A stretch of DNA of 64,000 bases, taken from NCBI GenBank assembly GCA_032622095.1, contig CP136066.1, positions 133,393,917-133,457,916 of the forward strand, in the 5' to 3' direction. Positions 1 to 64,000 of the stretch are shown here, in pieces. Every line of letters begins with the position of its first letter. Within the stretch, counting starts at the first letter, position 1. The translations under genes were made by a program, and so were the position numbers. The stretch is from Siphonodentalium dalli. Lineage: Eukaryota > Mollusca > Scaphopoda > Gadilida > Siphonodentaliidae. The notes under the pieces were generated by a model. It ran no database searches and was not told where the DNA came from. It saw only the letters and a list, made by a program, of their open reading frames with translations.

Positions 1-3000
1 TTTCCATACATGTCGCCTACATCATTTCCGATTGTATCGAACTGGTAACGATTAGGGAATATACTTCTCTTCAATCTTGATAACAACTCACTTATGCATC
101 ACATTAGTTGATTTCTTGGATCATAACCTTGATTTTCTTCTCCAAATGCGATGATTTAAAGGAATTGGTATGAATTTCGCCAAAATATACTTTTTTATTT
201 TCTAACTATATCCTTATAGAAATTTAGAAATAATCGACCATGGAAATGAGTGTGATCATTACATAAGGTATTTACATATATAAATGGATCCGGAAACTGT
301 CAACTTAATCCAAGATGGCTTCCAAGATGGCGGCCAAAATACGATAATACGCAAATTTTACCCTCTTTCATCCAATTATGTTTCTGTCATGTAGAAGGTG
401 AATGTAGTAGACTAATTTGCTTCTTCCAAATAAATATTCGCCATGTTACGGCACATTCATAGTAGTTGTCTTTCCGCAATGACTCAATATGCGAGTTCAT
501 ATGACAATTATTGTCAAAATAAGCATCGTGAAAATTCGCCAAACATTATATTTGCACACGTCAAATAACATGTCCACAACAGGAGAACGATATCTCGGTG
601 TTAGATATATGAATGAATGTACTCCGATTTAGATTATCCGGAGTTATTAATATCTCTTTGTAATCGAGATAGCCGCCAATGTGGCGGAAATGGCGAAATT
701 TGACATTAAAATAGATATATTTCCGAAATATATCACAGCGTGCAAGAAAGGTACATAAGCATATCATTATCATACATGGGCTTTCGGTGAGAAATATAGA
801 AAACTTAAATATATGTTCAAGCACGTTAAGTATATGGACTTCTGCCAAACTCGATTCTGATATTATATAAATAATTTAATAGAGACCTACGTGGTATGTG
901 GAGATAATAGTGAAGTTTCCAACTTCAGGCAATGTCAGCTACCAATGCTCAAATCATGCATGTGATCGCCATACGTTCTTGTATATCGATAACGATTGAG
1001 TTTATCTACGTGTATACTAAAAGGTTTAGCGAAGGACTCAATCAGATTACTGTATATAGCTAACAGTAGCTGGCTTTTGAAGCCTGAAATTGAAAATATA
1101 AACCAGGAGATCGCCCGGGGCCTTGTTCAGATATTCTAGCTATACTTTATTCTTTTCCACTTCACCACGATACATGTATACCGCCGGTATAGGCTTGGTA
1201 GATGAACGACGTTGGATAGTCTGTCGAAGTTACACGGACGTTTTCTGACATAATATCCATAAAAGTCTTCGTAAAATCAATCCTTGTATGGGTACTCTTG
1301 GTGATTGGAATGGAAAATCGACACAAAATGATCAGAATCCCCATTCTACCATTCTGGCAAACATATGTGCAGGAAGAAATGTTGATGATTGCCTCATGCT
1401 TAGACTGCTTCTTGTCACCAGTTCATACTAAGTACCGCTACATTTCCACACGTGCATTACTATGACGACCAAGATGGGATCTTGACAAATTTGAACTAGA
1501 ACTCAAACAATATATTTACTTGTATTATAGCGATATTAGCATATTTATGTATCACTACATGTATGTACAAATGTATATAATTAGTTTGTCTCATATACAA
1601 GTAGCGCTAATGTGTATCTGGACCATAACAATATCGTTAGGTGGGGTGAATATAAAATGATTCCCGGAAATTACTCACATAAGCCTGCACAGTTGATGTC
1701 GAATCCGGTCCACGATTAAACGTATACTAATAGTTTTTGTATTATTCATGGTATAAATACTGTTTAAACGAAAGTCTATCTGATCAAACTGGATTGATTT
1801 GCACATGAATATGTATGGAGCTCTGCGTACAATAGCCTCACCATGACCGTGTTCTGCTGAAGTTAATCTATATATGCCACTTGGTTGGGGGGAATATCAA
1901 GATGCATGCATGCAGCATGATATATACAATTTATGGGATATAGCCAGACTGATCCGATAACTCCTAGTCGAATAGAATTAGAACAGTTTGAGTCATTAGG
2001 ATATATATGGATCGGCCTATATAATATGATCTGAAAGTTGCCATTATTATTATAGAGAACCGTGGCCACCTCTGTAGTTACGAGTGCTAATTCAACTTCC
2101 TTCATTTCCACATTTCCTTTGGTTTATGATAACGTTATAACCAGAAATAACATGGCACGCCATGAGCTGTTATTAACTCCAAATATTTTTCACATTATGT
2201 TCTAAGAACTTAGTGGACTGCGTTGCCCCATAATGTCATTCAGTATTAAGAACCTGGATTCCAGAGTATATTGGACATAATAAATCAAACTGATGACATG
2301 ACACCGGAAGACCCATCACTACCAATGGACGTTTCACCCGTTTCCCACCGTGTGGTCGTACAGTTTGTCAAAACGCGGGAATTAGTATCATAATAAGTAT
2401 TGCCTGTCTATTTTTGGCTCGCATCTATTGCGCTTACCATTCACATTCTTTCGTCATCTAAGCTGCATGGTTGGATATGCAAAGCAGTTGCGCAGTCCCT
2501 GTTGATTTCGATAAACATCAAAATAATCGCTAATCAAGTGCGACCTGCAGCACAGTCATAACCATTGACCAGAACCACTTTCCTATTAAACTGATGTACA
2601 AACGTAATGCATTGTCTCACTAAACTTTTCACATGCATAAATCCTAGAAATCAATATGGGATATTAGTTTGCTGTATACTATCAATGGTCCATACCAGCC
2701 TACCGTGTTCATGCCAAGCCACCTTTCGTATATTGTGCGAATCACTTTGTGTGGCTACCACCAATTAACTGAACACGAGGAAAGCCAAGAACCAGACATA
2801 CCACTTCGCCCGTTTGTGGGGATCTAGCCTGTGTATGGCAATGTTCATTTCAATTGAATAACATGTCCTGCGGGGTCACTAACTTATATTAACTTTTCAA
2901 AACTCCACATTTGCAATGAAAGTGGTTGGACTACTTTGGTGAAAACAAACATCCAGATTTCAGAACATGGTATTCACACTATATCACTTTAAGCTTGATA

Positions 3001-4747
3001 CGGGACACTACCGCATATACGGATATATTACCCACCTATGTGTGTCTATTCTATTTTGATCTGTCGTGGTTATCAATACGATTGAAACCTGTTAAGTTCA
3101 GCTAAATGAGGTTCAAATGGTGTTACAATGCAAATTTAATTAAAGGTTACAGCACAACTAACAACGAGACAAGCAGGCCAAATGACAGCCATAGCATTAA
3201 TTCTACCATTGTTTGTGTTTTATAAACAAGGATGTGTTGTTTCTTGCTTGCCAAGATTCATGGTATAGCTGAGCAGTACAATCCCACTTCATAGCTATCA
3301 CAATAAACAATTGCGTATTGCTACCTGCTATGATCCACTATATGCATTTGCTACCGATATGTCACGACAAGAACTAACACTAACGATTAACTGCATCATC
3401 AATTACCATTTGATATGGTAACCACCAATACTGCTCACTTAGTATTTTGGCTTAGAGTATAGCACAGAAGTCTAGACATTGGAATAGTAACACTTGCCCA
3501 CCCCTAGCTAAGATGGCGGTCTAAGATACTTTCTAATTTCATATAGTGAGTTGGATTTTCTCTTCAACACCCTCATCACTTAATATCAGGAAATTTGAAG
3601 AAATGCCGCGTATGCCGTATAGGACATCGCTAATGTGTATAATAAATTAAAGCTATGCGCATTTACTTAAAAGTAGCCGATTAACCTAATTCCCCATAAT
3701 GGAATGCCAGGGCGACATTTGGTGATGTACCGTAACGAACACTGACTTTTGTATTTTGGCTGCCATTTTGGTAGCCATCTTGGATGAAATTGAACAGTTT
3801 TGTTGAAGTGTGATAATATTTCCGTATGTGGCACGAATACTTCTTTCCCATCACTGAATGCCGCTCATTTCTTTAAATATATTGCTACAATATCGGAATT
3901 AATTTTTGACAAGATGCTATAATTCGATTGTCTAAAGTGGATTTTTGACAGATCGAACATGTTTTGTACAATACAATTGGTCACCACATTGCTGAAGCAA
4001 TAATTAAACACAGAATTGTCACAATTCGCAGTCGATACCAAACGGAAGGTCATTTACATGAAATTCTTGAAAATCGCAAAATTGTTGATTTTTTAGTGGC
4101 ATTTTGGCAGCCATCTTTGACTGGAATAACATTTTCCCGTGAAATTGGGTACTGTACTTCGAGAACTACTATTGATGAATTTCCCTAACTGAAAAGAATG
4201 TATACCAATTAAGAAATATGCGATGAATTCGTCAGTTCTTATGACAACCCTACATCTGAACTGAACTGACAATGACGTCATCTTTGTGACGTCATAATTC
4301 TCTCCAGTCGCGGACCCATGATGTCTAACAAACTTTTTCCGACAAAGTAAGTGATACCCTATCATAATATCATAGTCTCTACATTTGTTCAAAAAATTCC
4401 CACGAAAGTACATAAGCGACTCTACTACTTGGGTTCCATTGAAATCCAAACATTTACAGTCAAGTTATATACATGGAAATGCCAGATAAATAGATATAAA
4501 CAAATTGTTCATTACACCATGCACACAATCACCTACAACTCAGAGACTTTGGCATATGTGATGTACTCTAAATAAGCCTATCGATGTATAATGTCTGCTC
4601 TCTTTCCCCTGAGAGGCTTGAACTAAACACTACTTAATCAAGACTTGTGAACATATGCCACCAAGTATATAAATAAGCAAGAGATTTCAATAAAATAGGG
4701 TACACACTGTGGTTCACAACTCTATGATAAACCTCGCCAGTAAATTC
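1..4747. other. No gene recognised; degenerate repeats
   Basis: No exon with good splice borders and LRPPRC-like content was found, although the 3' part of that gene should run in this direction. A motif containing CCAAGATGGCT and GCxGCCAAAATAC occurs at about 318-350 on the plus strand and inverted at about 3757-3785, with related pieces near 3510 and 4100. This suggests an old inverted or dispersed repeat. ORFs here are short and have no recognisable content. Confidence 0.5.
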
Positions 4748-6080
4748 CAACGAGAGGGCGATCACGATCGGCAGATGTTAACCCATCCCTTGGCGATAGT
4801 AAATTACTATGATCGGAATCATAAATGACAGTTTTGATGTTGAATATAGAGTATACTGTTATGTACTTTTATAGACAAATGTACATAAAACAAATTATTG
4901 GAATTTATGGGTCACTCGCATTTAGATAAGAGAATGCACTGGTACAGGATCTGTAATGCTGCACCACAACAGCTTTAGGTTAAATGTGAAAAAGGTGAGC
5001 TGGAAATGGAATACTTGGGTTAAGAGAGTCCAATTTAAGTTTACAACGATAATATCTCAAATTCTAACAACAACACCCATCAAGATAAAGACACCTCACT
5101 GCTGACCCATTAATATCAATTATATAGCATTCTGTCAATAAATCACAGACATTGTTTATATTGATGCTGGAATCTCTATTAATACAATAACATTTATAAT
5201 GACCTCAGACCATCTGTAGAGTTATATATTCAGCTGTGCAATGGAGCATCTAGCAAACTTTTAAAAGCACTGTTTTATCAGGAAATCTTTCACAGACTGT
5301 CCATCATAATTAACTGGTCTGTACGTGGGATACAGTCTATCACCAAATAAATAACATTCTATTAACCAGTTGCAGTCTATATAGTACACTCCAATATTGT
5401 GAACTACACATGTGTTTTTTATCAGATATCAGGAGGAATTCTGTTATTTAACTGCTACTTGACATTAATGGGGGATCTGTGCTGTATGCAAAAACGGCTC
5501 GGTCGTGTAATGGCACCTTAACACTATTAATTTATGGGTTCATTACTAAATATTTAAAGGGACACATTGGGAACCTTTTTATCAACTTGTATCATAATCA
5601 TCAATATCTAAATGAAAACAAATGAAAGAGGCAATGACATTTTTTTTATTATTATTATAAAAGTTAAAAATAAATCTAAAAAAAATCATATTTTTTTTAG
5701 AAAAAGGGTCATAACTCCTTTAAATAAATCGTATCAAACCCATATTCGAACTCGATGTGTATTTTGGGTTGTGAAACTCACATACCAAATTTGGTTCCAA
5801 TCAGATAAAAAATGTTTGAGTTATGGTAGAATGCGTGAATTCTAAGTCGAAAAAGGGCCATAAGTCTGCAACAAAAACTCGGATCAAACCCAAATTCGAA
5901 CTCGATCTGTATTTTGGGCTGAGAAACCCACAAAATTTGGTTCCGATCGGATAGAAAATGTTTGAGTTATCGCATTACTCGTAAAGTATCTATGGACAGA
6001 CAGACAGACGGACGAACGACGAGTTGTCAATCCGGACAACGACACTATGTTTACCATACTATGGTATGGGTAAACATAAA
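4748..6080 (+). mobile_element. Tandem-core element, family 2, copy 1
   Basis: A unique 5' module starts AACGAGAGG and has a near-copy at 46551. It is followed by two cores containing GTCGAAAAAGGGCCATAA and a stretch about a CGAACTCGATCTGTATTTTG segment. Then comes a GACAGACAGACGGACG microsatellite, and the element closes with the palindrome ACCATACTATGGT inside TGTTTACC and GGGTAAACA arms. The plan matches the pearl elements of bivalves, which are thought to be non-autonomous Helitron or Helentron relatives. No coding capacity is visible. Confidence 0.7.
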
Positions 6081-6106
6081 AAGGTTATTATGCCGTCTTT
6101 AATCCT

Positions 6107-6330
6107 CTCTTTACTAAATACTTATTGACAAGTAGTACCAATAGGAAATTTTCATATAATAAGTTCAACAAAAAGAATTATTATCTGAACTTTTCCAACC
6201 AATGAATAGGAATTCTTCTGCACTTGCATTATCTTTTGGTCTGTTTGTTGTCTGCTCAATTATACTGAACAGCGCTCCAGATGAATAATGGACCATTCAA
6301 ATTTACACTTTTATAACTTATGTGATAATA
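6107..6330 (+). repeat. Dispersed 225-bp repeat, copy 1
   Basis: This stretch is a diverged direct copy of 26094-26305; both contain AGGAAATTTTCA, CCAATGAATA and CTTCTGCACTTGCAT in the same order. Both copies lie in LRPPRC introns next to an exon, at 6471 and 26361. No open frame is conserved. It may be a SINE-like element or an old intronic duplication. Confidence 0.6.
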
Positions 6331-6470
6331 CATTTAATAGGGTTAAAGAATGTTGTTGGTCATTCTAGAATGTAATTTGATGTAATTGAAATAGGCTGTA
6401 TATATAACAGGCCTATAAAAAAAATAAAAACTGGATCATTTTACACTCAGTAAAGCACAATGACACTTAC

Positions 6471-6506
6471 CGTGTGCCCATCAGAAGATTTCAAACTCTG
6501 TAATTT
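6471..6506 (-). CDS. LRPPRC: Candidate LRPPRC exon 19 (36-bp microexon)
   Basis: A 36-bp phase 0 segment with acceptor CTATTTGCAG and a perfect GTAAGT donor. The peptide KLQSLKSSDGHT resembles human ETLKAENQPIRD in position. It lies 5.8 kb downstream of exon 18, just past the left end of the pogo-like element. Being so short, it could arise by chance; the strong splice signals and correct phase support it. Confidence 0.55.
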
Positions 6507-7079
6507 CTGCAAATAGAAGTTTGATAAACTATAGATCCAGGATAAAGATTAATATTAAATATCAAAACAAATATTCGTCAACATTTAGGTGAGGAATAAA
6601 AGTAAAAACTGATGTTCAAGTTATTACTGTGGGCTTTTTAATTATTACAAGACAAATAAAACACAGGAATTGAGTGTGCTTCAATCTTATAGCAAGGACA
6701 GTTCAGTTAACCCCACAAGATTCTGGTGCAGTTCAAAAATAATCATTAGTTGTAGGACATTAATACAGTCAATTTCAGTTAATTGCATATCGTTTAAATG
6801 CATATTTCGGCTATTTGCATAATATATGCATGCACCAAACCATTTTCTCATAAAAAGACTATTTTTTAATCGTTTATTTGCATAAGGGTCGGACTCTATT
6901 CCGTTTTTATGCATACGAAAATCGCCAAAAATGTTGACGAGAAGGAGTAAAAAGTCACCTCATGGTGCCGAAATTATAGCAATTTGTAAAACTATCATAC
7001 AAAGTTGTTGAAGATGACCATCGCGAGAGCGAAGACGGCAATTTTCAATTTCATAACACACGTGGTTTTCTATCTCTTC

Positions 7080-8610
7080 TCAGTAACATGCTTTTGTTGA
7101 CACACATTTCCTGTATGTTTCCATATTTATTTGTGAATTGCATGATTTATTCAAATTTGTATATTTATTTGGTTGTTTGTTGAGTTTGTAAACGTTTGTA
7201 AACACCTGAAGTTCCAGTTGCAATTCTGAGAATTCAAAGTGAAAGGAAGATTCCCGGGAATTCCACCAACAAGGAAGCCAACTAAACCGAAAGTGCTTTT
7301 CTATTTCTTCTAACATGCTTCTGTTCACAAACATTTCCTGTTTGTTTCCTTATTGTGAATTATATGATTTATTGAAGTTTGTATATTTATTTGGTTGCTT
7401 GTTGAGTTTGTAAACGTAAACACCTGAAGTTCAATTTGCAATTCTGAGAATTCAAAGTGAAAGGAAGACCCCTGGGAATTCCACCAACAAAGCAGGCCTC
7501 AGCTCACAAGGCGACTCGGGCGAGATTGTCGCCTGACTGTCGCTGACTTCGCCCTATCGTCGCTCTAAGGCGAAATCGAAGTCGCCTTCAGTTTTAGGGG
7601 GAATTTTTTTTTTTTTTTTTTTCTTAATTTTTTTTCCGGACATGTCCGGACATGTTTTGACACGCTGAAAACACAGATGCAATGTTCGCATCTGTGTTGT
7701 TACTGACCATCGTGAGTGTCACAAATAAATGTTTTAATTAACTTAAAAGACCGCCGTCCCGCTTTTCAGATATAAAACAATTACGACATTATCAGAGTAT
7801 GTACCAGGCGCTTCGGAAGTTCGTTTCGGTAACGCGTCGGACTTTTTGAAGAGACCGCGTCGGACTTTTTGAAGAGACCGACTTCCGTAAATAAAATAAT
7901 GTCAAGTTTATTGCTTTAATCGGATTATACCATTGATGTTGGCATTAATTAAGGGAGGCCATTAATTAATAAAAGCTTTTGCAACTCCTTTGTTAGTTAG
8001 TCCTTATTGTTTATTTTAGCGGACACCCACATTACAGCCGTGACCAAATTAAACTTTAAAAGTTACATGCGTCATGATTCAGACTGTACAAACGTATCTT
8101 CCAAGCTGCAGTCTAGGAAATAATACTACTTTCATTTAGTTAAAAAAGTAACTATTACTGTAACTTGATAATTGTCTTGCTTAAATGATAGCTACACAAA
8201 ACATTTCCAAAATTTTTAAATGTATAATAACAATTAATTAAGCTAATTTCAGATAAAGTCAATTTTTTTTAGTTTTATTTGTTATTTTATCTTTTTAAAT
8301 TTTTTATTGTCAGATGTTATAAAATAAAGCGATATTTGAAAATTGTCAATTTTTGGTAGTCTCCCAAAATTTCCTGAAGTCTCCCAAAATTTCCTGAAGT
8401 CTCCCTAAATTTCCTGGAGGGAGACTTCAAGTCTCCCTGTTCTGGACCCCTAGGCTGAGGCCTGCAACAAAGTGTTTCATTTGTGAATTATATGATTTAT
8501 TAAAGCTTGTATATTTAAAAATAAAAACGTTTGTAAACACTTGCAGTTCGAATTCCGAAAATCCTATTGAATGTGAAAGGACGATTCCGCGAATTCTATC
8601 AACAAAGTGT
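7080..8610 (+). repeat. Tandem repeat of about 240 bp, three units
   Basis: Three diverged units each contain TGAATTxxATGATTTATT, a GTTTGTAAACAC segment and an ending GGAATTCCACCAACAA. They lie at about 7080-7320, 7321-7492 and 8465-8610. The third is separated by the hAT-like insertion. They belong to the left part of the pogo-like element. Confidence 0.7.
7493..8464 (-). mobile_element. hAT-like non-autonomous element, copy 1
   Basis: The termini CAGGCCTCAG and CTGAGGCCTG are perfect inverted repeats. A perfect 8-bp duplication CAACAAAG flanks the element (7485-7492 and 8465-8472). Eight-bp duplications and CAGG-type ends are diagnostic of hAT elements. Near the right end are three short tandem units of TCCCAAAATTTCCTGAAG type. 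No transposase is encoded. The insertion splits the 240-bp tandem array of the pogo-like element, so it is younger than that element. Strand is set opposite to the copy at 13162. Confidence 0.9.
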
Positions 8611-8937
8611 CAAGGTCGCCGACACAAAAAAGAAGGCCAACACAATGGTCTCTTTGTTTCTGAGCCGACAATAATTTAATGAATAGAAACATGTTTACAT
8701 AGTGATGGCTTATCATTAACTGAACAGCTGGTTGACATCACTGTTTCCCCAAGTTAGACACAAAGGCTAAAACAACACTGTCTTTGTTTCTCATCCCGAT
8801 ACACATGGTGTCGTGTTTATTCAATGATTTCAACTCATTAGTGTAACAATGGTTCACTATGATTTATTTTCTGGTTTTATCAAAACATTTCTCAGTATAA
8901 ATCCTATTGGTTATCAGTGTACAGCATATCATTCATC

Positions 8938-9135
8938 ATGTCTTCAAAACGAAAACGCAACGACCTTTCCTTAGCTGACAAGTACGAAGCGAAAAAAAGA
9001 CAATTTTTTTGAAGAAAACGATGATGACACCATGGACTGGAATGCGCTGTACTATTTGCAGAAACATTTCCAGAGAATAGTTAGTAAGAGGCGGCAACAG
9101 TGTGCGATAACAGAATTTGTAGACTGCATTCCTTA
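8938..9135 (+). pseudogene. Collapsed pogo/Tigger transposase remnant
   Basis: The ATG opens MSSKRKRNDLSLADKYEAKK, which resembles the first residues of the CENP-B-like N-terminal HTH of Tigger/pogo transposases (KRKR followed by L-LxxKxE). The frame stops after about 24 codons. In another frame a tail reads DWNALYYLQKHFQRIV and ends ITEFVDCIP before a stop, consistent with a transposase C-terminus. So the N- and C-terminal ends are preserved with the whole catalytic region gone. The second pogo-like element at 32387 carries a very similar start (MSKRKRNDLSLGVKYE). Confidence 0.7.
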
Positions 9136-9259
9136 AATGTGATTTATTAATGTTGTTGTTGTTGTTGTAATTATTGTTTTTGCTGTTTTTATCATGTTCG
9201 TTTAAATTTAAATAAAGTATTAAACACAATTGCATACTCAATACAAATCCATTATGTTT

Positions 9260-9412
9260 AAGGAATAATCTCGGTTTTCCAATGTAATTACACAGTCTAA
9301 AGGCATATGCCGAATCACAAACCTATAAATCGCTTCGCGATTTATAAGAGTTTGTGATTCGGCATATGCCTTTAGACTGTGTAATTACATTGGGAAACCG
9401 AGATTATTCCTT
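9260..9412. mobile_element. Foldback (palindromic) element
   Basis: A nearly perfect palindrome of about 150 bp with arms of about 70 bp. It begins AAGGAATAATCTCGGTTTTC, ends with the complement, and centres on AATCGCTTCGCGATT. Such a structure is typical of snap-back MITEs. It lies inside the large pogo-like element. Confidence 0.8.
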
Positions 9413-9849
9413 ATAATTATACAATTAATTGTTAAATATGATTTTAAAAACATTTTCGCTCTTCAAAGACGGTTAAAGCAAGGAACTATATGTTCTCAAA
9501 TAACGGGCCGAAACATACCCACTGTCCGAACAGAAACTGACGACTTGGGTCGAAGGCAACTCGCCCCATTTCACTTCCGTTTAATATCGATCAATCGATC
9601 GAGTTGGTTTTTCCCCGAAGCTATGTCAAGGACAGAGCAAAACATGGCCGATAATGAATTGTAAAATTGATAAACTTTCGACGAAATAATAACATTATCA
9701 GCAGAATATTGGAAGAGGAACACACATTTTAGTTTCCATGTTTACTGGGACTCATTAGCGTGCGATAATTAGTAAGTTTAGTGAACATTTTCTTACAGGA
9801 ATTATCCGATATCTGTCGGCATTCAGTCAATTTTGTTTCCAGATTGAAC

Positions 9850-9925
9850 CTAGATCATGCCATGAACCTCTACTAAGGGTAACGCCTGTACGTTAACCTT
9901 AGTAGAGGTTCATGGCATGATCTAG
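9850..9925. mobile_element. Short foldback element, AGATCATGCCATGAA ends
   Basis: A 76-bp palindrome: left arm CTAGATCATGCCATGAACCT, right arm its complement, with a loop around CCTGTA. It shares its outer 20 bases with the foldback at 10906-10981, but the inner stems differ. Confidence 0.75.
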
Positions 9926-10384
9926 ATTGAACCGAGAAAGTTTTCATAAGAATAAACCATCATGGTTTTTATGGAATATTAGTAAGATTAAATATTTATT
10001 TTTCAAAATCTTATTTTTAATCATGGGTCAAATTTCAAGTGATTGTTCAAAAACTAGTTTACATTCATCTTAAGATATAAATGTATCGTTGTAGATTTGT
10101 GCCGAGTCAGTTGTAATTGTAATGGTTTAATTATATACATTGATATATTATTAACTAATCAAGATCAAATCTATAATTTTAAAGTTCATTCTCATCACCG
10201 TGGTTGATCATCGTCATGTTTGTCACTTTGTGTTTTCTATGAAATATAGAAATTACAGTTATTAAAAACAGGATTTGGTAACATTCCCACAGATGCCTTG
10301 CTAAATGGATATGCCAAATATCGTTGCAAAATTCTGCTGTTATTCTCGTGGGGACTTCGGAGCTTCGCATTGAACAATAATTTG

Positions 10385-10900
10385 AACACCCGTCTACGAG
10401 CGGTACATCGATATGTGGAATCTCATAAACCTTCGTAACTACACTGAGACGAGTTGAAGAAATATCCATGTTTTCTCATAGGGACTTTAATTACATCATT
10501 TGCATACACCCATCAACGAGCAGTCTCTGTGGATCTCAGAAATCACACAACGTAATGCTTCGTAAAACTTTGTAACATAACTTATCACTACACTCGGATG
10601 ATATGAAAAAATATACTGCGGTTTTCTCACAGGGACTTTATATCATTTGTAACAACTGTCTACGAGTGGTGTCTCAGAAATCATTTACGTAACGCTTTGT
10701 AACATATCTCTGCATTGAGATGAGTTTTTAAAATATGCTGCGGTTTTCTAGGGCTTTACATTATTTGCATTAAAAACGTACCGGTTACAACTTACACTTC
10801 GTAACACTTTGCAACATATCATTACACTGAAACGCGGCGAAGAAACATGCTGCATGGGTAGAATGGGATAAAAGCTGCTGTGGTTTTCTCACGGGGACTG
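10385..10900 (+). repeat. Tandem repeat of about 130 bp, four units
   Basis: Degenerate units each contain CTACGAG or a similar start, a CAGAAATCA motif, CGTAACxCTTTGTAACATA, an ACACTGAGACG-like motif and GCGGTTTTCTCACAGGGAC. They are part of the right half of the pogo-like element. No coding potential is evident. Confidence 0.65.
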
Positions 10901-10905
10901 GTAGA

Positions 10906-10981
10906 TCATGACATGAAACTCTGCTCTGGCTGACGTCGTAGACACGGGCGTCAGCCAGAGTAGAGATTTATGGCATGATCT
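10906..10981. mobile_element. Short foldback element, second copy with different stem
   Basis: The outer arms are GATCATGACATGAAACTCT and the complement of TAGATCATGCCATAAATCTC. The inner stem CTCTGGCTGACGTC pairs with GGCGTCAGCCAGAG. It shares termini with 9850-9925 but has unrelated inner sequence. Confidence 0.7.
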
Positions 10982-12270
10982 AGGGGACTGGGTCCAATGT
11001 TTGGGAATATTTGTAAACAATAATTAAAAATTTCATCACAGTATATATATAATTTATAAATTGTTGACATGACAGAAAATTATAATGTACGGTACCATGC
11101 ATGGACTTGTGTCATGTTGTGACAGTCTTGCCAATACCATTGGAGTATGGAATTTGATCAATAACTTCCTTAATTTGCAAATTTTGGCCCAGCATTATGA
11201 CCAAAAGATTGCTAATTAGCCTCATTAAGGTAGTTTTTGATTAATTTGATCAAGTTCCAAGCTCCTGTGACTTTTCAACAATCAATGCATATGATCGACC
11301 CGATCCTATGCAGTGTGGAAATGTAAATAAATAAAACGAAAACAAAAAAGTTGTGTCAGTTTAGCCATGCATTTCAAAACGAAACTTGGCAAATACGACC
11401 AAATTTATACTATGCAAACAGCTTGGGAATGTTTATTTAATTGGGGGATTGTCTTTATTTGGATATTTATTTATTATTCTTTTATTGGCTTTCACATCGT
11501 TCGTGGAAAAAAATGTGTACTGCGAAGCGAGTGCGAAGAAAGTTGCGTCCTTAGTTACTATGCAACAGACTACAAATATCATTACGCGCAAGTACTTTTG
11601 GGTCGTTTTTGTTGCACTGATAAAATCTCGACCTAATGTATTTATCCGATATAATTACATTAGCTTTGATAAACTCAAACGGCAATTTACTATAGAGAAT
11701 GAAGTGGGTGTAATTATAATGGAAATAACAAGGAATGTGTTTGGTCTGGCCTCCCATACAATGTATGTCTATAAATAAATAGGGAATAGAAATTATGGGA
11801 TGGGAGAAATTAAAAACAACACGTTTCGAAATGGGTTTTTTTCTTAATGTTTTTTGTGTGTGATAATGATGGTATGTAATCATTTTATACATGTAACAAC
11901 AAATAAAGATGTTAATGAATCAGTTTATTGACATAATAGTAATTTACAACAAGGTATGAGATGAAATTTGAAATTGATAGACAGCAACATAATGATTTTG
12001 CTATTTCGTGGTACTACGGTACAATCTAAGAACCTCAAATGGGGTGATGGGGTGATTTCGGCTCTATGCATATTCGGTTAATTGCATGAGAAAGGCCATG
12101 CACCGACGCTATGCAATAAAGCGAAATTGACTGTATGTGATGAAATATATAGTCCAACAACAGGTATCAAGCAGATGGGCATATTTTACAGAAGATTTTA
12201 TTAAATGTTTGATGTTCTGAGCCACCTATTCCAGGCGGTATATCAAATATAATTCAGGTTTGAATATTAC

Positions 12271-12345
12271 CTCCCGACAGCTAGCTGGGGCATCCCTCAT
12301 CTGCTTCTCAATCCTGGCAAATTTATAACTCCCTACTTTCAGCTC
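12271..12345 (-). CDS. LRPPRC: LRPPRC exon 18
   Basis: A 75-bp phase 0 exon with acceptor CTTTTCAAG and donor GTAATA. It encodes a charged helical stretch including RIEKQMRDAPASCRE. Its donor lies only 137 bp from the right end of the 5.4 kb pogo-like element, which occupies most of the next intron. Confidence 0.8.
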
Positions 12346-12843
12346 CTTGAAAAGAAATGTCTTTAACATTATGCCTAATGAAATTCAGTTCACCTGGTCT
12401 TTAATTTACCCGATAATGGCTGAAAACCTTCTAAACATGCCTATATTCTTACTGAACATAAAGACGCAACACTCTTGTTGATAATTTTCAGCCATAGTAC
12501 CTTCTTCAACTAAAACATGTTTTAAAGGTACACTCACAATGTCTACAGTTTTGATGAGTCATTTGTAATATCAAATCCGGATGCTGATAATAGCGAATGA
12601 TGTGATACAACCAGTAACAACTAATTTTGTAATTGACTAAGAGAAATGAAGAACACAACTGAAAAAGTTTAAATTCAGAAACTCACACTTGAATGAGAAC
12701 AATGGCTGAAGATCTCTATGAGAAATTCTATATCATATGAAGCCACTACACATATGATGGAACAACATTGAATAGTATGGATTTCTTAATGAACACAACT
12801 TTTTGAATGGTTATAACAAAGTTGTGAAGTATATATAACATAC

Positions 12844-12987
12844 AGATTCTGCAATGACGTCCAGGACTTCTTCAATTGACTCCCAGTTTTTCTGTCCCCG
12901 GCTCAATGCTAATGACAAAATATCACCAGCTACAGTGAAAGCCTGATTATCTAGGAAACCAAAGCTTTGGTAAACTGAACCAAGGAA
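12844..12987 (-). CDS. LRPPRC: LRPPRC exon 17
   Basis: A phase 0 exon of 48 codons with acceptor TTTTTTCAG and donor GTATGT. The peptide starts FLGSVYQSFGFLDNQAF and ends SIEEVLDVIAES. It has the character of the helical repeats of this protein, though similarity to the human sequence is weak. A 1158-bp hAT-like element sits at 13162-14319 in the adjoining intron. Confidence 0.82.
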
Positions 12988-13161
12988 CTGAAAAAAGAAC
13001 AAATCAAATATATTGTAAAATAATGACTACTAAGTTAATATAGTTAATTTATAATATATGTCAAAAGAAAAAATTCCATCAATTTCCAGGGATTTTGAAA
13101 ACATTTGCAAGAGTTGAAATAGGTGAAATACAATAGTGTTTCTTTACTTGATACATATATA

Positions 13162-14319
13162 CAGGCCTCAGGCTAGAGGTTCAGAACAGGAAATTTAGGG
13201 AGACTTCAGGAAATTTAGGGAGACTTCACGATAATCTGAAATTTTAACTAAATTGATAACTTTAATTATTTTTAAACTGTTGACTTTACCTGAAGAAATT
13301 AATTGTTTTGATTTCATAACTTTTAATATCTGAGACTGGATTATTATTATAAATTTAAATTTTTTGGAAATGGCTTTTGGCAGCTGCTGTATTGTGGGTG
13401 TCCGTTAAAATAAACAATAAGGACTAATTAAGGAGGTGTAAAAGCTTTTAATTTTGTTTCTAAAGAGTTTATTGTTGAAAACCAACATCACGACCGTATG
13501 TCATCAGTGATGTCTGATGATAATCCGATTAAAGCCATAAACTTGACAAGTAGTGATTACTAGTAATGTGTTCTTAACAAAGACCAGTTGAGCTTATAAT
13601 ATACACCAGCAGGTGTTTTAAATGAGTTTGGATAGTAATAGTTTATTATGTAGATCTTTGATTTAACTAAGAACATTAAATTAATTACTTCCAATGCACA
13701 TTCAAACCTCTGTGTTTAATAGTAAGCAAGCACGTGTTCTTGTTTGTAAACATATAAATAAAAATGTGCAATTCCAAAAAGTTAAAAAGTTGGATTGGGA
13801 AACGGAGTCCGACACAACTACTTTTGTAAAATTGAAAATTCAGAGATATGTTTTAGTTTAAATTCAAAGAGAGTATTATTTGTTCACATTGGCTACTGCA
13901 TGAGCGGTGGTGACCATGTATGGCTATACAATTTGCGGTTACAAAATGACCCGACGGAACAAAGTAATGTCTAAATTCCAGTCTCCTTAAAACGAACCAG
14001 TAACTCATGATAAACTTCGTTGCTCAGCGCAATTTGCCATTTCCAAAAACACCCAATCTGATTAGAATATGTGGATAGGGTACACCATGTATAATTGATA
14101 AATAAAATGCCTCGTTGGAACAGTTGAGACTATATATTTTTTTTTTTGCAAAATCAGGCAAAATGAGTCAAATTTTCACCGGTAAAATTAACGTAAATCC
14201 TAAGCTAGTTTTGTCAAATTTGGAAGGCGACTTTGTTTTCGCCTTGCGGACATCCGAGGGCGACTTCATAGGCCCGATGGCGAGAATTTCGCCCGAGTCG
14301 CCTCCTAGCGTGGGGCCTG
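13162..14319 (+). mobile_element. hAT-like non-autonomous element, copy 2
   Basis: It starts CAGGCCTCAGGC and ends GGGGCCTG, and is flanked by a perfect 8-bp duplication CATATATA (13154-13161 and 14320-14327). It is the inverse of 7493-8464: the GGGAGACTTCAGGAAATTTA units are at its left and the GGCGACTTxxCGCC units at its right. It is 1158 bp and has no transposase ORF. It sits in the intron between LRPPRC exons 16 and 17. Confidence 0.9.
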
Positions 14320-14900
14320 CATATATATGTATGAACACTGCAATATTAATAACATAGATCTTTCCAGTTACTAAAATTGAATGTAAAGGTATATTTGATG
14401 CAGATGCTTCAGTGATTTTTGTTATTTAGCATACCTAAACATTTCTTTGCCCATATACCCAATATCAAATAACAAACAAAAATGCAGAATTTTGCATTAT
14501 AATTCAAACCATGGGCACCCAGTTAGCAATTTGGGAATACATGGTCCATTTCTTCATAAAACTGCAACTTGTTGGCATTTATTTGCTATCCTAAACACAG
14601 GTTATTTTCTTTTCCCTGGTCTGAATCATGGTAATAAATTCAGAATGCTCAAGCTAATTATTAACTGCAGTTCACAAAATGGAATGAGCACAAAATAGAC
14701 TATATGAAAATATTGTCATTTTGGGGTCCAAATGAAACAGCATTCTCAACTAGCTATTGGTTATGAAATTTTGTGACATAATATGCAAAACAAAACCAAG
14801 GTGCTATATTTTATATTAAATTAGCTCACATACTTTAATGGACCCTTTTCCAACATATCAAGTATGATATGGTCTAACTAAGGAGACAAAGAAAACATAC

Positions 14901-15142
14901 CTTAACAGTGTCCTTCATTTTATTTTTTGCAGCATGTGTTAACAATGAATTCCGGAAATGGCTAAAAACTATCCTAAGCCTATTATCTTGGGCTGAAATA
15001 TGGTATAAATAATAAGAGTCAAAATTGGAAGTTTCAGAGACACTGTTGTTCCACTTGAGAATGATATCAATATTTAACAAGTTAACAAGAGCATCGCTAG
15101 TGTGTGACATAATACGCCCTTTAGCCATTTTGAATTGTACTA
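14901..15142 (-). CDS. LRPPRC: LRPPRC exon 16
   Basis: At 242 bp this is the longest exon seen. The acceptor is TTTTGCAG, the donor GTATGT, and the phase (2 bases plus 80 codons) fits both neighbours. The peptide runs from QFKMAKGRIM through SDALVNLLNID and ends KNKMKDTVK. Identity to human is low here, so the call rests on frame continuity and splice sites. Just upstream in transcript sense, the intron holds a lone tandem-core repeat tail at 15225-15390. Confidence 0.82.
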
Positions 15143-15224
15143 CTGCAAAATACAAAACAATTTGAGATTACAAAGAATATCTGATATACCCATAATTCCC
15201 ATGCCAAAATGAGGTCAAATTTTA

Positions 15225-15390
15225 AGTCGAAAAAGGGCCGTAACTCATGTAAAAATAATTGGACCGAACCCACATTAGAACTTTGCCTGTGTTTTTAGCT
15301 TGGAAATACACAAACCAACTATAATAAATAATCCAAACTGGAGTTATCAGTCGGAAATCAAAAATGTTAATGGACGGACGGACAGGTGTA
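15225..15390 (+). repeat. Tandem-core repeat tail (family 2-like), single unit
   Basis: One unit contains AAGTCGAAAAAGGGCCGTAA and then a short GGACGGACGGACAGG microsatellite. This is the core and microsatellite of the family seen at 5840-6040, without a clear 3' palindrome. Confidence 0.55.
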
Positions 15391-15750
15391 CAATTCACTC
15401 CTGTCAAAAAGGCCAAAATCAGTTGAACTTGACAATCAGTAGTTCTATTATATATAAGAGTTTGCAGCAATTGAAATTGGCAGTTTTCTTCTATGGCATT
15501 GCTTTATAATCACACACCCTGTGCATTCACACAATTAGCTTCCTTGAGAATCAGTCCAAATCAAGATACAGTTACACAAACATTTCTGACGTTCATTAGC
15601 AATAACTGAAGTCGCCAGAGTCACCACTTCATAGAAAGCGATGCATTGTGAATTGAATTAACACTGTTGACGCTGGCAAAAATTATAGAGATATTTAAGG
15701 AAATGTTCAGTTTTAATGATGCTAGTGAATATGCTAGTATATGATAATAA

Positions 15751-15908
15751 GAAATGACTGGCAGATCCATTGGGGCGGAGTCATTGTGTTATGACCTGCA
15801 GAGTAATTAAACAAAGTTTTAGTAAATCCCTTTGGGATTCACACACTTTGTTTAATTACTCTGTCGGTCATAACCCAATGAACCCAATGGATCGGCCAGT
15901 CATTTCTT
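15751..15908. mobile_element. Foldback element in LRPPRC intron
   Basis: An imperfect palindrome of about 158 bp. The left arm starts AGAAATGACTGGCAGATCCA and continues to AGAGTAATTAAACAAAGT. The right arm carries the complements, ending GGCCAGTCATTTCT. The loop is about 25 bp. The left arm has small insertions relative to the right. Confidence 0.75.
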
Positions 15909-16590
15909 AAATAATTGCATAAAACTCTATATTAGTTTCTACAGCATTTTCTATGGCATTTTGATGTAGCTAATTTCAAGGTCTGAAATTTTGAGGTAAA
16001 ATTGTTGCAACATATAAGAGAAACATTAGGAATGCATGAATTCAATTTGAAATACCCACTAGAAGCATAAGATCCAACATAACTTGGCCAGAATGAGTTG
16101 AAAATTAAATCTCAATTTAATCCAACATAATAAATTTAGATAGGTTTCTGTTAAAGATGTAAAGGCTAAATAAATTGGAGGATAGATTCTACACATGCCT
16201 TGAAAAATAGTAGAATTTTGTTCCATAATCTTCTCAGTTATCCATTACTTTCTATATTTTTTGGATGAAATACAAATAAAAGGCCTCCCTCCCATGTCCT
16301 ATTTTCCATAAATAACCAATCATGGCACATATATTTATTTTAATGGCTTAAATAAAAATGTTCCTATTTCACTTGCATGTACGCAAAGACCTGAGGAAGG
16401 AAAAACATTTTCTTAAACCGACACATGACCAAATATTGGGGTAAATGATAAATTCAGTTAAAATTGTAGCACGATAATATAAACAGTCTTATCTTCAAAC
16501 AGAACACAATGCTAAAATGCAACTGAGAATATGTCTGGGCAGCTCTCCGATGAATAATTGAATAAATACAATTCGAAGACCTTCACTTAC

Positions 16591-16678
16591 CAATGGATTC
16601 TGCCTTGTCCAGATCTCCACAGTTAACATAATGCATGGCTAGACTTGACATGACTACCTCATTGTGAAAGCCAAGGTC
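16591..16678 (-). CDS. LRPPRC: LRPPRC exon 15
   Basis: An exon from acceptor CTTTCCAG to donor GTAAGT. It encodes MSSLAMHYVNCGDLDKAE, equivalent to human FSQAGLRSEAANGNLDFVL. It is 29 codons plus one base. The intron before it contains a 413-bp MITE, a 23-bp minisatellite and a partial hAT element. Confidence 0.9.
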
Positions 16679-17103
16679 CTGGAAAGAATGTAAAATAGCA
16701 GTTTGTATAAGCAGCATAGAATAAAACAGATGAATGAAACAGTGATTATCATTTGGACATTGGTCTGTCAAAGCATGCAAATAAGACTTTCCAGCCGACC
16801 AATAAAAATAGTGAATCATTGAAATCAATCCAGCTCATAAATGAAGATTGAAAATACCGGCAAGAGTTCAGGAAAGGAGGCATAGATAGGTGCCAAATTT
16901 TTTATTACCAAAATGATGAAATTGTTAGGCATCCATCTAGAGGTCATTCCTATCAACAGCGTGAAGTTTTCAAGCAATTTATCTATAACTATCAGCTATA
17001 GGGTGTTTAGAAGGATTCAGAGACAAAATACAGAAAGGTCAGCAGCCTTGTTTTAGGCAAAAAGCATCTGTCTATAGTAACCAAAAACAACGGTGTAAAC
17101 AAG

Positions 17104-17516
17104 CCTGCAAATAGTGTGTCTGTCATTTGCAGAATGAAGCCCCAGAGGGTGAATTTAGTGAAGCATCACCAAATTCACCCTCTGTGAACCTCATTCTGAT
17201 TAGGCCTCAACTGTTATGGGAGACCTAGGATCAGATTGAAGTTCCCCAGTTGAAATTGGTGATGTTCATCCATTAGTCACCTAGATTATGCATATTATTT
17301 ACTGCAAATTAGGGGAGATAGAAACTTCCCAAAAGGGAAAAGGTAACTAAAAAAATGTTAATTTAAGAATATAGATACTTCCCAGAAAATGAGACCTATG
17401 CCGAATGAGTACCCAGAGGGTGAATTTGGTGATGCTAGCCCACTGTGTGGGATAGCATCACTACATTCACCCTCTGGTGACCTCATTCTGCAAATGACAG
17501 ACACTCTATTTGCAGG
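17104..17516. mobile_element. MITE with 34-bp TIRs and paired internal hairpins
   Basis: The ends are inverted repeats with one mismatch over 34 bp, starting CCTGCAAATAGTGTGTCTGT. Each end continues into its own hairpin: CCAGAGGGTGAATTTAGTGA pairs with the following CACCAAATTCACCCTCTG on the left, and an equivalent pair lies at 17411-17475. The centre is unique. No target duplication could be fixed with confidence. Confidence 0.8.
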
Positions 17517-17574
17517 GTTGGGAGTAAAGTTTCAAAGAAATATATGCAGACCCACAGTGTGTGAATAAATTAAG

Positions 17575-17904
17575 GATGCATGTATATAGAGGTGATGGAT
17601 GTATATACAGACCCTGTGATGATATACAGGTGATGGATGTATGTATATACAGGTGATGGATGTATGTCTATACAGGTGATGGATGTATGTATATACAGGT
17701 GGATGTATGTATATACAGGTGATGGATGTATGTATATACAGGTGATGGGTGTATGTATATACAGGTGATGGATGTATGTACATACAGGTGATGGATGTAT
17801 GTAAATACAGGTGATGGATGTATGCATATACAGGTGATGGATGTATGTACAGGTGATGGATGTATGTATGTATATACAGGTGATGGATGTATATACAGGT
17901 GATG
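17575..17904. repeat. 23-bp minisatellite
   Basis: About fourteen units of GTGATGGATGTATGTATATACAG type, varying by loss of GTAT steps and single changes. Being free of stops in several frames, it creates long artificial minus-strand ORFs rich in YIHHLYIHTSITC, which are not genes. It directly adjoins the hAT-like terminus at 17909. Confidence 0.9.
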
Positions 17905-17908
17905 AATG

Positions 17909-18700
17909 CAGGGTTTCCGCCAGGCTGGCTGCGGGTCCGTCCCATGGACCCATTCCCCACGTCGGTCGTTGCATGAAATCCCGCTCATACACAAATAAAA
18001 GACGTTATTAAAAACTTATTCAGTCTTGTCTTTGTCGACAGGCTATATATCTACACTTATTTTCATTAGTAATGACCAAATGGAATCGACACAGTCCATC
18101 TTCAGAAAAAAAAAATAACAGCATGAACAAACCATAAATAGTGACACCCCACAAATAGTTCCACGGGATTCCCCCACGTGATTGGTGGGGAATTCCCTAT
18201 CATTGGTTCAATTTACTTCAGAGTATGGGAACATGGATCATAAAAACTGCCTCATTTATTATCTTGACGTGAATATTGACGAGAAGTTTGGACTAATTTA
18301 TTCATCATTATTCCAACTTGTATAAAACATGTGTATAATTTGAGGAAACACACAAATATCGTATCATTTATAGTAATATAAAATTGTGACTTGGCTTACT
18401 GTTGTTTTAGGGCAATGGATCGTTAATTTAGTGGTTGCCTCATTGTCGTGAATTGAAGCATGAAAACGCTTGGGCTAATGGCGATCATCATAAAAGAATC
18501 TTTGTGCAACATACACAAGTTCGCGGCTTCGCGTGAATGCCCCATTAAAGAATAACATGCTGACCATGCATGCCCTCATTCAGAGTAAGAGTTTGTCTAA
18601 TGCTCTTTCCCGGGCTGGCTTAGATAATCATTCCAATGTGACGTCATCCAGTAGAAGTTTGCAGACACGTGCAGTTAACTGTGTCACAATAATGGTAGAG
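17909..18700 (-). mobile_element. hAT-like element (CAGGGTTTCCGC family), partial
   Basis: It begins with CAGGGTTTCCGCCAGGC and is homologous, in inverse orientation, to 53880-54639. Both contain the GTGGGGAATTCCC segment and a CGCGAAxxCGCGGCTTCGCG-like region. No second terminus was found near 18.8 kb, so this copy is truncated or was broken by later change. It lies in the intron between LRPPRC exons 14 and 15. Confidence 0.75.
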
Positions 18701-18884
18701 GGGTAATGTCGCAAGAGCTATACTCGACCTTCACCTCAGAATTTGCAGTCACGTTATATTCAACTAATTAACGGGTCTTTTTCGGGTGGTTTCTAGAACA
18801 CCAAAGTGGGTGGAACATCTTGATATATAAGTCAGATTGCACATGCGGGTTTACATACAACATGAAAAATTAACAGAGACTAAC

Positions 18885-19018
18885 CTCCAATGTTTCAGCA
18901 ATTGAAATCTCAGGACTAATTTTTTCTAATGCTGGAATAGCATAGATCTGAAGGGTTTCTGAGAAGTTATCTGATTCATCAGATTGTGCTGTTGCTTCTC
19001 TCAAAGTTTCCTTTATAC
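18885..19018 (-). CDS. LRPPRC: LRPPRC exon 14
   Basis: A 134-bp exon with acceptor TTGAAG and donor GTTAGT. The peptide passes through IYAIPALEKISPEISIAE, matching human YTDYVIPCFDSVNSARAI by position and by the shared IP motif. Phase is 2 bases plus 44 codons, ending in phase 0. Confidence 0.9.
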
Positions 19019-19336
19019 CTTCAATAAATCAAAAAATAAAAACTAACATAAATATCCCGTTTATGAGGCATTTTTTATCCTGTACAAACAGTCTGATCAT
19101 GAACAAATCGCCGATAAACAAACAAGAATTATTTCGCTAAAGAGAGTCAACATATTTGATTTAAATGCTTGAATGACTTTGTGTGATGGCAATTTTGATG
19201 CAAAATTAATTAAAATACCTACTTTGATTGTGACTTTGAGCAAGTTTATTCCCTGCACACCCCCAGCCGTGTGTTTCACATCATTTTAATTTGATGACTT
19301 GTTAGTGATACAATTTGAGAGAATCTACATCCTTAC

Positions 19337-19406
19337 CATCTATGTTCTGTTGATCTCTATACTGACAGATTGCAGGCCAGTAGTAATGCTCCTTAACAGG
19401 TATGCC
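19337..19406 (-). CDS. LRPPRC: LRPPRC exon 13
   Basis: Acceptor TCATTTTAG and donor GTAAGG bound an exon reading GIPVKEHYYWPAICQYRD, which matches human GFPIRPHYFWPLLVGRRK. This is a strong anchor for the identity and frame. It ends one base into a glycine codon. Confidence 0.94.
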
Positions 19407-19969
19407 CTAAAATGAATTAGAGTATAAATTCTACCAATTAGAACATTGTAGGCTGGAAATTATCTACCTAATAATGTCAAGGGCAGTGCTTGTGCTTTTT
19501 ACAATAAATAAGGCATCATATTGCACCTTCAAGACAGAGCAGCCAGTTAGATGACAAACTAACTACCCGGATAACCACAAAAATAAAGAACTCACATAAG
19601 CAACAGGCTTAATATTGATCAGTGTGGGCAAATATTACGTCACAATATTGATGGTTTACAAAACCAACTGATGGTGTTGTCTGTCACTAAACAAAAGTGA
19701 ATAAACATTGTCTCAAACAATGCAAGCTGCAAAGTTAAAATTGGATAGCATATGAATTAATAGTTCACAACATAAATAATAGAAACCAGTTACATTTCGA
19801 TAATCACAGCAAGCTGCCAAAATTGTACTGACTTCCTCAACGGACCTCATGTTAATCCTTCCATATAAGAAATGTCTTTTCAGTTATGACTCATTGTATA
19901 GTAAATGTTTAATATGTGGAAGGGTATCTGTGTCTCAGGTATGTTTTTTCTTGGTGATAAAATTTAATA

Positions 19970-21240
19970 CCGTACTGACCCGCGTTTAGGCCCAGGGGGC
20001 CTTTGTTTTATTTGAGCTCAAAAATCCAAGTGGGCTTAAACTCGGATATGGCCCTTTGCAAACCAAAAATCCTAAGAAATCGGTACAGTAAAACTGATGA
20101 AAGCCGACCTAACGCCGATTATTTGGGAATTTGTTCAATTAAATGTGAATATTAAAATATTATAATAACACTTTAAGTCTTGTAGTTTTATTGGCCAACA
20201 TTCCCATGTTAAAATGACACTATTATGTAAGTAGTCTTGACTGACAGCCGTCTTGTTCCCAAAGTGTATGCTTGGAGTCAGGAATGCCCTGGTTATTATG
20301 TAAGCGGCAGTGTGGGTTATCTATAGTCTATAGTTTATATCAATGTTCAGATTTAATCCGATTAGGAAAACAATAAGCCCGGCGCTTTATTCGTGATCCA
20401 TCATCCATTGTCTACACATAGAGGATGTTACAATGGCGACTAATTGCATGTTTAACAAAAGCCAGTGAGTGTAATTATTTAACAGCACTGACAAGGCAGT
20501 TGTATTTCTACTAAAACGGCATTCTGAACTCCTCGACCTGTGACCTCTGGGGGCAAACGGTGACGGAATCTGACGAGGTTTGCCGAATGCTAAAACGTAT
20601 ACAAAAGCACGTGTTTTAATATTTTGGTTTTGAGTGAATAAAGTTGACGTAGTTTGGAAGACATTTGCTGTTAAATGACAAGCCTCCCCCTTCTGCTCCA
20701 TTATGATACCCACTGTGTGTTTACATAACCAAGAGGCCAGTTCTTTGTGTTTGGCCACATGTAGGAACATACAGGTCTACGTTGTCACTGAACACGAAAA
20801 ATATGTTTTTACAGTACTGTAGTTGGAACAGGTGCGCTTTGATTAAACTTAAAAGTATTGCACGGGCATAACCGCACATGGCTTTTAAATCAAGTGGGTT
20901 CTATTGTATTTTATGTCTGTTAACATTTGGGAAGTATAATTGAATAAACAAATGAGAATTTAAGATTCACTTTATTTTATTTCATTTAATATTATCACTT
21001 ACCTACGAATTATAACTTTCCATTTTTCGTGGCATTCTCGCCGTCACCGATCGTTTGTGAATATACTTCTTGGAATTATTTATTTGGGGAGTATCATTAG
21101 CAAATACTTACTTACCACTGCTGAAATTGAACAACATTTTGGGTGGGCTTAAACACTAATATACCCCTGTGCATGAAATTTGGCCAAAATATATGGGTGG
21201 GCTTAAACACGGGCATGGGCTTTGAACCGGGTCAGTAAGG
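19970..21240. mobile_element. TA-flanked DNA transposon, about 1.27 kb
   Basis: The left end CCGTACTGACCCG and right end CGGGTCAGTAAGG are inverted repeats flanked by TA. Subterminal GTGGGCTTAAACxC motifs recur near both ends. TA duplication suggests the Tc1/mariner/pogo superfamily. No transposase was recognised in it; a 127-codon minus-strand ORF at 20387-20770 has no recognisable motif. Confidence 0.7.
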
Positions 21241-21346
21241 TAAGTCTTATTTTTAAGAATATTTTCTGTTACAACTCTTTGTACAGCGATGATTAAGATG
21301 TGGAAACAATATTTTTGTAAATAAGTAAAATAGATATCTCCTAAAG

Positions 21347-23486
21347 TATCTTGCACACTGAACTATATAGTATATTCCCATTCTAAGTAGAAAGGGTTAA
21401 CAAACTCAGAGTTGAAAACGGTAAGAAAATGGTACGTTGATCATGGTTCATGTAATCCCCGATAGATGGCGAAATACACCAATCTTAATCCTCAATGGAG
21501 CACGTGATCTCCACTTTGACAAAACTGGAATGCCAAGATTATTTCGATCCTTTTTCCCCCATTAGGACATTCCTCATGAGCAGGGTGGGTGCTGAACCCT
21601 GGGAGGGAGCTCAGAGTTCAGTGGGCAAGATACTTCTAGGAGATATACATTTAATTATTTTGACAAATATTTCCGTTAAAGATATCTTGCCCACTGAACT
21701 ATATGGTATAATATAGAATTTTCTGATAGGTAGAGGCCACGAGAAAAGATAAAAAACCCTATGCACCTCAATCAAAGAACTGGATTGGCCTGATAACATA
21801 CAATATATATAATAGCACCATAAGACTATGTACTTAACTACACCATAAGACTAACACAACATGTTGGCCAGTTACAAGTGGACCCAAATGAAGCAAATAG
21901 TCTGCTTTGGATTGAAGATCCTGCAAATAAAATAGAGAGTTGCAAAAAGAGATGGAGACGACCTCTCTTGCAGAGCTTAGAACTATCAATTAGATGAGTA
22001 CACGCTGGATAAGGAATGTGTTCAGACCCCCCCCCCCCTAATAGAATGGTGTCGGGGAACAAATTCTTTTGCATTAGGATTCAAACCCGAAGATACTGGC
22101 TGCTGTTGATCTGAAGGCAGCCAGTAACCTGTATTCCAAGCCTACAGAGGTGGAGGAGGATAACAATGTGGAAACATGTTTGGGAATTGCGGCCCCAGCC
22201 TAAACCTAGCAGGGACAGATTTTTTTTTTTTATGTATTCTTTAGGCATGTAAGGATTATAAATATGGACAGGATGGACCCCCAGCCATGATGACCCTGGT
22301 ATGTCGACTAGTAGCTATGGACGGTGTGGCTCAGGTGTTAATTGAGAAGAACACAGCCATCATTGGGTTCATCAACTGGCCAACGGTCGACCTGAGAGAG
22401 CTGATTGATGTCCTGTTCGATAGTCCAAAGAACCCAGATGTGGACGGATGGGGTGGCCCTAATGATCCTTGTTTATTATAACTATTGCCCCTAGCTGCTA
22501 AGCCAGGGAGGAAAACACTATTCTCTAGTGTCCTCAACTCAGTAGCAGAAACCTCGAAGTCCTGACACGGGATTGAGAGTGATTGCACTGTCAACTCCCG
22601 TCATTTCTGTTTGACAGTCGCTAAAAATCACAACTACACATGTATGCATATTTTTTATGTAATTTGTGTTATTTTGATAAGCACATTGGCTGTGGTAAAT
22701 AACCATTAAGCTACTCGAGAAACCTTGGTTTGCACCTATATCAATTAACACAATATAAGTTGATGAATTTTAACAAGTGCAATTTACACATGTGTATTAT
22801 TTCACAAGAGTTAAATATTGCTCCCTTCAATTTTGCTCAAGGCGAGGACGCTCATAGTAATGAAAATATTTTACCGAAAATACTGTGAGTCGGTCGAAAT
22901 TAAGTCACCTAATTTTGTACTACCGTTATTTCACAGCATGTATCATGTGGTGTTGTGTTCTAACAATATTTAGAGTAAGTTGCACAATTATGCAATTGTT
23001 TTTTATATAAATAAGCGATGAGCATCTTTAGTCATTATCAAAATGGCCATCTATTCTCTCCTCGCCGACATAATTAATTCATAGGTAGATGGCATTTATT
23101 GGCTATTTCAAAATATGGAAAAAAGATTTGCATATTTAGTTATGAAGCGGAACTTTGTTCCACACGAAGCCAGATTAAAATAAGATAAAAACACTATAAA
23201 ATACGTGCATCATATCAACTTCATAAAATCAATAATTATCAAAGGAAATATATTTCATGTTGCTGTATAAAAAACAAGTCAACTTATCTCTAAAGGGTAG
23301 AAAGGGAAAAGTATCGAAATAACCTTGGCATTCCATTTTTGTCAAAGTGGAGATAACGTATTTCGCCACCTATCGGGATCACATGAACCATGATAAACGT
23401 ATAATAGAATTTTCGTACCGTTTTCAACTCCGGGTTCGTTAAACATTTCTAATTAGAATGGGATATATAGTTCAGTGGGCAAGATA
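21347..23486. mobile_element. Long inverted-repeat element with internal termini
   Basis: Arms of about 200 bp (21347-21564 and 23306-23486) are inverted copies; each carries TATCTTGC, a CACTGAACTATATA motif, a TGATCATGGTTCATGT segment and a GGAATGCCAAG-like end. TA flanks both outer ends. A second, inward pair of the same terminus lies at 21616-21632 and 21683-21699, so two related elements may abut or be nested. The interior holds an exon-like plus-strand ORF. Confidence 0.65.
22245..22481 (+). CDS. Exon-like ORF of unknown function inside inverted repeat
   Basis: A polypyrimidine tract ending in TTTAG directly precedes an open frame that runs 78 codons to a TAA. The frame is closed by TAG immediately upstream, as expected at a real exon border. 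The peptide is not low-complexity; it includes KDYKYGQDGPPAMMTLV and INWPTVDLRELIDVLFDSP. A GTATGT donor also occurs after the 18th codon, so the true exon may be shorter. No family was recognised. It is on the opposite strand to LRPPRC and within its intron, between the arms of an inverted repeat; a captured gene fragment is one explanation. Confidence 0.4.
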   Translation, partial: ACKDYKYGQDGPPAMMTLVCRLVAMDGVAQVLIEKNTAIIGFINWPTVDLRELIDVLFDSPKNPDVDGWGGPNDPCLL

Positions 23487-23630
23487 GGTATTTGTGTGTT
23501 TTTTATGTATTTATGGCATCTCATACTTTGGACTATCACCAATGGGTGACCATGCATTGAAGCATTAACACAAGAATAGCAAAACTTGATACGCCCCTAA
23601 AAATGAATGACTCGACATACTAGAACTTAC

Positions 23631-23668
23631 CTCAGCATTCATAACTTTCAGCAATTCTGTTGCAATTT
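23631..23668 (-). CDS. LRPPRC: LRPPRC exon 12 (38-bp microexon)
   Basis: A 38-bp exon with acceptor TATTTTACAG and donor GTAAGT. It encodes EIATELLKVMNAE, corresponding to human DLAKALMKAVKEE. Phase fits both sides (2 bases plus 12 codons). It is easily missed by gene finders. A long inverted-repeat element ends about 150 bp downstream in transcript direction. Confidence 0.85.
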
Positions 23669-23984
23669 CTGTAAAATACCAAAAACAGACAGATGAAAAT
23701 TATCATGAGTTACTCACTACTTGATCGCATATTGGAAACTGATACCATGTTATCAGAAGACAATGATCCAAATTAATTTTATTAGAAATCAGACTACTGT
23801 GATGTAATTAATTTAACAGACTACTTATTTATATTTCAAAATTCTGACTCAGAAGGAAGTACAGTGACCTTCATTTAGTCATCATGTCAATACATCGAGT
23901 TATAATGGGCAATCTGACTCAATACCAAGCATGGCATATGCCCCCAAAACTCAGTTTTTGAGAGTGGGCAAAATATGGAATTTT

Positions 23985-24480
23985 TTTTTTCTTCCTAAAT
24001 TCAAGAAAGTGGGTATCCTTTCCCTCTAAGCTGGGCTATCAACATACCAAATCACCAAATCTGATGATCCATGCCCAAGTTACAAGCCGAAATTTTCATA
24101 CAGACACAGAATTAAGAAATACCCAAGTCAAACAAGGGCTGTAACTCTGATAAAAAATCAATGGACAGAACCTGTAGTAAGTCGGAATCCTTTCCCCTGA
24201 GCTGTGCTATCACCATGCCAAATCACAACTGAATCCGATGATCCTTGCCCAAGTTACAAGCTGAAATGTTCTTTTGGACAGATAATTCCAAGTCAAATAA
24301 GGGGCAAAACTCTGATAAAAATGGATGGATGAAGCCCGTAGTATATGGTATCCTTTCCCCCCAAGCTGTGCTATCACCATACTAAAGGACAACAAAATCT
24401 GATAATTAATACCCGAGTTTACAAGTGAACTGTTCGTGAGGACACAAAATTCACAACTATTCAAGTCAAACAAGTTGAAT
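23985..24480 (+). repeat. Tandem repeat of about 160 bp, three units
   Basis: Units contain TATCCTTTCCC, AGCTGTGCTATCACCAT, a CTGATGATCC or CTGATAATTA segment and AAGTCAAACAAG. Starts are near 24008, 24187 and 24349. The layout resembles the cores of the other tandem-core families, but no closing microsatellite or hairpin was seen. Confidence 0.65.
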
Positions 24481-24777
24481 GACCATGGCAGATATATTTC
24501 TGTTTAAATATAAAACAAACAAATTTCAACATAATTTAATATATAGAAAATATAATAAAATAAAATAAATAAAAAATATTTAAAATAAAAACGAAAAGAA
24601 ATTTTAAAACATGGAATTTCGGGACGACAGTGATAGCCATTTAGGAGCTATCTAAATGCATTCCAGTATCTTTATAGGAAGACCCTTCGATAGGACCAGA
24701 TGTCACGACAAGCACATCACCATACCAACCCAATGACTTTTCATCTTTTAATGGAGTTTCTATCATATACACACATG

Positions 24778-24801
24778 GGGGGGGGGGGGGGGGGGGGGGG
24801 G
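24778..24801 (+). repeat. Poly(G) tract
   Basis: An uninterrupted run of about 24 G, followed closely by a shorter GGGGGGG run. It may be a G-quadruplex or a replication-slippage hotspot, and it is a likely sequencing-error site. Shorter C runs occur at 22028 and 34455. Confidence 0.9.
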
Positions 24802-26093
24802 TATTGGGGGGGAATCATGGTGTAACCGAGGATGTCTCCGTTCAAACAACGTATCGGGAAGCTCCGCACGTTGAGGTATTTACAGATCTGTTAATTGGAA
24901 ACCGATTTTGAGTGCCTAAAGGGCTATTAATATCAAGTCGGGCATGCCCTGATCCATTGTAAACTTTGTTTGACACCAAACGATCGAGGAATGCTGATAT
25001 CGCCCATGTGCACATCACATCAATCAAACTCTCAGCCTTCGCCAAATTACAGTGAGAATTTGCTATAGAAAACATTGTCAATAGATTGCTCTAACATTTT
25101 TTAAGATATCAAACTGAAATTTGGCACAGGGTTGTCACAGGGTTACTCAGATGGCACAAAATGTGTCATTTACGCCATAGCTACCACATGAATGGAAGGT
25201 ATGCTACACTGTCAATATAGTGCGATTGTTGTAAGCCTATAGAATAGAAACAATTGATTTTCCAATTTTTTTCAGTTTTGTCATCTGCTTTTCTCAGAGA
25301 TTGTTTATTGTAAACGTTGACACAGGTAATCGAACACTAGTCGATTAGTCAGACCTCTCCCGAAATTTCCCTTTTCTATGCCCATAGGTATAAAGCTACA
25401 TGTCAATACCGATAAAGAACATTTGCCCCAGGGTCTATCAACACCCTAACATCCAATGATCCAATTAATGTATCCACAAGATAGTGATTGATAGATACAC
25501 ATGCTGGTGAAAGGTGCCATAATTTTGTACATGAACTGGTGGCCGGGGGGAGGGGAAATTTTTTTTCTTCCTGAAATTGTTCCCACTGAATCTGCTCTAC
25601 CGGTGCTTACTTCAGATCAAACACCGATCATTTCCCGATGTGAACAGACCTTTCGTATATTCTTGGAGCTATTTTATTGCTTGATTATTATAGTATTATA
25701 CTGTTTTTCCAATAAAATAAATAAATACAAGTTATCACTGATCAATTACGTCACACCGAAATATGCAGTGTAGCAATCTGCACATATGATTTGAAGTAAA
25801 ATAGTGCTATACAAGCTGATTAAGTATTCTGATGGATTAACTGTTACATTTTTCGTGATAATTTGGCTGTGCAACGACACTGCTGTCCTGATAGCATATA
25901 GGTAGTCGTTTTTTCCCCCAACTAATCGACTAGCAGATTTCGGAATTGACTAGTTTAATAATTGAGTCTATGTTGATTAGTCACATAATCGTTTCAACAC
26001 AGACAACACTACTAAATGAGTTAATATGTATTTGTAATTCTCTGTGTAATCCCACTGTTTCCAGAGATTTCTCACAATCAAGTGGCCTGCTTT

Positions 26094-26305
26094 ACTAAAA
26101 ACTCATTGACGAGTAGTTCCCTTAGGAAATTTTCAGATAATAACTTCAACAAACAGCCATAGGCTTATTATCTAAGCATTTCCCACCAATGAATAACACT
26201 TCTTCTGCACTTGCATAATATGTTGTATCAATTGTCTGTCATCTGCTCATATTTCCTGAACAATCCTCCAAATGAATGATAGACCATTCCAATATATACT
26301 TTTAT
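26094..26305 (+). repeat. Dispersed 225-bp repeat, copy 2
   Basis: A direct copy of 6107-6330, about 75-80 percent alike by eye. It ends about 55 bp from the 3' side of LRPPRC exon 11. Confidence 0.6.
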
Positions 26306-26360
26306 AACTGGGCGGAAGAATCCAATTATTAAAGAATGGAATAATGTATTGAAGAAGTAC

Positions 26361-26460
26361 CTGGTTTCTTGAGATAATATGCAAGTTGGGTTGTGTATAA
26401 CAATGTTTCATCTAGTGGTTTGTCAAGAGATTTGATAAACTCTAATATCCTTGCTGATGT
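26361..26460 (-). CDS. LRPPRC: LRPPRC exon 11
   Basis: The acceptor is a long T-tract ending in CAG and the donor is GTACTT. The peptide EFIKSLDKPLDETLLYT fits the position of human KLTDYCKKLKEVQMHSFPL. It ends one base into a codon, in phase with exon 12. Confidence 0.85.
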
Positions 26461-26871
26461 CTGAAAAAAAAATAATGCTATTCATGAAATTAGTGTAATA
26501 TGACTGTGTTTAATATACCAAATTATATACTGTTTCAGTCCAAGTAAAAATCAGTTTGACCAAAGTTTCTAAAAAAAAGATAAATAAAAAGTCACAAATT
26601 GATACAGGACTGGCTTCCTTTAGGAAAAAAAACATCCAAAATGAGGAAGAGCAATTCCACAATTTGATGAGGAGTGCATTCACATAATCAACAAACAGAA
26701 AGGTATAAGATGGCAAGTAAAATTCATAAAAAATGGCATGTACAAATGAATATCAAGATTGAACTAATGTCTGGTCTGAGTTAGCCAAAGTCAAAGTAAT
26801 CTCTGGTATTTTAGAAAGTGACATGATTGGTATTTAAATTGTCTTGTTTATTGCTATAAACTCGAACTCAC

Positions 26872-27051
26872 AGAATCACTAGCGATTAGACCTCTGATAT
26901 ATGTTTTATCATCTCGATTTCTAGATCCAGATTTCCCTTTTAGAGTAAATAACTTGTATGCTGTGTTCTCGAAATCACCAAACATGAGCTGACAATAATG
27001 GCCTGCCATGCTGACTGAATCTAGTGGTAATTTGGCTAGACGATCTATCAC
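26872..27051 (-). CDS. LRPPRC: LRPPRC exon 10
   Basis: A 180-bp exon of 60 codons, phase 0 at both ends, with acceptor TCTACAG and donor GTGAGT. The peptide includes HYCQLMFGDFENTAYKL and continues into IRGLIASDS. It aligns by position with the human region around [20 protein letters not shown], with weaker identity than the preceding exons. Two pearl-like elements fill the intron on its 5' side. Confidence 0.87.
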
Positions 27052-27196
27052 CTGTAGACATGACAAGTATTGGATAAGTACGAAAACAATCAATGAGTAT
27101 TTTTGGTAATTCATAAAAATGTTATCAGAAACAAGACAATAGTGTGTTGAAGAAGAATCAAATGGCATTTCTAGTCAAATTTCTATGGTGATGTTC

Positions 27197-28375
27197 AATG
27201 AAAGTGTCAATGACACTGTAGCTCAACTTGGAAAGGGAATAATTTCATGTGTTACAGTCAATGGAGTGATTAGGAATGTGGAAAGTTGAAAGGCCTAGTT
27301 ATGCAAAGAGTAAATTCCAAGATGGCCGCTGGCAGCCATGTTTTTTTTGCCGAATGACCCCAAAAAGACTTGTTCCCATTCACATGTCATTGTTAACATC
27401 CATTACAAATTTTATGATGGTCCGACAAAAGATACGACCTGTACCCTATGTGAAAGGATTTAGTCATGTAAAGAGTAAAATACAAGATGACAAGATGTTT
27501 TGTGGGCAAATTACCTCAAAATGACCCGTTTCCCATCTACATGTCATTGTTAACATCCATGACAAATCTCATTATGATCGGACCAAAGCTACGACCTGTA
27601 GCCCACGCCAAAGGATTTAGTCATGCAAAGAGTAAAATCCAAGATGGCTTTTACAATCGTAACCTACAACAAGATGGCTGCTGACGGCCATGTTTTTTGG
27701 CCGAACGACCCCAAAATTACTCGTTCCCATCTACATGTCATTGTTAACATCCATGACAAATCTCATTATGATCGGACCAAAGCTACGACCTGTAGCCCAC
27801 GCCAAAGGATTTAGTCATGCAAAGAGTAAAATCCAAGATGGCTTTTACAATCGTAACCTACAACAAGATGGCTGCTGACGGCCGAACGACCCCAAAATGA
27901 CTCGTTCCCATCTGCATGTCAATATTAACATCATGACAAATTTCATGATGATCAGACCTGTAGCCCACGCCAATGGATATAATTTTGAAGTCCAATATGG
28001 CCGCCAGTGGCCATGTTTTTTGTCCGAATGACCCCATAATGACTCGTTCCCATCTACATGTCAATGTCAACAGCCATGACAAATCTCATAATGATCTGAC
28101 CAAAGGTACAACCTGTAGCATGTGCCAAAGGATTTAGTCATGCAAAGAGTAAAATCCAAGATGGCTGCTGGCGGCCATGTTTTTTGGCCGAATGACCCCA
28201 AAATGACTCGTTCCCATCTACATGTCAATGTCAACATTCATGACAAATTTCATAAAGATCAGACCAAAGATACAACATGTAGCCCAAGCCAAAGGAAATT
28301 GTTGACGGACGCACACACGGACGACGGACGCCGACCCATGGCAATAGCTCAAACTTACAAAGTAAGTTGAGCTAA
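27197..28375 (+). mobile_element. Pearl-like (Helentron-type) element, family 1, copy A
   Basis: It starts AATGAAAGTGTCAATGACAC, with a perfect AGTGTCA-A-TGACACT palindrome, followed by GTAGCTCAACTT. About six core units carry TCCAAGATGGC and a GTTCCCATCTACATGTCA segment. A short (ACGG)-type microsatellite follows, and the end is the hairpin AGCTCAAACTT ... AAGTTGAGCTAA. The AGCTCAACTT motif thus appears near both ends in inverted orientation, like the subterminal repeats of Helentron derivatives. It sits in the intron between LRPPRC exons 9 and 10. Confidence 0.82.
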
Positions 28376-28548
28376 TAAGGAAACAACCAGCCTTATAAGG
28401 GACCTGAAGAAATAAACAGAGGCAAAGGCCTCAAATTATAAAGGAGACCCCTATAAAAACAAGAGAAGCAATCCCAAAGTCAATTCTTTAGGGGGGGCAG
28501 TGTCCTAGTACGAGATCTAGCCCGATGAAAAAACGACTGCCAGCTCAA

Positions 28549-30022
28549 AATGAAAGTTTCAATGACACTGTAGCTCAACTTTGTAAAGAAGGTAATTTTT
28601 TTGTGATGAGCAATGAATAGAGAGATTAAAAAGGAGTGTAAAAAATTAGCAGTAAAGGATTTAGTCATACACAGAGTAAAATCCAAGATGGCAGCTGGCG
28701 GCCATGTTTTTGGGCCGATGACCCCAAAATGACTCGTTCCCATCTACATGTCATTATTAACATCCATGACAAATTTTAAGATTATCAAACTAAAGGTACC
28801 TGTAGCTTAAAGGATTTAGTCATACAAAGTGTAAAATCCAAGATGGCTGCTGGCGGCGATGTTTTTTGTCCGAATGACCCCAAAATAACTCTTTCCCATC
28901 TACATTCTAATTTCAACAGCCATGAAAAATTTCATGATGATCAGACTAAAGGTACGACCTGTAGCCCGTGCTAAAGGATTTAGTCATACAAAGAGTAAAA
29001 TCCAAGATGGCTGCTGGTGGCCATGTGTTATGACCGAAGATGACTCGTTCCCATCTACATATCAATATTAACATCCCTGACAAATTTTATGATGATCAGA
29101 CTAAAGGTATTACCTGTAGCCCGTGCTAAAGGATTTAGTCATACAAAGAGTAAAATCCAAGATGGCTGCTGGTTGCCATGTTTAATGGCCGAATGATCCC
29201 AAAATGACTCGTTCCCATCTACATGTCATTGTTAACATCCATGACAAATTTTATGATGATCACACTAAAGGTACGACCTGTAGCCTGTGCTAAAGGATTT
29301 AGTCATACAAAGAGTAAAATCCAAGATGGGTGCTGGCGGCCATGTTTTTTTGGCTGAATTACCCCAAAATTACTCGTTCCCATCTACATGTCAATGTTAA
29401 CATCCATGACAAATTTCATGATGATCAGACCAAAGGTCCGACCTGTAGCCCGTGCTAATGGATTGAATTTTGAAATCCAAGATGGCTGCTGGCGGCCATG
29501 TTTTTTGTCTGAATGACCCCAAAATCACTCGTTTCCCATCTACATGTCATTGTTAACATCCATGAAAAATATTATGATGATCCGACCAAAGGTACGACCT
29601 GTAGGCCGTGCCAAAGAATTTAGTCATGCAAAGAGTAAACTCTAAGATGGCTGCCGGCAGCCATGTTTTTTGGCCAAACAACCCCAAAATTAGTCGTTCC
29701 CATCTAAATGTCATTATTAACATCCATGATAAATTTCATGATGATCAGACGAACAGTACGACCTGTAGCCCGTGCTAATGGATTGAATATTGAAATCCAA
29801 GATGTTTTTTTCCCGAATGACCCCAAAATGACTCGTTCCCATCTACATGTCAATGTCAACAGCTATGACAAATTTTATAATGATCCGACCAAAGGTACGA
29901 CCTGTAGCCCGTGCTAAAGGAAATTGTTGATGCATCACACACGCACGCACACACACACACACGGACGACGGACGACAAAGTCATGACAATAGCTCAAACT
30001 TTACAAAGTAAAGTTGAGCTAA
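28549..30022 (+). mobile_element. Pearl-like element, family 1, copy B
   Basis: The structure is as in copy A, with eight core units spaced 152 to 167 bp (AAGATGG positions near 28680, 28838, 29003, 29155, 29322, 29478, 29641 and 29798). A CACACACACACACGGACGACGG microsatellite and the same terminal hairpin follow. It lies 173 bp from copy A in the same orientation. The spacing fits the 160-bp cores described for bivalve pearl/BIV160 repeats. Confidence 0.85.
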
Positions 30023-30433
30023 AAAGGATACCCGCTAAAGTGTATTCACACATTTGTGATGGGTATGACGTTCAAAATTTTCAAGGCAGTAAAACTGCCA
30101 AAAGCAGAAAAAAAGATTTTGAATATTGACAGACTTTGTTCATTAAATCATAATGATATTATGCAAGATCATAGCCAGGAGTAGTTCATCTCAAACAGCA
30201 TGAAAATTTTGCGAGCTGTGCCAAATAACTTGTTGTCTAACATACATAGATGTACATATATACGCATAGATGCCATGACAATAATTCAGCCAACTTTATA
30301 TAAAGATATCCAAAATATTGTATGTTGCTTTCAAGGAACAAGTGATGGTCTGGTGACATCTAAGCTATTATGAAGGTAAAGAGTACCTCAAATAAATCTC
30401 TGTCCACCACAAACTCAACATAAGAGCACTTAC

Positions 30434-30535
30434 TTGATTTGTATGTGGGTGATGACCACTTTTCTCTAGTGTAAGGATAGTTTCCAAAAGAATCTCTGGT
30501 TCTAAGACGAAGTCTTTCTCAGCTTTGTTTACAAC
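30434..30535 (-). CDS. LRPPRC: LRPPRC exon 9
   Basis: A 102-bp phase 0 exon between a TAATTTTAG acceptor and a GTAAGT donor. The peptide (ILLETILTLEKSGHHP) corresponds to the human segment LLQIIFSFSKAGYPQ. It is 34 complete codons. Confidence 0.9.
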
Positions 30536-31039
30536 CTAAAATTACAACATAAAATTACATTGACAAAGAGTATATATGAATTAGTAATACAGTGTATGTA
30601 AGTTATGGAGTACAAAATCTAGTCCAATAGTTCGTACAAAATGTTTCAGTTCTCCCTTAAGTAAACCATACATATTCTGTACTTTCTCAAGTGCCATGCA
30701 CATTTCTCTTCTCTCAAGTATACCATTGCATTGTATGTAAGCATATAAAGCATCATTTAATTTTTTTCTTAACTATTTCATTCTTGTTTCTTTTCACTGT
30801 CAAGTATATAGCACATTTTATCTGTTCCCTCTCGGCATACCATCCATGTTGCAGTTCTCTCCATAAAGTTTCAAGAAATTCTAAAAATAATTTTTACACA
30901 GCAAAGATAACAATAATGATATCCCTCCAACATGATAGTAAATGCCTTATAAGACAAAATCATTGGATGTTTTTATATATTACCTTACAGAAAACTATTA
31001 GTTTAAATATATGTAGCTCATAACATGCTTCATATAAAA

Positions 31040-31345
31040 TATTTGTGATTGGGAGTGAGGAAAACTAAACATATTCAGATGAACCATTGGCTGAGATATC
31101 TGCACAGACAAACAAAAAAACCAAGATTTCAAGAAAAACAAAGAAGGATAACTAGAATGGAAAATGCGAACAATGTAATTGGGCTCTCTTTTGTAAGTAC
31201 TCCCGATGCTGACCATCCATATAAAATTACATTCAGATCTGATAACCCTTGGCCCAGATATATGCCAGGATGATCAGACAGACAAACGGACAGGACGATG
31301 GAAAGTGGCAATCCAGTTTACCCCCATTGTTTCTTCGAAAAGTGG
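31040..31345 (+). repeat. Tandem-core-type repeat tail, another family
   Basis: It contains CATCCATATAAAATTACATT, then a CAGACAGACAAACGGACAGG microsatellite, and closes with CAGTTTACCCCC and GTGGGTATAACT around a CTTCGAAAAG loop. This again is the core, microsatellite and palindrome order, as one unit. Confidence 0.5.
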
Positions 31346-31381
31346 GTATAACTAGATAAAGTTAGGTCAATATCTATTCAC

Positions 31382-31469
31382 CTCTAGAACTGCATCCATA
31401 TCTCCCTTCATAGCATAGCCTTTGAGGTACGACTTGTATGTTTCAGCACTTGGCTTCAATCCTGCTTGT
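31382..31469 (-). CDS. LRPPRC: LRPPRC exon 8 (PPR)
   Basis: Acceptor TATTTCCAG and donor GTGAAT bound an exon encoding QAGLKPSAETYKSYLKGYAM, followed by KGDMDAVLE. This is the PPR unit equivalent to human [20 protein letters not shown]. It finishes in phase 0. Confidence 0.93.
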
Positions 31470-32006
31470 CTGGAAATACAAACAGTTTCCAATGAACGAA
31501 ATTGAAATATGGAATTTTGGGGTAACGGAGCATGCATTAGACAATAAATATATACACTGAATAAGAGTTGTCAATGAAGTTCAACTTGACATTAACTATA
31601 AATTGCCAGGTTTGCCCTGTACTGTTATTTATATTTGCAAAAATTCCCAACCTGTACTGTTATTCAACACTGTACTGTTATTTGGCACTCAAGAGTATAA
31701 CATACAGACCAGTCTGAACAACTTTGTAGAATTTTAATTTCGTCAATCGAGTAGGCATTTAAAATTGAAGTTCAATTGCTTCACATGACACTATCACATG
31801 GGAAGAACTTTGAAGAAACCAGATTTTATGTGAACCTAACCACCTAAAACTAGATCTAGCTGAACGCTTTAAATTTCACCAACATTTAGCAGAGAGACCA
31901 TTTTTATTACACAATTAATTTCCCATATTTTCAACTATTTCTGACTTCACCAGGATTTCCCGCATCTTTATTGAGCGTAGAAAAGAGAACAGTTTTAGTT
32001 ACTTAC

Positions 32007-32045
32007 TTCATGATGTCAGCTATTCCTTCTGCATTCTCTATGTCT
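32007..32045 (-). CDS. LRPPRC: LRPPRC exon 7 (39-bp microexon)
   Basis: A 39-bp exon with an AATTTCAG acceptor and GTAAGT donor. Together with the split glycine it reads GDIENAEGIADIMK, matching human GDMENAENILTVMR. It is in frame with both neighbours and is too short to be found by ORF length. A pogo-like element at 32387-33479 lies in the intron on its 5' side. Confidence 0.93.
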
Positions 32046-32386
32046 CTGAAATTTTCCAAGTAATATAATGTAATAATGTTGTGAGCTGGGAACACATTAA
32101 ACCTTTAATAACTGCTTGCTAAGAACAGAGAAATTCATACAATCAAAACGAGATCAATTATCCACTAAAATGAGGAGAGACTCCCGGGACAATTTTAATA
32201 TCTTATGAATATATTTTTCGTGAGAAAGAGAGAGAGAGAAAGTTGGAGTGCCAGTGAGCCTACCCCCTCTCCATCTCATAGTATTATGTCAGTATGTTTT
32301 GTGTTATGTATACAATACTACATGTACATAATATACATAAAATTGAATAAATAATAAAAAAAATAAAAATAATAATAATAATAATA

Positions 32387-33479
32387 CAGACGATCCCACT
32401 TATTAACATAACGGATAAAAACATATCCCGTTTACAACCATAAAATGTTCCTGCACCAAACCATTTACACTGTATTATATGTTAATTTCTACCCTCTAAT
32501 AACATAAGATTTTGATAGACCACCGGTTATAAACATAGAAATATGCAATAACATGTTAACCACGCCGGTAAAACTATGTACACATGCCAGTTAATCGAGA
32601 GGCCATTACAGTTAATTATGTAATTCAATCAATGCAAAGACCGCAAACAAAGAGAAACAAGCTGTGAACGACCACATGGGTGCTTAAGATACTGATAGGC
32701 CTGTCAGCTAATTGGTTTTTATCACTTACAATCTGGCATGTGTGCTCTTTTTAATCCATTTACAATGGGACTTTAATGTACTTTGACAGGGCTTCGAATT
32801 CCGTGTCTGAAACGTTCCAATGTCGCGACATTGCATCACCGCGATCACGCTCAAAATAAGATCCTAATTTGTATGAATAGGAAACGGATGAGTATGTTTA
32901 CTTAAACCCGGTACCATAGTCCCACGCTGTCTGATTCATATCATATAAAACTCAAGCCATACTTTCTCTCATCATAACCATCCAAAATGTCTAAACGTAA
33001 ACGTAACGATTTGTCACTCGGAGTTAAATACGAAAAATGAAAGTAAAGCTTGTTTTACTTTGTGGAATTCCCAGCGGGAAATCCCCTATTCACTCCAATG
33101 TCTACAGATAGAGTTACTCCTCCTGACTTGTAACCGGATGTCGAATTTAGTGAAAATGGAAGCCGACTTGCGGCGCTTAAATTCACTTGTTTCTGGTTCT
33201 TTTTCATGCATAATACTTGCATCAAGATTGATTCTCCAATCATTCATCAAAGTTATGTTGTGTCAAGTTTATTTTGGTGGCATAAAAAGAAGAATAGTAG
33301 AAAAATAAATAAAACAACCGCCATATTCAATGATTGATGATGGCGATGGAAAACGTGGTCAAATGTCCATACAAAGTACACAGAATGGGCCAAATATCGG
33401 AATCCCGCACATAAACATACACGCTTATTAACATAAATTCCTCTTGCACCGAGGCTATGTGATAAAGCGGGATTAACTG
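32387..33479 (+). mobile_element. Small pogo/Tigger-like element
   Basis: It is flanked by TA on both sides. The left end CAGACGATCCCACTTATTAA and the right end, which is the complement of CAGTTAATCCCGCTTTAT, are imperfect inverted repeats. Subterminal TTAACATAA motifs recur. At 32986-33039 a remnant reads MSKRKRNDLSLGVKYEK before a stop, matching the transposase start in the large element at 6766. The two elements are relatives. This one is 1093 bp and lies between LRPPRC exons 6 and 7. Confidence 0.78.
32986..33039 (+). pseudogene. Pogo/Tigger transposase N-terminal remnant
   Basis: Only 17 codons remain (start MSKRKRNDLSLGVKYE), corresponding to the basic N-terminus before the CENP-B-like HTH. 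The frame then stops, and the rest of the transposase is absent. Confidence 0.6.
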
Positions 33480-33600
33480 TAGTAATAATAATGTTGTGAG
33501 CTTCATTTACCAGATAATAAAGTTTGTGATCAATAAAGAGATACATTGTATACTTAGGGAACTGATTTACATCAAACATGACTAATCATAAGATACTCAC

Positions 33601-33687
33601 CCAGACGCAAAATAGCCAGTTATCAAGGAGTTGAAAACATGTTCACTAATGGGCATATCCAGGGCTTTCATCTGTTCCATTAGTTGT
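33601..33687 (-). CDS. LRPPRC: LRPPRC exon 6 (PPR)
   Basis: The exon is bounded by acceptor TACATTCCAG and donor GTGAGT. The peptide runs through MKALDMPISEHVFNSLITG and corresponds to human MKTKDLPVTEAVFSALVTG. Phase is 1 base, 28 codons, then 2 bases. The preceding intron holds a degenerate duplication and a tandem-core repeat element. Confidence 0.95.
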
Positions 33688-34411
33688 CTGGAATGTAAGC
33701 AGAAATATAAACTGCTTGGTCCACTCCCAAGATAGTGTACACCATGGCAGATATGGCTAAATGCATATGCATAACTTCTCAAGGAGAATAAGAATCATAT
33801 CTAAAGTCTGATTATGTCCCTCACAAATCAACATAACGTCATTAGTTGTTCAGATTCAAAAGTGTTGAGGATATAGTTCATCCTCTGAGAAAAACTTTTG
33901 AATATTACAAGAAATTCCAGTCACATATTAATAAAAGACAAAGTATTATAAACACACACAAAGAAGAATAGAGACTATACCTTCTAATTAAATTTTAAGA
34001 TAGAATTAAAAAATTAAACCAGACTTCACCAGTGAAGTTGAAACTTCATCAGTGAAGTTGAAGTTGAAATTTAATTGTGATTCTATGAAGTGATAGAATG
34101 AATGGAAGGAATTGAATATGAAAACATGCATGCACATAATGTGGTCGACACTATTAGAAGCATCTAATTTGCATGATGCCCAATTTTGAAACCATAAAAA
34201 TTTATTCTTTGTTTCAGACTTGTAGTAGCAACATGATGGTTGGTGGGGAGGGACAGTGTATTCAATAACTTTCCTTGATTCCCTTCATAGAATCAAAATT
34301 GTATTTCACCTTCACTGGTGAAGTCACGTTAAATTTGTCAATTTTATGTTGTTCCATCATAAATTCTGTGAACAGAATATGAGATTGTAAAGCCATGCAA
34401 ATTAAAACCAA

Positions 34412-35175
34412 GAACAACTAGAGGTGTGACTGTCCCAATGGGACTAAGGATGCCCCCCCCCCCCCCCCCCCCCCCCGTGTTTTAAAATACTAAGATGCTT
34501 CACATGTCAGTAAACATTTAGTTAAAATAATAAAATAACAGTTCCCATTGCAGGTGCACAAACATAACTGTAATCTTAAACCATGTAGGAATAAAAGCTT
34601 GGACAAAATTATGCATTTTGCAAAAATGTTCTAAGTCGAAAAAGGGGAATAACTCCACAAAAAAAGTCGGACAGACATCATAATCGCAGGTGCACAGGTT
34701 CTCGTGGTACTAAATATCAGTGCCAAGATTAAAAAACATTGACCTAAAAATGTAGAAATAAAAGCTCGGACAAAAGTAGGCATGTTCCAAACAAATTTAT
34801 AAGTCGAAATAAAACCACCAAAAAATGCCAGACAGACGTCATAATCGCAGGTGCACAGGTTCCCATGGTACTAAATATCTGTGACAAGTTAACAAAAAAT
34901 TGACCTAAAAATGTAGGAATAAAAGCTCGGACAAAATTATACATGTTGCGAAAATTTTCTAAGTCGAAAAAGGAGGGACAACTCCACAAAAAAAGTCGCA
35001 GGTGCACAGGTTCCCATGTGCCAAGTTTCACGGATATTGATCCAAAAACAACTGAGAAAAACTCCGGACAAATTTGTGTCCACGGTGCGATGGACGAACG
35101 GACGACGGATGGACGGACGGACAAGCTGACTCCAGTATACCCCCCTAACGTCGTTGCGGGGGGTGTAACTAACTC
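34412..35175 (+). mobile_element. Tandem-core element, family 3
   Basis: The 5' part includes AACTAGAGGTGTGACTGTCC and a poly(C) run at 34455. Three to four core units contain TCTAAGTCGAAAAAGG, CGCAGGTGCACAGGTTC and AATAAAAGCTCGGACAAA. The microsatellite GGACGGATGGACGGACGGAC follows, and the end is a CCCCCCTAACGTCGTTGCGG hairpin. It shares the AAGTCGAAAAAGG stretch with family 2 but is otherwise different. Confidence 0.72.
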
Positions 35176-38100
35176 AGAGAGTTTGACCACTGTGTCATCC
35201 CATGCAGGGTTGTGAATACCATGTGCTTTCGTGTCCCTCCAGTCTAGAATAATTATGTGTATTTCATAGAAGATCTGACCATGATTAAACGCTTTACATG
35301 TAGCATACATTTGGACAATGTCGTTGAGATTCGTTTTCCCACATGTAAACATTATTGTCTATTTTCTATCTAAAGTAGCCCTCTTATTTTCCTATTTTTA
35401 ATTGGTATAAACTTATGAGTCGTATTATTTTTTTCTCAGTTTTAAATTTACGCACTGATGGTACTGTGCGAATTTAAATACGAGTAAAGTATTGGCATAT
35501 AATTTTATTAGTATAATTTATTTTTCCTTAAGGGAAGCCCGAAACTGCACTATCCACACTATGTGGATTATATCTCCAGCCTTTTGTCAATCAAGGAGGT
35601 TAAGATTTGCCGACAGAGGATGTGACGATACAAATCCTTTCCTTTCTATTATTCTGGTATGTATTCTATTTGTCAGATAATCAATTGGATATGTGGCAAT
35701 ACAAGGAGAAGAGTCATGTTTTGGTCTCTTTTGGAAATTATATTGGCAGTGGTCATGTGCAATATAAATGTTTTTCATGTAACTGCGCTTTATATACGTG
35801 ATGATACAAGTGCTTTCCTTTTTGTTATTCTTGTATGTCTTCTATTTGTGAAGGCTATTTGTCAGATGATTGTTTCGATATGTGACAATGGAAGGCAAAG
35901 AGCCAACTTATATACTCGGTTGGAAAGACTATTGGCAGTGAATCTGGGGTATGTGACAACATAAATGCTTTCCATTTCACTTTTCCTTCCCAAAACTATT
36001 CACTGATTAAAAGCGCAGAAGTATGGCAGTGTTGGTGTGAAAACTTTTCACCAAATTTATGCCTAGTCAGTTCTTAGGCATTCTTAGATTACTGTTGGTG
36101 TGGAATTATTACTCTTGCAGTACATGTTGCATGCTCACCATTTTGTATGCATATTAAGTTCTTATCATACTGTGGCATTGAGACACTGATACCATAATAT
36201 TTCAATAGTATTGGACCAGATTATTTGAATTTATCTACAAACACTAATGTCTGAGAATAAGAGGTCAGATGGTGTCTATTTGGTTACGCTGATCACAGCT
36301 GGTACATCACAAAGATTTACAATTTTAATTGCTAACTTGTGGACCTTGTAAATGTGAAATCATCTACCCGATGAGAATAAGTAGAAACATCGATTTACTT
36401 TAAATTCATATAGACACTTGCTAGTCAATGAATCGTATCATTGAAGACACAGCATGCCTGTTTGTACCAAGTTTACATTGGATATGGTTACTTGCTACAA
36501 GTAGGCCAGTGGGATCTCATCAAGGTGAACATCCAAGATGTCTCCAAAGGTTTTTTACCATGGACGGAATCACCGTTGGATAGTTAAGCAAACTGTAGCT
36601 GGAGGGTCAGGTTACTATGTTTTCATATCTTTGCAGTCTTGGACAAGAGAAGCCTATTCAACAAGATACATTGAGTGGGTGCAAAGAAACAGACACATGT
36701 GTGCCGAAATAAGGATAGATTATGATTTGACGGAGATTTCCATTTGATAATAGAAACATTGATATGAAAATCGGTTGTCGCAAAATCTTGTGTATCAGAT
36801 TGTCCTTGGCCCCAATCAAACCAGTTGCCAGATTCGTAGTAACTTGACCCTGTCAGTCACACTGTACATGTATGTAAAGAATGAGACACTATTTACTGTA
36901 TCAACACAGCGAGTTGAAGTGTTTGTATATAATCTCCTTGTTAATTACTATTGTGCTTATGATACAATGAGTTATAGGATATTGAATCGTGAGATACGAG
37001 ACAGAATTTTCAAATAAATAAATTGATGTCACTGTAACGTTCGCTTACACATTCCAAGTGTCCCAAATACAAGCCCTCATCTTCTTACATTCTGGCTAGC
37101 TTAGATTCTCAGGTATTCATCATTAAAACATAATTAATGATAACGACATGTTGGATTTGTACAATGATGTCCTTAAGCCCTATGATAATCATTTCCCAAA
37201 TGTCAGTTGGGCCAAAATTAATAAATTGTTTGTTTGTCCACACCGCTACCCAAAAGTTTTCCGGTGGGTAGGTAGGTAGGGATTTTTTTTTTTTGCAAGG
37301 TGGAATGGCATACTAAGGGTCCCCTCCATGGTGCAGGCCGAGGATATCAATATTAATAAATAGTCAGGGATTAATTTGATAACAAATTAAAAATTTAGTT
37401 GTTGGAAAAACACAACAAGAACAATAAATAATTATGCTGTTCAGTCTCAGTTGGAGTTTCTGACCGAAAATGAGCTTCTCAGACAACATACCACTGGCAC
37501 TACTAAAAAAAAAAAAAACAATAATTAAAAATAAAAATCTGAATAAAATAATTTCCAGTTGGGCGTTAAACTTGAGTCGGTCAGGGCGAGGACAAACAAA
37601 TACCTTTTTAATTATGGCCTTGAATTCCGTCTGTTCAACTTCAACGTTACATTTCGTTCAGGCAAACAAAATCTCATCGGATAACAACACAGGTGTCTCC
37701 CAAAAGGTGTAAAATTTTCAGATGGTGGCATGTCAATCATATGGAATCGCACTGGTAAACAAGGATTTTATGATCCAATACATTGTCAAAGTCAAGATTC
37801 CATATGTTAATTCAATTCGCGATTCACGATCATTGAAGTCATGTGATAAAAAAAAATATATGCACAATTGATGATGGAACAAAATAGAATAAGGATTTCA
37901 ATGCCAATAATGAATATATTTGCGAATTGTGGTATCCAGGGAAATTAGCAGCAAATGCCAATGATATATCCCCAAAGAATTGGTGATGCAGAATCATGTT
38001 GTGACTTGAAAGATGACCATCACATACACAATCACAAAATATTAAGTTCAATCTTAGCAGCAATTTTTCATTAAAATGCTCCTGATGTCAGAAGGAGCAT

Positions 38101-38208
38101 GGTCAGCTGTCTAAGATTCGAGCATTATCTGACACATTTCAACAATATTAGCCCTTAAAATAGCTCCAATAAATTGAGGCGAGAACAATTCTAGATATGG
38201 ACACATAC
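35176..38208. other. Intron sequence without a recognised gene
   Basis: This is the greater part of the intron between LRPPRC exons 5 and 6. It includes a degenerate tandem duplication of about 165 bp (35625-35790 and 35795-35965). Short plus-strand ORFs at 36538-36747 and 36775-37017 have no recognised content. A T-tract with a GGTGGGTAGGTAGGTAGGG motif lies near 37262. Confidence 0.6.
35625..35965 (+). repeat. Degenerate tandem duplication of about 165 bp
   Basis: Two units share TGCTTTCCTTT or TCCTTTCCTTT, TTATTCTxGTATGT, TTGTCAGAT, GATATGTGxCAAT and TATTGGCAGTG in order. Short ORFs partly follow both units, but stops interrupt them. Confidence 0.6.
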
Positions 38209-38267
38209 CTTGCAGAATCTATGTCTCCATCTCGACAATATCTGGCTATCAATCTCTGATAGGTCAC
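38209..38267 (-). CDS. LRPPRC: LRPPRC exon 5 (PPR helices)
   Basis: A 59-bp exon with a CTTTTAG acceptor and a GTATGT donor. Its peptide VTYQRLIARYCRDGDIDSA matches human VTYQRLIASYCNVGDIEGA and is a typical pentatricopeptide helix pair. It ends two bases into an AGA codon completed by exon 6. Confidence 0.95.
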
Positions 38268-38916
38268 CTAAAAGAAAGAATGTTATCACAATAGACATAC
38301 ATAAATAATAGTCAAACTCACAGGCCCTTGTGGTGGAAATAATTACCAATACTATACAAGCAAAAATGCTTTAATTCTGTCAAAAACATAAGAATTATCT
38401 AGGGTTTCAACTGGTTCAACTCAGGGTCCATAGACCTGACCCACTCCCATGATCAAATTAGAGACATACATGAGACATTTAAAGGACTTTGACCCAGATA
38501 TCAAATCAATTGTTATGATCCATAATCAGCCTCAGCAAAGTACTTCCAACATGATGTCATGGGCTTATAAATGCTCAGATAAGTTAGACCAGTAATTCCG
38601 TAGTCAGCCATGCCATTTTTAGTTCACCTGTTGTGTTGATTCAATAATATGAGTTGTTGGATGATACTGTCCTTTTTCTGAGATTTGCTTTGTTAATAAA
38701 GTTGAAAACATCAAGCATGACCTTGCACTTCTTACAAGCTTCGAAATTTGTCTCAAACGCCACCAGAACCTATTCATAGAATACGACTAGGAGCTATGAT
38801 GTGATGATATACTGCTATAAACTCAATCAAGAATTATACAGGTCAAAAATAGAACAGTTCAAGATACTTAATGGGTCCCAAATAGGAGTTTTGAGATCAC
38901 CTCTAAGTCAACATAC

Positions 38917-39038
38917 CCTATTTGGTTCAACTCCATCTGTTACCAATGTATTCAGAATTTCTGTGGGGGAGAATTTATGTTCATTCTGGAGGTGTGTTAT
39001 CAGCAGAGCATTATAAATGGGAAGGTCGAATTTCACAC
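38917..39038 (-). CDS. LRPPRC: LRPPRC exon 4
   Basis: The exon has a TATTTCAG acceptor and a GTATGT donor. Its peptide YNALLITHLQNEHKFSPTE is very close to human YNALLKVYLQNEYKFSPTD, one of the most recognisable LRPPRC segments. It ends in phase 0 at an AGG codon. The 4.9 kb intron before it contains the composite repeat region at 40.3-43.3 kb. Confidence 0.95.
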
Positions 39039-40341
39039 CTGAAATATGATAGAGAACAGTATATGATCATAACAGATTATGCCATGTTTGATTTACAGTG
39101 ATTTTCAACACTCAGCTGGGGTTATCGAATAGAAATACAGAATAAAGTTGTTACTTTGTATCCATATTGCCAATGGAAGTCAACATATGTAGTTCGGGTA
39201 GGTATATTTGAGCATGCGCATAGTATATAGAAATGAAAAAAAACGCATAGTAAATCAAACGTACACACAAATTGAGCAAGTATTGTATTGCACTCTGATA
39301 GTAATTGTGTATCTCGTATGTAGGTCTATGTGAAACAATTCCACAATTTAAATTATCCTCGCATATTCTAGCTTTGTGGACTAGTTTGGAAACGATAACT
39401 CTGTGTGTGTGGTTGATATATTCGTGCATGCGCATAGCAATTAGATGACAAAATATACGTATTAGCGTATAAATTCACCTATATTATATCGGTAAGGTAG
39501 GCCTATATAATTTATGGAAGAGTTGGGTAAAGCCGAATGCGAGGGGGGATTATAAATGATCCAATTTCAGACTGAGTCTGCTTATTTGATTCCATGTAAT
39601 CACATCATGTTTGTTAAATACAGGACCTAAATACCATATATTTTATAATGGAACTAACAACACCAAACCTCTCATATGTGTCTAAAACAGGATAGAATAT
39701 GCATTGGAGTCCATACACAATCCTAGTTACACGTTTGCTGACCATTGCTACATGTTTTACAGGTTTGGGGGTACCAGTTCTGGCCAAATATGTGACATGC
39801 TTTACCAGTAGAGAGTTTGTCGCTTTTATTTTACGACATAGTGCATTAACTAAATGGAAATAATGTTCACCTCCATTTGCGAATATCTTCCATATTCTGG
39901 GTAGTTGTCTAGAAACAGTTACTAAGGGCTTATGACGCGGCAATACCTACCCATTTTAAAATTACCAATGGCTTACCATGAACGACCATGTAAAGTTTCG
40001 AATAAATGCCTCCTTTAGAACATTACCATCACCAAACATCTAAAGTGTATCTAAAACAGGGTATAAAACGCCTGAAAGCCCAGGACTTTGAATACGTTTA
40101 ATTTCGACCATATACCCCCATGAGTGATTAAGTTTGTGGCAATGGATAAAGAACTCAAGTTTAAAATCTACTGTTGGCAGTTTTGCACTGATTAAACAAG
40201 GACCTGAATATGTTAGATTTTGTCATTGGCATTGCGTGTGTGTATTACATAGCGGTTAACCTGTTGATGTTACTTCAACCGGTTGCTGACTGTTACCGTT
40301 TGTAACTGGATATCAGTTTCAGCATTAGTGAATTACCTTAA
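39039..40341. other. Intron sequence, no gene recognised
   Basis: Part of the intron between LRPPRC exons 3 and 4. A 109-codon minus-strand ORF at 39614-39943 has no recognisable motif. Its surroundings show weak similarity to 39990-40170 (GTGTCTAAAACAGG and GTATCTAAAACAGG), suggesting an old duplication. Confidence 0.5.
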
Positions 40342-40822
40342 ATGGTGATGAGCTGATGATCGGAAACGACAATCGGAATCGGCCGATTGTGGCCCATCGG
40401 ATGACAATCGGTACTCGGGTTTCAACATCGGCATTTCCGATTGTCTAAATAATAATCAGGTGCTTGTTTTTCTTCAATAAACTGTGTTAAATATAACGAT
40501 GTTTTGTTGAATAAATGACAAGTAAACATGGGGAAAGTGTAACCAAACACAAATTTGATGATATACAGCCAGGTCCTGCCTAGCACAGGTACATGTCAAC
40601 TGACACATAATTACGCAGTTGACTGCATTCACCACGCTTCAGTTATTATATATCGAATGAATTGAAATAATTATGTAAAATATTATTATTTGGGGTTCAA
40701 CCCGGGAGGATTTGGAAGGGACGGAAGGAACCCCTTCCCTACAACCCACTTTTGAATTTATTTAGAATACATGTTATGGTTATACATAATCATGAGATGG
40801 TGAAACATGATTGAAAATGATC

Positions 40823-41646
40823 TTATTTTTTCTTTGTCTCGGCTTTCTTCTTTTTTCTGTTTTCTGGTGTTGTTGCAGTTGTTGTGGAAGGTTTGTAGGC
40901 GGTGGCACTGGCTAGCAATCTATCTGTTCTCCGAATGATTTCTTCTTCCCTCGCTGATCGGTAGCCGCTGTTGGAAATGTTGTTGTTGTTGCTAGTAGTG
41001 GAGATGGAGGACACCGGGCTGTGATTCTGGTGTCCAAGGTGTCGACGAGTCCATCTCCACCCCAAAGTCAGTGGCAGGAACATCCAGGGTGGTATCCGCG
41101 TCCCTGTCTCCGCTGACCTCGGTAACGATAGCAGGAACATCTGGAATGACGATGGCGTCTCTGCTTCTGGGGGCAATATCATCGGCTGCATCATCGGGGG
41201 AGGCCAAGTGTTTCCACTTGGCCCTCCTGTCCGCATCTCTTCTTCTGCGGGAGGGAGTCTTCTTCCTTCTCCACCTCCTCCAACCCAAGGTAGCTGGTGG
41301 TCTCCAGCTACCGGGTTATGGCCAGCAGAGGGTCCTGATAAGGACGTGTCGGTGTAACCCGGTAAGTCAAAAACAAGTCAACCTGGCTGCCCGACCGGTG
41401 TAAATTCCATGTCAGGCAGTGATCCAGGTTGATTGAGCTCAGCACGAGCCTGACTTCAGCAGGGATTATAGACGAATCCATTGTCCAGCTGAAGTCAGTA
41501 ATCCGATCGCCAGGTGGTCGAAGTCCGGGAGCGCTCAAGCCAGGACGTCTTACCCCATGAGCTCGAATCAAAATGATTATGTAAAATAGCCCGACGAGAC
41601 CCATTTTATAGTGTAGTGTGTTTACAACATCCCCATTGTTCACCAA
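40823..41646 (-). pseudogene. GC-rich broken ORF, unknown
   Basis: This island is clearly richer in GC than its surroundings. Overlapping minus-strand frames (41308-41646, 40992-41288 and 40823-41236) look like parts of one damaged reading frame: one contains KWKHLASPDDAADD and DVPATDFGVEMDSSTPWTPE, and another ends in a basic tail with KKKKAETKKK after SAREEEIIRRTDRLLASA. No domain was recognised. The context, between transposon-like ends, suggests a mobile-element protein of unknown type. Confidence 0.4.
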
Positions 41647-41936
41647 TTAACAACTACTATTCAACGTAGCGACCGCTAATCACCAGTATTCAAACTGATT
41701 CAAACTAATATCAGGTCAGCCAGTGACCTCAATGACCTCTTATCTATAAGCCGACATAAAAACAACCTGTAGACAGTTAAAAAGTGTTGTGTCATGCCCT
41801 CACATGTTATGCATGGTTTCCTTGGTATTGTCTCTACAGTTCAGTTCAGGATAATGTGGTATAACATAAAAATCCCTTCCTCAGACGGAGGTCTCATGTT
41901 AAATTCTTGTATTTTATTAATTGGATAGGGATAAAT

Positions 41937-42796
41937 CAGGGTTTCCACTAGGGGGTAGGGGAATGGGGCCGGTAGCCGTCAAGGGGAAAAATCCAGGTAA
42001 AAGTAGCCTGTTTTAGCACTGGTTGAACTACTTTCGTTATATCGGCCAATAGAATCGTGTGAGAGTAGAAATGGCAGATTGTTTTGTTCCATTTCTGCCC
42101 AAGTGCCAAGCTATCAAACTTATACATGTACCTGTAACTTTAAAACTAGTAAATTTATTAGATATAAATTAATTTACGAAGTACAGAACACCAGTAATTT
42201 GGATCCCGAGTTAAACATGCTCGTTAATGTTAAAAGACTCACTGTGGAAGACCCAGCAGATATTACGGATGCATAACATAATCGGAATATATTTTAGCAG
42301 CTGCAGTGTAAATATAGAAGGCTGATTACATATCTGGCCGATGAGTATTCTTTGTGGGCAGTGGTAAGATGCCTTAATGCCCGGTGCGGCTACTCCTACA
42401 TTTCTCTCTCGCTCTATTACAAAGTGAACAGTATATTTTGCGGTATAAAACATGACAGATACGATTAAAATACTGCTCTTTTGCATAACATAACCGGGTA
42501 CTAACCGCAACGTAACTAACCAGCCTCAAAGGCATAGCTTCTAGCGATGTCAGTTCCGATCACTTCCTGTTTCAATTTTCTGTATAACAACGCGTTTAGA
42601 GTGTGTACACTCACAAGGTATAAAATAAATTCACCTTTTAAAATTCCTTAGTACTATTCCAATAAAATTCAGAAGTTTTAAACATCTTTATACCTTTATA
42701 GATATGCAGTATGTCCTGGGGTATGGCAGGAGGGGAAAACTTGGCGAGGGGAACGGGGCCGTCAAGGGGACCCCTGCCGGTATAGCGGAAACCCTG
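41937..42796. mobile_element. hAT-like element (CAGGGTTTCC family), nested copy
   Basis: The left end CAGGGTTTCCACTAGGGGG and the right end GCGGAAACCCTG are inverted. Both inner flanks carry GGGGCCGTCAAGGGG-like motifs. GATAAAT repeats on both sides (41930-41936 and 42797-42803), or GGATAAAT if the last base is shared. It is 860 bp, with no transposase. It shares termini with the elements at 17909 and 53346. Confidence 0.82.
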
Positions 42797-43909
42797 GATA
42801 AATACACTGGTAACAATTATTAATATTTTCATTGTTTTTATTTGTAATTAAACATTTCGTTACTGTTTTGATGTGAACGGTCATGCATTCTTTTGAGTTG
42901 TCATCGCGGCGAATGCCAAAACTCACCTGTGTCTGTGGTTGTAGCCAGAATTCAGACCCCCTATTGAATTACAGTTTTATAAGGTGCATGTACATTTTGA
43001 GGAGAATACTGGGTCAACAAGTAGCGACATAGACAGAAATCTACGGTAAATTTAGCATAATATAACATGTGTATTGGTTGTCAGGACGCAGTCCACCCGT
43101 ACCTACCTTTATACTTACCCAAACGTATACTTATGTATACTGGTATATTACTGATGTTGTTGCTTCCAAATCGAAATAGTATATAACACATATAACATAT
43201 TTTGGTATAATTTTTAAAATAATCGGAATCGGCACCTGAATCGGCCAATTGTGATCTCAAATAATTGGCAATCGGCACAAGGCTCTATTTGACAATTGGC
43301 TCATCACTATCCCAAAGCCCTGATTGTGTCATGATGTGCGAAAATGCTGTATAAACACACGAACACTTCACAAGTGACATCAGTTGGAGTGACATCAGTT
43401 GGATTGAAATTGACTGTAGACAATAGAATGGGGAAAACTCTTATATTTTTAACAGGAACTCTTCAGGTTTTAAAACCACAAAAGGTATTGTTGTTTAAAA
43501 ACACTGATTTTTCTACCTATTTCATTTCAATCCCTTTGCACTTCTCAGATGTTCAACGCATTGTATTATTTTATATCACATGCATGTATCTCACAGTACC
43601 ACCCACCATAGCTGTTTTCATTACTGCTTTGTTTAGGAATATATATTTATAAAATAACCACAAATAGAAACGTATACTATAATATAATCTTTAAATAAAA
43701 AGATGAAAATCAATTAATTTTTTTTAACACGAGTCATTAGCATATTTGGGCATACCTCCCAAAAAAAATTCCCGGATAGCAATTTTCAAAACTTAACAGT
43801 CTGGACCCCAGTGACCCATAACTTTATTGATTAATTAATGTCAAATGTACACACATTCACATCTTTTGGATAATAAATACGTTATAGAAATGAAGCAAAA
43901 TATTCCTAC

Positions 43910-44032
43910 CCTTCTGTTTTATTTTTTCACAAGCCTTTTCCACCAGGGCAGTCCTCCCCTCGGGAGTAACATCACATAATATTGATCCCATGCTTCTAAT
44001 CAACAACACACACTGCTTTGATGTCAAGTGAC
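43910..44032 (-). CDS. LRPPRC: LRPPRC exon 3
   Basis: The acceptor TTCCATTCCAG and the donor GTAGGA bound a 123-bp exon. The peptide contains CVLLIRSMGSIL, which lines up with the human LLLLRSCGSLLPEL segment. Phase is 2 bases, then 40 codons, then 1 base, matching exons 2 and 4. A solitary 5' end of the pearl-like family sits only about 20 bp from its acceptor side, at 44053. Confidence 0.88.
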
Positions 44033-44052
44033 CTGGAATGGAAAAAAAAGAG

Positions 44053-44090
44053 AGAAAGTGTCAATGACACTGAGCTCAACTTGACACTGA
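44053..44090 (+). repeat. Solitary 5' end of pearl-like family 1
   Basis: It contains AAAGTGTCAATGACACTGAG followed by CTCAACTTGACA, the same start as the four full elements, but no core units follow. It is about 20 bp from the acceptor side of LRPPRC exon 3. Confidence 0.6.
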
Positions 44091-44592
44091 CAATATACTG
44101 TAAAATTTATCAATCCAGAAATTAAAACAAGAAGTGCTCTGACATATTTTTTATGGATTCATGTTATCCAAAAGGCTTTAATTTTGCCAGAAAAATTATG
44201 TTCTATATTTTAACAGTGTATTTATAATACATGATATACAGAAAATAATGCAACAACTACAATCATACTCAGAAATATGTTCTGAAGGTCTCATCAAGTA
44301 GAAATTGCTCCTCAGGTATTTTTAAATTTGAGCGTTATTTTAACATTTTCAGATTTTCTTTATGTTGGCATCGACCATGTTGGCACCGACCAAAGGTGTT
44401 TTCCCCCAGACCACTATTAAAAGGGGTTCCAACATAAAACCCTAGCAGAAAGCCTGTCAAAGTATGACTTTAGCCAACAATCATGTACCAATGCAAATAT
44501 CCTTATCATCTCTAATTTCTGAAAGTAAAGATATTATATCCATAAAGTTATATTATATAGGGTAATATATAAAGATATTATACTCAACTCAC

Positions 44593-44777
44593 TATGTGTT
44601 TCAAGACCATCAAATAAATCATATATATGACGACTGATAGTGAATTTATTATCGTAATGAAGTGAATTTTCTATCCTATCCAGATTTTCCTCGAAACTTG
44701 ATCGATATCCAAATTTGTCCCAGTTGGTCAGCTGTTTGTTTGCTAAAGCCTGTGTCACATTTGTAGCTGAAAATGGC
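44593..44777 (-). CDS. LRPPRC: LRPPRC exon 2
   Basis: The acceptor TTTCAATTTCAG precedes this exon and a consensus GTGAGT donor follows it. It starts with the last base of a split codon. The peptide includes NLDRIENSLHYDNKF and then a stretch ending LFDGLETHS, comparable to the human N-terminal part that precedes the first clear PPR units. It joins exon 3 across a split AGT codon. Confidence 0.82.
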
Positions 44778-44953
44778 CTGAAATTGAAAATATTTAAGAA
44801 TTTAATTTTTCAAATAAAAATTACACAATATTTTTCAGTACACAACCCAATTAGATGCATGTTAAATGGCCATTTCACAACCAAAATTGTCAACTTGTGT
44901 CAAGGTGTTTAAAACACTTCCATGACTGGAGCTTACTGAAATTTTGCAAAAAC

Positions 44954-45125
44954 CCTGTGCCAATGCATTCTCTTATATATGCGAGTCTCCCACAGAAAGC
45001 CACTCATATATAAGATAATGCTTTCAATGGCCTAACAATATTTACTTTGACCTTGTAAGCCAGTGAATTCTCTTATATATGTGAGGCTCCCTACCTGCAT
45101 ATATAAGAGAATGCACTGGCACAGG
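44954..45125. mobile_element. 172-bp MITE with TATA-rich hairpins
   Basis: The outer ends CCTGTGCCAATGCATTCTCT and AGAGAATGCACTGGCACAGG are inverted repeats. Inside, ATTCTCTTATATATG occurs twice and faces its complement each time. The AGAGAATGCACTGGxACAGG end also occurs in the 5' modules of family 2 elements (4930-4950 and 46733-46755), so the two share sequence. Confidence 0.65.
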
Positions 45126-46041
45126 ATTTTTAATGCTGCATCAGCGCAGCTCCCGTCATGAAAGGGTTAAAAAAAAATTAAATCCAAAGATAGATAAAGA
45201 TTTATTAGACATACAAAAAAATGTGGTCACTATAGTCAAATGTAAAAAGCCAGACAACTAATCACATGACGCCGATTGACTGTCAGTAACTAATATTCTA
45301 TGGGAGCTCAATGTAGAAGAGATTTGTAGCATTCCAAAGTGAGAAAATATTGATGAATTTTTTCTCTGCATATATCAATGAAAGTGTCAATGACACTGTA
45401 GCTCAACCTGGGGAGGGGTTAATAATAATATGCTGAGCAGACAATAGAAAGATAAATAATAAAAGTCAAAGAGTTTCAGTAACTGTATTGTGTAAATGAA
45501 ATTAATTTCACTTCAAACATTTCTCCACTAAATGTGGGCTGCAGGGTGTGTCAATGGATTTTAATGTCAAATCCAAGATGGGGTCCAGGCTCCAATGATT
45601 TTTAACAAATTTTGGAAGAATTGGACAGCTTCCATCTCGAGGTCAGACCTAACAACAATATGAAGCTTGGATGAGGTGGCATGTAGGGTGTGAGAAATGA
45701 TTTTAGTCATGATAATAGTAATATCCAAGATGGCCACTGGCAGACATGTTTTTTTAACAAATTTCAGAAAACATTGTTGGCTCCCATCCAGAGGTCACCC
45801 CCGAAGATCCTTATGAGATTGGTGATGATCGGGTGAGGGATGTGGCCTGTAGGTTGTGCTGAAGTATTTAGTCATGCAAAGAGTAAAATCCAAGATGGCT
45901 GCTGGCAGCCATGATTTTCAACGAATTTGGAAAACATTGATGGCTCTCATCTAGCGGTCACCCTGAAGATTAATATAAAGTTTGGTGATGATCGGACGAG
46001 GGATGTGGTCTGTAGGATGTGGTCGAAGGATTTAGTCATAC

Positions 46042-48726
46042 TGTAGCGATGTTGCAAAGTATACCTTTAACGTCATAGCGTGTAGTTTCCTACTTTCGGT
46101 TTCGCAACATCGCTTTGTAAACATGCTCATTTTCGTCACCACTTGGCCCATTTATTCACCTCATTCTAGTTATAAACATGCACTTTATCCTATTATATTC
46201 ATCTCATTACGTCACATTTATTATTGTATTTAAACAGCAAGTCGTAATTATTAATATCGGTTGCATTGTTTTATGTTTTAAGTTGGTAATTTGTTCGTAT
46301 TTCGTCCCAGATTCTTAGCACTGTCGGGTTTAGCGGTGACGTCACCAGTTGTGCAACTTCGCCCAACTGACACGCGTCACCGTGACAACCGCTGACCAGC
46401 TCGTAGTCAACTGACCGCTCGTGGTCAACTGACCACTCGTGGTCAACTGACCACTTCCGTATGGTCGTTTTTCTGACCATATTTTTGACCATATGGTCGT
46501 TTTCCGACCACAATATGTGGTTGGATTTATGACCATATGGTTGCCTAGTATAACGAGAGGCCGATCACGATTGGCAGATGTTATCCATCCCTTGGCGATA
46601 GTAAATTATTCTGATCGGAATCATAAATGAGAGTTTTGATGTTGAATTATAGAGTCTACTGTTGGGTACTATTATAGACAATGCACATAACACAAATTAC
46701 TTGAATTTATGTGTCACTCACATTTATATAAGAGAATGCACTGGAACAGGATCTGTAATGCTGAACCACCACAGCCTTGGGTTATATGTGAAAAGGTGAC
46801 CTGGACATGCAATACTTGATCAAGAGATTCCAATATAATGATAATGTATCAAATTCTACCCACAACAGCAATCAAGATAAACACCTCACTGCTGACCGAT
46901 TAATATCTGTTATACAGCAGAGCTGTCAATAAATCACAGGCTTATGTTAAATAGGGCAAGGAATTCAAACTAGATTTATTTTTTTAAGAGTGAATATTTT
47001 TTTTCGAAAAAGAGCCATAAATCAGTTAAAAATTGTCTGATCAAACACATATTCGAACTCGATCTGTCTTTTGTGCTGAGAAATTCATATACAAAATTTG
47101 GTTCCGATCAGATAAAAAATGTTTGAGTTATCGCACCATGCGTAAAGTGTCTACAGACAAACAGATGGATGGACTAATGACAGTTGGTCAATCCGGATGT
47201 TGACACTTCCATACTATGATATGGGTAAAAAAAAATGGTTTGTGGGTATTAAAGTGTAAATTATCCCATCTCCACCAGCATGGGCATGCATTTGAATTTT
47301 TTGTCTGTGAAACACTTGACAAACATGACAAAATATGTGATAAAACACAATTTATTCCCATCTTTCCTGGCATAGAGACCTTCTCAGAAACCCAGAGTAA
47401 GAGCGCAAATTAATTAGATAGAGCAGCCTGTATTATTATAAAGCCAGTGTCCTGTCCCTCAAAAACATATATCTGGTTATGCCTCACACTAATGTCTAAA
47501 AATAACTCATCAAATTATCAATAACTCAGATTTACTGTTTGTCTCTCACAGAGCTAAAGTGATACTGCTGGTAATCAATTAGTTGTTGACTGCTATGGTT
47601 ATCTGTTCAATTCTTAGTTGAAAAAGGCCCATAACTCTGGTATAAAATGTTGGATCTAACCCATATTCAATCTCGATTTGTATTTTGAGTTGAGACACTC
47701 GCATACCAATTTGGTTCTTATCAGTTGAAAAATGGTTGATTTATCAAAATATGCAGAAATTCTATGTCAAAGGGCTATAACTCCATTAAAAAATATCGGA
47801 TCAAACCCATATTCAAACTCGATCTGTATTTTGGTCCGAGAAACTTGCATACCAAATTTGATTCTGATCAGATAAAAAATTATTGAGTTATGGTAGCATG
47901 CATGAATTCTAAGTCGAAAAAGGGCCATAACTCCGTAAAAAAAAACATGGATCGAACCCATATTCGAAATTGATCTGTATTTGGTGATGAGAAATTCATA
48001 TACAAAATTTGGTTCCGATCAGATAGAAAATATTTCAGTTATCGCACCATGCGTAAAGTGTCTAGACAGACAGACGGATGCACGGACTAACGACGAGTGG
48101 TCAATCCGGACAACGACACTATGTTTTATGGTATGGGTAAACATAAAAACAAGTGACCACTTCCGCTGGTCGGCTTTGTAACGGAAATCTCAAGAGAGCA
48201 AGTCAGATTTAGCACCCGTCTTGAGGGTTTGCACACAATTTGGAATTCAAAGCCCGGTATTTCCAATGTGAGCCCAATCATTTGAGTAAACAATAGAAAC
48301 ACTTGATGTGCTATTAATAGGCTTTCTGAAAGTGCCTTTATTGAAGTTTGACTCTACTTTTGTGGCGTAATTTGGAATACCTGTTTCCGTGTATTTGCAC
48401 ACATTTAATGCCCAGATTCTATTCTCTTCTATTGAGTTGTAATCTTAGAGAGCTATCAGTGCTATTGATCACATGAATATATTATAGATGATCATCATTC
48501 TTACCTGTCTGATGGGAATATTATCAGAATAAAACATAATCATTTCTATAAACAAAGTCTTGACTATCTGAATCAGACAGAACCCAATGGCTGGAGGACC
48601 CAGAACCAAGACAAGATTCAATAAGACAGTCAAGACAAGATAGATATATATAATTACAGTAACGAGATATAAAAAGGGGTCAAAGAATCCACTCTACCAT
48701 ATAGTCTGACCCCCACCTCCGTTACA
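46042..48726. mobile_element. Solo-LTR-like insertion in the pearl array
   Basis: The insertion begins TGTAGCG and ends CGTTACA, and is flanked by a 4-bp duplication ATAC (46038-46041 and 48727-48730) that restores the core CATACAAAGAGTAAA. TG...CA ends with a short duplication are typical of LTR retrotransposons, and no internal coding region is present, so a solo LTR is the best reading. About 1.1 kb is LTR-like sequence; the rest is a nested family 2 element. It contains clustered GTGGTCAACTGACC repeats at 46400-46460. Confidence 0.7.
46551..48147 (+). mobile_element. Tandem-core element, family 2, copy 2
   Basis: The 5' module AACGAGAGGCCGATCACGAT is a near-copy of the one at 4748 for about 400 bp. 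Two successive core-plus-tail groups follow: one ending near 47230 (CCATACTATGATATGGG) and one ending at 48147 (TTATGGTATGGGTAAACAT), with GACAGACAGACGGATGCACG before the last. The repeated tail suggests an internal duplication or two tandem elements. It is nested in the LTR-like insertion. Confidence 0.72.
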
Positions 48727-49691
48727 ATACAAAGAGTAAATTCCAAAGCGGCCATGAAGTTTGGTGATCATCAGATGAGGGATGTGGTCTGTAGGGTTTG
48801 TTAAAGGATTTAGACATGCAAAGAGTAAAATCCAAGATGGCTGCCGGCGGCAATGCTTTTCATGGAAAATATTTCATATTTTATAGCTCCTATCTAAAGG
48901 TGATTCTAAAGATGCCTGTAAATTTTTAAATCAATTCTCCGATAAATGTGGAATGCGGGTGTGCCGATGGATTCAAATTTGAAATACAAGATGGCTGCTG
49001 GTGGCCATGTTTTTTAAAAAATTTCTGTCAAAATAGGAGGCTCACATCTAGAGGTCACCCCGAAGATCCATATGAAGTTTGGTGATGATCGGATAAGGGA
49101 TGTTGTCTGTAGGCGTGCCAAAGGATTTAGTCTTGCAAAGAGTAAAATCCAAGATGGCTGCTGGTGGCCATGTTTTTCATCGAAAATCATTCAAATTCGA
49201 TAGCTCCCATCTACAGGTGGTGATCACAATCGTGCCTGCATAATTAAAAAATTATCCGGGCATAAATACGGGTTGTAGGATGTGCCGATGGATTCTAATT
49301 TGAAATCTAAGATGGCTGCAGGCAGCCATGTTTTTCATCGAAATTCAGAAAAATTTGATAGCTCCTATCTATAGGTCACCCTGAAGCTACATATGAAGTT
49401 TGGTAAAGATTGGATAATGGATGCGGCCTGTAGGGCGCACCACAGGAAATTGTTGATGCATGCATACATGGACGCACGGAAAACGGACACCAACCCATGG
49501 CAATAGCTCAAACTTTACATTGTAAAGTTGAGCTAAAAAGGCATGATAGTCCTCAGTTCATTGAGGGTATGGGGTATACTGTAGATGTTAGATGTTGTTG
49601 TAGAGTTGAGGACTTGCAGTCAAGGACACCAAATGACATCATCAAGAGAGACTTCCGGACACCAAAAACCACGAACATTGCTTGTGTTTAC

Positions 49692-50018
49692 CTTGTTATT
49701 AAACTGTGTATTGCCATTATATTGAGTGTCATCAAGCCATATAAATTGTGTTCCACTGACCATTGTGTTCCTATTTGATATCCATATAGATTTAAGTTTA
49801 CAACATTCCACGTCCTCACTATTTAAAATTTGTGTTATACCTGATTGATTCTTCAAAGTTTTATTGCCGTGGCCATTTAAAACATTGATGTGATTCATAA
49901 GTTTATTGGATTGTGATATTGTGATTTGCTGATGATTCTTATATTGTGGATTGACTTTCGCTGAGAATTTGCCGTTTAAAATTTGCGTCAGTAATTTTGT
50001 GCTGCTTCGTTGTGACAT
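49692..50018 (-). CDS. LRPPRC: Candidate LRPPRC first exon (mitochondrial targeting region)
   Basis: An ATG at 50018 opens 109 codons and ends at AAG followed by a GTAAAC donor. The first 30 residues (starting MSQRSSTKLLTQILNGKFSA) contain no acidic residue and several basic and hydroxylated ones, as expected of a mitochondrial presequence. It lies on the right strand, upstream of exon 2 and just beyond a pearl-like element. The problem is phase: this donor leaves phase 0, while exon 2 needs two preceding bases. Either a small linking exon lies between 44778 and 49691, another donor is used (a weak GTGTCC would fit), or this is not the first exon. Confidence 0.45.
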
Positions 50019-51723
50019 TGCTGTATTACACCATTACATACATCTTCTTCGAAAAGTTCCTGCCATATCTGGATAGTAGGCTCAGTCAAAACCCATATAT
50101 ATTGGGAAAGAAAAACAACGAGGCGTCCCATATTTGGGAAGTGAGGGGTAGCGATATTCCATAATTGGGAAGTGAGACGACACAGTGTGCCATATTTGGA
50201 ATGCCTTCCAAAAAGAAATACAACACTCGATTCAATTTCTTGTTAACACGAAATATGGAGTGGTAAGTGAATTGGGACTGATCGACGTAATATGATACTA
50301 ATATCTATCTTGTTGTCAGTAAACATCGTAGAACTGTACAAAACGGAATAACACTTCCACCAATGTGTTCCCTCACAATGAGGGCTAACATATTATAAGT
50401 CACACCAGCCAATACACAGCAGGAAATGTATCCCACGTGTGGGCGTTTACGATGTTTAAATACAAAAAGTTCTCAATTTTCCAAAATACAAATCAGTCAT
50501 TGGAAAACATTTTGGAAACAAAATCGTGGCAGGTCTTTCCTGAGTATTCATTTGAGTATCATTCAGCTCCATTCTATTTTTTTATGGATATTCATTCTTC
50601 CACGAAATGTTTGAAACTTGTATAAAATTTTTACATCATTCTGAAGAATTTCTTGGAAAATTCACCCACATTTGTGGGACTTGGTAAATTTTCTCTTCTA
50701 TAAGAGTTCACTGCCATAAATTCTCCATATAAGGAAAATCGCCAGATATTTTGACACTTGGAAAATCTATGTTTAATTTTTTGAAGATATATTTGCTGTT
50801 TTCAAACACCAGAAGGGGGCACACAGCTCAAAACAGTGTTCTCCTCTGATTACCATAAAAGAAATTTGCAAAGTGATATAGGTGTCAAATTGGAAATTAT
50901 TTTATAACCCTTTGCATGCCAATTAAATTTAAATATCTTCTGAGGAAACAACTGGACAATTGCTTGTAATCCCTTTTTTCAGGTAGTCAGTTAATCCACA
51001 AGCATAATTTCAGTCTTATCTATGGTTTACACACCTCTCATTCACGTTTGCAGTCAGTGACCTTACTCCAAATGCATCAAAATTGTGACAGTGAAGCTAA
51101 ACTGCTATTTTGTATAGGGTCACCTGTTGCTGCATATTATAACACTTCGTCACATTGATTTACAATATTCCTGAATTTTCAGAGCAAAGGTAATTTTTCC
51201 ACAAGTCACTTTCTTGTACCAAATCAGAATGATTTAATGTAAACCAATATTAGCATCGGTTAACATATGCACAGTATTATACCATTGGAATAACATTCCT
51301 GTCATATTTCAGAAGTCATTCGTCTCATTTTGTATCTTCGGTTTGAGATATTATATGACCATGTTTCTTGATTTTAGGTCTTGACCTTTGTTCGACCTTG
51401 AACATTAGCTTAAAGGGACATTACCTGTTTGGGAATATTATTTGGAAAAAATTCAATAAATTCTTATCACCCCTGATAAAACTGGGGATATACAAAAGCA
51501 ACACAGTTTGTATCCCTTATCAAGGGACATATTCAAGCTGCATTACCCTACAAACACTTCTCTTAAAGTGGCATACTTAATATGATGGACTCTACCGATA
51601 GTTGAGTCATTATTGAAAAGTTTCTCAATCTTATCTGTCATGAAATAAGGGAAGAGAGTTGGAAATAACATCTTGTCTAACATTAATACCACTTAACTTG
51701 CAGCAGAAGATATTTTACGTAAA
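50019..51723. other. Upstream region of LRPPRC, no gene recognised
   Basis: The LRPPRC promoter should lie just above 50018 if exon 1 is right, but no TATA box or clear motif set was seen. CCATATTTGGGAAGTGAG and CCATAATTGGGAAGTGAGA repeat near 50140-50190. The rest has short ORFs only. Part of it could be the non-coding 5' region or LTR of the gag-like remnant that starts at 51724. Confidence 0.45.
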
Positions 51724-53085
51724 TTGGAGAAACATTTCACAGAAAACTGCCCCTTTTATTTGGGGGAACACCTACCAGTAAATTGGAAAGATACCGAAAG
51801 TTTTGGAGATATGGCACACCAAAACACAAACCAGAATGCCTTGGGGTGGACCAATCAAACCCACCCATCTCGATACCCCAGTGCTAGTAGGACAGATAGG
51901 ACTGAAACCTCAACTGCGCAAACGATTTCACAAAATACATTCGGTTTGACCCCAGCAGTCGGTGCAACAACAGGGGGAGATTCTAAAACAGGAAATTGAC
52001 AATAGGGAACCAGAAGAGCAATATCCCATGCAAACAAGTACTCCATATATCTCGCAGTCTTGTAAACCAGCAACGGAAAGAATAACACACCCCTATGGAG
52101 AAGTATATCATCCTTATTCCAGCAGCATCGACACTCGGGTTCAATACCAGGAAAAAACGACAATTAACACACTAATTACCAATATTGGGCCAACAGACAA
52201 TGGATCCACAACAAATATACCAATTTCAGAATATTAATCGCCGGTCAAGTTTTAGGGATATGTACCAAGAGGAATCAGACGACTATGATGATTCCTCAGA
52301 CTGATGAACTGATGATGTTGCTAGGACAAGGAAATTGAGGAAGCAATGGATAAAAGAATGCCAGTACCTCACTGAAAAACAGAGTCGGCAACAGAAAAAG
52401 GAACAACACTCGGGGGAACAAATGAGAGGCCCAGCAATAAAACAGGAGGCCGCAAAAAACAACAAATCTATGGGGAACAGAGACCTGTTCCACAACAACA
52501 ATATGGGGAACATAGACCCCCTGTCACAACACCAGTTCTACAGCAAGGGATACCGCAAGTGGTTGGGGGAAAAACAACTTCCTATCGCAGACTTTACTGT
52601 CCCACCCTTGGCTATGGACAGCAAAAGGCGGAACATCATCACCTGGCAGACATGGTACAGGGAGCACAACACACGGCACAAGTACTAGCTAACGAACCCG
52701 AATTACACCCAGAGGCTATCAGTTCAAAATCACCAACAGAGAGAACATGAAGATGGAGCATATCGAGAGAAAGATGACAAACATCGTCAAAGGAACAATT
52801 GTTCTCAGTTCAGAGGACAGGATGACATCAAAATGCCAAGGGCTCCGATGTTTGACAGAGAACCCAATTCGAGTTGGCAAACCTTACAAACCCAGTTCAA
52901 TAATTATGCCGCCATGGGAGAAGGTGTGACCAATATGTGGTGATTCATTTCTATTGTCTCGAAGGTATCGATGGTGATAATTTCACCAGAATAATACAAC
53001 AATCTCCTATAGAGGGACAAGAAATGTTAAGAGTATGGAGGAAAGGTTCGGAATGCACAACATTCCCCCCTCTCATTCTCCCCTC
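51724..53085 (+). pseudogene. Gag-like remnant of an LTR retrotransposon, broken
   Basis: Successive open stretches in changing frames are rich in Q, N, T and S, with a charged coiled-coil-like part near 52330-52450. A late stretch contains FDREPNSSWQTLQTQFNNYA, the 'W--F--QF--Y' pattern of Ty3/Gypsy Gag capsids in invertebrates, and at 53033 a frame reads MEERFGMHNIPP. Multiple frameshifts and stops separate the pieces, and no protease or reverse transcriptase follows. It is inactive. Confidence 0.55.
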
Positions 53086-53345
53086 TCATGCTCTGCCTCC
53101 TGCTATCCCTAACACTATCTTCTCCCTTTTTTTCCATCCCTAAATCAAATTCAGTTATATATCTCCATTTCTCCTAAAACCATTATTTCCAACCCTTCAG
53201 GTCTGATCTATATCCCTCCTTCACTTATTGGGGACGGGGCATGTCACCAAAGAGGAGAAGACTTCATATAAGACTTTGGGCTTGTTGTCTGATCCTCGTT
53301 TCCATACATTAACTCTTCTATTTTGCATATATGTGTCATCTGTAT

Positions 53346-54639
53346 CAGGGTTTCCGCTAGGGGTCGGGGAATGGGTCCGGTAGCTGCTATGGGGGAAACC
53401 CAGTAAATAATTAAATATATGAAGACTGATTTATCTGTAGTTTTACCATTTACCGTACCGGCCGATGTATAAGTCGCAACTCTCTAACCCAATTTCCCTT
53501 ATTAAAAACTTCCTGCGACTTACCGGTATGGTCAAGTTATGAATCGGTATGTGATGAGGGGCATTTTTCATCAGGATTTTGATAAACAAACAGCGATCAC
53601 AGGTAAGCAACAAGACAAAATGTCGGCGCAAAATAAATCTAAAAAGATGATAAATCCGATATTAAAAAAAAGAAATAAACAAACCCATTCTCACTCTGTC
53701 TTTGTGTCTTTATTTTATTCCCTGTCTCACACATTTATATAAAATTATATGTATTAGTATCTGATAATTCAACTGGAAAAGACCAGCAAAACATTGGGCG
53801 TCCTTTACCTGACTAATAATCGTGGACATGTGCATGGTATTCAATGACTGCGGTAAATAGCTTTGATTATCTCTATTATTGTGACACAGTTAACTGCAAA
53901 CTTCTACTAGATGACGTCACATCGGAATGATTATCTAAGCCAGCCCGGGAGGCGGGAACGAGTATTAGACAAACTCTTACTCTGAATTGGGCATTGACGC
54001 GAAGCCGCGAACTTGTGTATGTTGCACAAAGATTCTTTTATGATGATCGCCAGTAGCCCAAGCATTTTCATGCTTCAGTTCGCGACAATGAGGCAACCAC
54101 TAAATTAACGATCCATTGCTCTAAAACAACAGTAAGCCAAGTCGCAATTTTACATTACTATAAATGATACGATATTTGTGTGTTTCCTCATGCCTCAAAT
54201 TATACACATGTTTTATACAAGTTGGAATAATGATGAATAAATTAGTCCAAACATCAATATTCACGTCAAGATAATAAATGAGGCAGTTTTTATGATCCAC
54301 GTTCCCATACTCTGAAGTAAATTGAACCAATATCTCCCTTGATAGGGAATTCCCCACCAATCACGTTGGGGAATCCAGTGGAACTATTTGTGGGGTGTCA
54401 CTATTTATGGTTTGTTCATGCTGTTATTTTTTTTTTCTGAAGATGGACTGTGTCGATTCCATTTGGTTATTATTAATGAAAATAGGATTAAATATCATAT
54501 ATAGCCTGCCGAGACAGACAAAACTGAATAAGTTTTTAATAACGTCATTTATTTGTGTATGTTCGGGATTTCATGGCAAAGGTCGGCAGGGGGAATGGGT
54601 CCGGGCGGCGGACCCGCAGCCGGCCTGGCGGAAACCCTG
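53346..54639. mobile_element. hAT-like element (CAGGGTTTCCGC family), full length
   Basis: It starts CAGGGTTTCCGCTAGGGG and ends CCTGGCGGAAACCCTG. TCTGTAT repeats on both sides (53339-53345 and 54640-54646), consistent with a hAT duplication. It is 1294 bp. The right two thirds match 17909-18700 in inverse orientation. A short ORF starting MSAQNKSKKMINPILKKRNK within 53539-53742 might be a transposase N-terminal remnant, but this is not certain. Confidence 0.82.
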
Positions 54640-54899
54640 TCTGTATATTATGCTATATGTTTGGTTTGGAAATAAAAATATGTTTACACTAAAAATAAAC
54701 TGGATTACCATTGGCAAGAGCAAGAAATTAAATTAAATTTCAAGGCTGAGTTGAGTGACAGACTTCAATGCCAACAAGCAGTCGCAGACGGCGGTATCCC
54801 CTGCCAAATTGTGCAGATGGGGAAGTGCATTCTCAATAATGTTTGCGTTCTCAGTATGTGCTAAACAAGAGGTGGGATTTTGTCAAAAAGCCTGGCTTG

Positions 54900-55465
54900 C
54901 GAACTCATTTTAGGTACTGACATTTGTGGAAATTAGCCATGTGACGTCGTCCATTTGCACCAAAAATAATAAACAAAGTCCAATAACTCCTCTGAAAATA
55001 TCCGGCCAGACCTGGTTTGCGAACTCATTCTAGATACTGCCAAGTCATGTGAACTCATATACCAAAAATCTTTGAAATCCGTTGACATTTGTGGAAATGA
55101 GCCCTGTCGCATCCAATAAGTCCGCTTAAAATATCCGGCCAGACCTGGTTTGCGAACTCATTCTATCTACTGGTCAAGTGAACTCATATACCAAGTATCT
55201 TTGAAATCTGTTGAGATTTGTGGAAGTGAGCCCTGTGACGTCGTCTATTTGCTATTTGGTAAATTTGACAAAATTAATAAACAAAGTCCAATAACTCCAG
55301 TAAAAATATCCAGCCGGACCTGGCTTGTGAACTCATTCTAGGTAATGGTCAGGTGAACTCATATACCAAAACTCTTTGAAATCCGTTGACATTTGTTTAA
55401 GTTATGGGACGGACAGATTCGGACAAATTCGGGACGGACAGACGAACGTTACTACCTAGAAAATG
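54900..55465 (+). repeat. Tandem-core repeat, family 4
   Basis: Three to four units of 130-170 bp contain CAAAGTCCAATAACTCC, ATATCCGGCCAGACCTGG, GCGAACTCATTCTA and ATCTTTGAAATCCGTTGACA. The array ends in GGACGGACAGATTCGGACAA and GACGGACAGACGAACGTTAC. The order of cores and then a GACGGAC tail is shared with the other families. Confidence 0.7.
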
Positions 55466-55469
55466 GTAG

Positions 55470-56050
55470 TCGTGGGGCTAAAACTTTGTGAGTCTGTAAA
55501 AAATGACTTGTGTGGCTTTTATATTTGTTCTTGCAAACAGATAGTTGTGTGCTTTTGTAAACTGTCTGTTCTGTGTGGCTTTTTAAAATAGTTTTTGTTC
55601 TCGCAAATAGATAGTTGAATGAATGAATTACAGTGCATTTTGCGTGGTTTTTAAAATGAATTTGTGAGCCTTTTATCCAAATCTGGCTGTGTCTTGACTC
55701 TTTAGGCGTACATGTAGACACACAATTGTTTTTTATTGTCCAAGTTATGTGGCTAGCCAGAGAAGTCAAAAAAGACACACAAGGGCTTCCTCTCCACAAA
55801 TAAAGCCACACAAAACCCTACTAAAAACGCTTTGACTGAAATGGTGAAGGTGGGTTGTCCTTTTTTTGGTCAATTTGATGGACAGCTGATGGAAAAATAA
55901 TTTTGGGTGGCTTCTGGCAGGCGATTCAGATCCTCACAAAACCCTTTTTTGAATTCTCAATTTTGTTTATTGTCCAAGTTATGTGGCTAGCCACACAAGT
56001 AAAATAAAAGATCAGCAGACCACAGTGTCCCCCGAAAATGTGGCAAGTCG
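55470..56050. repeat. Degenerate repeats with TGTGTGGCTTTT motifs
   Basis: The motif GTGTGGCTTTTxxxxTxGTTCTTGCAAA recurs near 55510, 55580 and 55605, and TTATGTGGCTAGCCA recurs at 55745 and 55980. The complementary AAAGCCACACAAAA occurs near 55802 and 56878. Confidence 0.5.
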
Positions 56051-56074
56051 ATGCCGCTTTGTTGAAGAAATTAA

Positions 56075-56655
56075 AAAAAATGTTGAAATTTTCTAAGTTG
56101 AAGAGGGTTAATAACTCCGTAAAAAAATAAAATTTCCGTCATCTATATACATGTTGCACATCTCCAATATGTGGGTAACAATACTCTGAAGTTTCTAATA
56201 TCTACGATCAAAACTGTAGGAGGAGTTGATTACACCACGAAGGTACCTCATACAAAAAAATGTTGAAATTAAGTCAAAAAGGGTTAATAACTCCGTCAAA
56301 AAAAAAAAAATCCGTCATCTATATACATGTTGCACATCTTCAATATATGGGCAACAATATTCTGCAGTTACAAATCTCTAGGATGAAAACTGTAGGAGGA
56401 GTTGATTACAACACGAAGGTACCCTCATACCGAAAATTATAAAAAATGTTGAAATATTATAAGTCGAAAAGGGTTAATAACTCCGTCAAAAAATAATTTT
56501 TCCGTCATCTATATACATGTTGCACATCTTCAATGTATGGGCAACAATATTCTGAAGTTTCAAATCTCTGGGACGAAATCTGTAGGAGGAGATGATTACA
56601 CCATGAAGGTACTCAAAAGTGTGATGGACGGGACCGACCGACGGACGAACGGTCT
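56075..56655 (+). repeat. Tandem-core repeat, family 5
   Basis: Three units of about 190 bp start near 56080, 56255 and 56440. They contain GGGTTAATAACTCCGT, CCGTCATCTATATACATGTT and CTGTAGGAGGAGTTGATTAC. The array ends in GGACGGGACCGACCGACGGA. It is followed by an inverted copy of one unit. Confidence 0.75.
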
Positions 56656-56767
56656 TATAATATTTCAACATTTTTTATAATTTTCGGTATGAGGGTACCT
56701 TCGTGTTGTAATCAACTCCTCCTACAGTTTTCATCCTAGAGATTTGTAACTGCAGAATATTGTTGCC
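56350..56767. repeat. Perfect 114-bp inverted repeat
   Basis: The segments 56350-56463 and 56654-56767 are exact reverse complements over 114 bp, with a spacer of 190 bp containing the last core and microsatellite. Perfect identity means a recent event or conversion. Each arm can fold back on the other. Confidence 0.85.
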
Positions 56768-56985
56768 ATGTCTACATGACAATATTATCATCCATGACCG
56801 ACCCCGTTTCTATAGTCCCCCAAAAATAAATTTTTCGGGGGACAAAAAATCACACAAGGGCTTCCTCTCCACAAGTAAAGCCACACAAAATCCTCTCGTG
56901 AGAGCGGACGGACAGGCAGACGGACAGACAGACGGAACCCATTCCTATATCCCCCACAAATTTTCAATTTGGCGGGGGTAAAAAA
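56768..56985 (+). repeat. Repeat tail with microsatellite and terminal hairpin, family 6
   Basis: It contains a TCCCCCAAAAATAAATTTTT hairpin, a GGACGGACAGGCAGACGGAC microsatellite and a closing ATCCCCCACAAATTTTCAAT hairpin with GGCGGGGGTAAAAA. The order again is microsatellite and then 3' palindrome. Confidence 0.6.
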
Positions 56986-57081
56986 TGCTTCATGATCATG
57001 TGATGTCAATAAAACTGAAGACCACCCACATGCACAAGCTCTACAAACAAGGCAAGCAGTACACATCGGTCACCAGCAAAG

Positions 57082-57380
57082 AGTAAGCAAATAGCATACA
57101 AGACATTAGTAAGATCAAAACTTGACTATGATACTGAGGTATTGGATCTGTTCCTGCAAAAAAACATCAATGCAATTGAACGGATCCAGAAACGAGCCGC
57201 CAGATTTATCTCAAATGAGTGGAGATCCAGCGAAGAAGGAGCTGTCACAGCCATGACAAACATCTAGGACTCCATGCACCCACTCCCAGATAGAACACAG
57301 ACTCAGAAGTTGACAATCTTCCATAAAATAATTGATGGGAAGTTACCATCTGTCACATTCCATGACATATTAACTGATAA
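57082..57380 (+). pseudogene. LINE reverse transcriptase C-terminal fragment
   Basis: One frame reads IAYKTLVRSKLDYDTEVLDL and then IERIQKRAARFISNEW, the post-palm and thumb signature of CR1/Jockey-like LINE reverse transcriptases. A single internal stop (near 57266) and the loss of both sides make it a dead fragment. It is cut on its right by the pearl-like element starting at 57380. Confidence 0.75.
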
Positions 57381-60359
57381 ATGAAAGTGTCAATGACACT
57401 GTAGCTCAACTTGGAAAGGGAATAATTTAATGTATTACAGTCAATGGAGCCATTAGGAATGTGGAAAGTTGAATATCTAATACATGTTTATAGACATGAA
57501 GAGAAAAGTAAAATCCAAGATGGCTGCTGGCAAATTTTATGACGATCAGACTAAAGGTACGACCTGTAGCCCATGCTAAAGAATTTAGTCATACAAAGAG
57601 TAAAATCCAAGATGGCTGCTGGCGGCCATGTTTTTGGTCCGAATGACCCCAAAATGACTTGTTCCCATCTACATTCCAATTTCAACATTCATGACAAATT
57701 TCATGATGATCAGACTAAAGGTACAACCTGTAGCCCGTGCTAAAGGATTTAGTCATACAAAGAGTAAAATCCAAGATGGCTGCTGGCGTCCAGGTTTTTT
57801 GGCCGAATGACCCCAAAATTACTCGTTCCCATCTACATGTCATTGTTAACATCCATGACACATTTTATGATGATCAGACTAAAGGTACGACCTGCAGCCC
57901 GTGCTAAAGAATTTAGTCGTACAAAGAGTAAAATCCAAGATGGCTGCTGGCGGCCATGTTTTTTGGCCGAATGACCCCAAAATTACTCGTTCCCATCTAC
58001 ATGTCAATATTATCATCCATGACAAATTTCATGATCATCAGACAAACAGTACGACCTGTGGCCCGTGCTAAAGGATTAAATTTTAAAATCCAAGATGGCC
58101 ACTGGCGGCCATGTTTTTTGTCCGAATGACCCCAAAATAACTCGTTCCCATCTACATTCCAATTTCAACAACCATGACAAATTTTATGATGATCAGACTA
58201 AAGGTACGACCTGTAGCCCATGCTAAAGAATTTAGTCATACAAAGAGTAAAATCCAAGATGGCTGCTGGCGGCCATGTTTTTCGGCCGAATGACCTCAAA
58301 ATGACTCGTTCCCATCTACATGTCATTATTAACATTCATGACAAATTTCATGATGATCAGACTAAAGGTACAACCTGTAGCCCGTGCTAAAGGATTTAGT
58401 CATACAAAGAGTAAAATCCAAGATGGCTGCTGGCGTCCAGGTTTTTTGGCCGAATGACCCCAAAATTACTCGTTCCCATCTACATGTCATTGTTAACATC
58501 CATGACACATTTTATGATGATCAGACTAAAGGTACGACCTGCAGCCCGTGCTAAAGAATTTAGTCATACAAAGAGTAAAATCCAAGATGGCTACTGGCGG
58601 CCATGGTTTTGGCCGAATGACCCCAAAATTACTCGTTCCCATCTACATGTCAATATTATCATCCATGACAAATTTCATGATGATCAGAAGAACAGTACGA
58701 CCTGTGGCCCGTGCTAATGGATTAAATTTTTAAACACAATATGGCCGCTGGCGGCCATGTTTTTTGTCCGAATTACCCCAAAATGACTCGTTCCCATCTA
58801 CATTCCAATTTCAACAACCATGACAAATTTTATGATGATCAGACTAAAGGTACGACCTGTAGCCCGTGCTAAAGGATTTAGTCATACAAAGAGTAAAATC
58901 CAAGATGGCTGCTGGCGGCCATGTTTTTTGGCCGAATGACCCCAAAATGACTCGTTCCCATCTAACTGTCATTATTAACATTCTTGACAAATTTTATGAT
59001 GATCAGACTAAAAGTAGGACCTGTACTCTTGGGCTCCAAATAAACATACATGCACGTTTATTAATTTCTTGGGAAATTTCCCCCCTGCACGGTGCTTATT
59101 TGGGTCTGCATGTTTATTAATTTTGAGGCTATGAAAAAAGAAATCATCACAAACTCAAGATTTCTACATGATTCTGATATCAAAATGGTGAGCTTATAAC
59201 TTTATGCATGTACATATTCAAGTGTATGGCATATATGTGAACATTTAAATATTGAACAAAACACCACATGCCACATACTATAATGTTGATTCCTATAACT
59301 GACATACTTTAAAAATAATTGTTTACCACAGTTATGTTGATGTTTTGCTCAGAGTTCCCCCTGTACTATTATTTGGGTCTGCACTTTTATTAACTTTAAA
59401 TGGAATTTCCTCCCTGCACTATTATTTGGGCCTGCACTTTTATTTGGAGCCCGAGAGTAGCCCGTGCTAAAGGATTTAGTCATACAAAGAGTAAAATCCA
59501 AGATGGCTGCTGGCGACCATGTTTTTTAGCCAAATGACCTCAAAATTACTCGTTCCCATCTACATGTCAATATTATCATCCATGACAAATTTCATGGTGA
59601 TCAGACGAACAGTACGACCTGTGGCCCGTGCTAATGGATTAAATTTTGAAATCCAAGATGGCTGCTGGCGGCCATGTTTTTTGTCAGAATGACCCCAAAA
59701 TGACTTGTTCCCATCTACATTCCAATTTCAACAGCCATGACAAATTTTATGATGATCAGTCTAAAGGTACGACCTGTAGCCCGTGCTAAAGGATTTAGTC
59801 ATACAAAGAGTAAAATACAAGATGGCTGCTGGTGGCCATGTTGTTTGGCCGAATGACCCCAAAATGACTCGTTCCCATCTACATGTCATTATTAACATTC
59901 TTGACAAAATTTATGATGATCAGACTAAAAGTACGACCTGTAGCCCGTGCTAAAGAATTTAGTCATACAAAGAGTAAAATCCAAGATGGCTGCTGGCGGC
60001 CATGTTTTTGGGCCGAATGACCCCAAAATTACTCGTTCCCATCTACATGTCAATATTAACATCCATGACAAATTTCATGAAGATCAGACAAACAGTACGG
60101 CCTGTAGCCCGTGCTAATGGATTGAATTTTGAAATCCAATATGGCCACTGGCGGCCATGTTTTTTTTCCGAATGACCCCAAAATTAATTATTCTGGTCTA
60201 AATGTTGATGTGAACAGCTATGACAAATTTCATAATGATCCGACGAAAGGTACGACCTGTAGCCTGCATTGTTGACGCCTTACGTACACACGCACACACG
60301 GACGACGGACGACAAAGCCATGGCAATAGCTCAAACTTTACAAAGTAAAGTTGAGCTAA
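57380..60359 (+). mobile_element. Pearl-like element, family 1, copy C (longest array)
   Basis: The 5' start and 3' hairpin are as in copies A and B, with about fifteen core units and an ACACGGACGACGGACGACA microsatellite. Many units are almost identical, alternating between two types (with GCTGGCGTCCAGG or GCTGGCGGCCATG), which points to expansion by blocks of several units. A 432-bp MITE at 59026-59457 interrupts it. Confidence 0.85.
59026..59457. mobile_element. TA-flanked MITE inside the pearl array
   Basis: The ends CTCTTGGGCTCCAAATAA and TTATTTGGAGCCCGAGAG are inverted repeats with one mismatch. TA flanks both sides, and removing the element restores the core CCTGTAGCCCGTGC. Inside, CCCTGCACxxTxxTTATTTGGG motifs repeat near both ends. 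TA duplication suggests Tc1/mariner-type mobilisation. A fragment with similar CTGTACTGTTATTTGGCACT motifs lies at 31610-31695. Confidence 0.82.
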
Positions 60360-61021
60360 AAAGTGGACCGAAAGATCATTGCTCAACATTTTGAGGTTAC
60401 CAATCACAAAATATTGTGCAAAATTGCGTCTATTACCGAAAGGTTCCTGCACTGCAATATCTACAAACAAACAGTGCCTCACTGCTGGAGACAACATCAT
60501 CCAGCAGTCCAACGCCACCATACTGATCCAGGACCCAGCATACTTATATCCGGAAAGATCATACGCTGAACAAATACAGATACAGACAGATACAGAGAAT
60601 GAGAGATACCCTGATACGATCAATCAAACAAAAAATAAAAATTAAGGAGAGTTCGGAGAAATAGAAGAAGAATCGGACTCAGAGGTGGATATAGTGGCAT
60701 TTTTAGAAGCCAGCGTCCAAAAACATAAAGGTTACATAAAGTTAAGGAGGTAGGGAATGCATGTTCGACTGCCCAACTATACAAGAGCGATTGGCTCTGT
60801 TACTGTTAGAATAGTGATTATAGTCGGGTCCACACGACCATGGGCTATTTATTTCATGAACTTGTATGTCAAAAATTTATAGAGACGTGTATACAAAGAC
60901 AACTTGACAGTAAATCATCAACCAGTCATAGCTGGTTTATCGCCATCAAAGAATTCTTCTTATGTATAACCTACAGAACCTTTATATATGCTCCATAATC
61001 CTTTACCAAAACCACATATGA
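60360..61021 (+). other. Short ORFs, possible retroelement remnant
   Basis: Two overlapping frames (60363-60569 and 60379-60645) and a short acidic stretch after them (SDSEVDIVAFLEAS near 60680) suggest a decayed coding sequence with internal breaks. They are too degenerate for a family call. Confidence 0.3.
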
Positions 61022-61512
61022 AGATGATAATCGAAAAAGTCGTGAACAAGCACTGGCGACAACATATTCTCAATGAAGCTATCCTGTATCCCTCACTCAA
61101 CCATCTCTCCAAGATTTATCACCCTGGAACCTGTCATCCAGACTTATCAGCTCAGTAGCTGTGATTATACACGATTACCAACTGTCTCCAGTCAAACCAT
61201 ACCAAGTACAACAAGAATGAAGTGGACCTTACTTGTCAGCTCTGTCGAAAAGCACCTGAGACGATGGAACATTTCCTTATCAATTGTGATGCATTATATG
61301 GAGCACACAGCACTGCCCTTTCGAAACCCGAGGATGCAGTACAAAAAGAACGCCAGCTCGGCAACCCCATAACAAAGCATAGTCTGCTGCAGCTGATTAT
61401 CGATCCTAGTGCAGCTACCAATGATATCTCAAAAACTGGTCTTACTGATTTTCACTTTCACTGCCGGAGACTGACATATAATCTGCATAGTATAGCAAAC
61501 TTCAACTGAATT
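61022..61512 (+). pseudogene. LINE 3' ORF end with zinc-binding motif
   Basis: A frame with VNKHWRQHILNEA, then LQSNHTKYNKNEVDLTC and CQLCRKAPETMEHFLINC, forms a CxxC...H....C motif. It ends SIANFN before a stop. This matches the conserved tail that follows reverse transcriptase in many invertebrate LINEs ('N-xxx-DPTCxLCxxxxETxEHFLxxC'). Stops in the first third show it is dead. The 3' UTR probably extends to about 61750. Confidence 0.72.
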
Positions 61513-62660
61513 CAAAGAAGACGAAGTGACACCCCCAGATTGTAACTGATCTTATATTCAGAAGTTTTTTTAGAACTGATATACTGGCATGCTGCCAATC
61601 TTAAATGTACATACATACACAATGGTGATGGTTTTATGAATGCCATTCAACTACTGTACAGATAACCACGAGTCCACGACAGACCGTCGGTGTGCCTTTG
61701 AAGGCAGAATCTCCAGATAGGTACCCCGCTGGATAAAACAAGTGTCCACTTAACCACAGTGCGGTTTGCGTTGCCACCACGGCCGAACTGCAACTACACC
61801 GCAGCTCCACCGGCTGACTGCAGTTGGGCCGCAGTGTACTTGCCGTTCAGCCGCGGTGTACTTGCCGTTCGGCCGCGGTGTACTTGCCGTTTTTAGAATG
61901 ATATTGAAAAACACAAAGAGGGCACCATAAATGTGGTTTGATTGAGCCCATTGTTTAAATACTGTCAGCCAGACGATCTATTATATTTGAGATCTAATCC
62001 GTCTGGTGACAAGGTGTGATAATCTTGTAGTCAATGTCCTACCGGTAAACTGTCATAAAATCAAGGTGTCATAATCCATCCTGATTAGAAGAGGCCCGCG
62101 CTGTTAATTATTTTGTTGTTGCATCCTCCTTTGAACTGTTTGTTTGCCCATATGTTTAAGTATCTGTTATTGTGATGTTCTTTTCTCTTGTTCAAATAAA
62201 ATTTTGTTTACATTAATTTAAAATATTATTTGGTTTGAAATTATATACTGACTACATCCACCCATGTGGACCTCATTTTGGAATTTACTGCCGGCCATTG
62301 AATGTATAAAATCTGTGCCAGTAGTTTCTTCAGAATGAAAAATAAAGAGCGTTTGTGTGTGGTAAGGTATTTTTCGCCCGGGAAGATTTTATGAACCTAA
62401 ATATTTCAAATCTTTTCAATACCGTAGTTACTTTAAAGGTACTCAATCCGTAAAGAGGGTCCCCATCTCAACAGATTCCAACAACAACAATCCGATCAGA
62501 GGGTCCTATATTACTACTTCTTTGGCTTTGGGGGTAAAAAATATTTGATTCGTCAGACATTTCACTTGCCAGCTATTCGTGGCAACTCATTTCCTTCAAT
62601 TGCATATTAGCTCTAATCTGATTGGATGCACAGGTTTCTTAAAAATTAGGACTTTTAATC
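61513..62660. other. No gene recognised; GC-rich short tandem repeat
   Basis: At 61826-61891 a unit of about 24 bp (GTGTACTTGCCGTTCGGCCG type) repeats nearly three times in an otherwise AT-rich region. The rest has short ORFs only. Confidence 0.5.
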
Positions 62661-64000
62661 GAAATCAATTAAAGTTTCAGAGAAGTACGAGAGACTGTAT
62701 GCGTTACTATTTTATGATGGCCACTCTGATCTTCAGCTCACGGATATCATGTCTTTAAAATCGTTATTTTCAATTCCCCACGAATATTAACATGTATTTA
62801 ATCATCACCTTCGGTGTCTGTGCATTAAAGTTTGGGACTGTATATGTCAAAATAATGACTCAATTAGGTCAGAGAACACTTTCGGCATGTAGTCATACAT
62901 GCATGTAGCATTACCATGCAGATAAGCGTTTGTTCTATTTCACGGTGGGTGTATTTTCCCTGGTGTGGAGCGTTATTTAACCAAAAACATGCCACACACA
63001 GTTTGGATCTCCCCATATTATAATGATTGTGGTCCATAACTCGTGGAACACATGGTTATGAAATGTTTAAGGTGGTCGTTCGATTGCATTAAATGGGTAT
63101 GCCAGCCACATGTATTTCAAGTAGTAAAACTATGTACACGACCCCAGTCTATTTGTGTTATTCTACCCAGGATCTAATGTACCGACCCAAAACGGGGTGG
63201 TAACAGTGACTTTGAAATAAGGCCCCATGTATAGGGTGGGTAGTTCTCTACACGTGGTAGTTCAACGTCGCCATCCGCCATGGCTAATTGTGCGTGTGCT
63301 AAACATGAGGAATGGTCCTGGACCTCAAATTCGACTTAAGGAAATTATCATGGAAAAGTTATAAAAAGGGAGCATTGGATGCACTGATGAAGGAGGGGCT
63401 GTTTCCAATTTGAACTTCTGGAAAGGCTATATGCAGCATTTGCCACTTACTAGTACGAGGTTTGGACATTATTACTGAAAATGAGTTATTTGTTGATCAA
63501 CGTGAAACAGAAATGTCTCAAACAACTTTCTCACACTTTAGCCGAAAGCCAGAGACTATCAATTGCTAATGATGGGAGAGAATGCAATTCCACTTTTGAG
63601 GCAAGTCCTTTGGTGACGACAGTTGGATAGCAAATGTACGACTTGAACTGTATGCAGTCGTTTTATAACACCGCTTGAGAATGACCCCTTGATCAGATCG
63701 ACAAAATCGTGCGGAACGTGTTTCCCGATTTGCAGCACTCATAACTTCATAAGTCACCTTAACTGGGCCTCATGCGCTCTTACCTGTTGCTTGGATATGG
63801 ACAGTGAATGGTGAGACTCGTGAACTTTAATGCATAGACACCCAAGGTGATGATTAAATACATGTTAATATCCGTGGGGAACTGAAAATAACGATTTTAA
63901 AGACATGATCTCCGTGAGATGAAGATCAGAGTGGCCATCATAAATAGATTATAGTGAAGCATACGGTCTCTCGTACTTCTCTGAAACTTTAATTGATTTC
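62661..64000. mobile_element. Long-TIR DNA element, truncated by window edge
   Basis: The segments 62661-62840 and about 63812-64000 are inverted copies, both with GAAATCAATTAAAGTTTCAG, AGAAGTACGAGAGAC, TTAAAATCGTTATTTTCA and TTAACATGTATTTAATCATC. The right arm runs off the window. The interior of about 1 kb has no recognised protein. Long TIRs suggest a foldback-type or MULE-like element. Confidence 0.6.

Follow-up and report, generated by a model that had tools for sequence, protein, structure and literature searches.

The HINEs (non-autonomous Helentrons) of the oyster Crassostrea gigas are the closest described systems. In the available part of the oyster study (PMC7492417), 11 such elements, the Cg_HINEs, place several unrelated cores under one structural plan, and GTCY, GTCC or GTCK microsatellites are found in six of the 11. 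According to the same partial text, the bivalve Pearl elements, among them CvE and MgE, have later been re-categorised as non-autonomous Helentrons and carry short arrays of central repeats of about 160 bp. Insect and mite elements of the DINE-1/HINE type are described, in the accessible sections of PMC4067079, with subTIRs, in DINE-1 an inverted repeat (IR) beside the 5' subTIR, a microsatellite, optional tandem repeats and a 3' stem-loop, and families are delimited there by an identical subTIR of at least 11 bp and by 80% over the last 60 bp.

The window analysed here, a 64,000-nucleotide stretch of contig CP136066.1 of the scaphopod Siphonodentalium dalli, very probably contains several HINE families, represented by 16 copies or relics whose 5' ends point towards higher coordinates. 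These families look like further HINEs of already published anatomy, read back to front on the plus strand. The order of the parts, subTIR, IR, GTC-type array, cores, subTIR and candidate palindrome, matches the plan in the available text of PMC7492417, and the likeness to Cg_HINEs given there extends to cores mostly of 140-180 bp in fixed orientation, to the coexistence of unrelated core families within a genome and, judging from one empty site, to T-rich targets. Flanks that are related although their cores are not (Cg_HINE group 2) and Cg_HINE cores with only two conserved segments in common, both from the same partial source, are counted as likenesses as well. Unlike in Cg_HINEs, as far as these are described there, most core families of the window have a homologous block, one element has a template-switch-like patch and all recognised copies have one polarity. 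The likenesses to Pearl (short arrays of central repeats) and to DINE-1 (end structures and IR) are likewise by description. The first-pass annotation had correctly recognised the order of tandem cores, array and stem-loop, and its link to Pearl and Helentrons is consistent with the evidence on end structures. Its direction, its view of the cores as unrelated (for four of the five named families) and its claim that a plan shared across unrelated families is novel did not hold, the last because 11 oyster HINEs with unrelated cores, one plan and similar microsatellites in six of them had already been published (PMC7492417, in its available part). Read in the correct direction, the window is a compact example of HINEs carrying satellite-like repeats, and it shows how cores and ends might become re-paired.

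The complete layout is present in seven of the 16 elements, A1, B1, B2, B3, Bdiv, C and E, the end-to-end match of C not being significant; like the rest, they are on the minus strand. HINE A1 (4752-6083; family 1 of the earlier annotation) comprises a 3'-end subTIR (4775-4803), two cores (5699-5987), a GAC array (5995-6021) and a 5' subTIR/IR hairpin (6046-6078). HINE B1 (27197-28378) has a 3' palindrome at 27203-27217, a subTIR at 27219-27229, six B cores, a GAC array at 28304-28330 and its 5' subTIR/IR hairpin at 28345-28374, and is followed by B2 (28548-30026), with a subTIR at 28571-28582, eight B cores, an array at about 29940-29980 and a hairpin at 29990-30021. In HINE B3 (57381-60363), palindrome (57386-57400) and subTIR (57402-57412) precede about 14-15 B cores, some of them partial, an array (60289-60310) and a hairpin (60327-60358). 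The divergent element Bdiv (45377-49539) has a 3' palindrome at 45383-45397, divergent B cores at 45566-46041 and 48743-49453, a weak array near 49467 and a hairpin at 49504-49535. HINE C (34412-35172) contains a palindrome (34432-34444), about three A-superfamily cores (34631-35075), a GAC array (35089-35130) and a C-rich hairpin (35136-35167), and HINE E (56012-56849) a subTIR (56026-56038), three cores (56087-56614), a GAC array (56632-56653) and a hairpin (56815-56843). The first-pass annotation had placed a tail at 56768; the true end of the element starting at 56012 does lie there, together with the patch, and a separate tail, H, follows at 56895-56985, with a GAC array (56907-56937) and a hairpin (56951-56977) and no cores found.

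The remaining copies are less complete. HINE A2 (46553-47232) has an A1-like 3' end and one core (47004-47149), its array and end being degenerate. HINE A3 (47611-48148) has three A cores, a GAC array (48065-48087) and a hairpin (48120-48145), and HINE D (54890-55475) has cores at 54890-55400, GAC arrays reaching 55447 and a hairpin at 55451-55470; no 3' end was found in either. F24 (24003-24446) consists of 2.7 A-superfamily cores, relic17 (16903-17021) is a lone relic of a B-type core (Bdiv profile, E 5.7e-9), and RF44 (44054-44083) is a solitary B-type 3' end with palindrome and subTIR (profile E 2.5e-6). The tail t31 (31040-31358, limits set by eye) has a GAC array at 31277-31296, and in the relic G15 (15022-15440) a single A-type core (15220-15318) and a GAC array (15369-15387) accompany a B-like 3' end (15022-15056).

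The direction of the elements follows from their ends. What had been annotated as a 3' palindrome corresponds to the 5' subTIR together with the adjoining inverted repeat, and the former 5' module contains the 3' subTIR and palindrome; the inversion is shown by tests of subTIRs and hairpins against shuffled sequences. SubTIRs of HINEs are expected to be about 11-15 bp long and near both ends, and were tested in 13 elements, the three further relics lacking two ends to compare. Complementarity between the ends exceeded that of shuffles in six of the 13, with the score reached by 6 of 1000 shuffles in A1, 1 in B1, 9 in B2, 3 in B3, 29 in Bdiv, where the pair has nine matching bases, and 1 in E, where 56026-56038 is complementary to the hairpin arm at 13 of 13 positions. 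The pair was not significant in A2, C, D, G15, A3, t31 and H; in C (983 of 1000 shuffles) it is masked by poly-C, and since D, A3, t31 and H have no recognised 3' end, the stretch used for them was guessed. A hairpin beside the 5' subTIR, reached by at most 15 of 200 shuffles, was found in eight of the 13 (A1 0, B1 4, B2 1, B3 2, Bdiv 12, C 7, E 2, A3 15), and its stem was not significant in A2, D, G15, H and t31 (at least 43 of 200; D 43, H 48), so that G15 has neither a significant hairpin nor a significant subTIR. Folding of six stretches gave z values of -6.2 (B2), -4.9 (A1), -4.8 (E), -3.7 (H), -3.35 (D) and -1.9 (C). At the 3' end, AGTGTC-AAT-GACACT is visible in B1, B3, Bdiv and RF44, and C has GTCCC-AAT-GGGAC; taken alone, the best 3' stem within 60 nt was reached by at least 16 of 200 shuffles in all 13 elements (16 in t31, the best).

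Tandem cores are present at the family starts named in the earlier annotation, as it had stated, with consensus lengths of 123-182 bp. Its description of the cores as different applies to the CAAGATGGC family (B; 27197 and 57383), which alone stands apart; the cores at 4748, 34412, 54900 and 56075, that is four of the five named families, are homologous. The pairs A-C, A-D, A-E, A-F, A-G15 and C-E were each reached by 0 of 300 shuffles and E-G15 by 5, and the direct comparisons D-E, D-F, D-G15 and E-F were not significant (35, 101, 72 and 12 of 300); these four pairs and E-G15 are assigned to one A superfamily because they are linked via A or C. A shared origin of A- and B-type cores was considered and is unsupported, the best of 18 cross pairs being Bdiv48-C (1 of 300 shuffles), with B-A at 18 of 300. 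Core conservation was assessed on 25 of the 30 B matches, five partial ones being omitted, and on seven divergent monomers (45566 included, 48700-48829 omitted). A search with the conserved core words returned no mollusc paper by title among the open-access matches listed, and no publication joining Helentron with YY1 was found in the open-access library searched. Two patterns each matched one contig in viral_contigs (L001 and L002), where the stretches examined contain no such arrays and the matches are taken as chance, and the A-block pattern had no match in genome_contigs.

The microsatellite had been called almost the same in all families. It is merely similar: the B family mixes CACACG units with GACGGAC units, and GACGGACGG occurs in its literal form only twice in the window. 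With up to three mismatches it has 29 matches on the plus strand and none on the minus strand of the window, against 0.74 expected from shuffles, which rules out a chance layout, in agreement with the first-pass annotation. One of the 29, at 27877, sits within a core. Twelve of the 16 elements and relics carry, on their window-3' side, a GAC-based short-unit array, the microsatellite expected beside the 5' inverted repeat of a HINE, and in most of the 12 a stem-loop comes after it; the array is weakest in Bdiv (three mismatches in 15), degenerate in A2 and was not seen in F24, relic17 and RF44. (GTCY)n arrays are reportedly found in lepidopteran elements.

Two cases bear on the exchange of modules, which the earlier annotation had offered as one explanation of the shared plan and which they support in part. 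A patch at 56654-56798, within the microsatellite of E, consists of an inverted copy (56654-56767) of E's own core stretch 56350-56463, identical at 114 of 114 positions, and of a 28-bp segment (56771-56798) that matches three cores of the neighbouring B3 at 27 of 28. As a single case, it points to module exchange through template switching; it may have originated during transposition, and it offers a concrete joint for such exchange. In G15, at 15.0-15.4 kb, the 3' end, which is B-like at 28 of 35 bases (E 0.001), lies beside an A-type core, which gives some support for exchange as well. The oyster study, in its available part, treats module exchange as a matter of hypotheses, namely filler DNA and cut-and-replace (PMC7492417).

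By analogy with Helentron biology, an autonomous partner would supply a Rep/helicase that recognises both ends, the 5' subTIR hairpin on one side and the 3' subTIR with its palindrome on the other, and that copies the element by a rolling-circle process into T-rich sites. The tandem cores would then be passengers whose number is altered by slippage or unequal exchange, and the common plan would mirror the end structures required by the transposition machinery; the evidence is consistent with the earlier suggestion of one mechanism that needs this layout. The GAC/GTC microsatellite between 5' hairpin and core array could serve as a template-switch joint in replication, at which cores and ends would be re-paired.

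All 16 elements and relics of the window have the same polarity (two-sided p about 3e-5, or about 2.7e-4 for 16 of 17 if a weak opposite candidate is included), an observation made after the fact. The opposite strand was searched with 12 profiles on both strands, with the reversed sequence as control. At E<1e-3 the 12 profiles gave minus matches only to E's own patch and to 44951-44994, a piece of a local inverted repeat; weaker matches (E 0.0014 and up) mostly coincided with palindromic stretches within the elements, leaving 25082-25140 (E 0.0032) as the sole independent, weak candidate. We lean slightly towards chance as the cause of the run, which was noticed post hoc and is of a kind that arises over thousands of windows; n drops to nine if each core or tail family is counted once (two-sided p about 0.004). 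The p values for all copies speak against chance, as do the weak GAC clusters outside the elements, which are evenly split (7 on plus, 6 on minus); HINE parts were absent at the four minus clusters examined, those other than 13499 and 53693. It is unlikely that the introns of an LRPPRC-like gene on the minus strand have been purged of opposite copies, for instance because of splice-like sites in these copies. This PPR gene is backed by homology at 30.4-33.7 kb, predicted exons place its limits at about 44.0 and 16.6 kb, and F24, relic17, B1, B2, t31 and C lie between them in the sense of the gene, but the outer exons are predicted from splice-site scoring alone and 10 of the 16 elements lie beyond even the predicted limits.

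Quite improbable is the proposal that insertion or survival tracks fork movement through a preference for the lagging-strand template, as in IS200/IS605. Unrelated families share the one polarity here, HINEs of the oyster are, overall, found in either orientation (PMC7492417, available part) and the bacterial elements follow fork direction (PMC5371812, available part); against it stand the post hoc observation from one window, the weak candidate at 25082-25140 and the nested or same-family status of some copies, and since the copies seem to be of different ages, fork direction would have to have stayed constant. On Helitrons, orientation bias and the lagging strand together, the searched open-access literature contained one review (PMC5371812, in its accessible part). 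The most specific version, in which Helentron-derived elements of many families hold a single polarity across about 55 kb since their single-stranded intermediates enter the lagging-strand template, and the GAC/GTC microsatellite is a fork-stalling joint for swapping cores between families, is highly improbable; if true, HINE orientation would record germ-line fork direction. Should the run recur genome-wide, it would allow constraints imposed by replication or transcription on eukaryotic rolling-circle elements to be read from sequence.

A paralogous empty site of E at 55723-55819 (plus strand), the one such site in the window, aligns with the joined flanks of E across an A-rich target, an A/T run without obvious target duplication. 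That a cut-and-paste transposase moves these families, as foldback or MITE-like TIR elements, is very improbable: inverted repeats do lie close to both ends, and Pearl was first described as a MITE (PMC7492417, available part), but the repeats have a subterminal position, only one end has the hairpin pair and the sole empty site is T-rich and has no obvious target duplication.

Among the 85 window ORFs scanned of 135 with at least 70 aa, no Helitron or Pif1 Pfam domain matched at E<=0.01 and no autonomous Helentron partner was found; the other 50 are mostly, though not exclusively, short or within repeats. The scanned ORFs matched two Pfam families, zf-RVT (E 5.8e-4) and EMP24_GP25L (E 0.0014). 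The repeats at 45.4-49.5 kb are best read as the single element Bdiv interrupted by a 2.7-kb insertion, a DNA transposon (46046-48721) with the ends TGTAGCG and CGTTACA and, by eye, a duplicated ATAC, which carries A2 and A3. In B3, likewise, a TA-flanked TIR element interrupts the HINE, at about 59025-59456.

Sixteen elements or relics of HINE (non-autonomous Helentron) type were counted, all reversed on the forward strand: A1 (4752-6083), G15 (15022-15440), relic17 (16903-17021), F24 (24003-24446), B1 (27197-28378), B2 (28548-30026), t31 (31040-31358), C (34412-35172), RF44 (44054-44083), Bdiv (45377-49539), A2 (46553-47232), A3 (47611-48148), D (54890-55475), E (56012-56849), H (56895-56985) and B3 (57381-60363). 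The tandem-repeat finder returned arrays at the family starts named in the first-pass annotation, with monomer consensus lengths of 123-182 bp. In the available part of the oyster study (PMC7492417), the HINE order is given as 5' subTIR, inverted repeat, microsatellite, cores, 3' subTIR and palindrome; the order seen here is its reverse complement, namely palindrome, S, cores, (GAC)n, S, loop and S'. The modular plan proposed earlier for these families holds in full, by layout, for seven of the 16 (A1, B1, B2, B3, Bdiv, C and E). GAC arrays occur in 12 of the 16, the weakest being that of Bdiv; A2 has a degenerate one, and none was seen in F24, relic17 or RF44. A degenerate GACGG pattern has 29 matches, every one on the plus strand and one within a core (dinucleotide shuffles, 0.74), while the literal GACGGACGG occurs twice in the window.

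The tandem-repeat finder reported Bdiv as two arrays. Since the sequences flanking 46046-48721 together restore a core in which ATAC is duplicated, it is read by eye as a single element interrupted there by another transposon. The intervening sequence looks by eye like a 2.7-kb DNA transposon with TGTAGCG/CGTTACA ends, an ATAC duplication and a B core as target; two A-type HINEs sit within it. Similarly, a TIR element with CTCTYGGGCTCCAAATAA ends (~59025-59456) splits B3 inside a core, with TA duplicated (by eye).

End structures were tested in 13 elements, relic17, F24 and RF44 being left out as lacking two ends. The window-5' stretch matched the hairpin arm to a degree reached by few of 1000 shuffles in A1 (6), B1 (1), B2 (9), B3 (3), Bdiv (29) and E (1; 13/13 bases), and not beyond shuffles in the remaining seven of 13: A2, C, D, G15, A3, t31 and H. 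The lack of a significant subTIR match in C is due to its poly-C arm, and in D, A3, t31 and H the 3' end was unrecognised, so the stretch tested was a guess. The hairpin stem was reached by few of 200 shuffles in A1 (0), B1 (4), B2 (1), B3 (2), Bdiv (12), C (7), E (2) and A3 (15), and was not distinct from them in A2 (157), D (43), G15 (64), H (48) and t31 (98). DNA-fold z-scores for six hairpins were -4.9 (A1), -6.2 (B2), -1.9 (C), -4.8 (E), -3.7 (H) and -3.35 (D). The 3' palindrome alone was statistically distinct in none of the 13.

The cores had been described as unrelated. Comparison of consensus monomers (300 shuffles per pair; B consensus from 15 chosen monomers) places those of A, C, D, E, F and G15 in one superfamily: no shuffle reached A-C, A-D, A-E, A-F, A-G15, C-E, C-G15 or F-G15, three reached C-D and C-F, and five reached E-G15, the other direct pairs within this set not being significant. 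Four of the five families named as different therefore have homologous cores, under hairpins that differ in sequence. Most pairs share the block AAGTCGAAAAAGGG..ATAACTCC. The second superfamily comprises B and the core sets on either side of the insertion in Bdiv, Bdiv45 and Bdiv48 (0/300 each); among 18 cross-superfamily pairs, Bdiv48-C (1/300) alone hints at a link.

Identity between B and Bdiv, the members of this second superfamily, reaches 95% over the CCAAGATGGC stretch, against 34-83% over the other ten-base stretches. In 32 monomers (five partial B monomers dropped), the best conserved 8-mers, AAGATGGC and CAAGATGG, are each exact in 26, against a median of 41%; 29 monomers keep AANATGGC intact. 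YY1 motifs are cited as AAGATGGCG and CGCCATNTT in the accessible text of PMC4871433; AAGATGGC matches them and may be a site for a YY1-like factor. CAAGATGGCNGC has 25 exact sites, all on the plus strand (expected 0.03), at 323 and across 27318-59993, with 24 in B-type elements. Outside recognised elements, 310-345 holds a close tandem pair of CCAAGATGGC words, the second being CAAGATGGCGGC; its similarity to the B core is weak (profile search, E 0.18).

Exchange of modules is suggested by E, whose three cores are ~87% alike. Within its GAC array, an inverted copy (56654-56767; 114/114) of its own 56350-56463 is followed at 56771-56798 by a 27/28 match to three B3 cores, then by GACCGACC and the hairpin. 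In the window AATATTATCATCC occurs only in this patch and the same three cores, 1.2-2.8 kb away. This patch is most simply read as the trace of a recent switch of replication template at the microsatellite, possibly in situ. G15, in which an A-type core (E 3.7e-9) is joined to a 3' end resembling that of B (28/35 bases, E 0.001), is a second, weaker sign. E also provided the one empty site found, a paralogous one ~0.2 kb upstream: its joined flanks align with 55723-55819, and the target is an A-rich run (T-rich in the HINE sense) without obvious duplication.

All cores, ends and arrays assigned to the 16 elements have one polarity, bar E's patch. At E<1e-3, no minus-strand profile matches were found in the window besides that patch and a local inverted-repeat piece (44951-44994); a weak minus candidate lies at 25082-25140 (E 0.0032, against 0.48 for the top reversed-sequence control with its profile). 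Weak GAC clusters outside elements number seven on the plus and six on the minus strand, so the background is balanced. Two-sided p-values, by our own arithmetic, are ~3e-5 for 16/16, ~2.7e-4 for 16/17 and ~0.004 when each core or tail family counts once (9/9). The run was spotted post hoc in a single window, and oyster HINEs are described as occurring in both orientations (PMC7492417, in part); chance is the explanation we rate highest. A transcription effect, rated below chance, would involve a predicted LRPPRC-like PPR gene on the minus strand (16591-44032), within whose limits lie six elements, all in gene sense, with ten outside. Its joined exon peptides match PPR proteins (PPR_2, E 2.8e-9), the best PDB matches being designed PPR proteins (E 1.6e-34); LRPPRC (8any_A5) matches peptide residues 42-148, encoded at 30.4-33.7 kb (E 5.2e-27), and exons predicted by splice-site scoring carry the gene out to ~44.0 and ~16.6 kb. 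A replication effect is likewise rated below chance.

The first-pass annotation had considered a tail common to sequence-unrelated families in one 64-kb window to be less often stressed. In the available part of the oyster study (PMC7492417), however, the plan, unrelated cores, fixed core orientation and T-rich targets are already reported, with GTCY, GTCC or GTCK microsatellites in 6/11 HINEs, and the excerpted PMC4067079 describes the same structural class in insects and mites. The elements are likened to Cg_HINE and Pearl by their described structure; sequence-pattern scans of viral and genome contigs (the latter for the A block only) found no relative. The window, a single one, adds the microsatellite patch, the core block common across families and the orientation run.

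Among other repeats, imperfect inverted repeats at 44951-45154 have a stretch in common, in both directions, with the inner 3' part of A1/A2. A probable non-LTR retrotransposon fragment lies at 61165-61506 on the plus strand (zf-RVT, E 5.8e-4, which does not reach the Pfam cut-off), and B3 may, by eye, be inserted in a related fragment. A 31-bp match in opposite orientation between 54609-54639 and 17909-17939 may represent the terminus of a different transposon family, and long near-perfect inverted repeats lie at 9259-9413 (64 nt at 98%) and 15781-15881 (37 nt at 92%).
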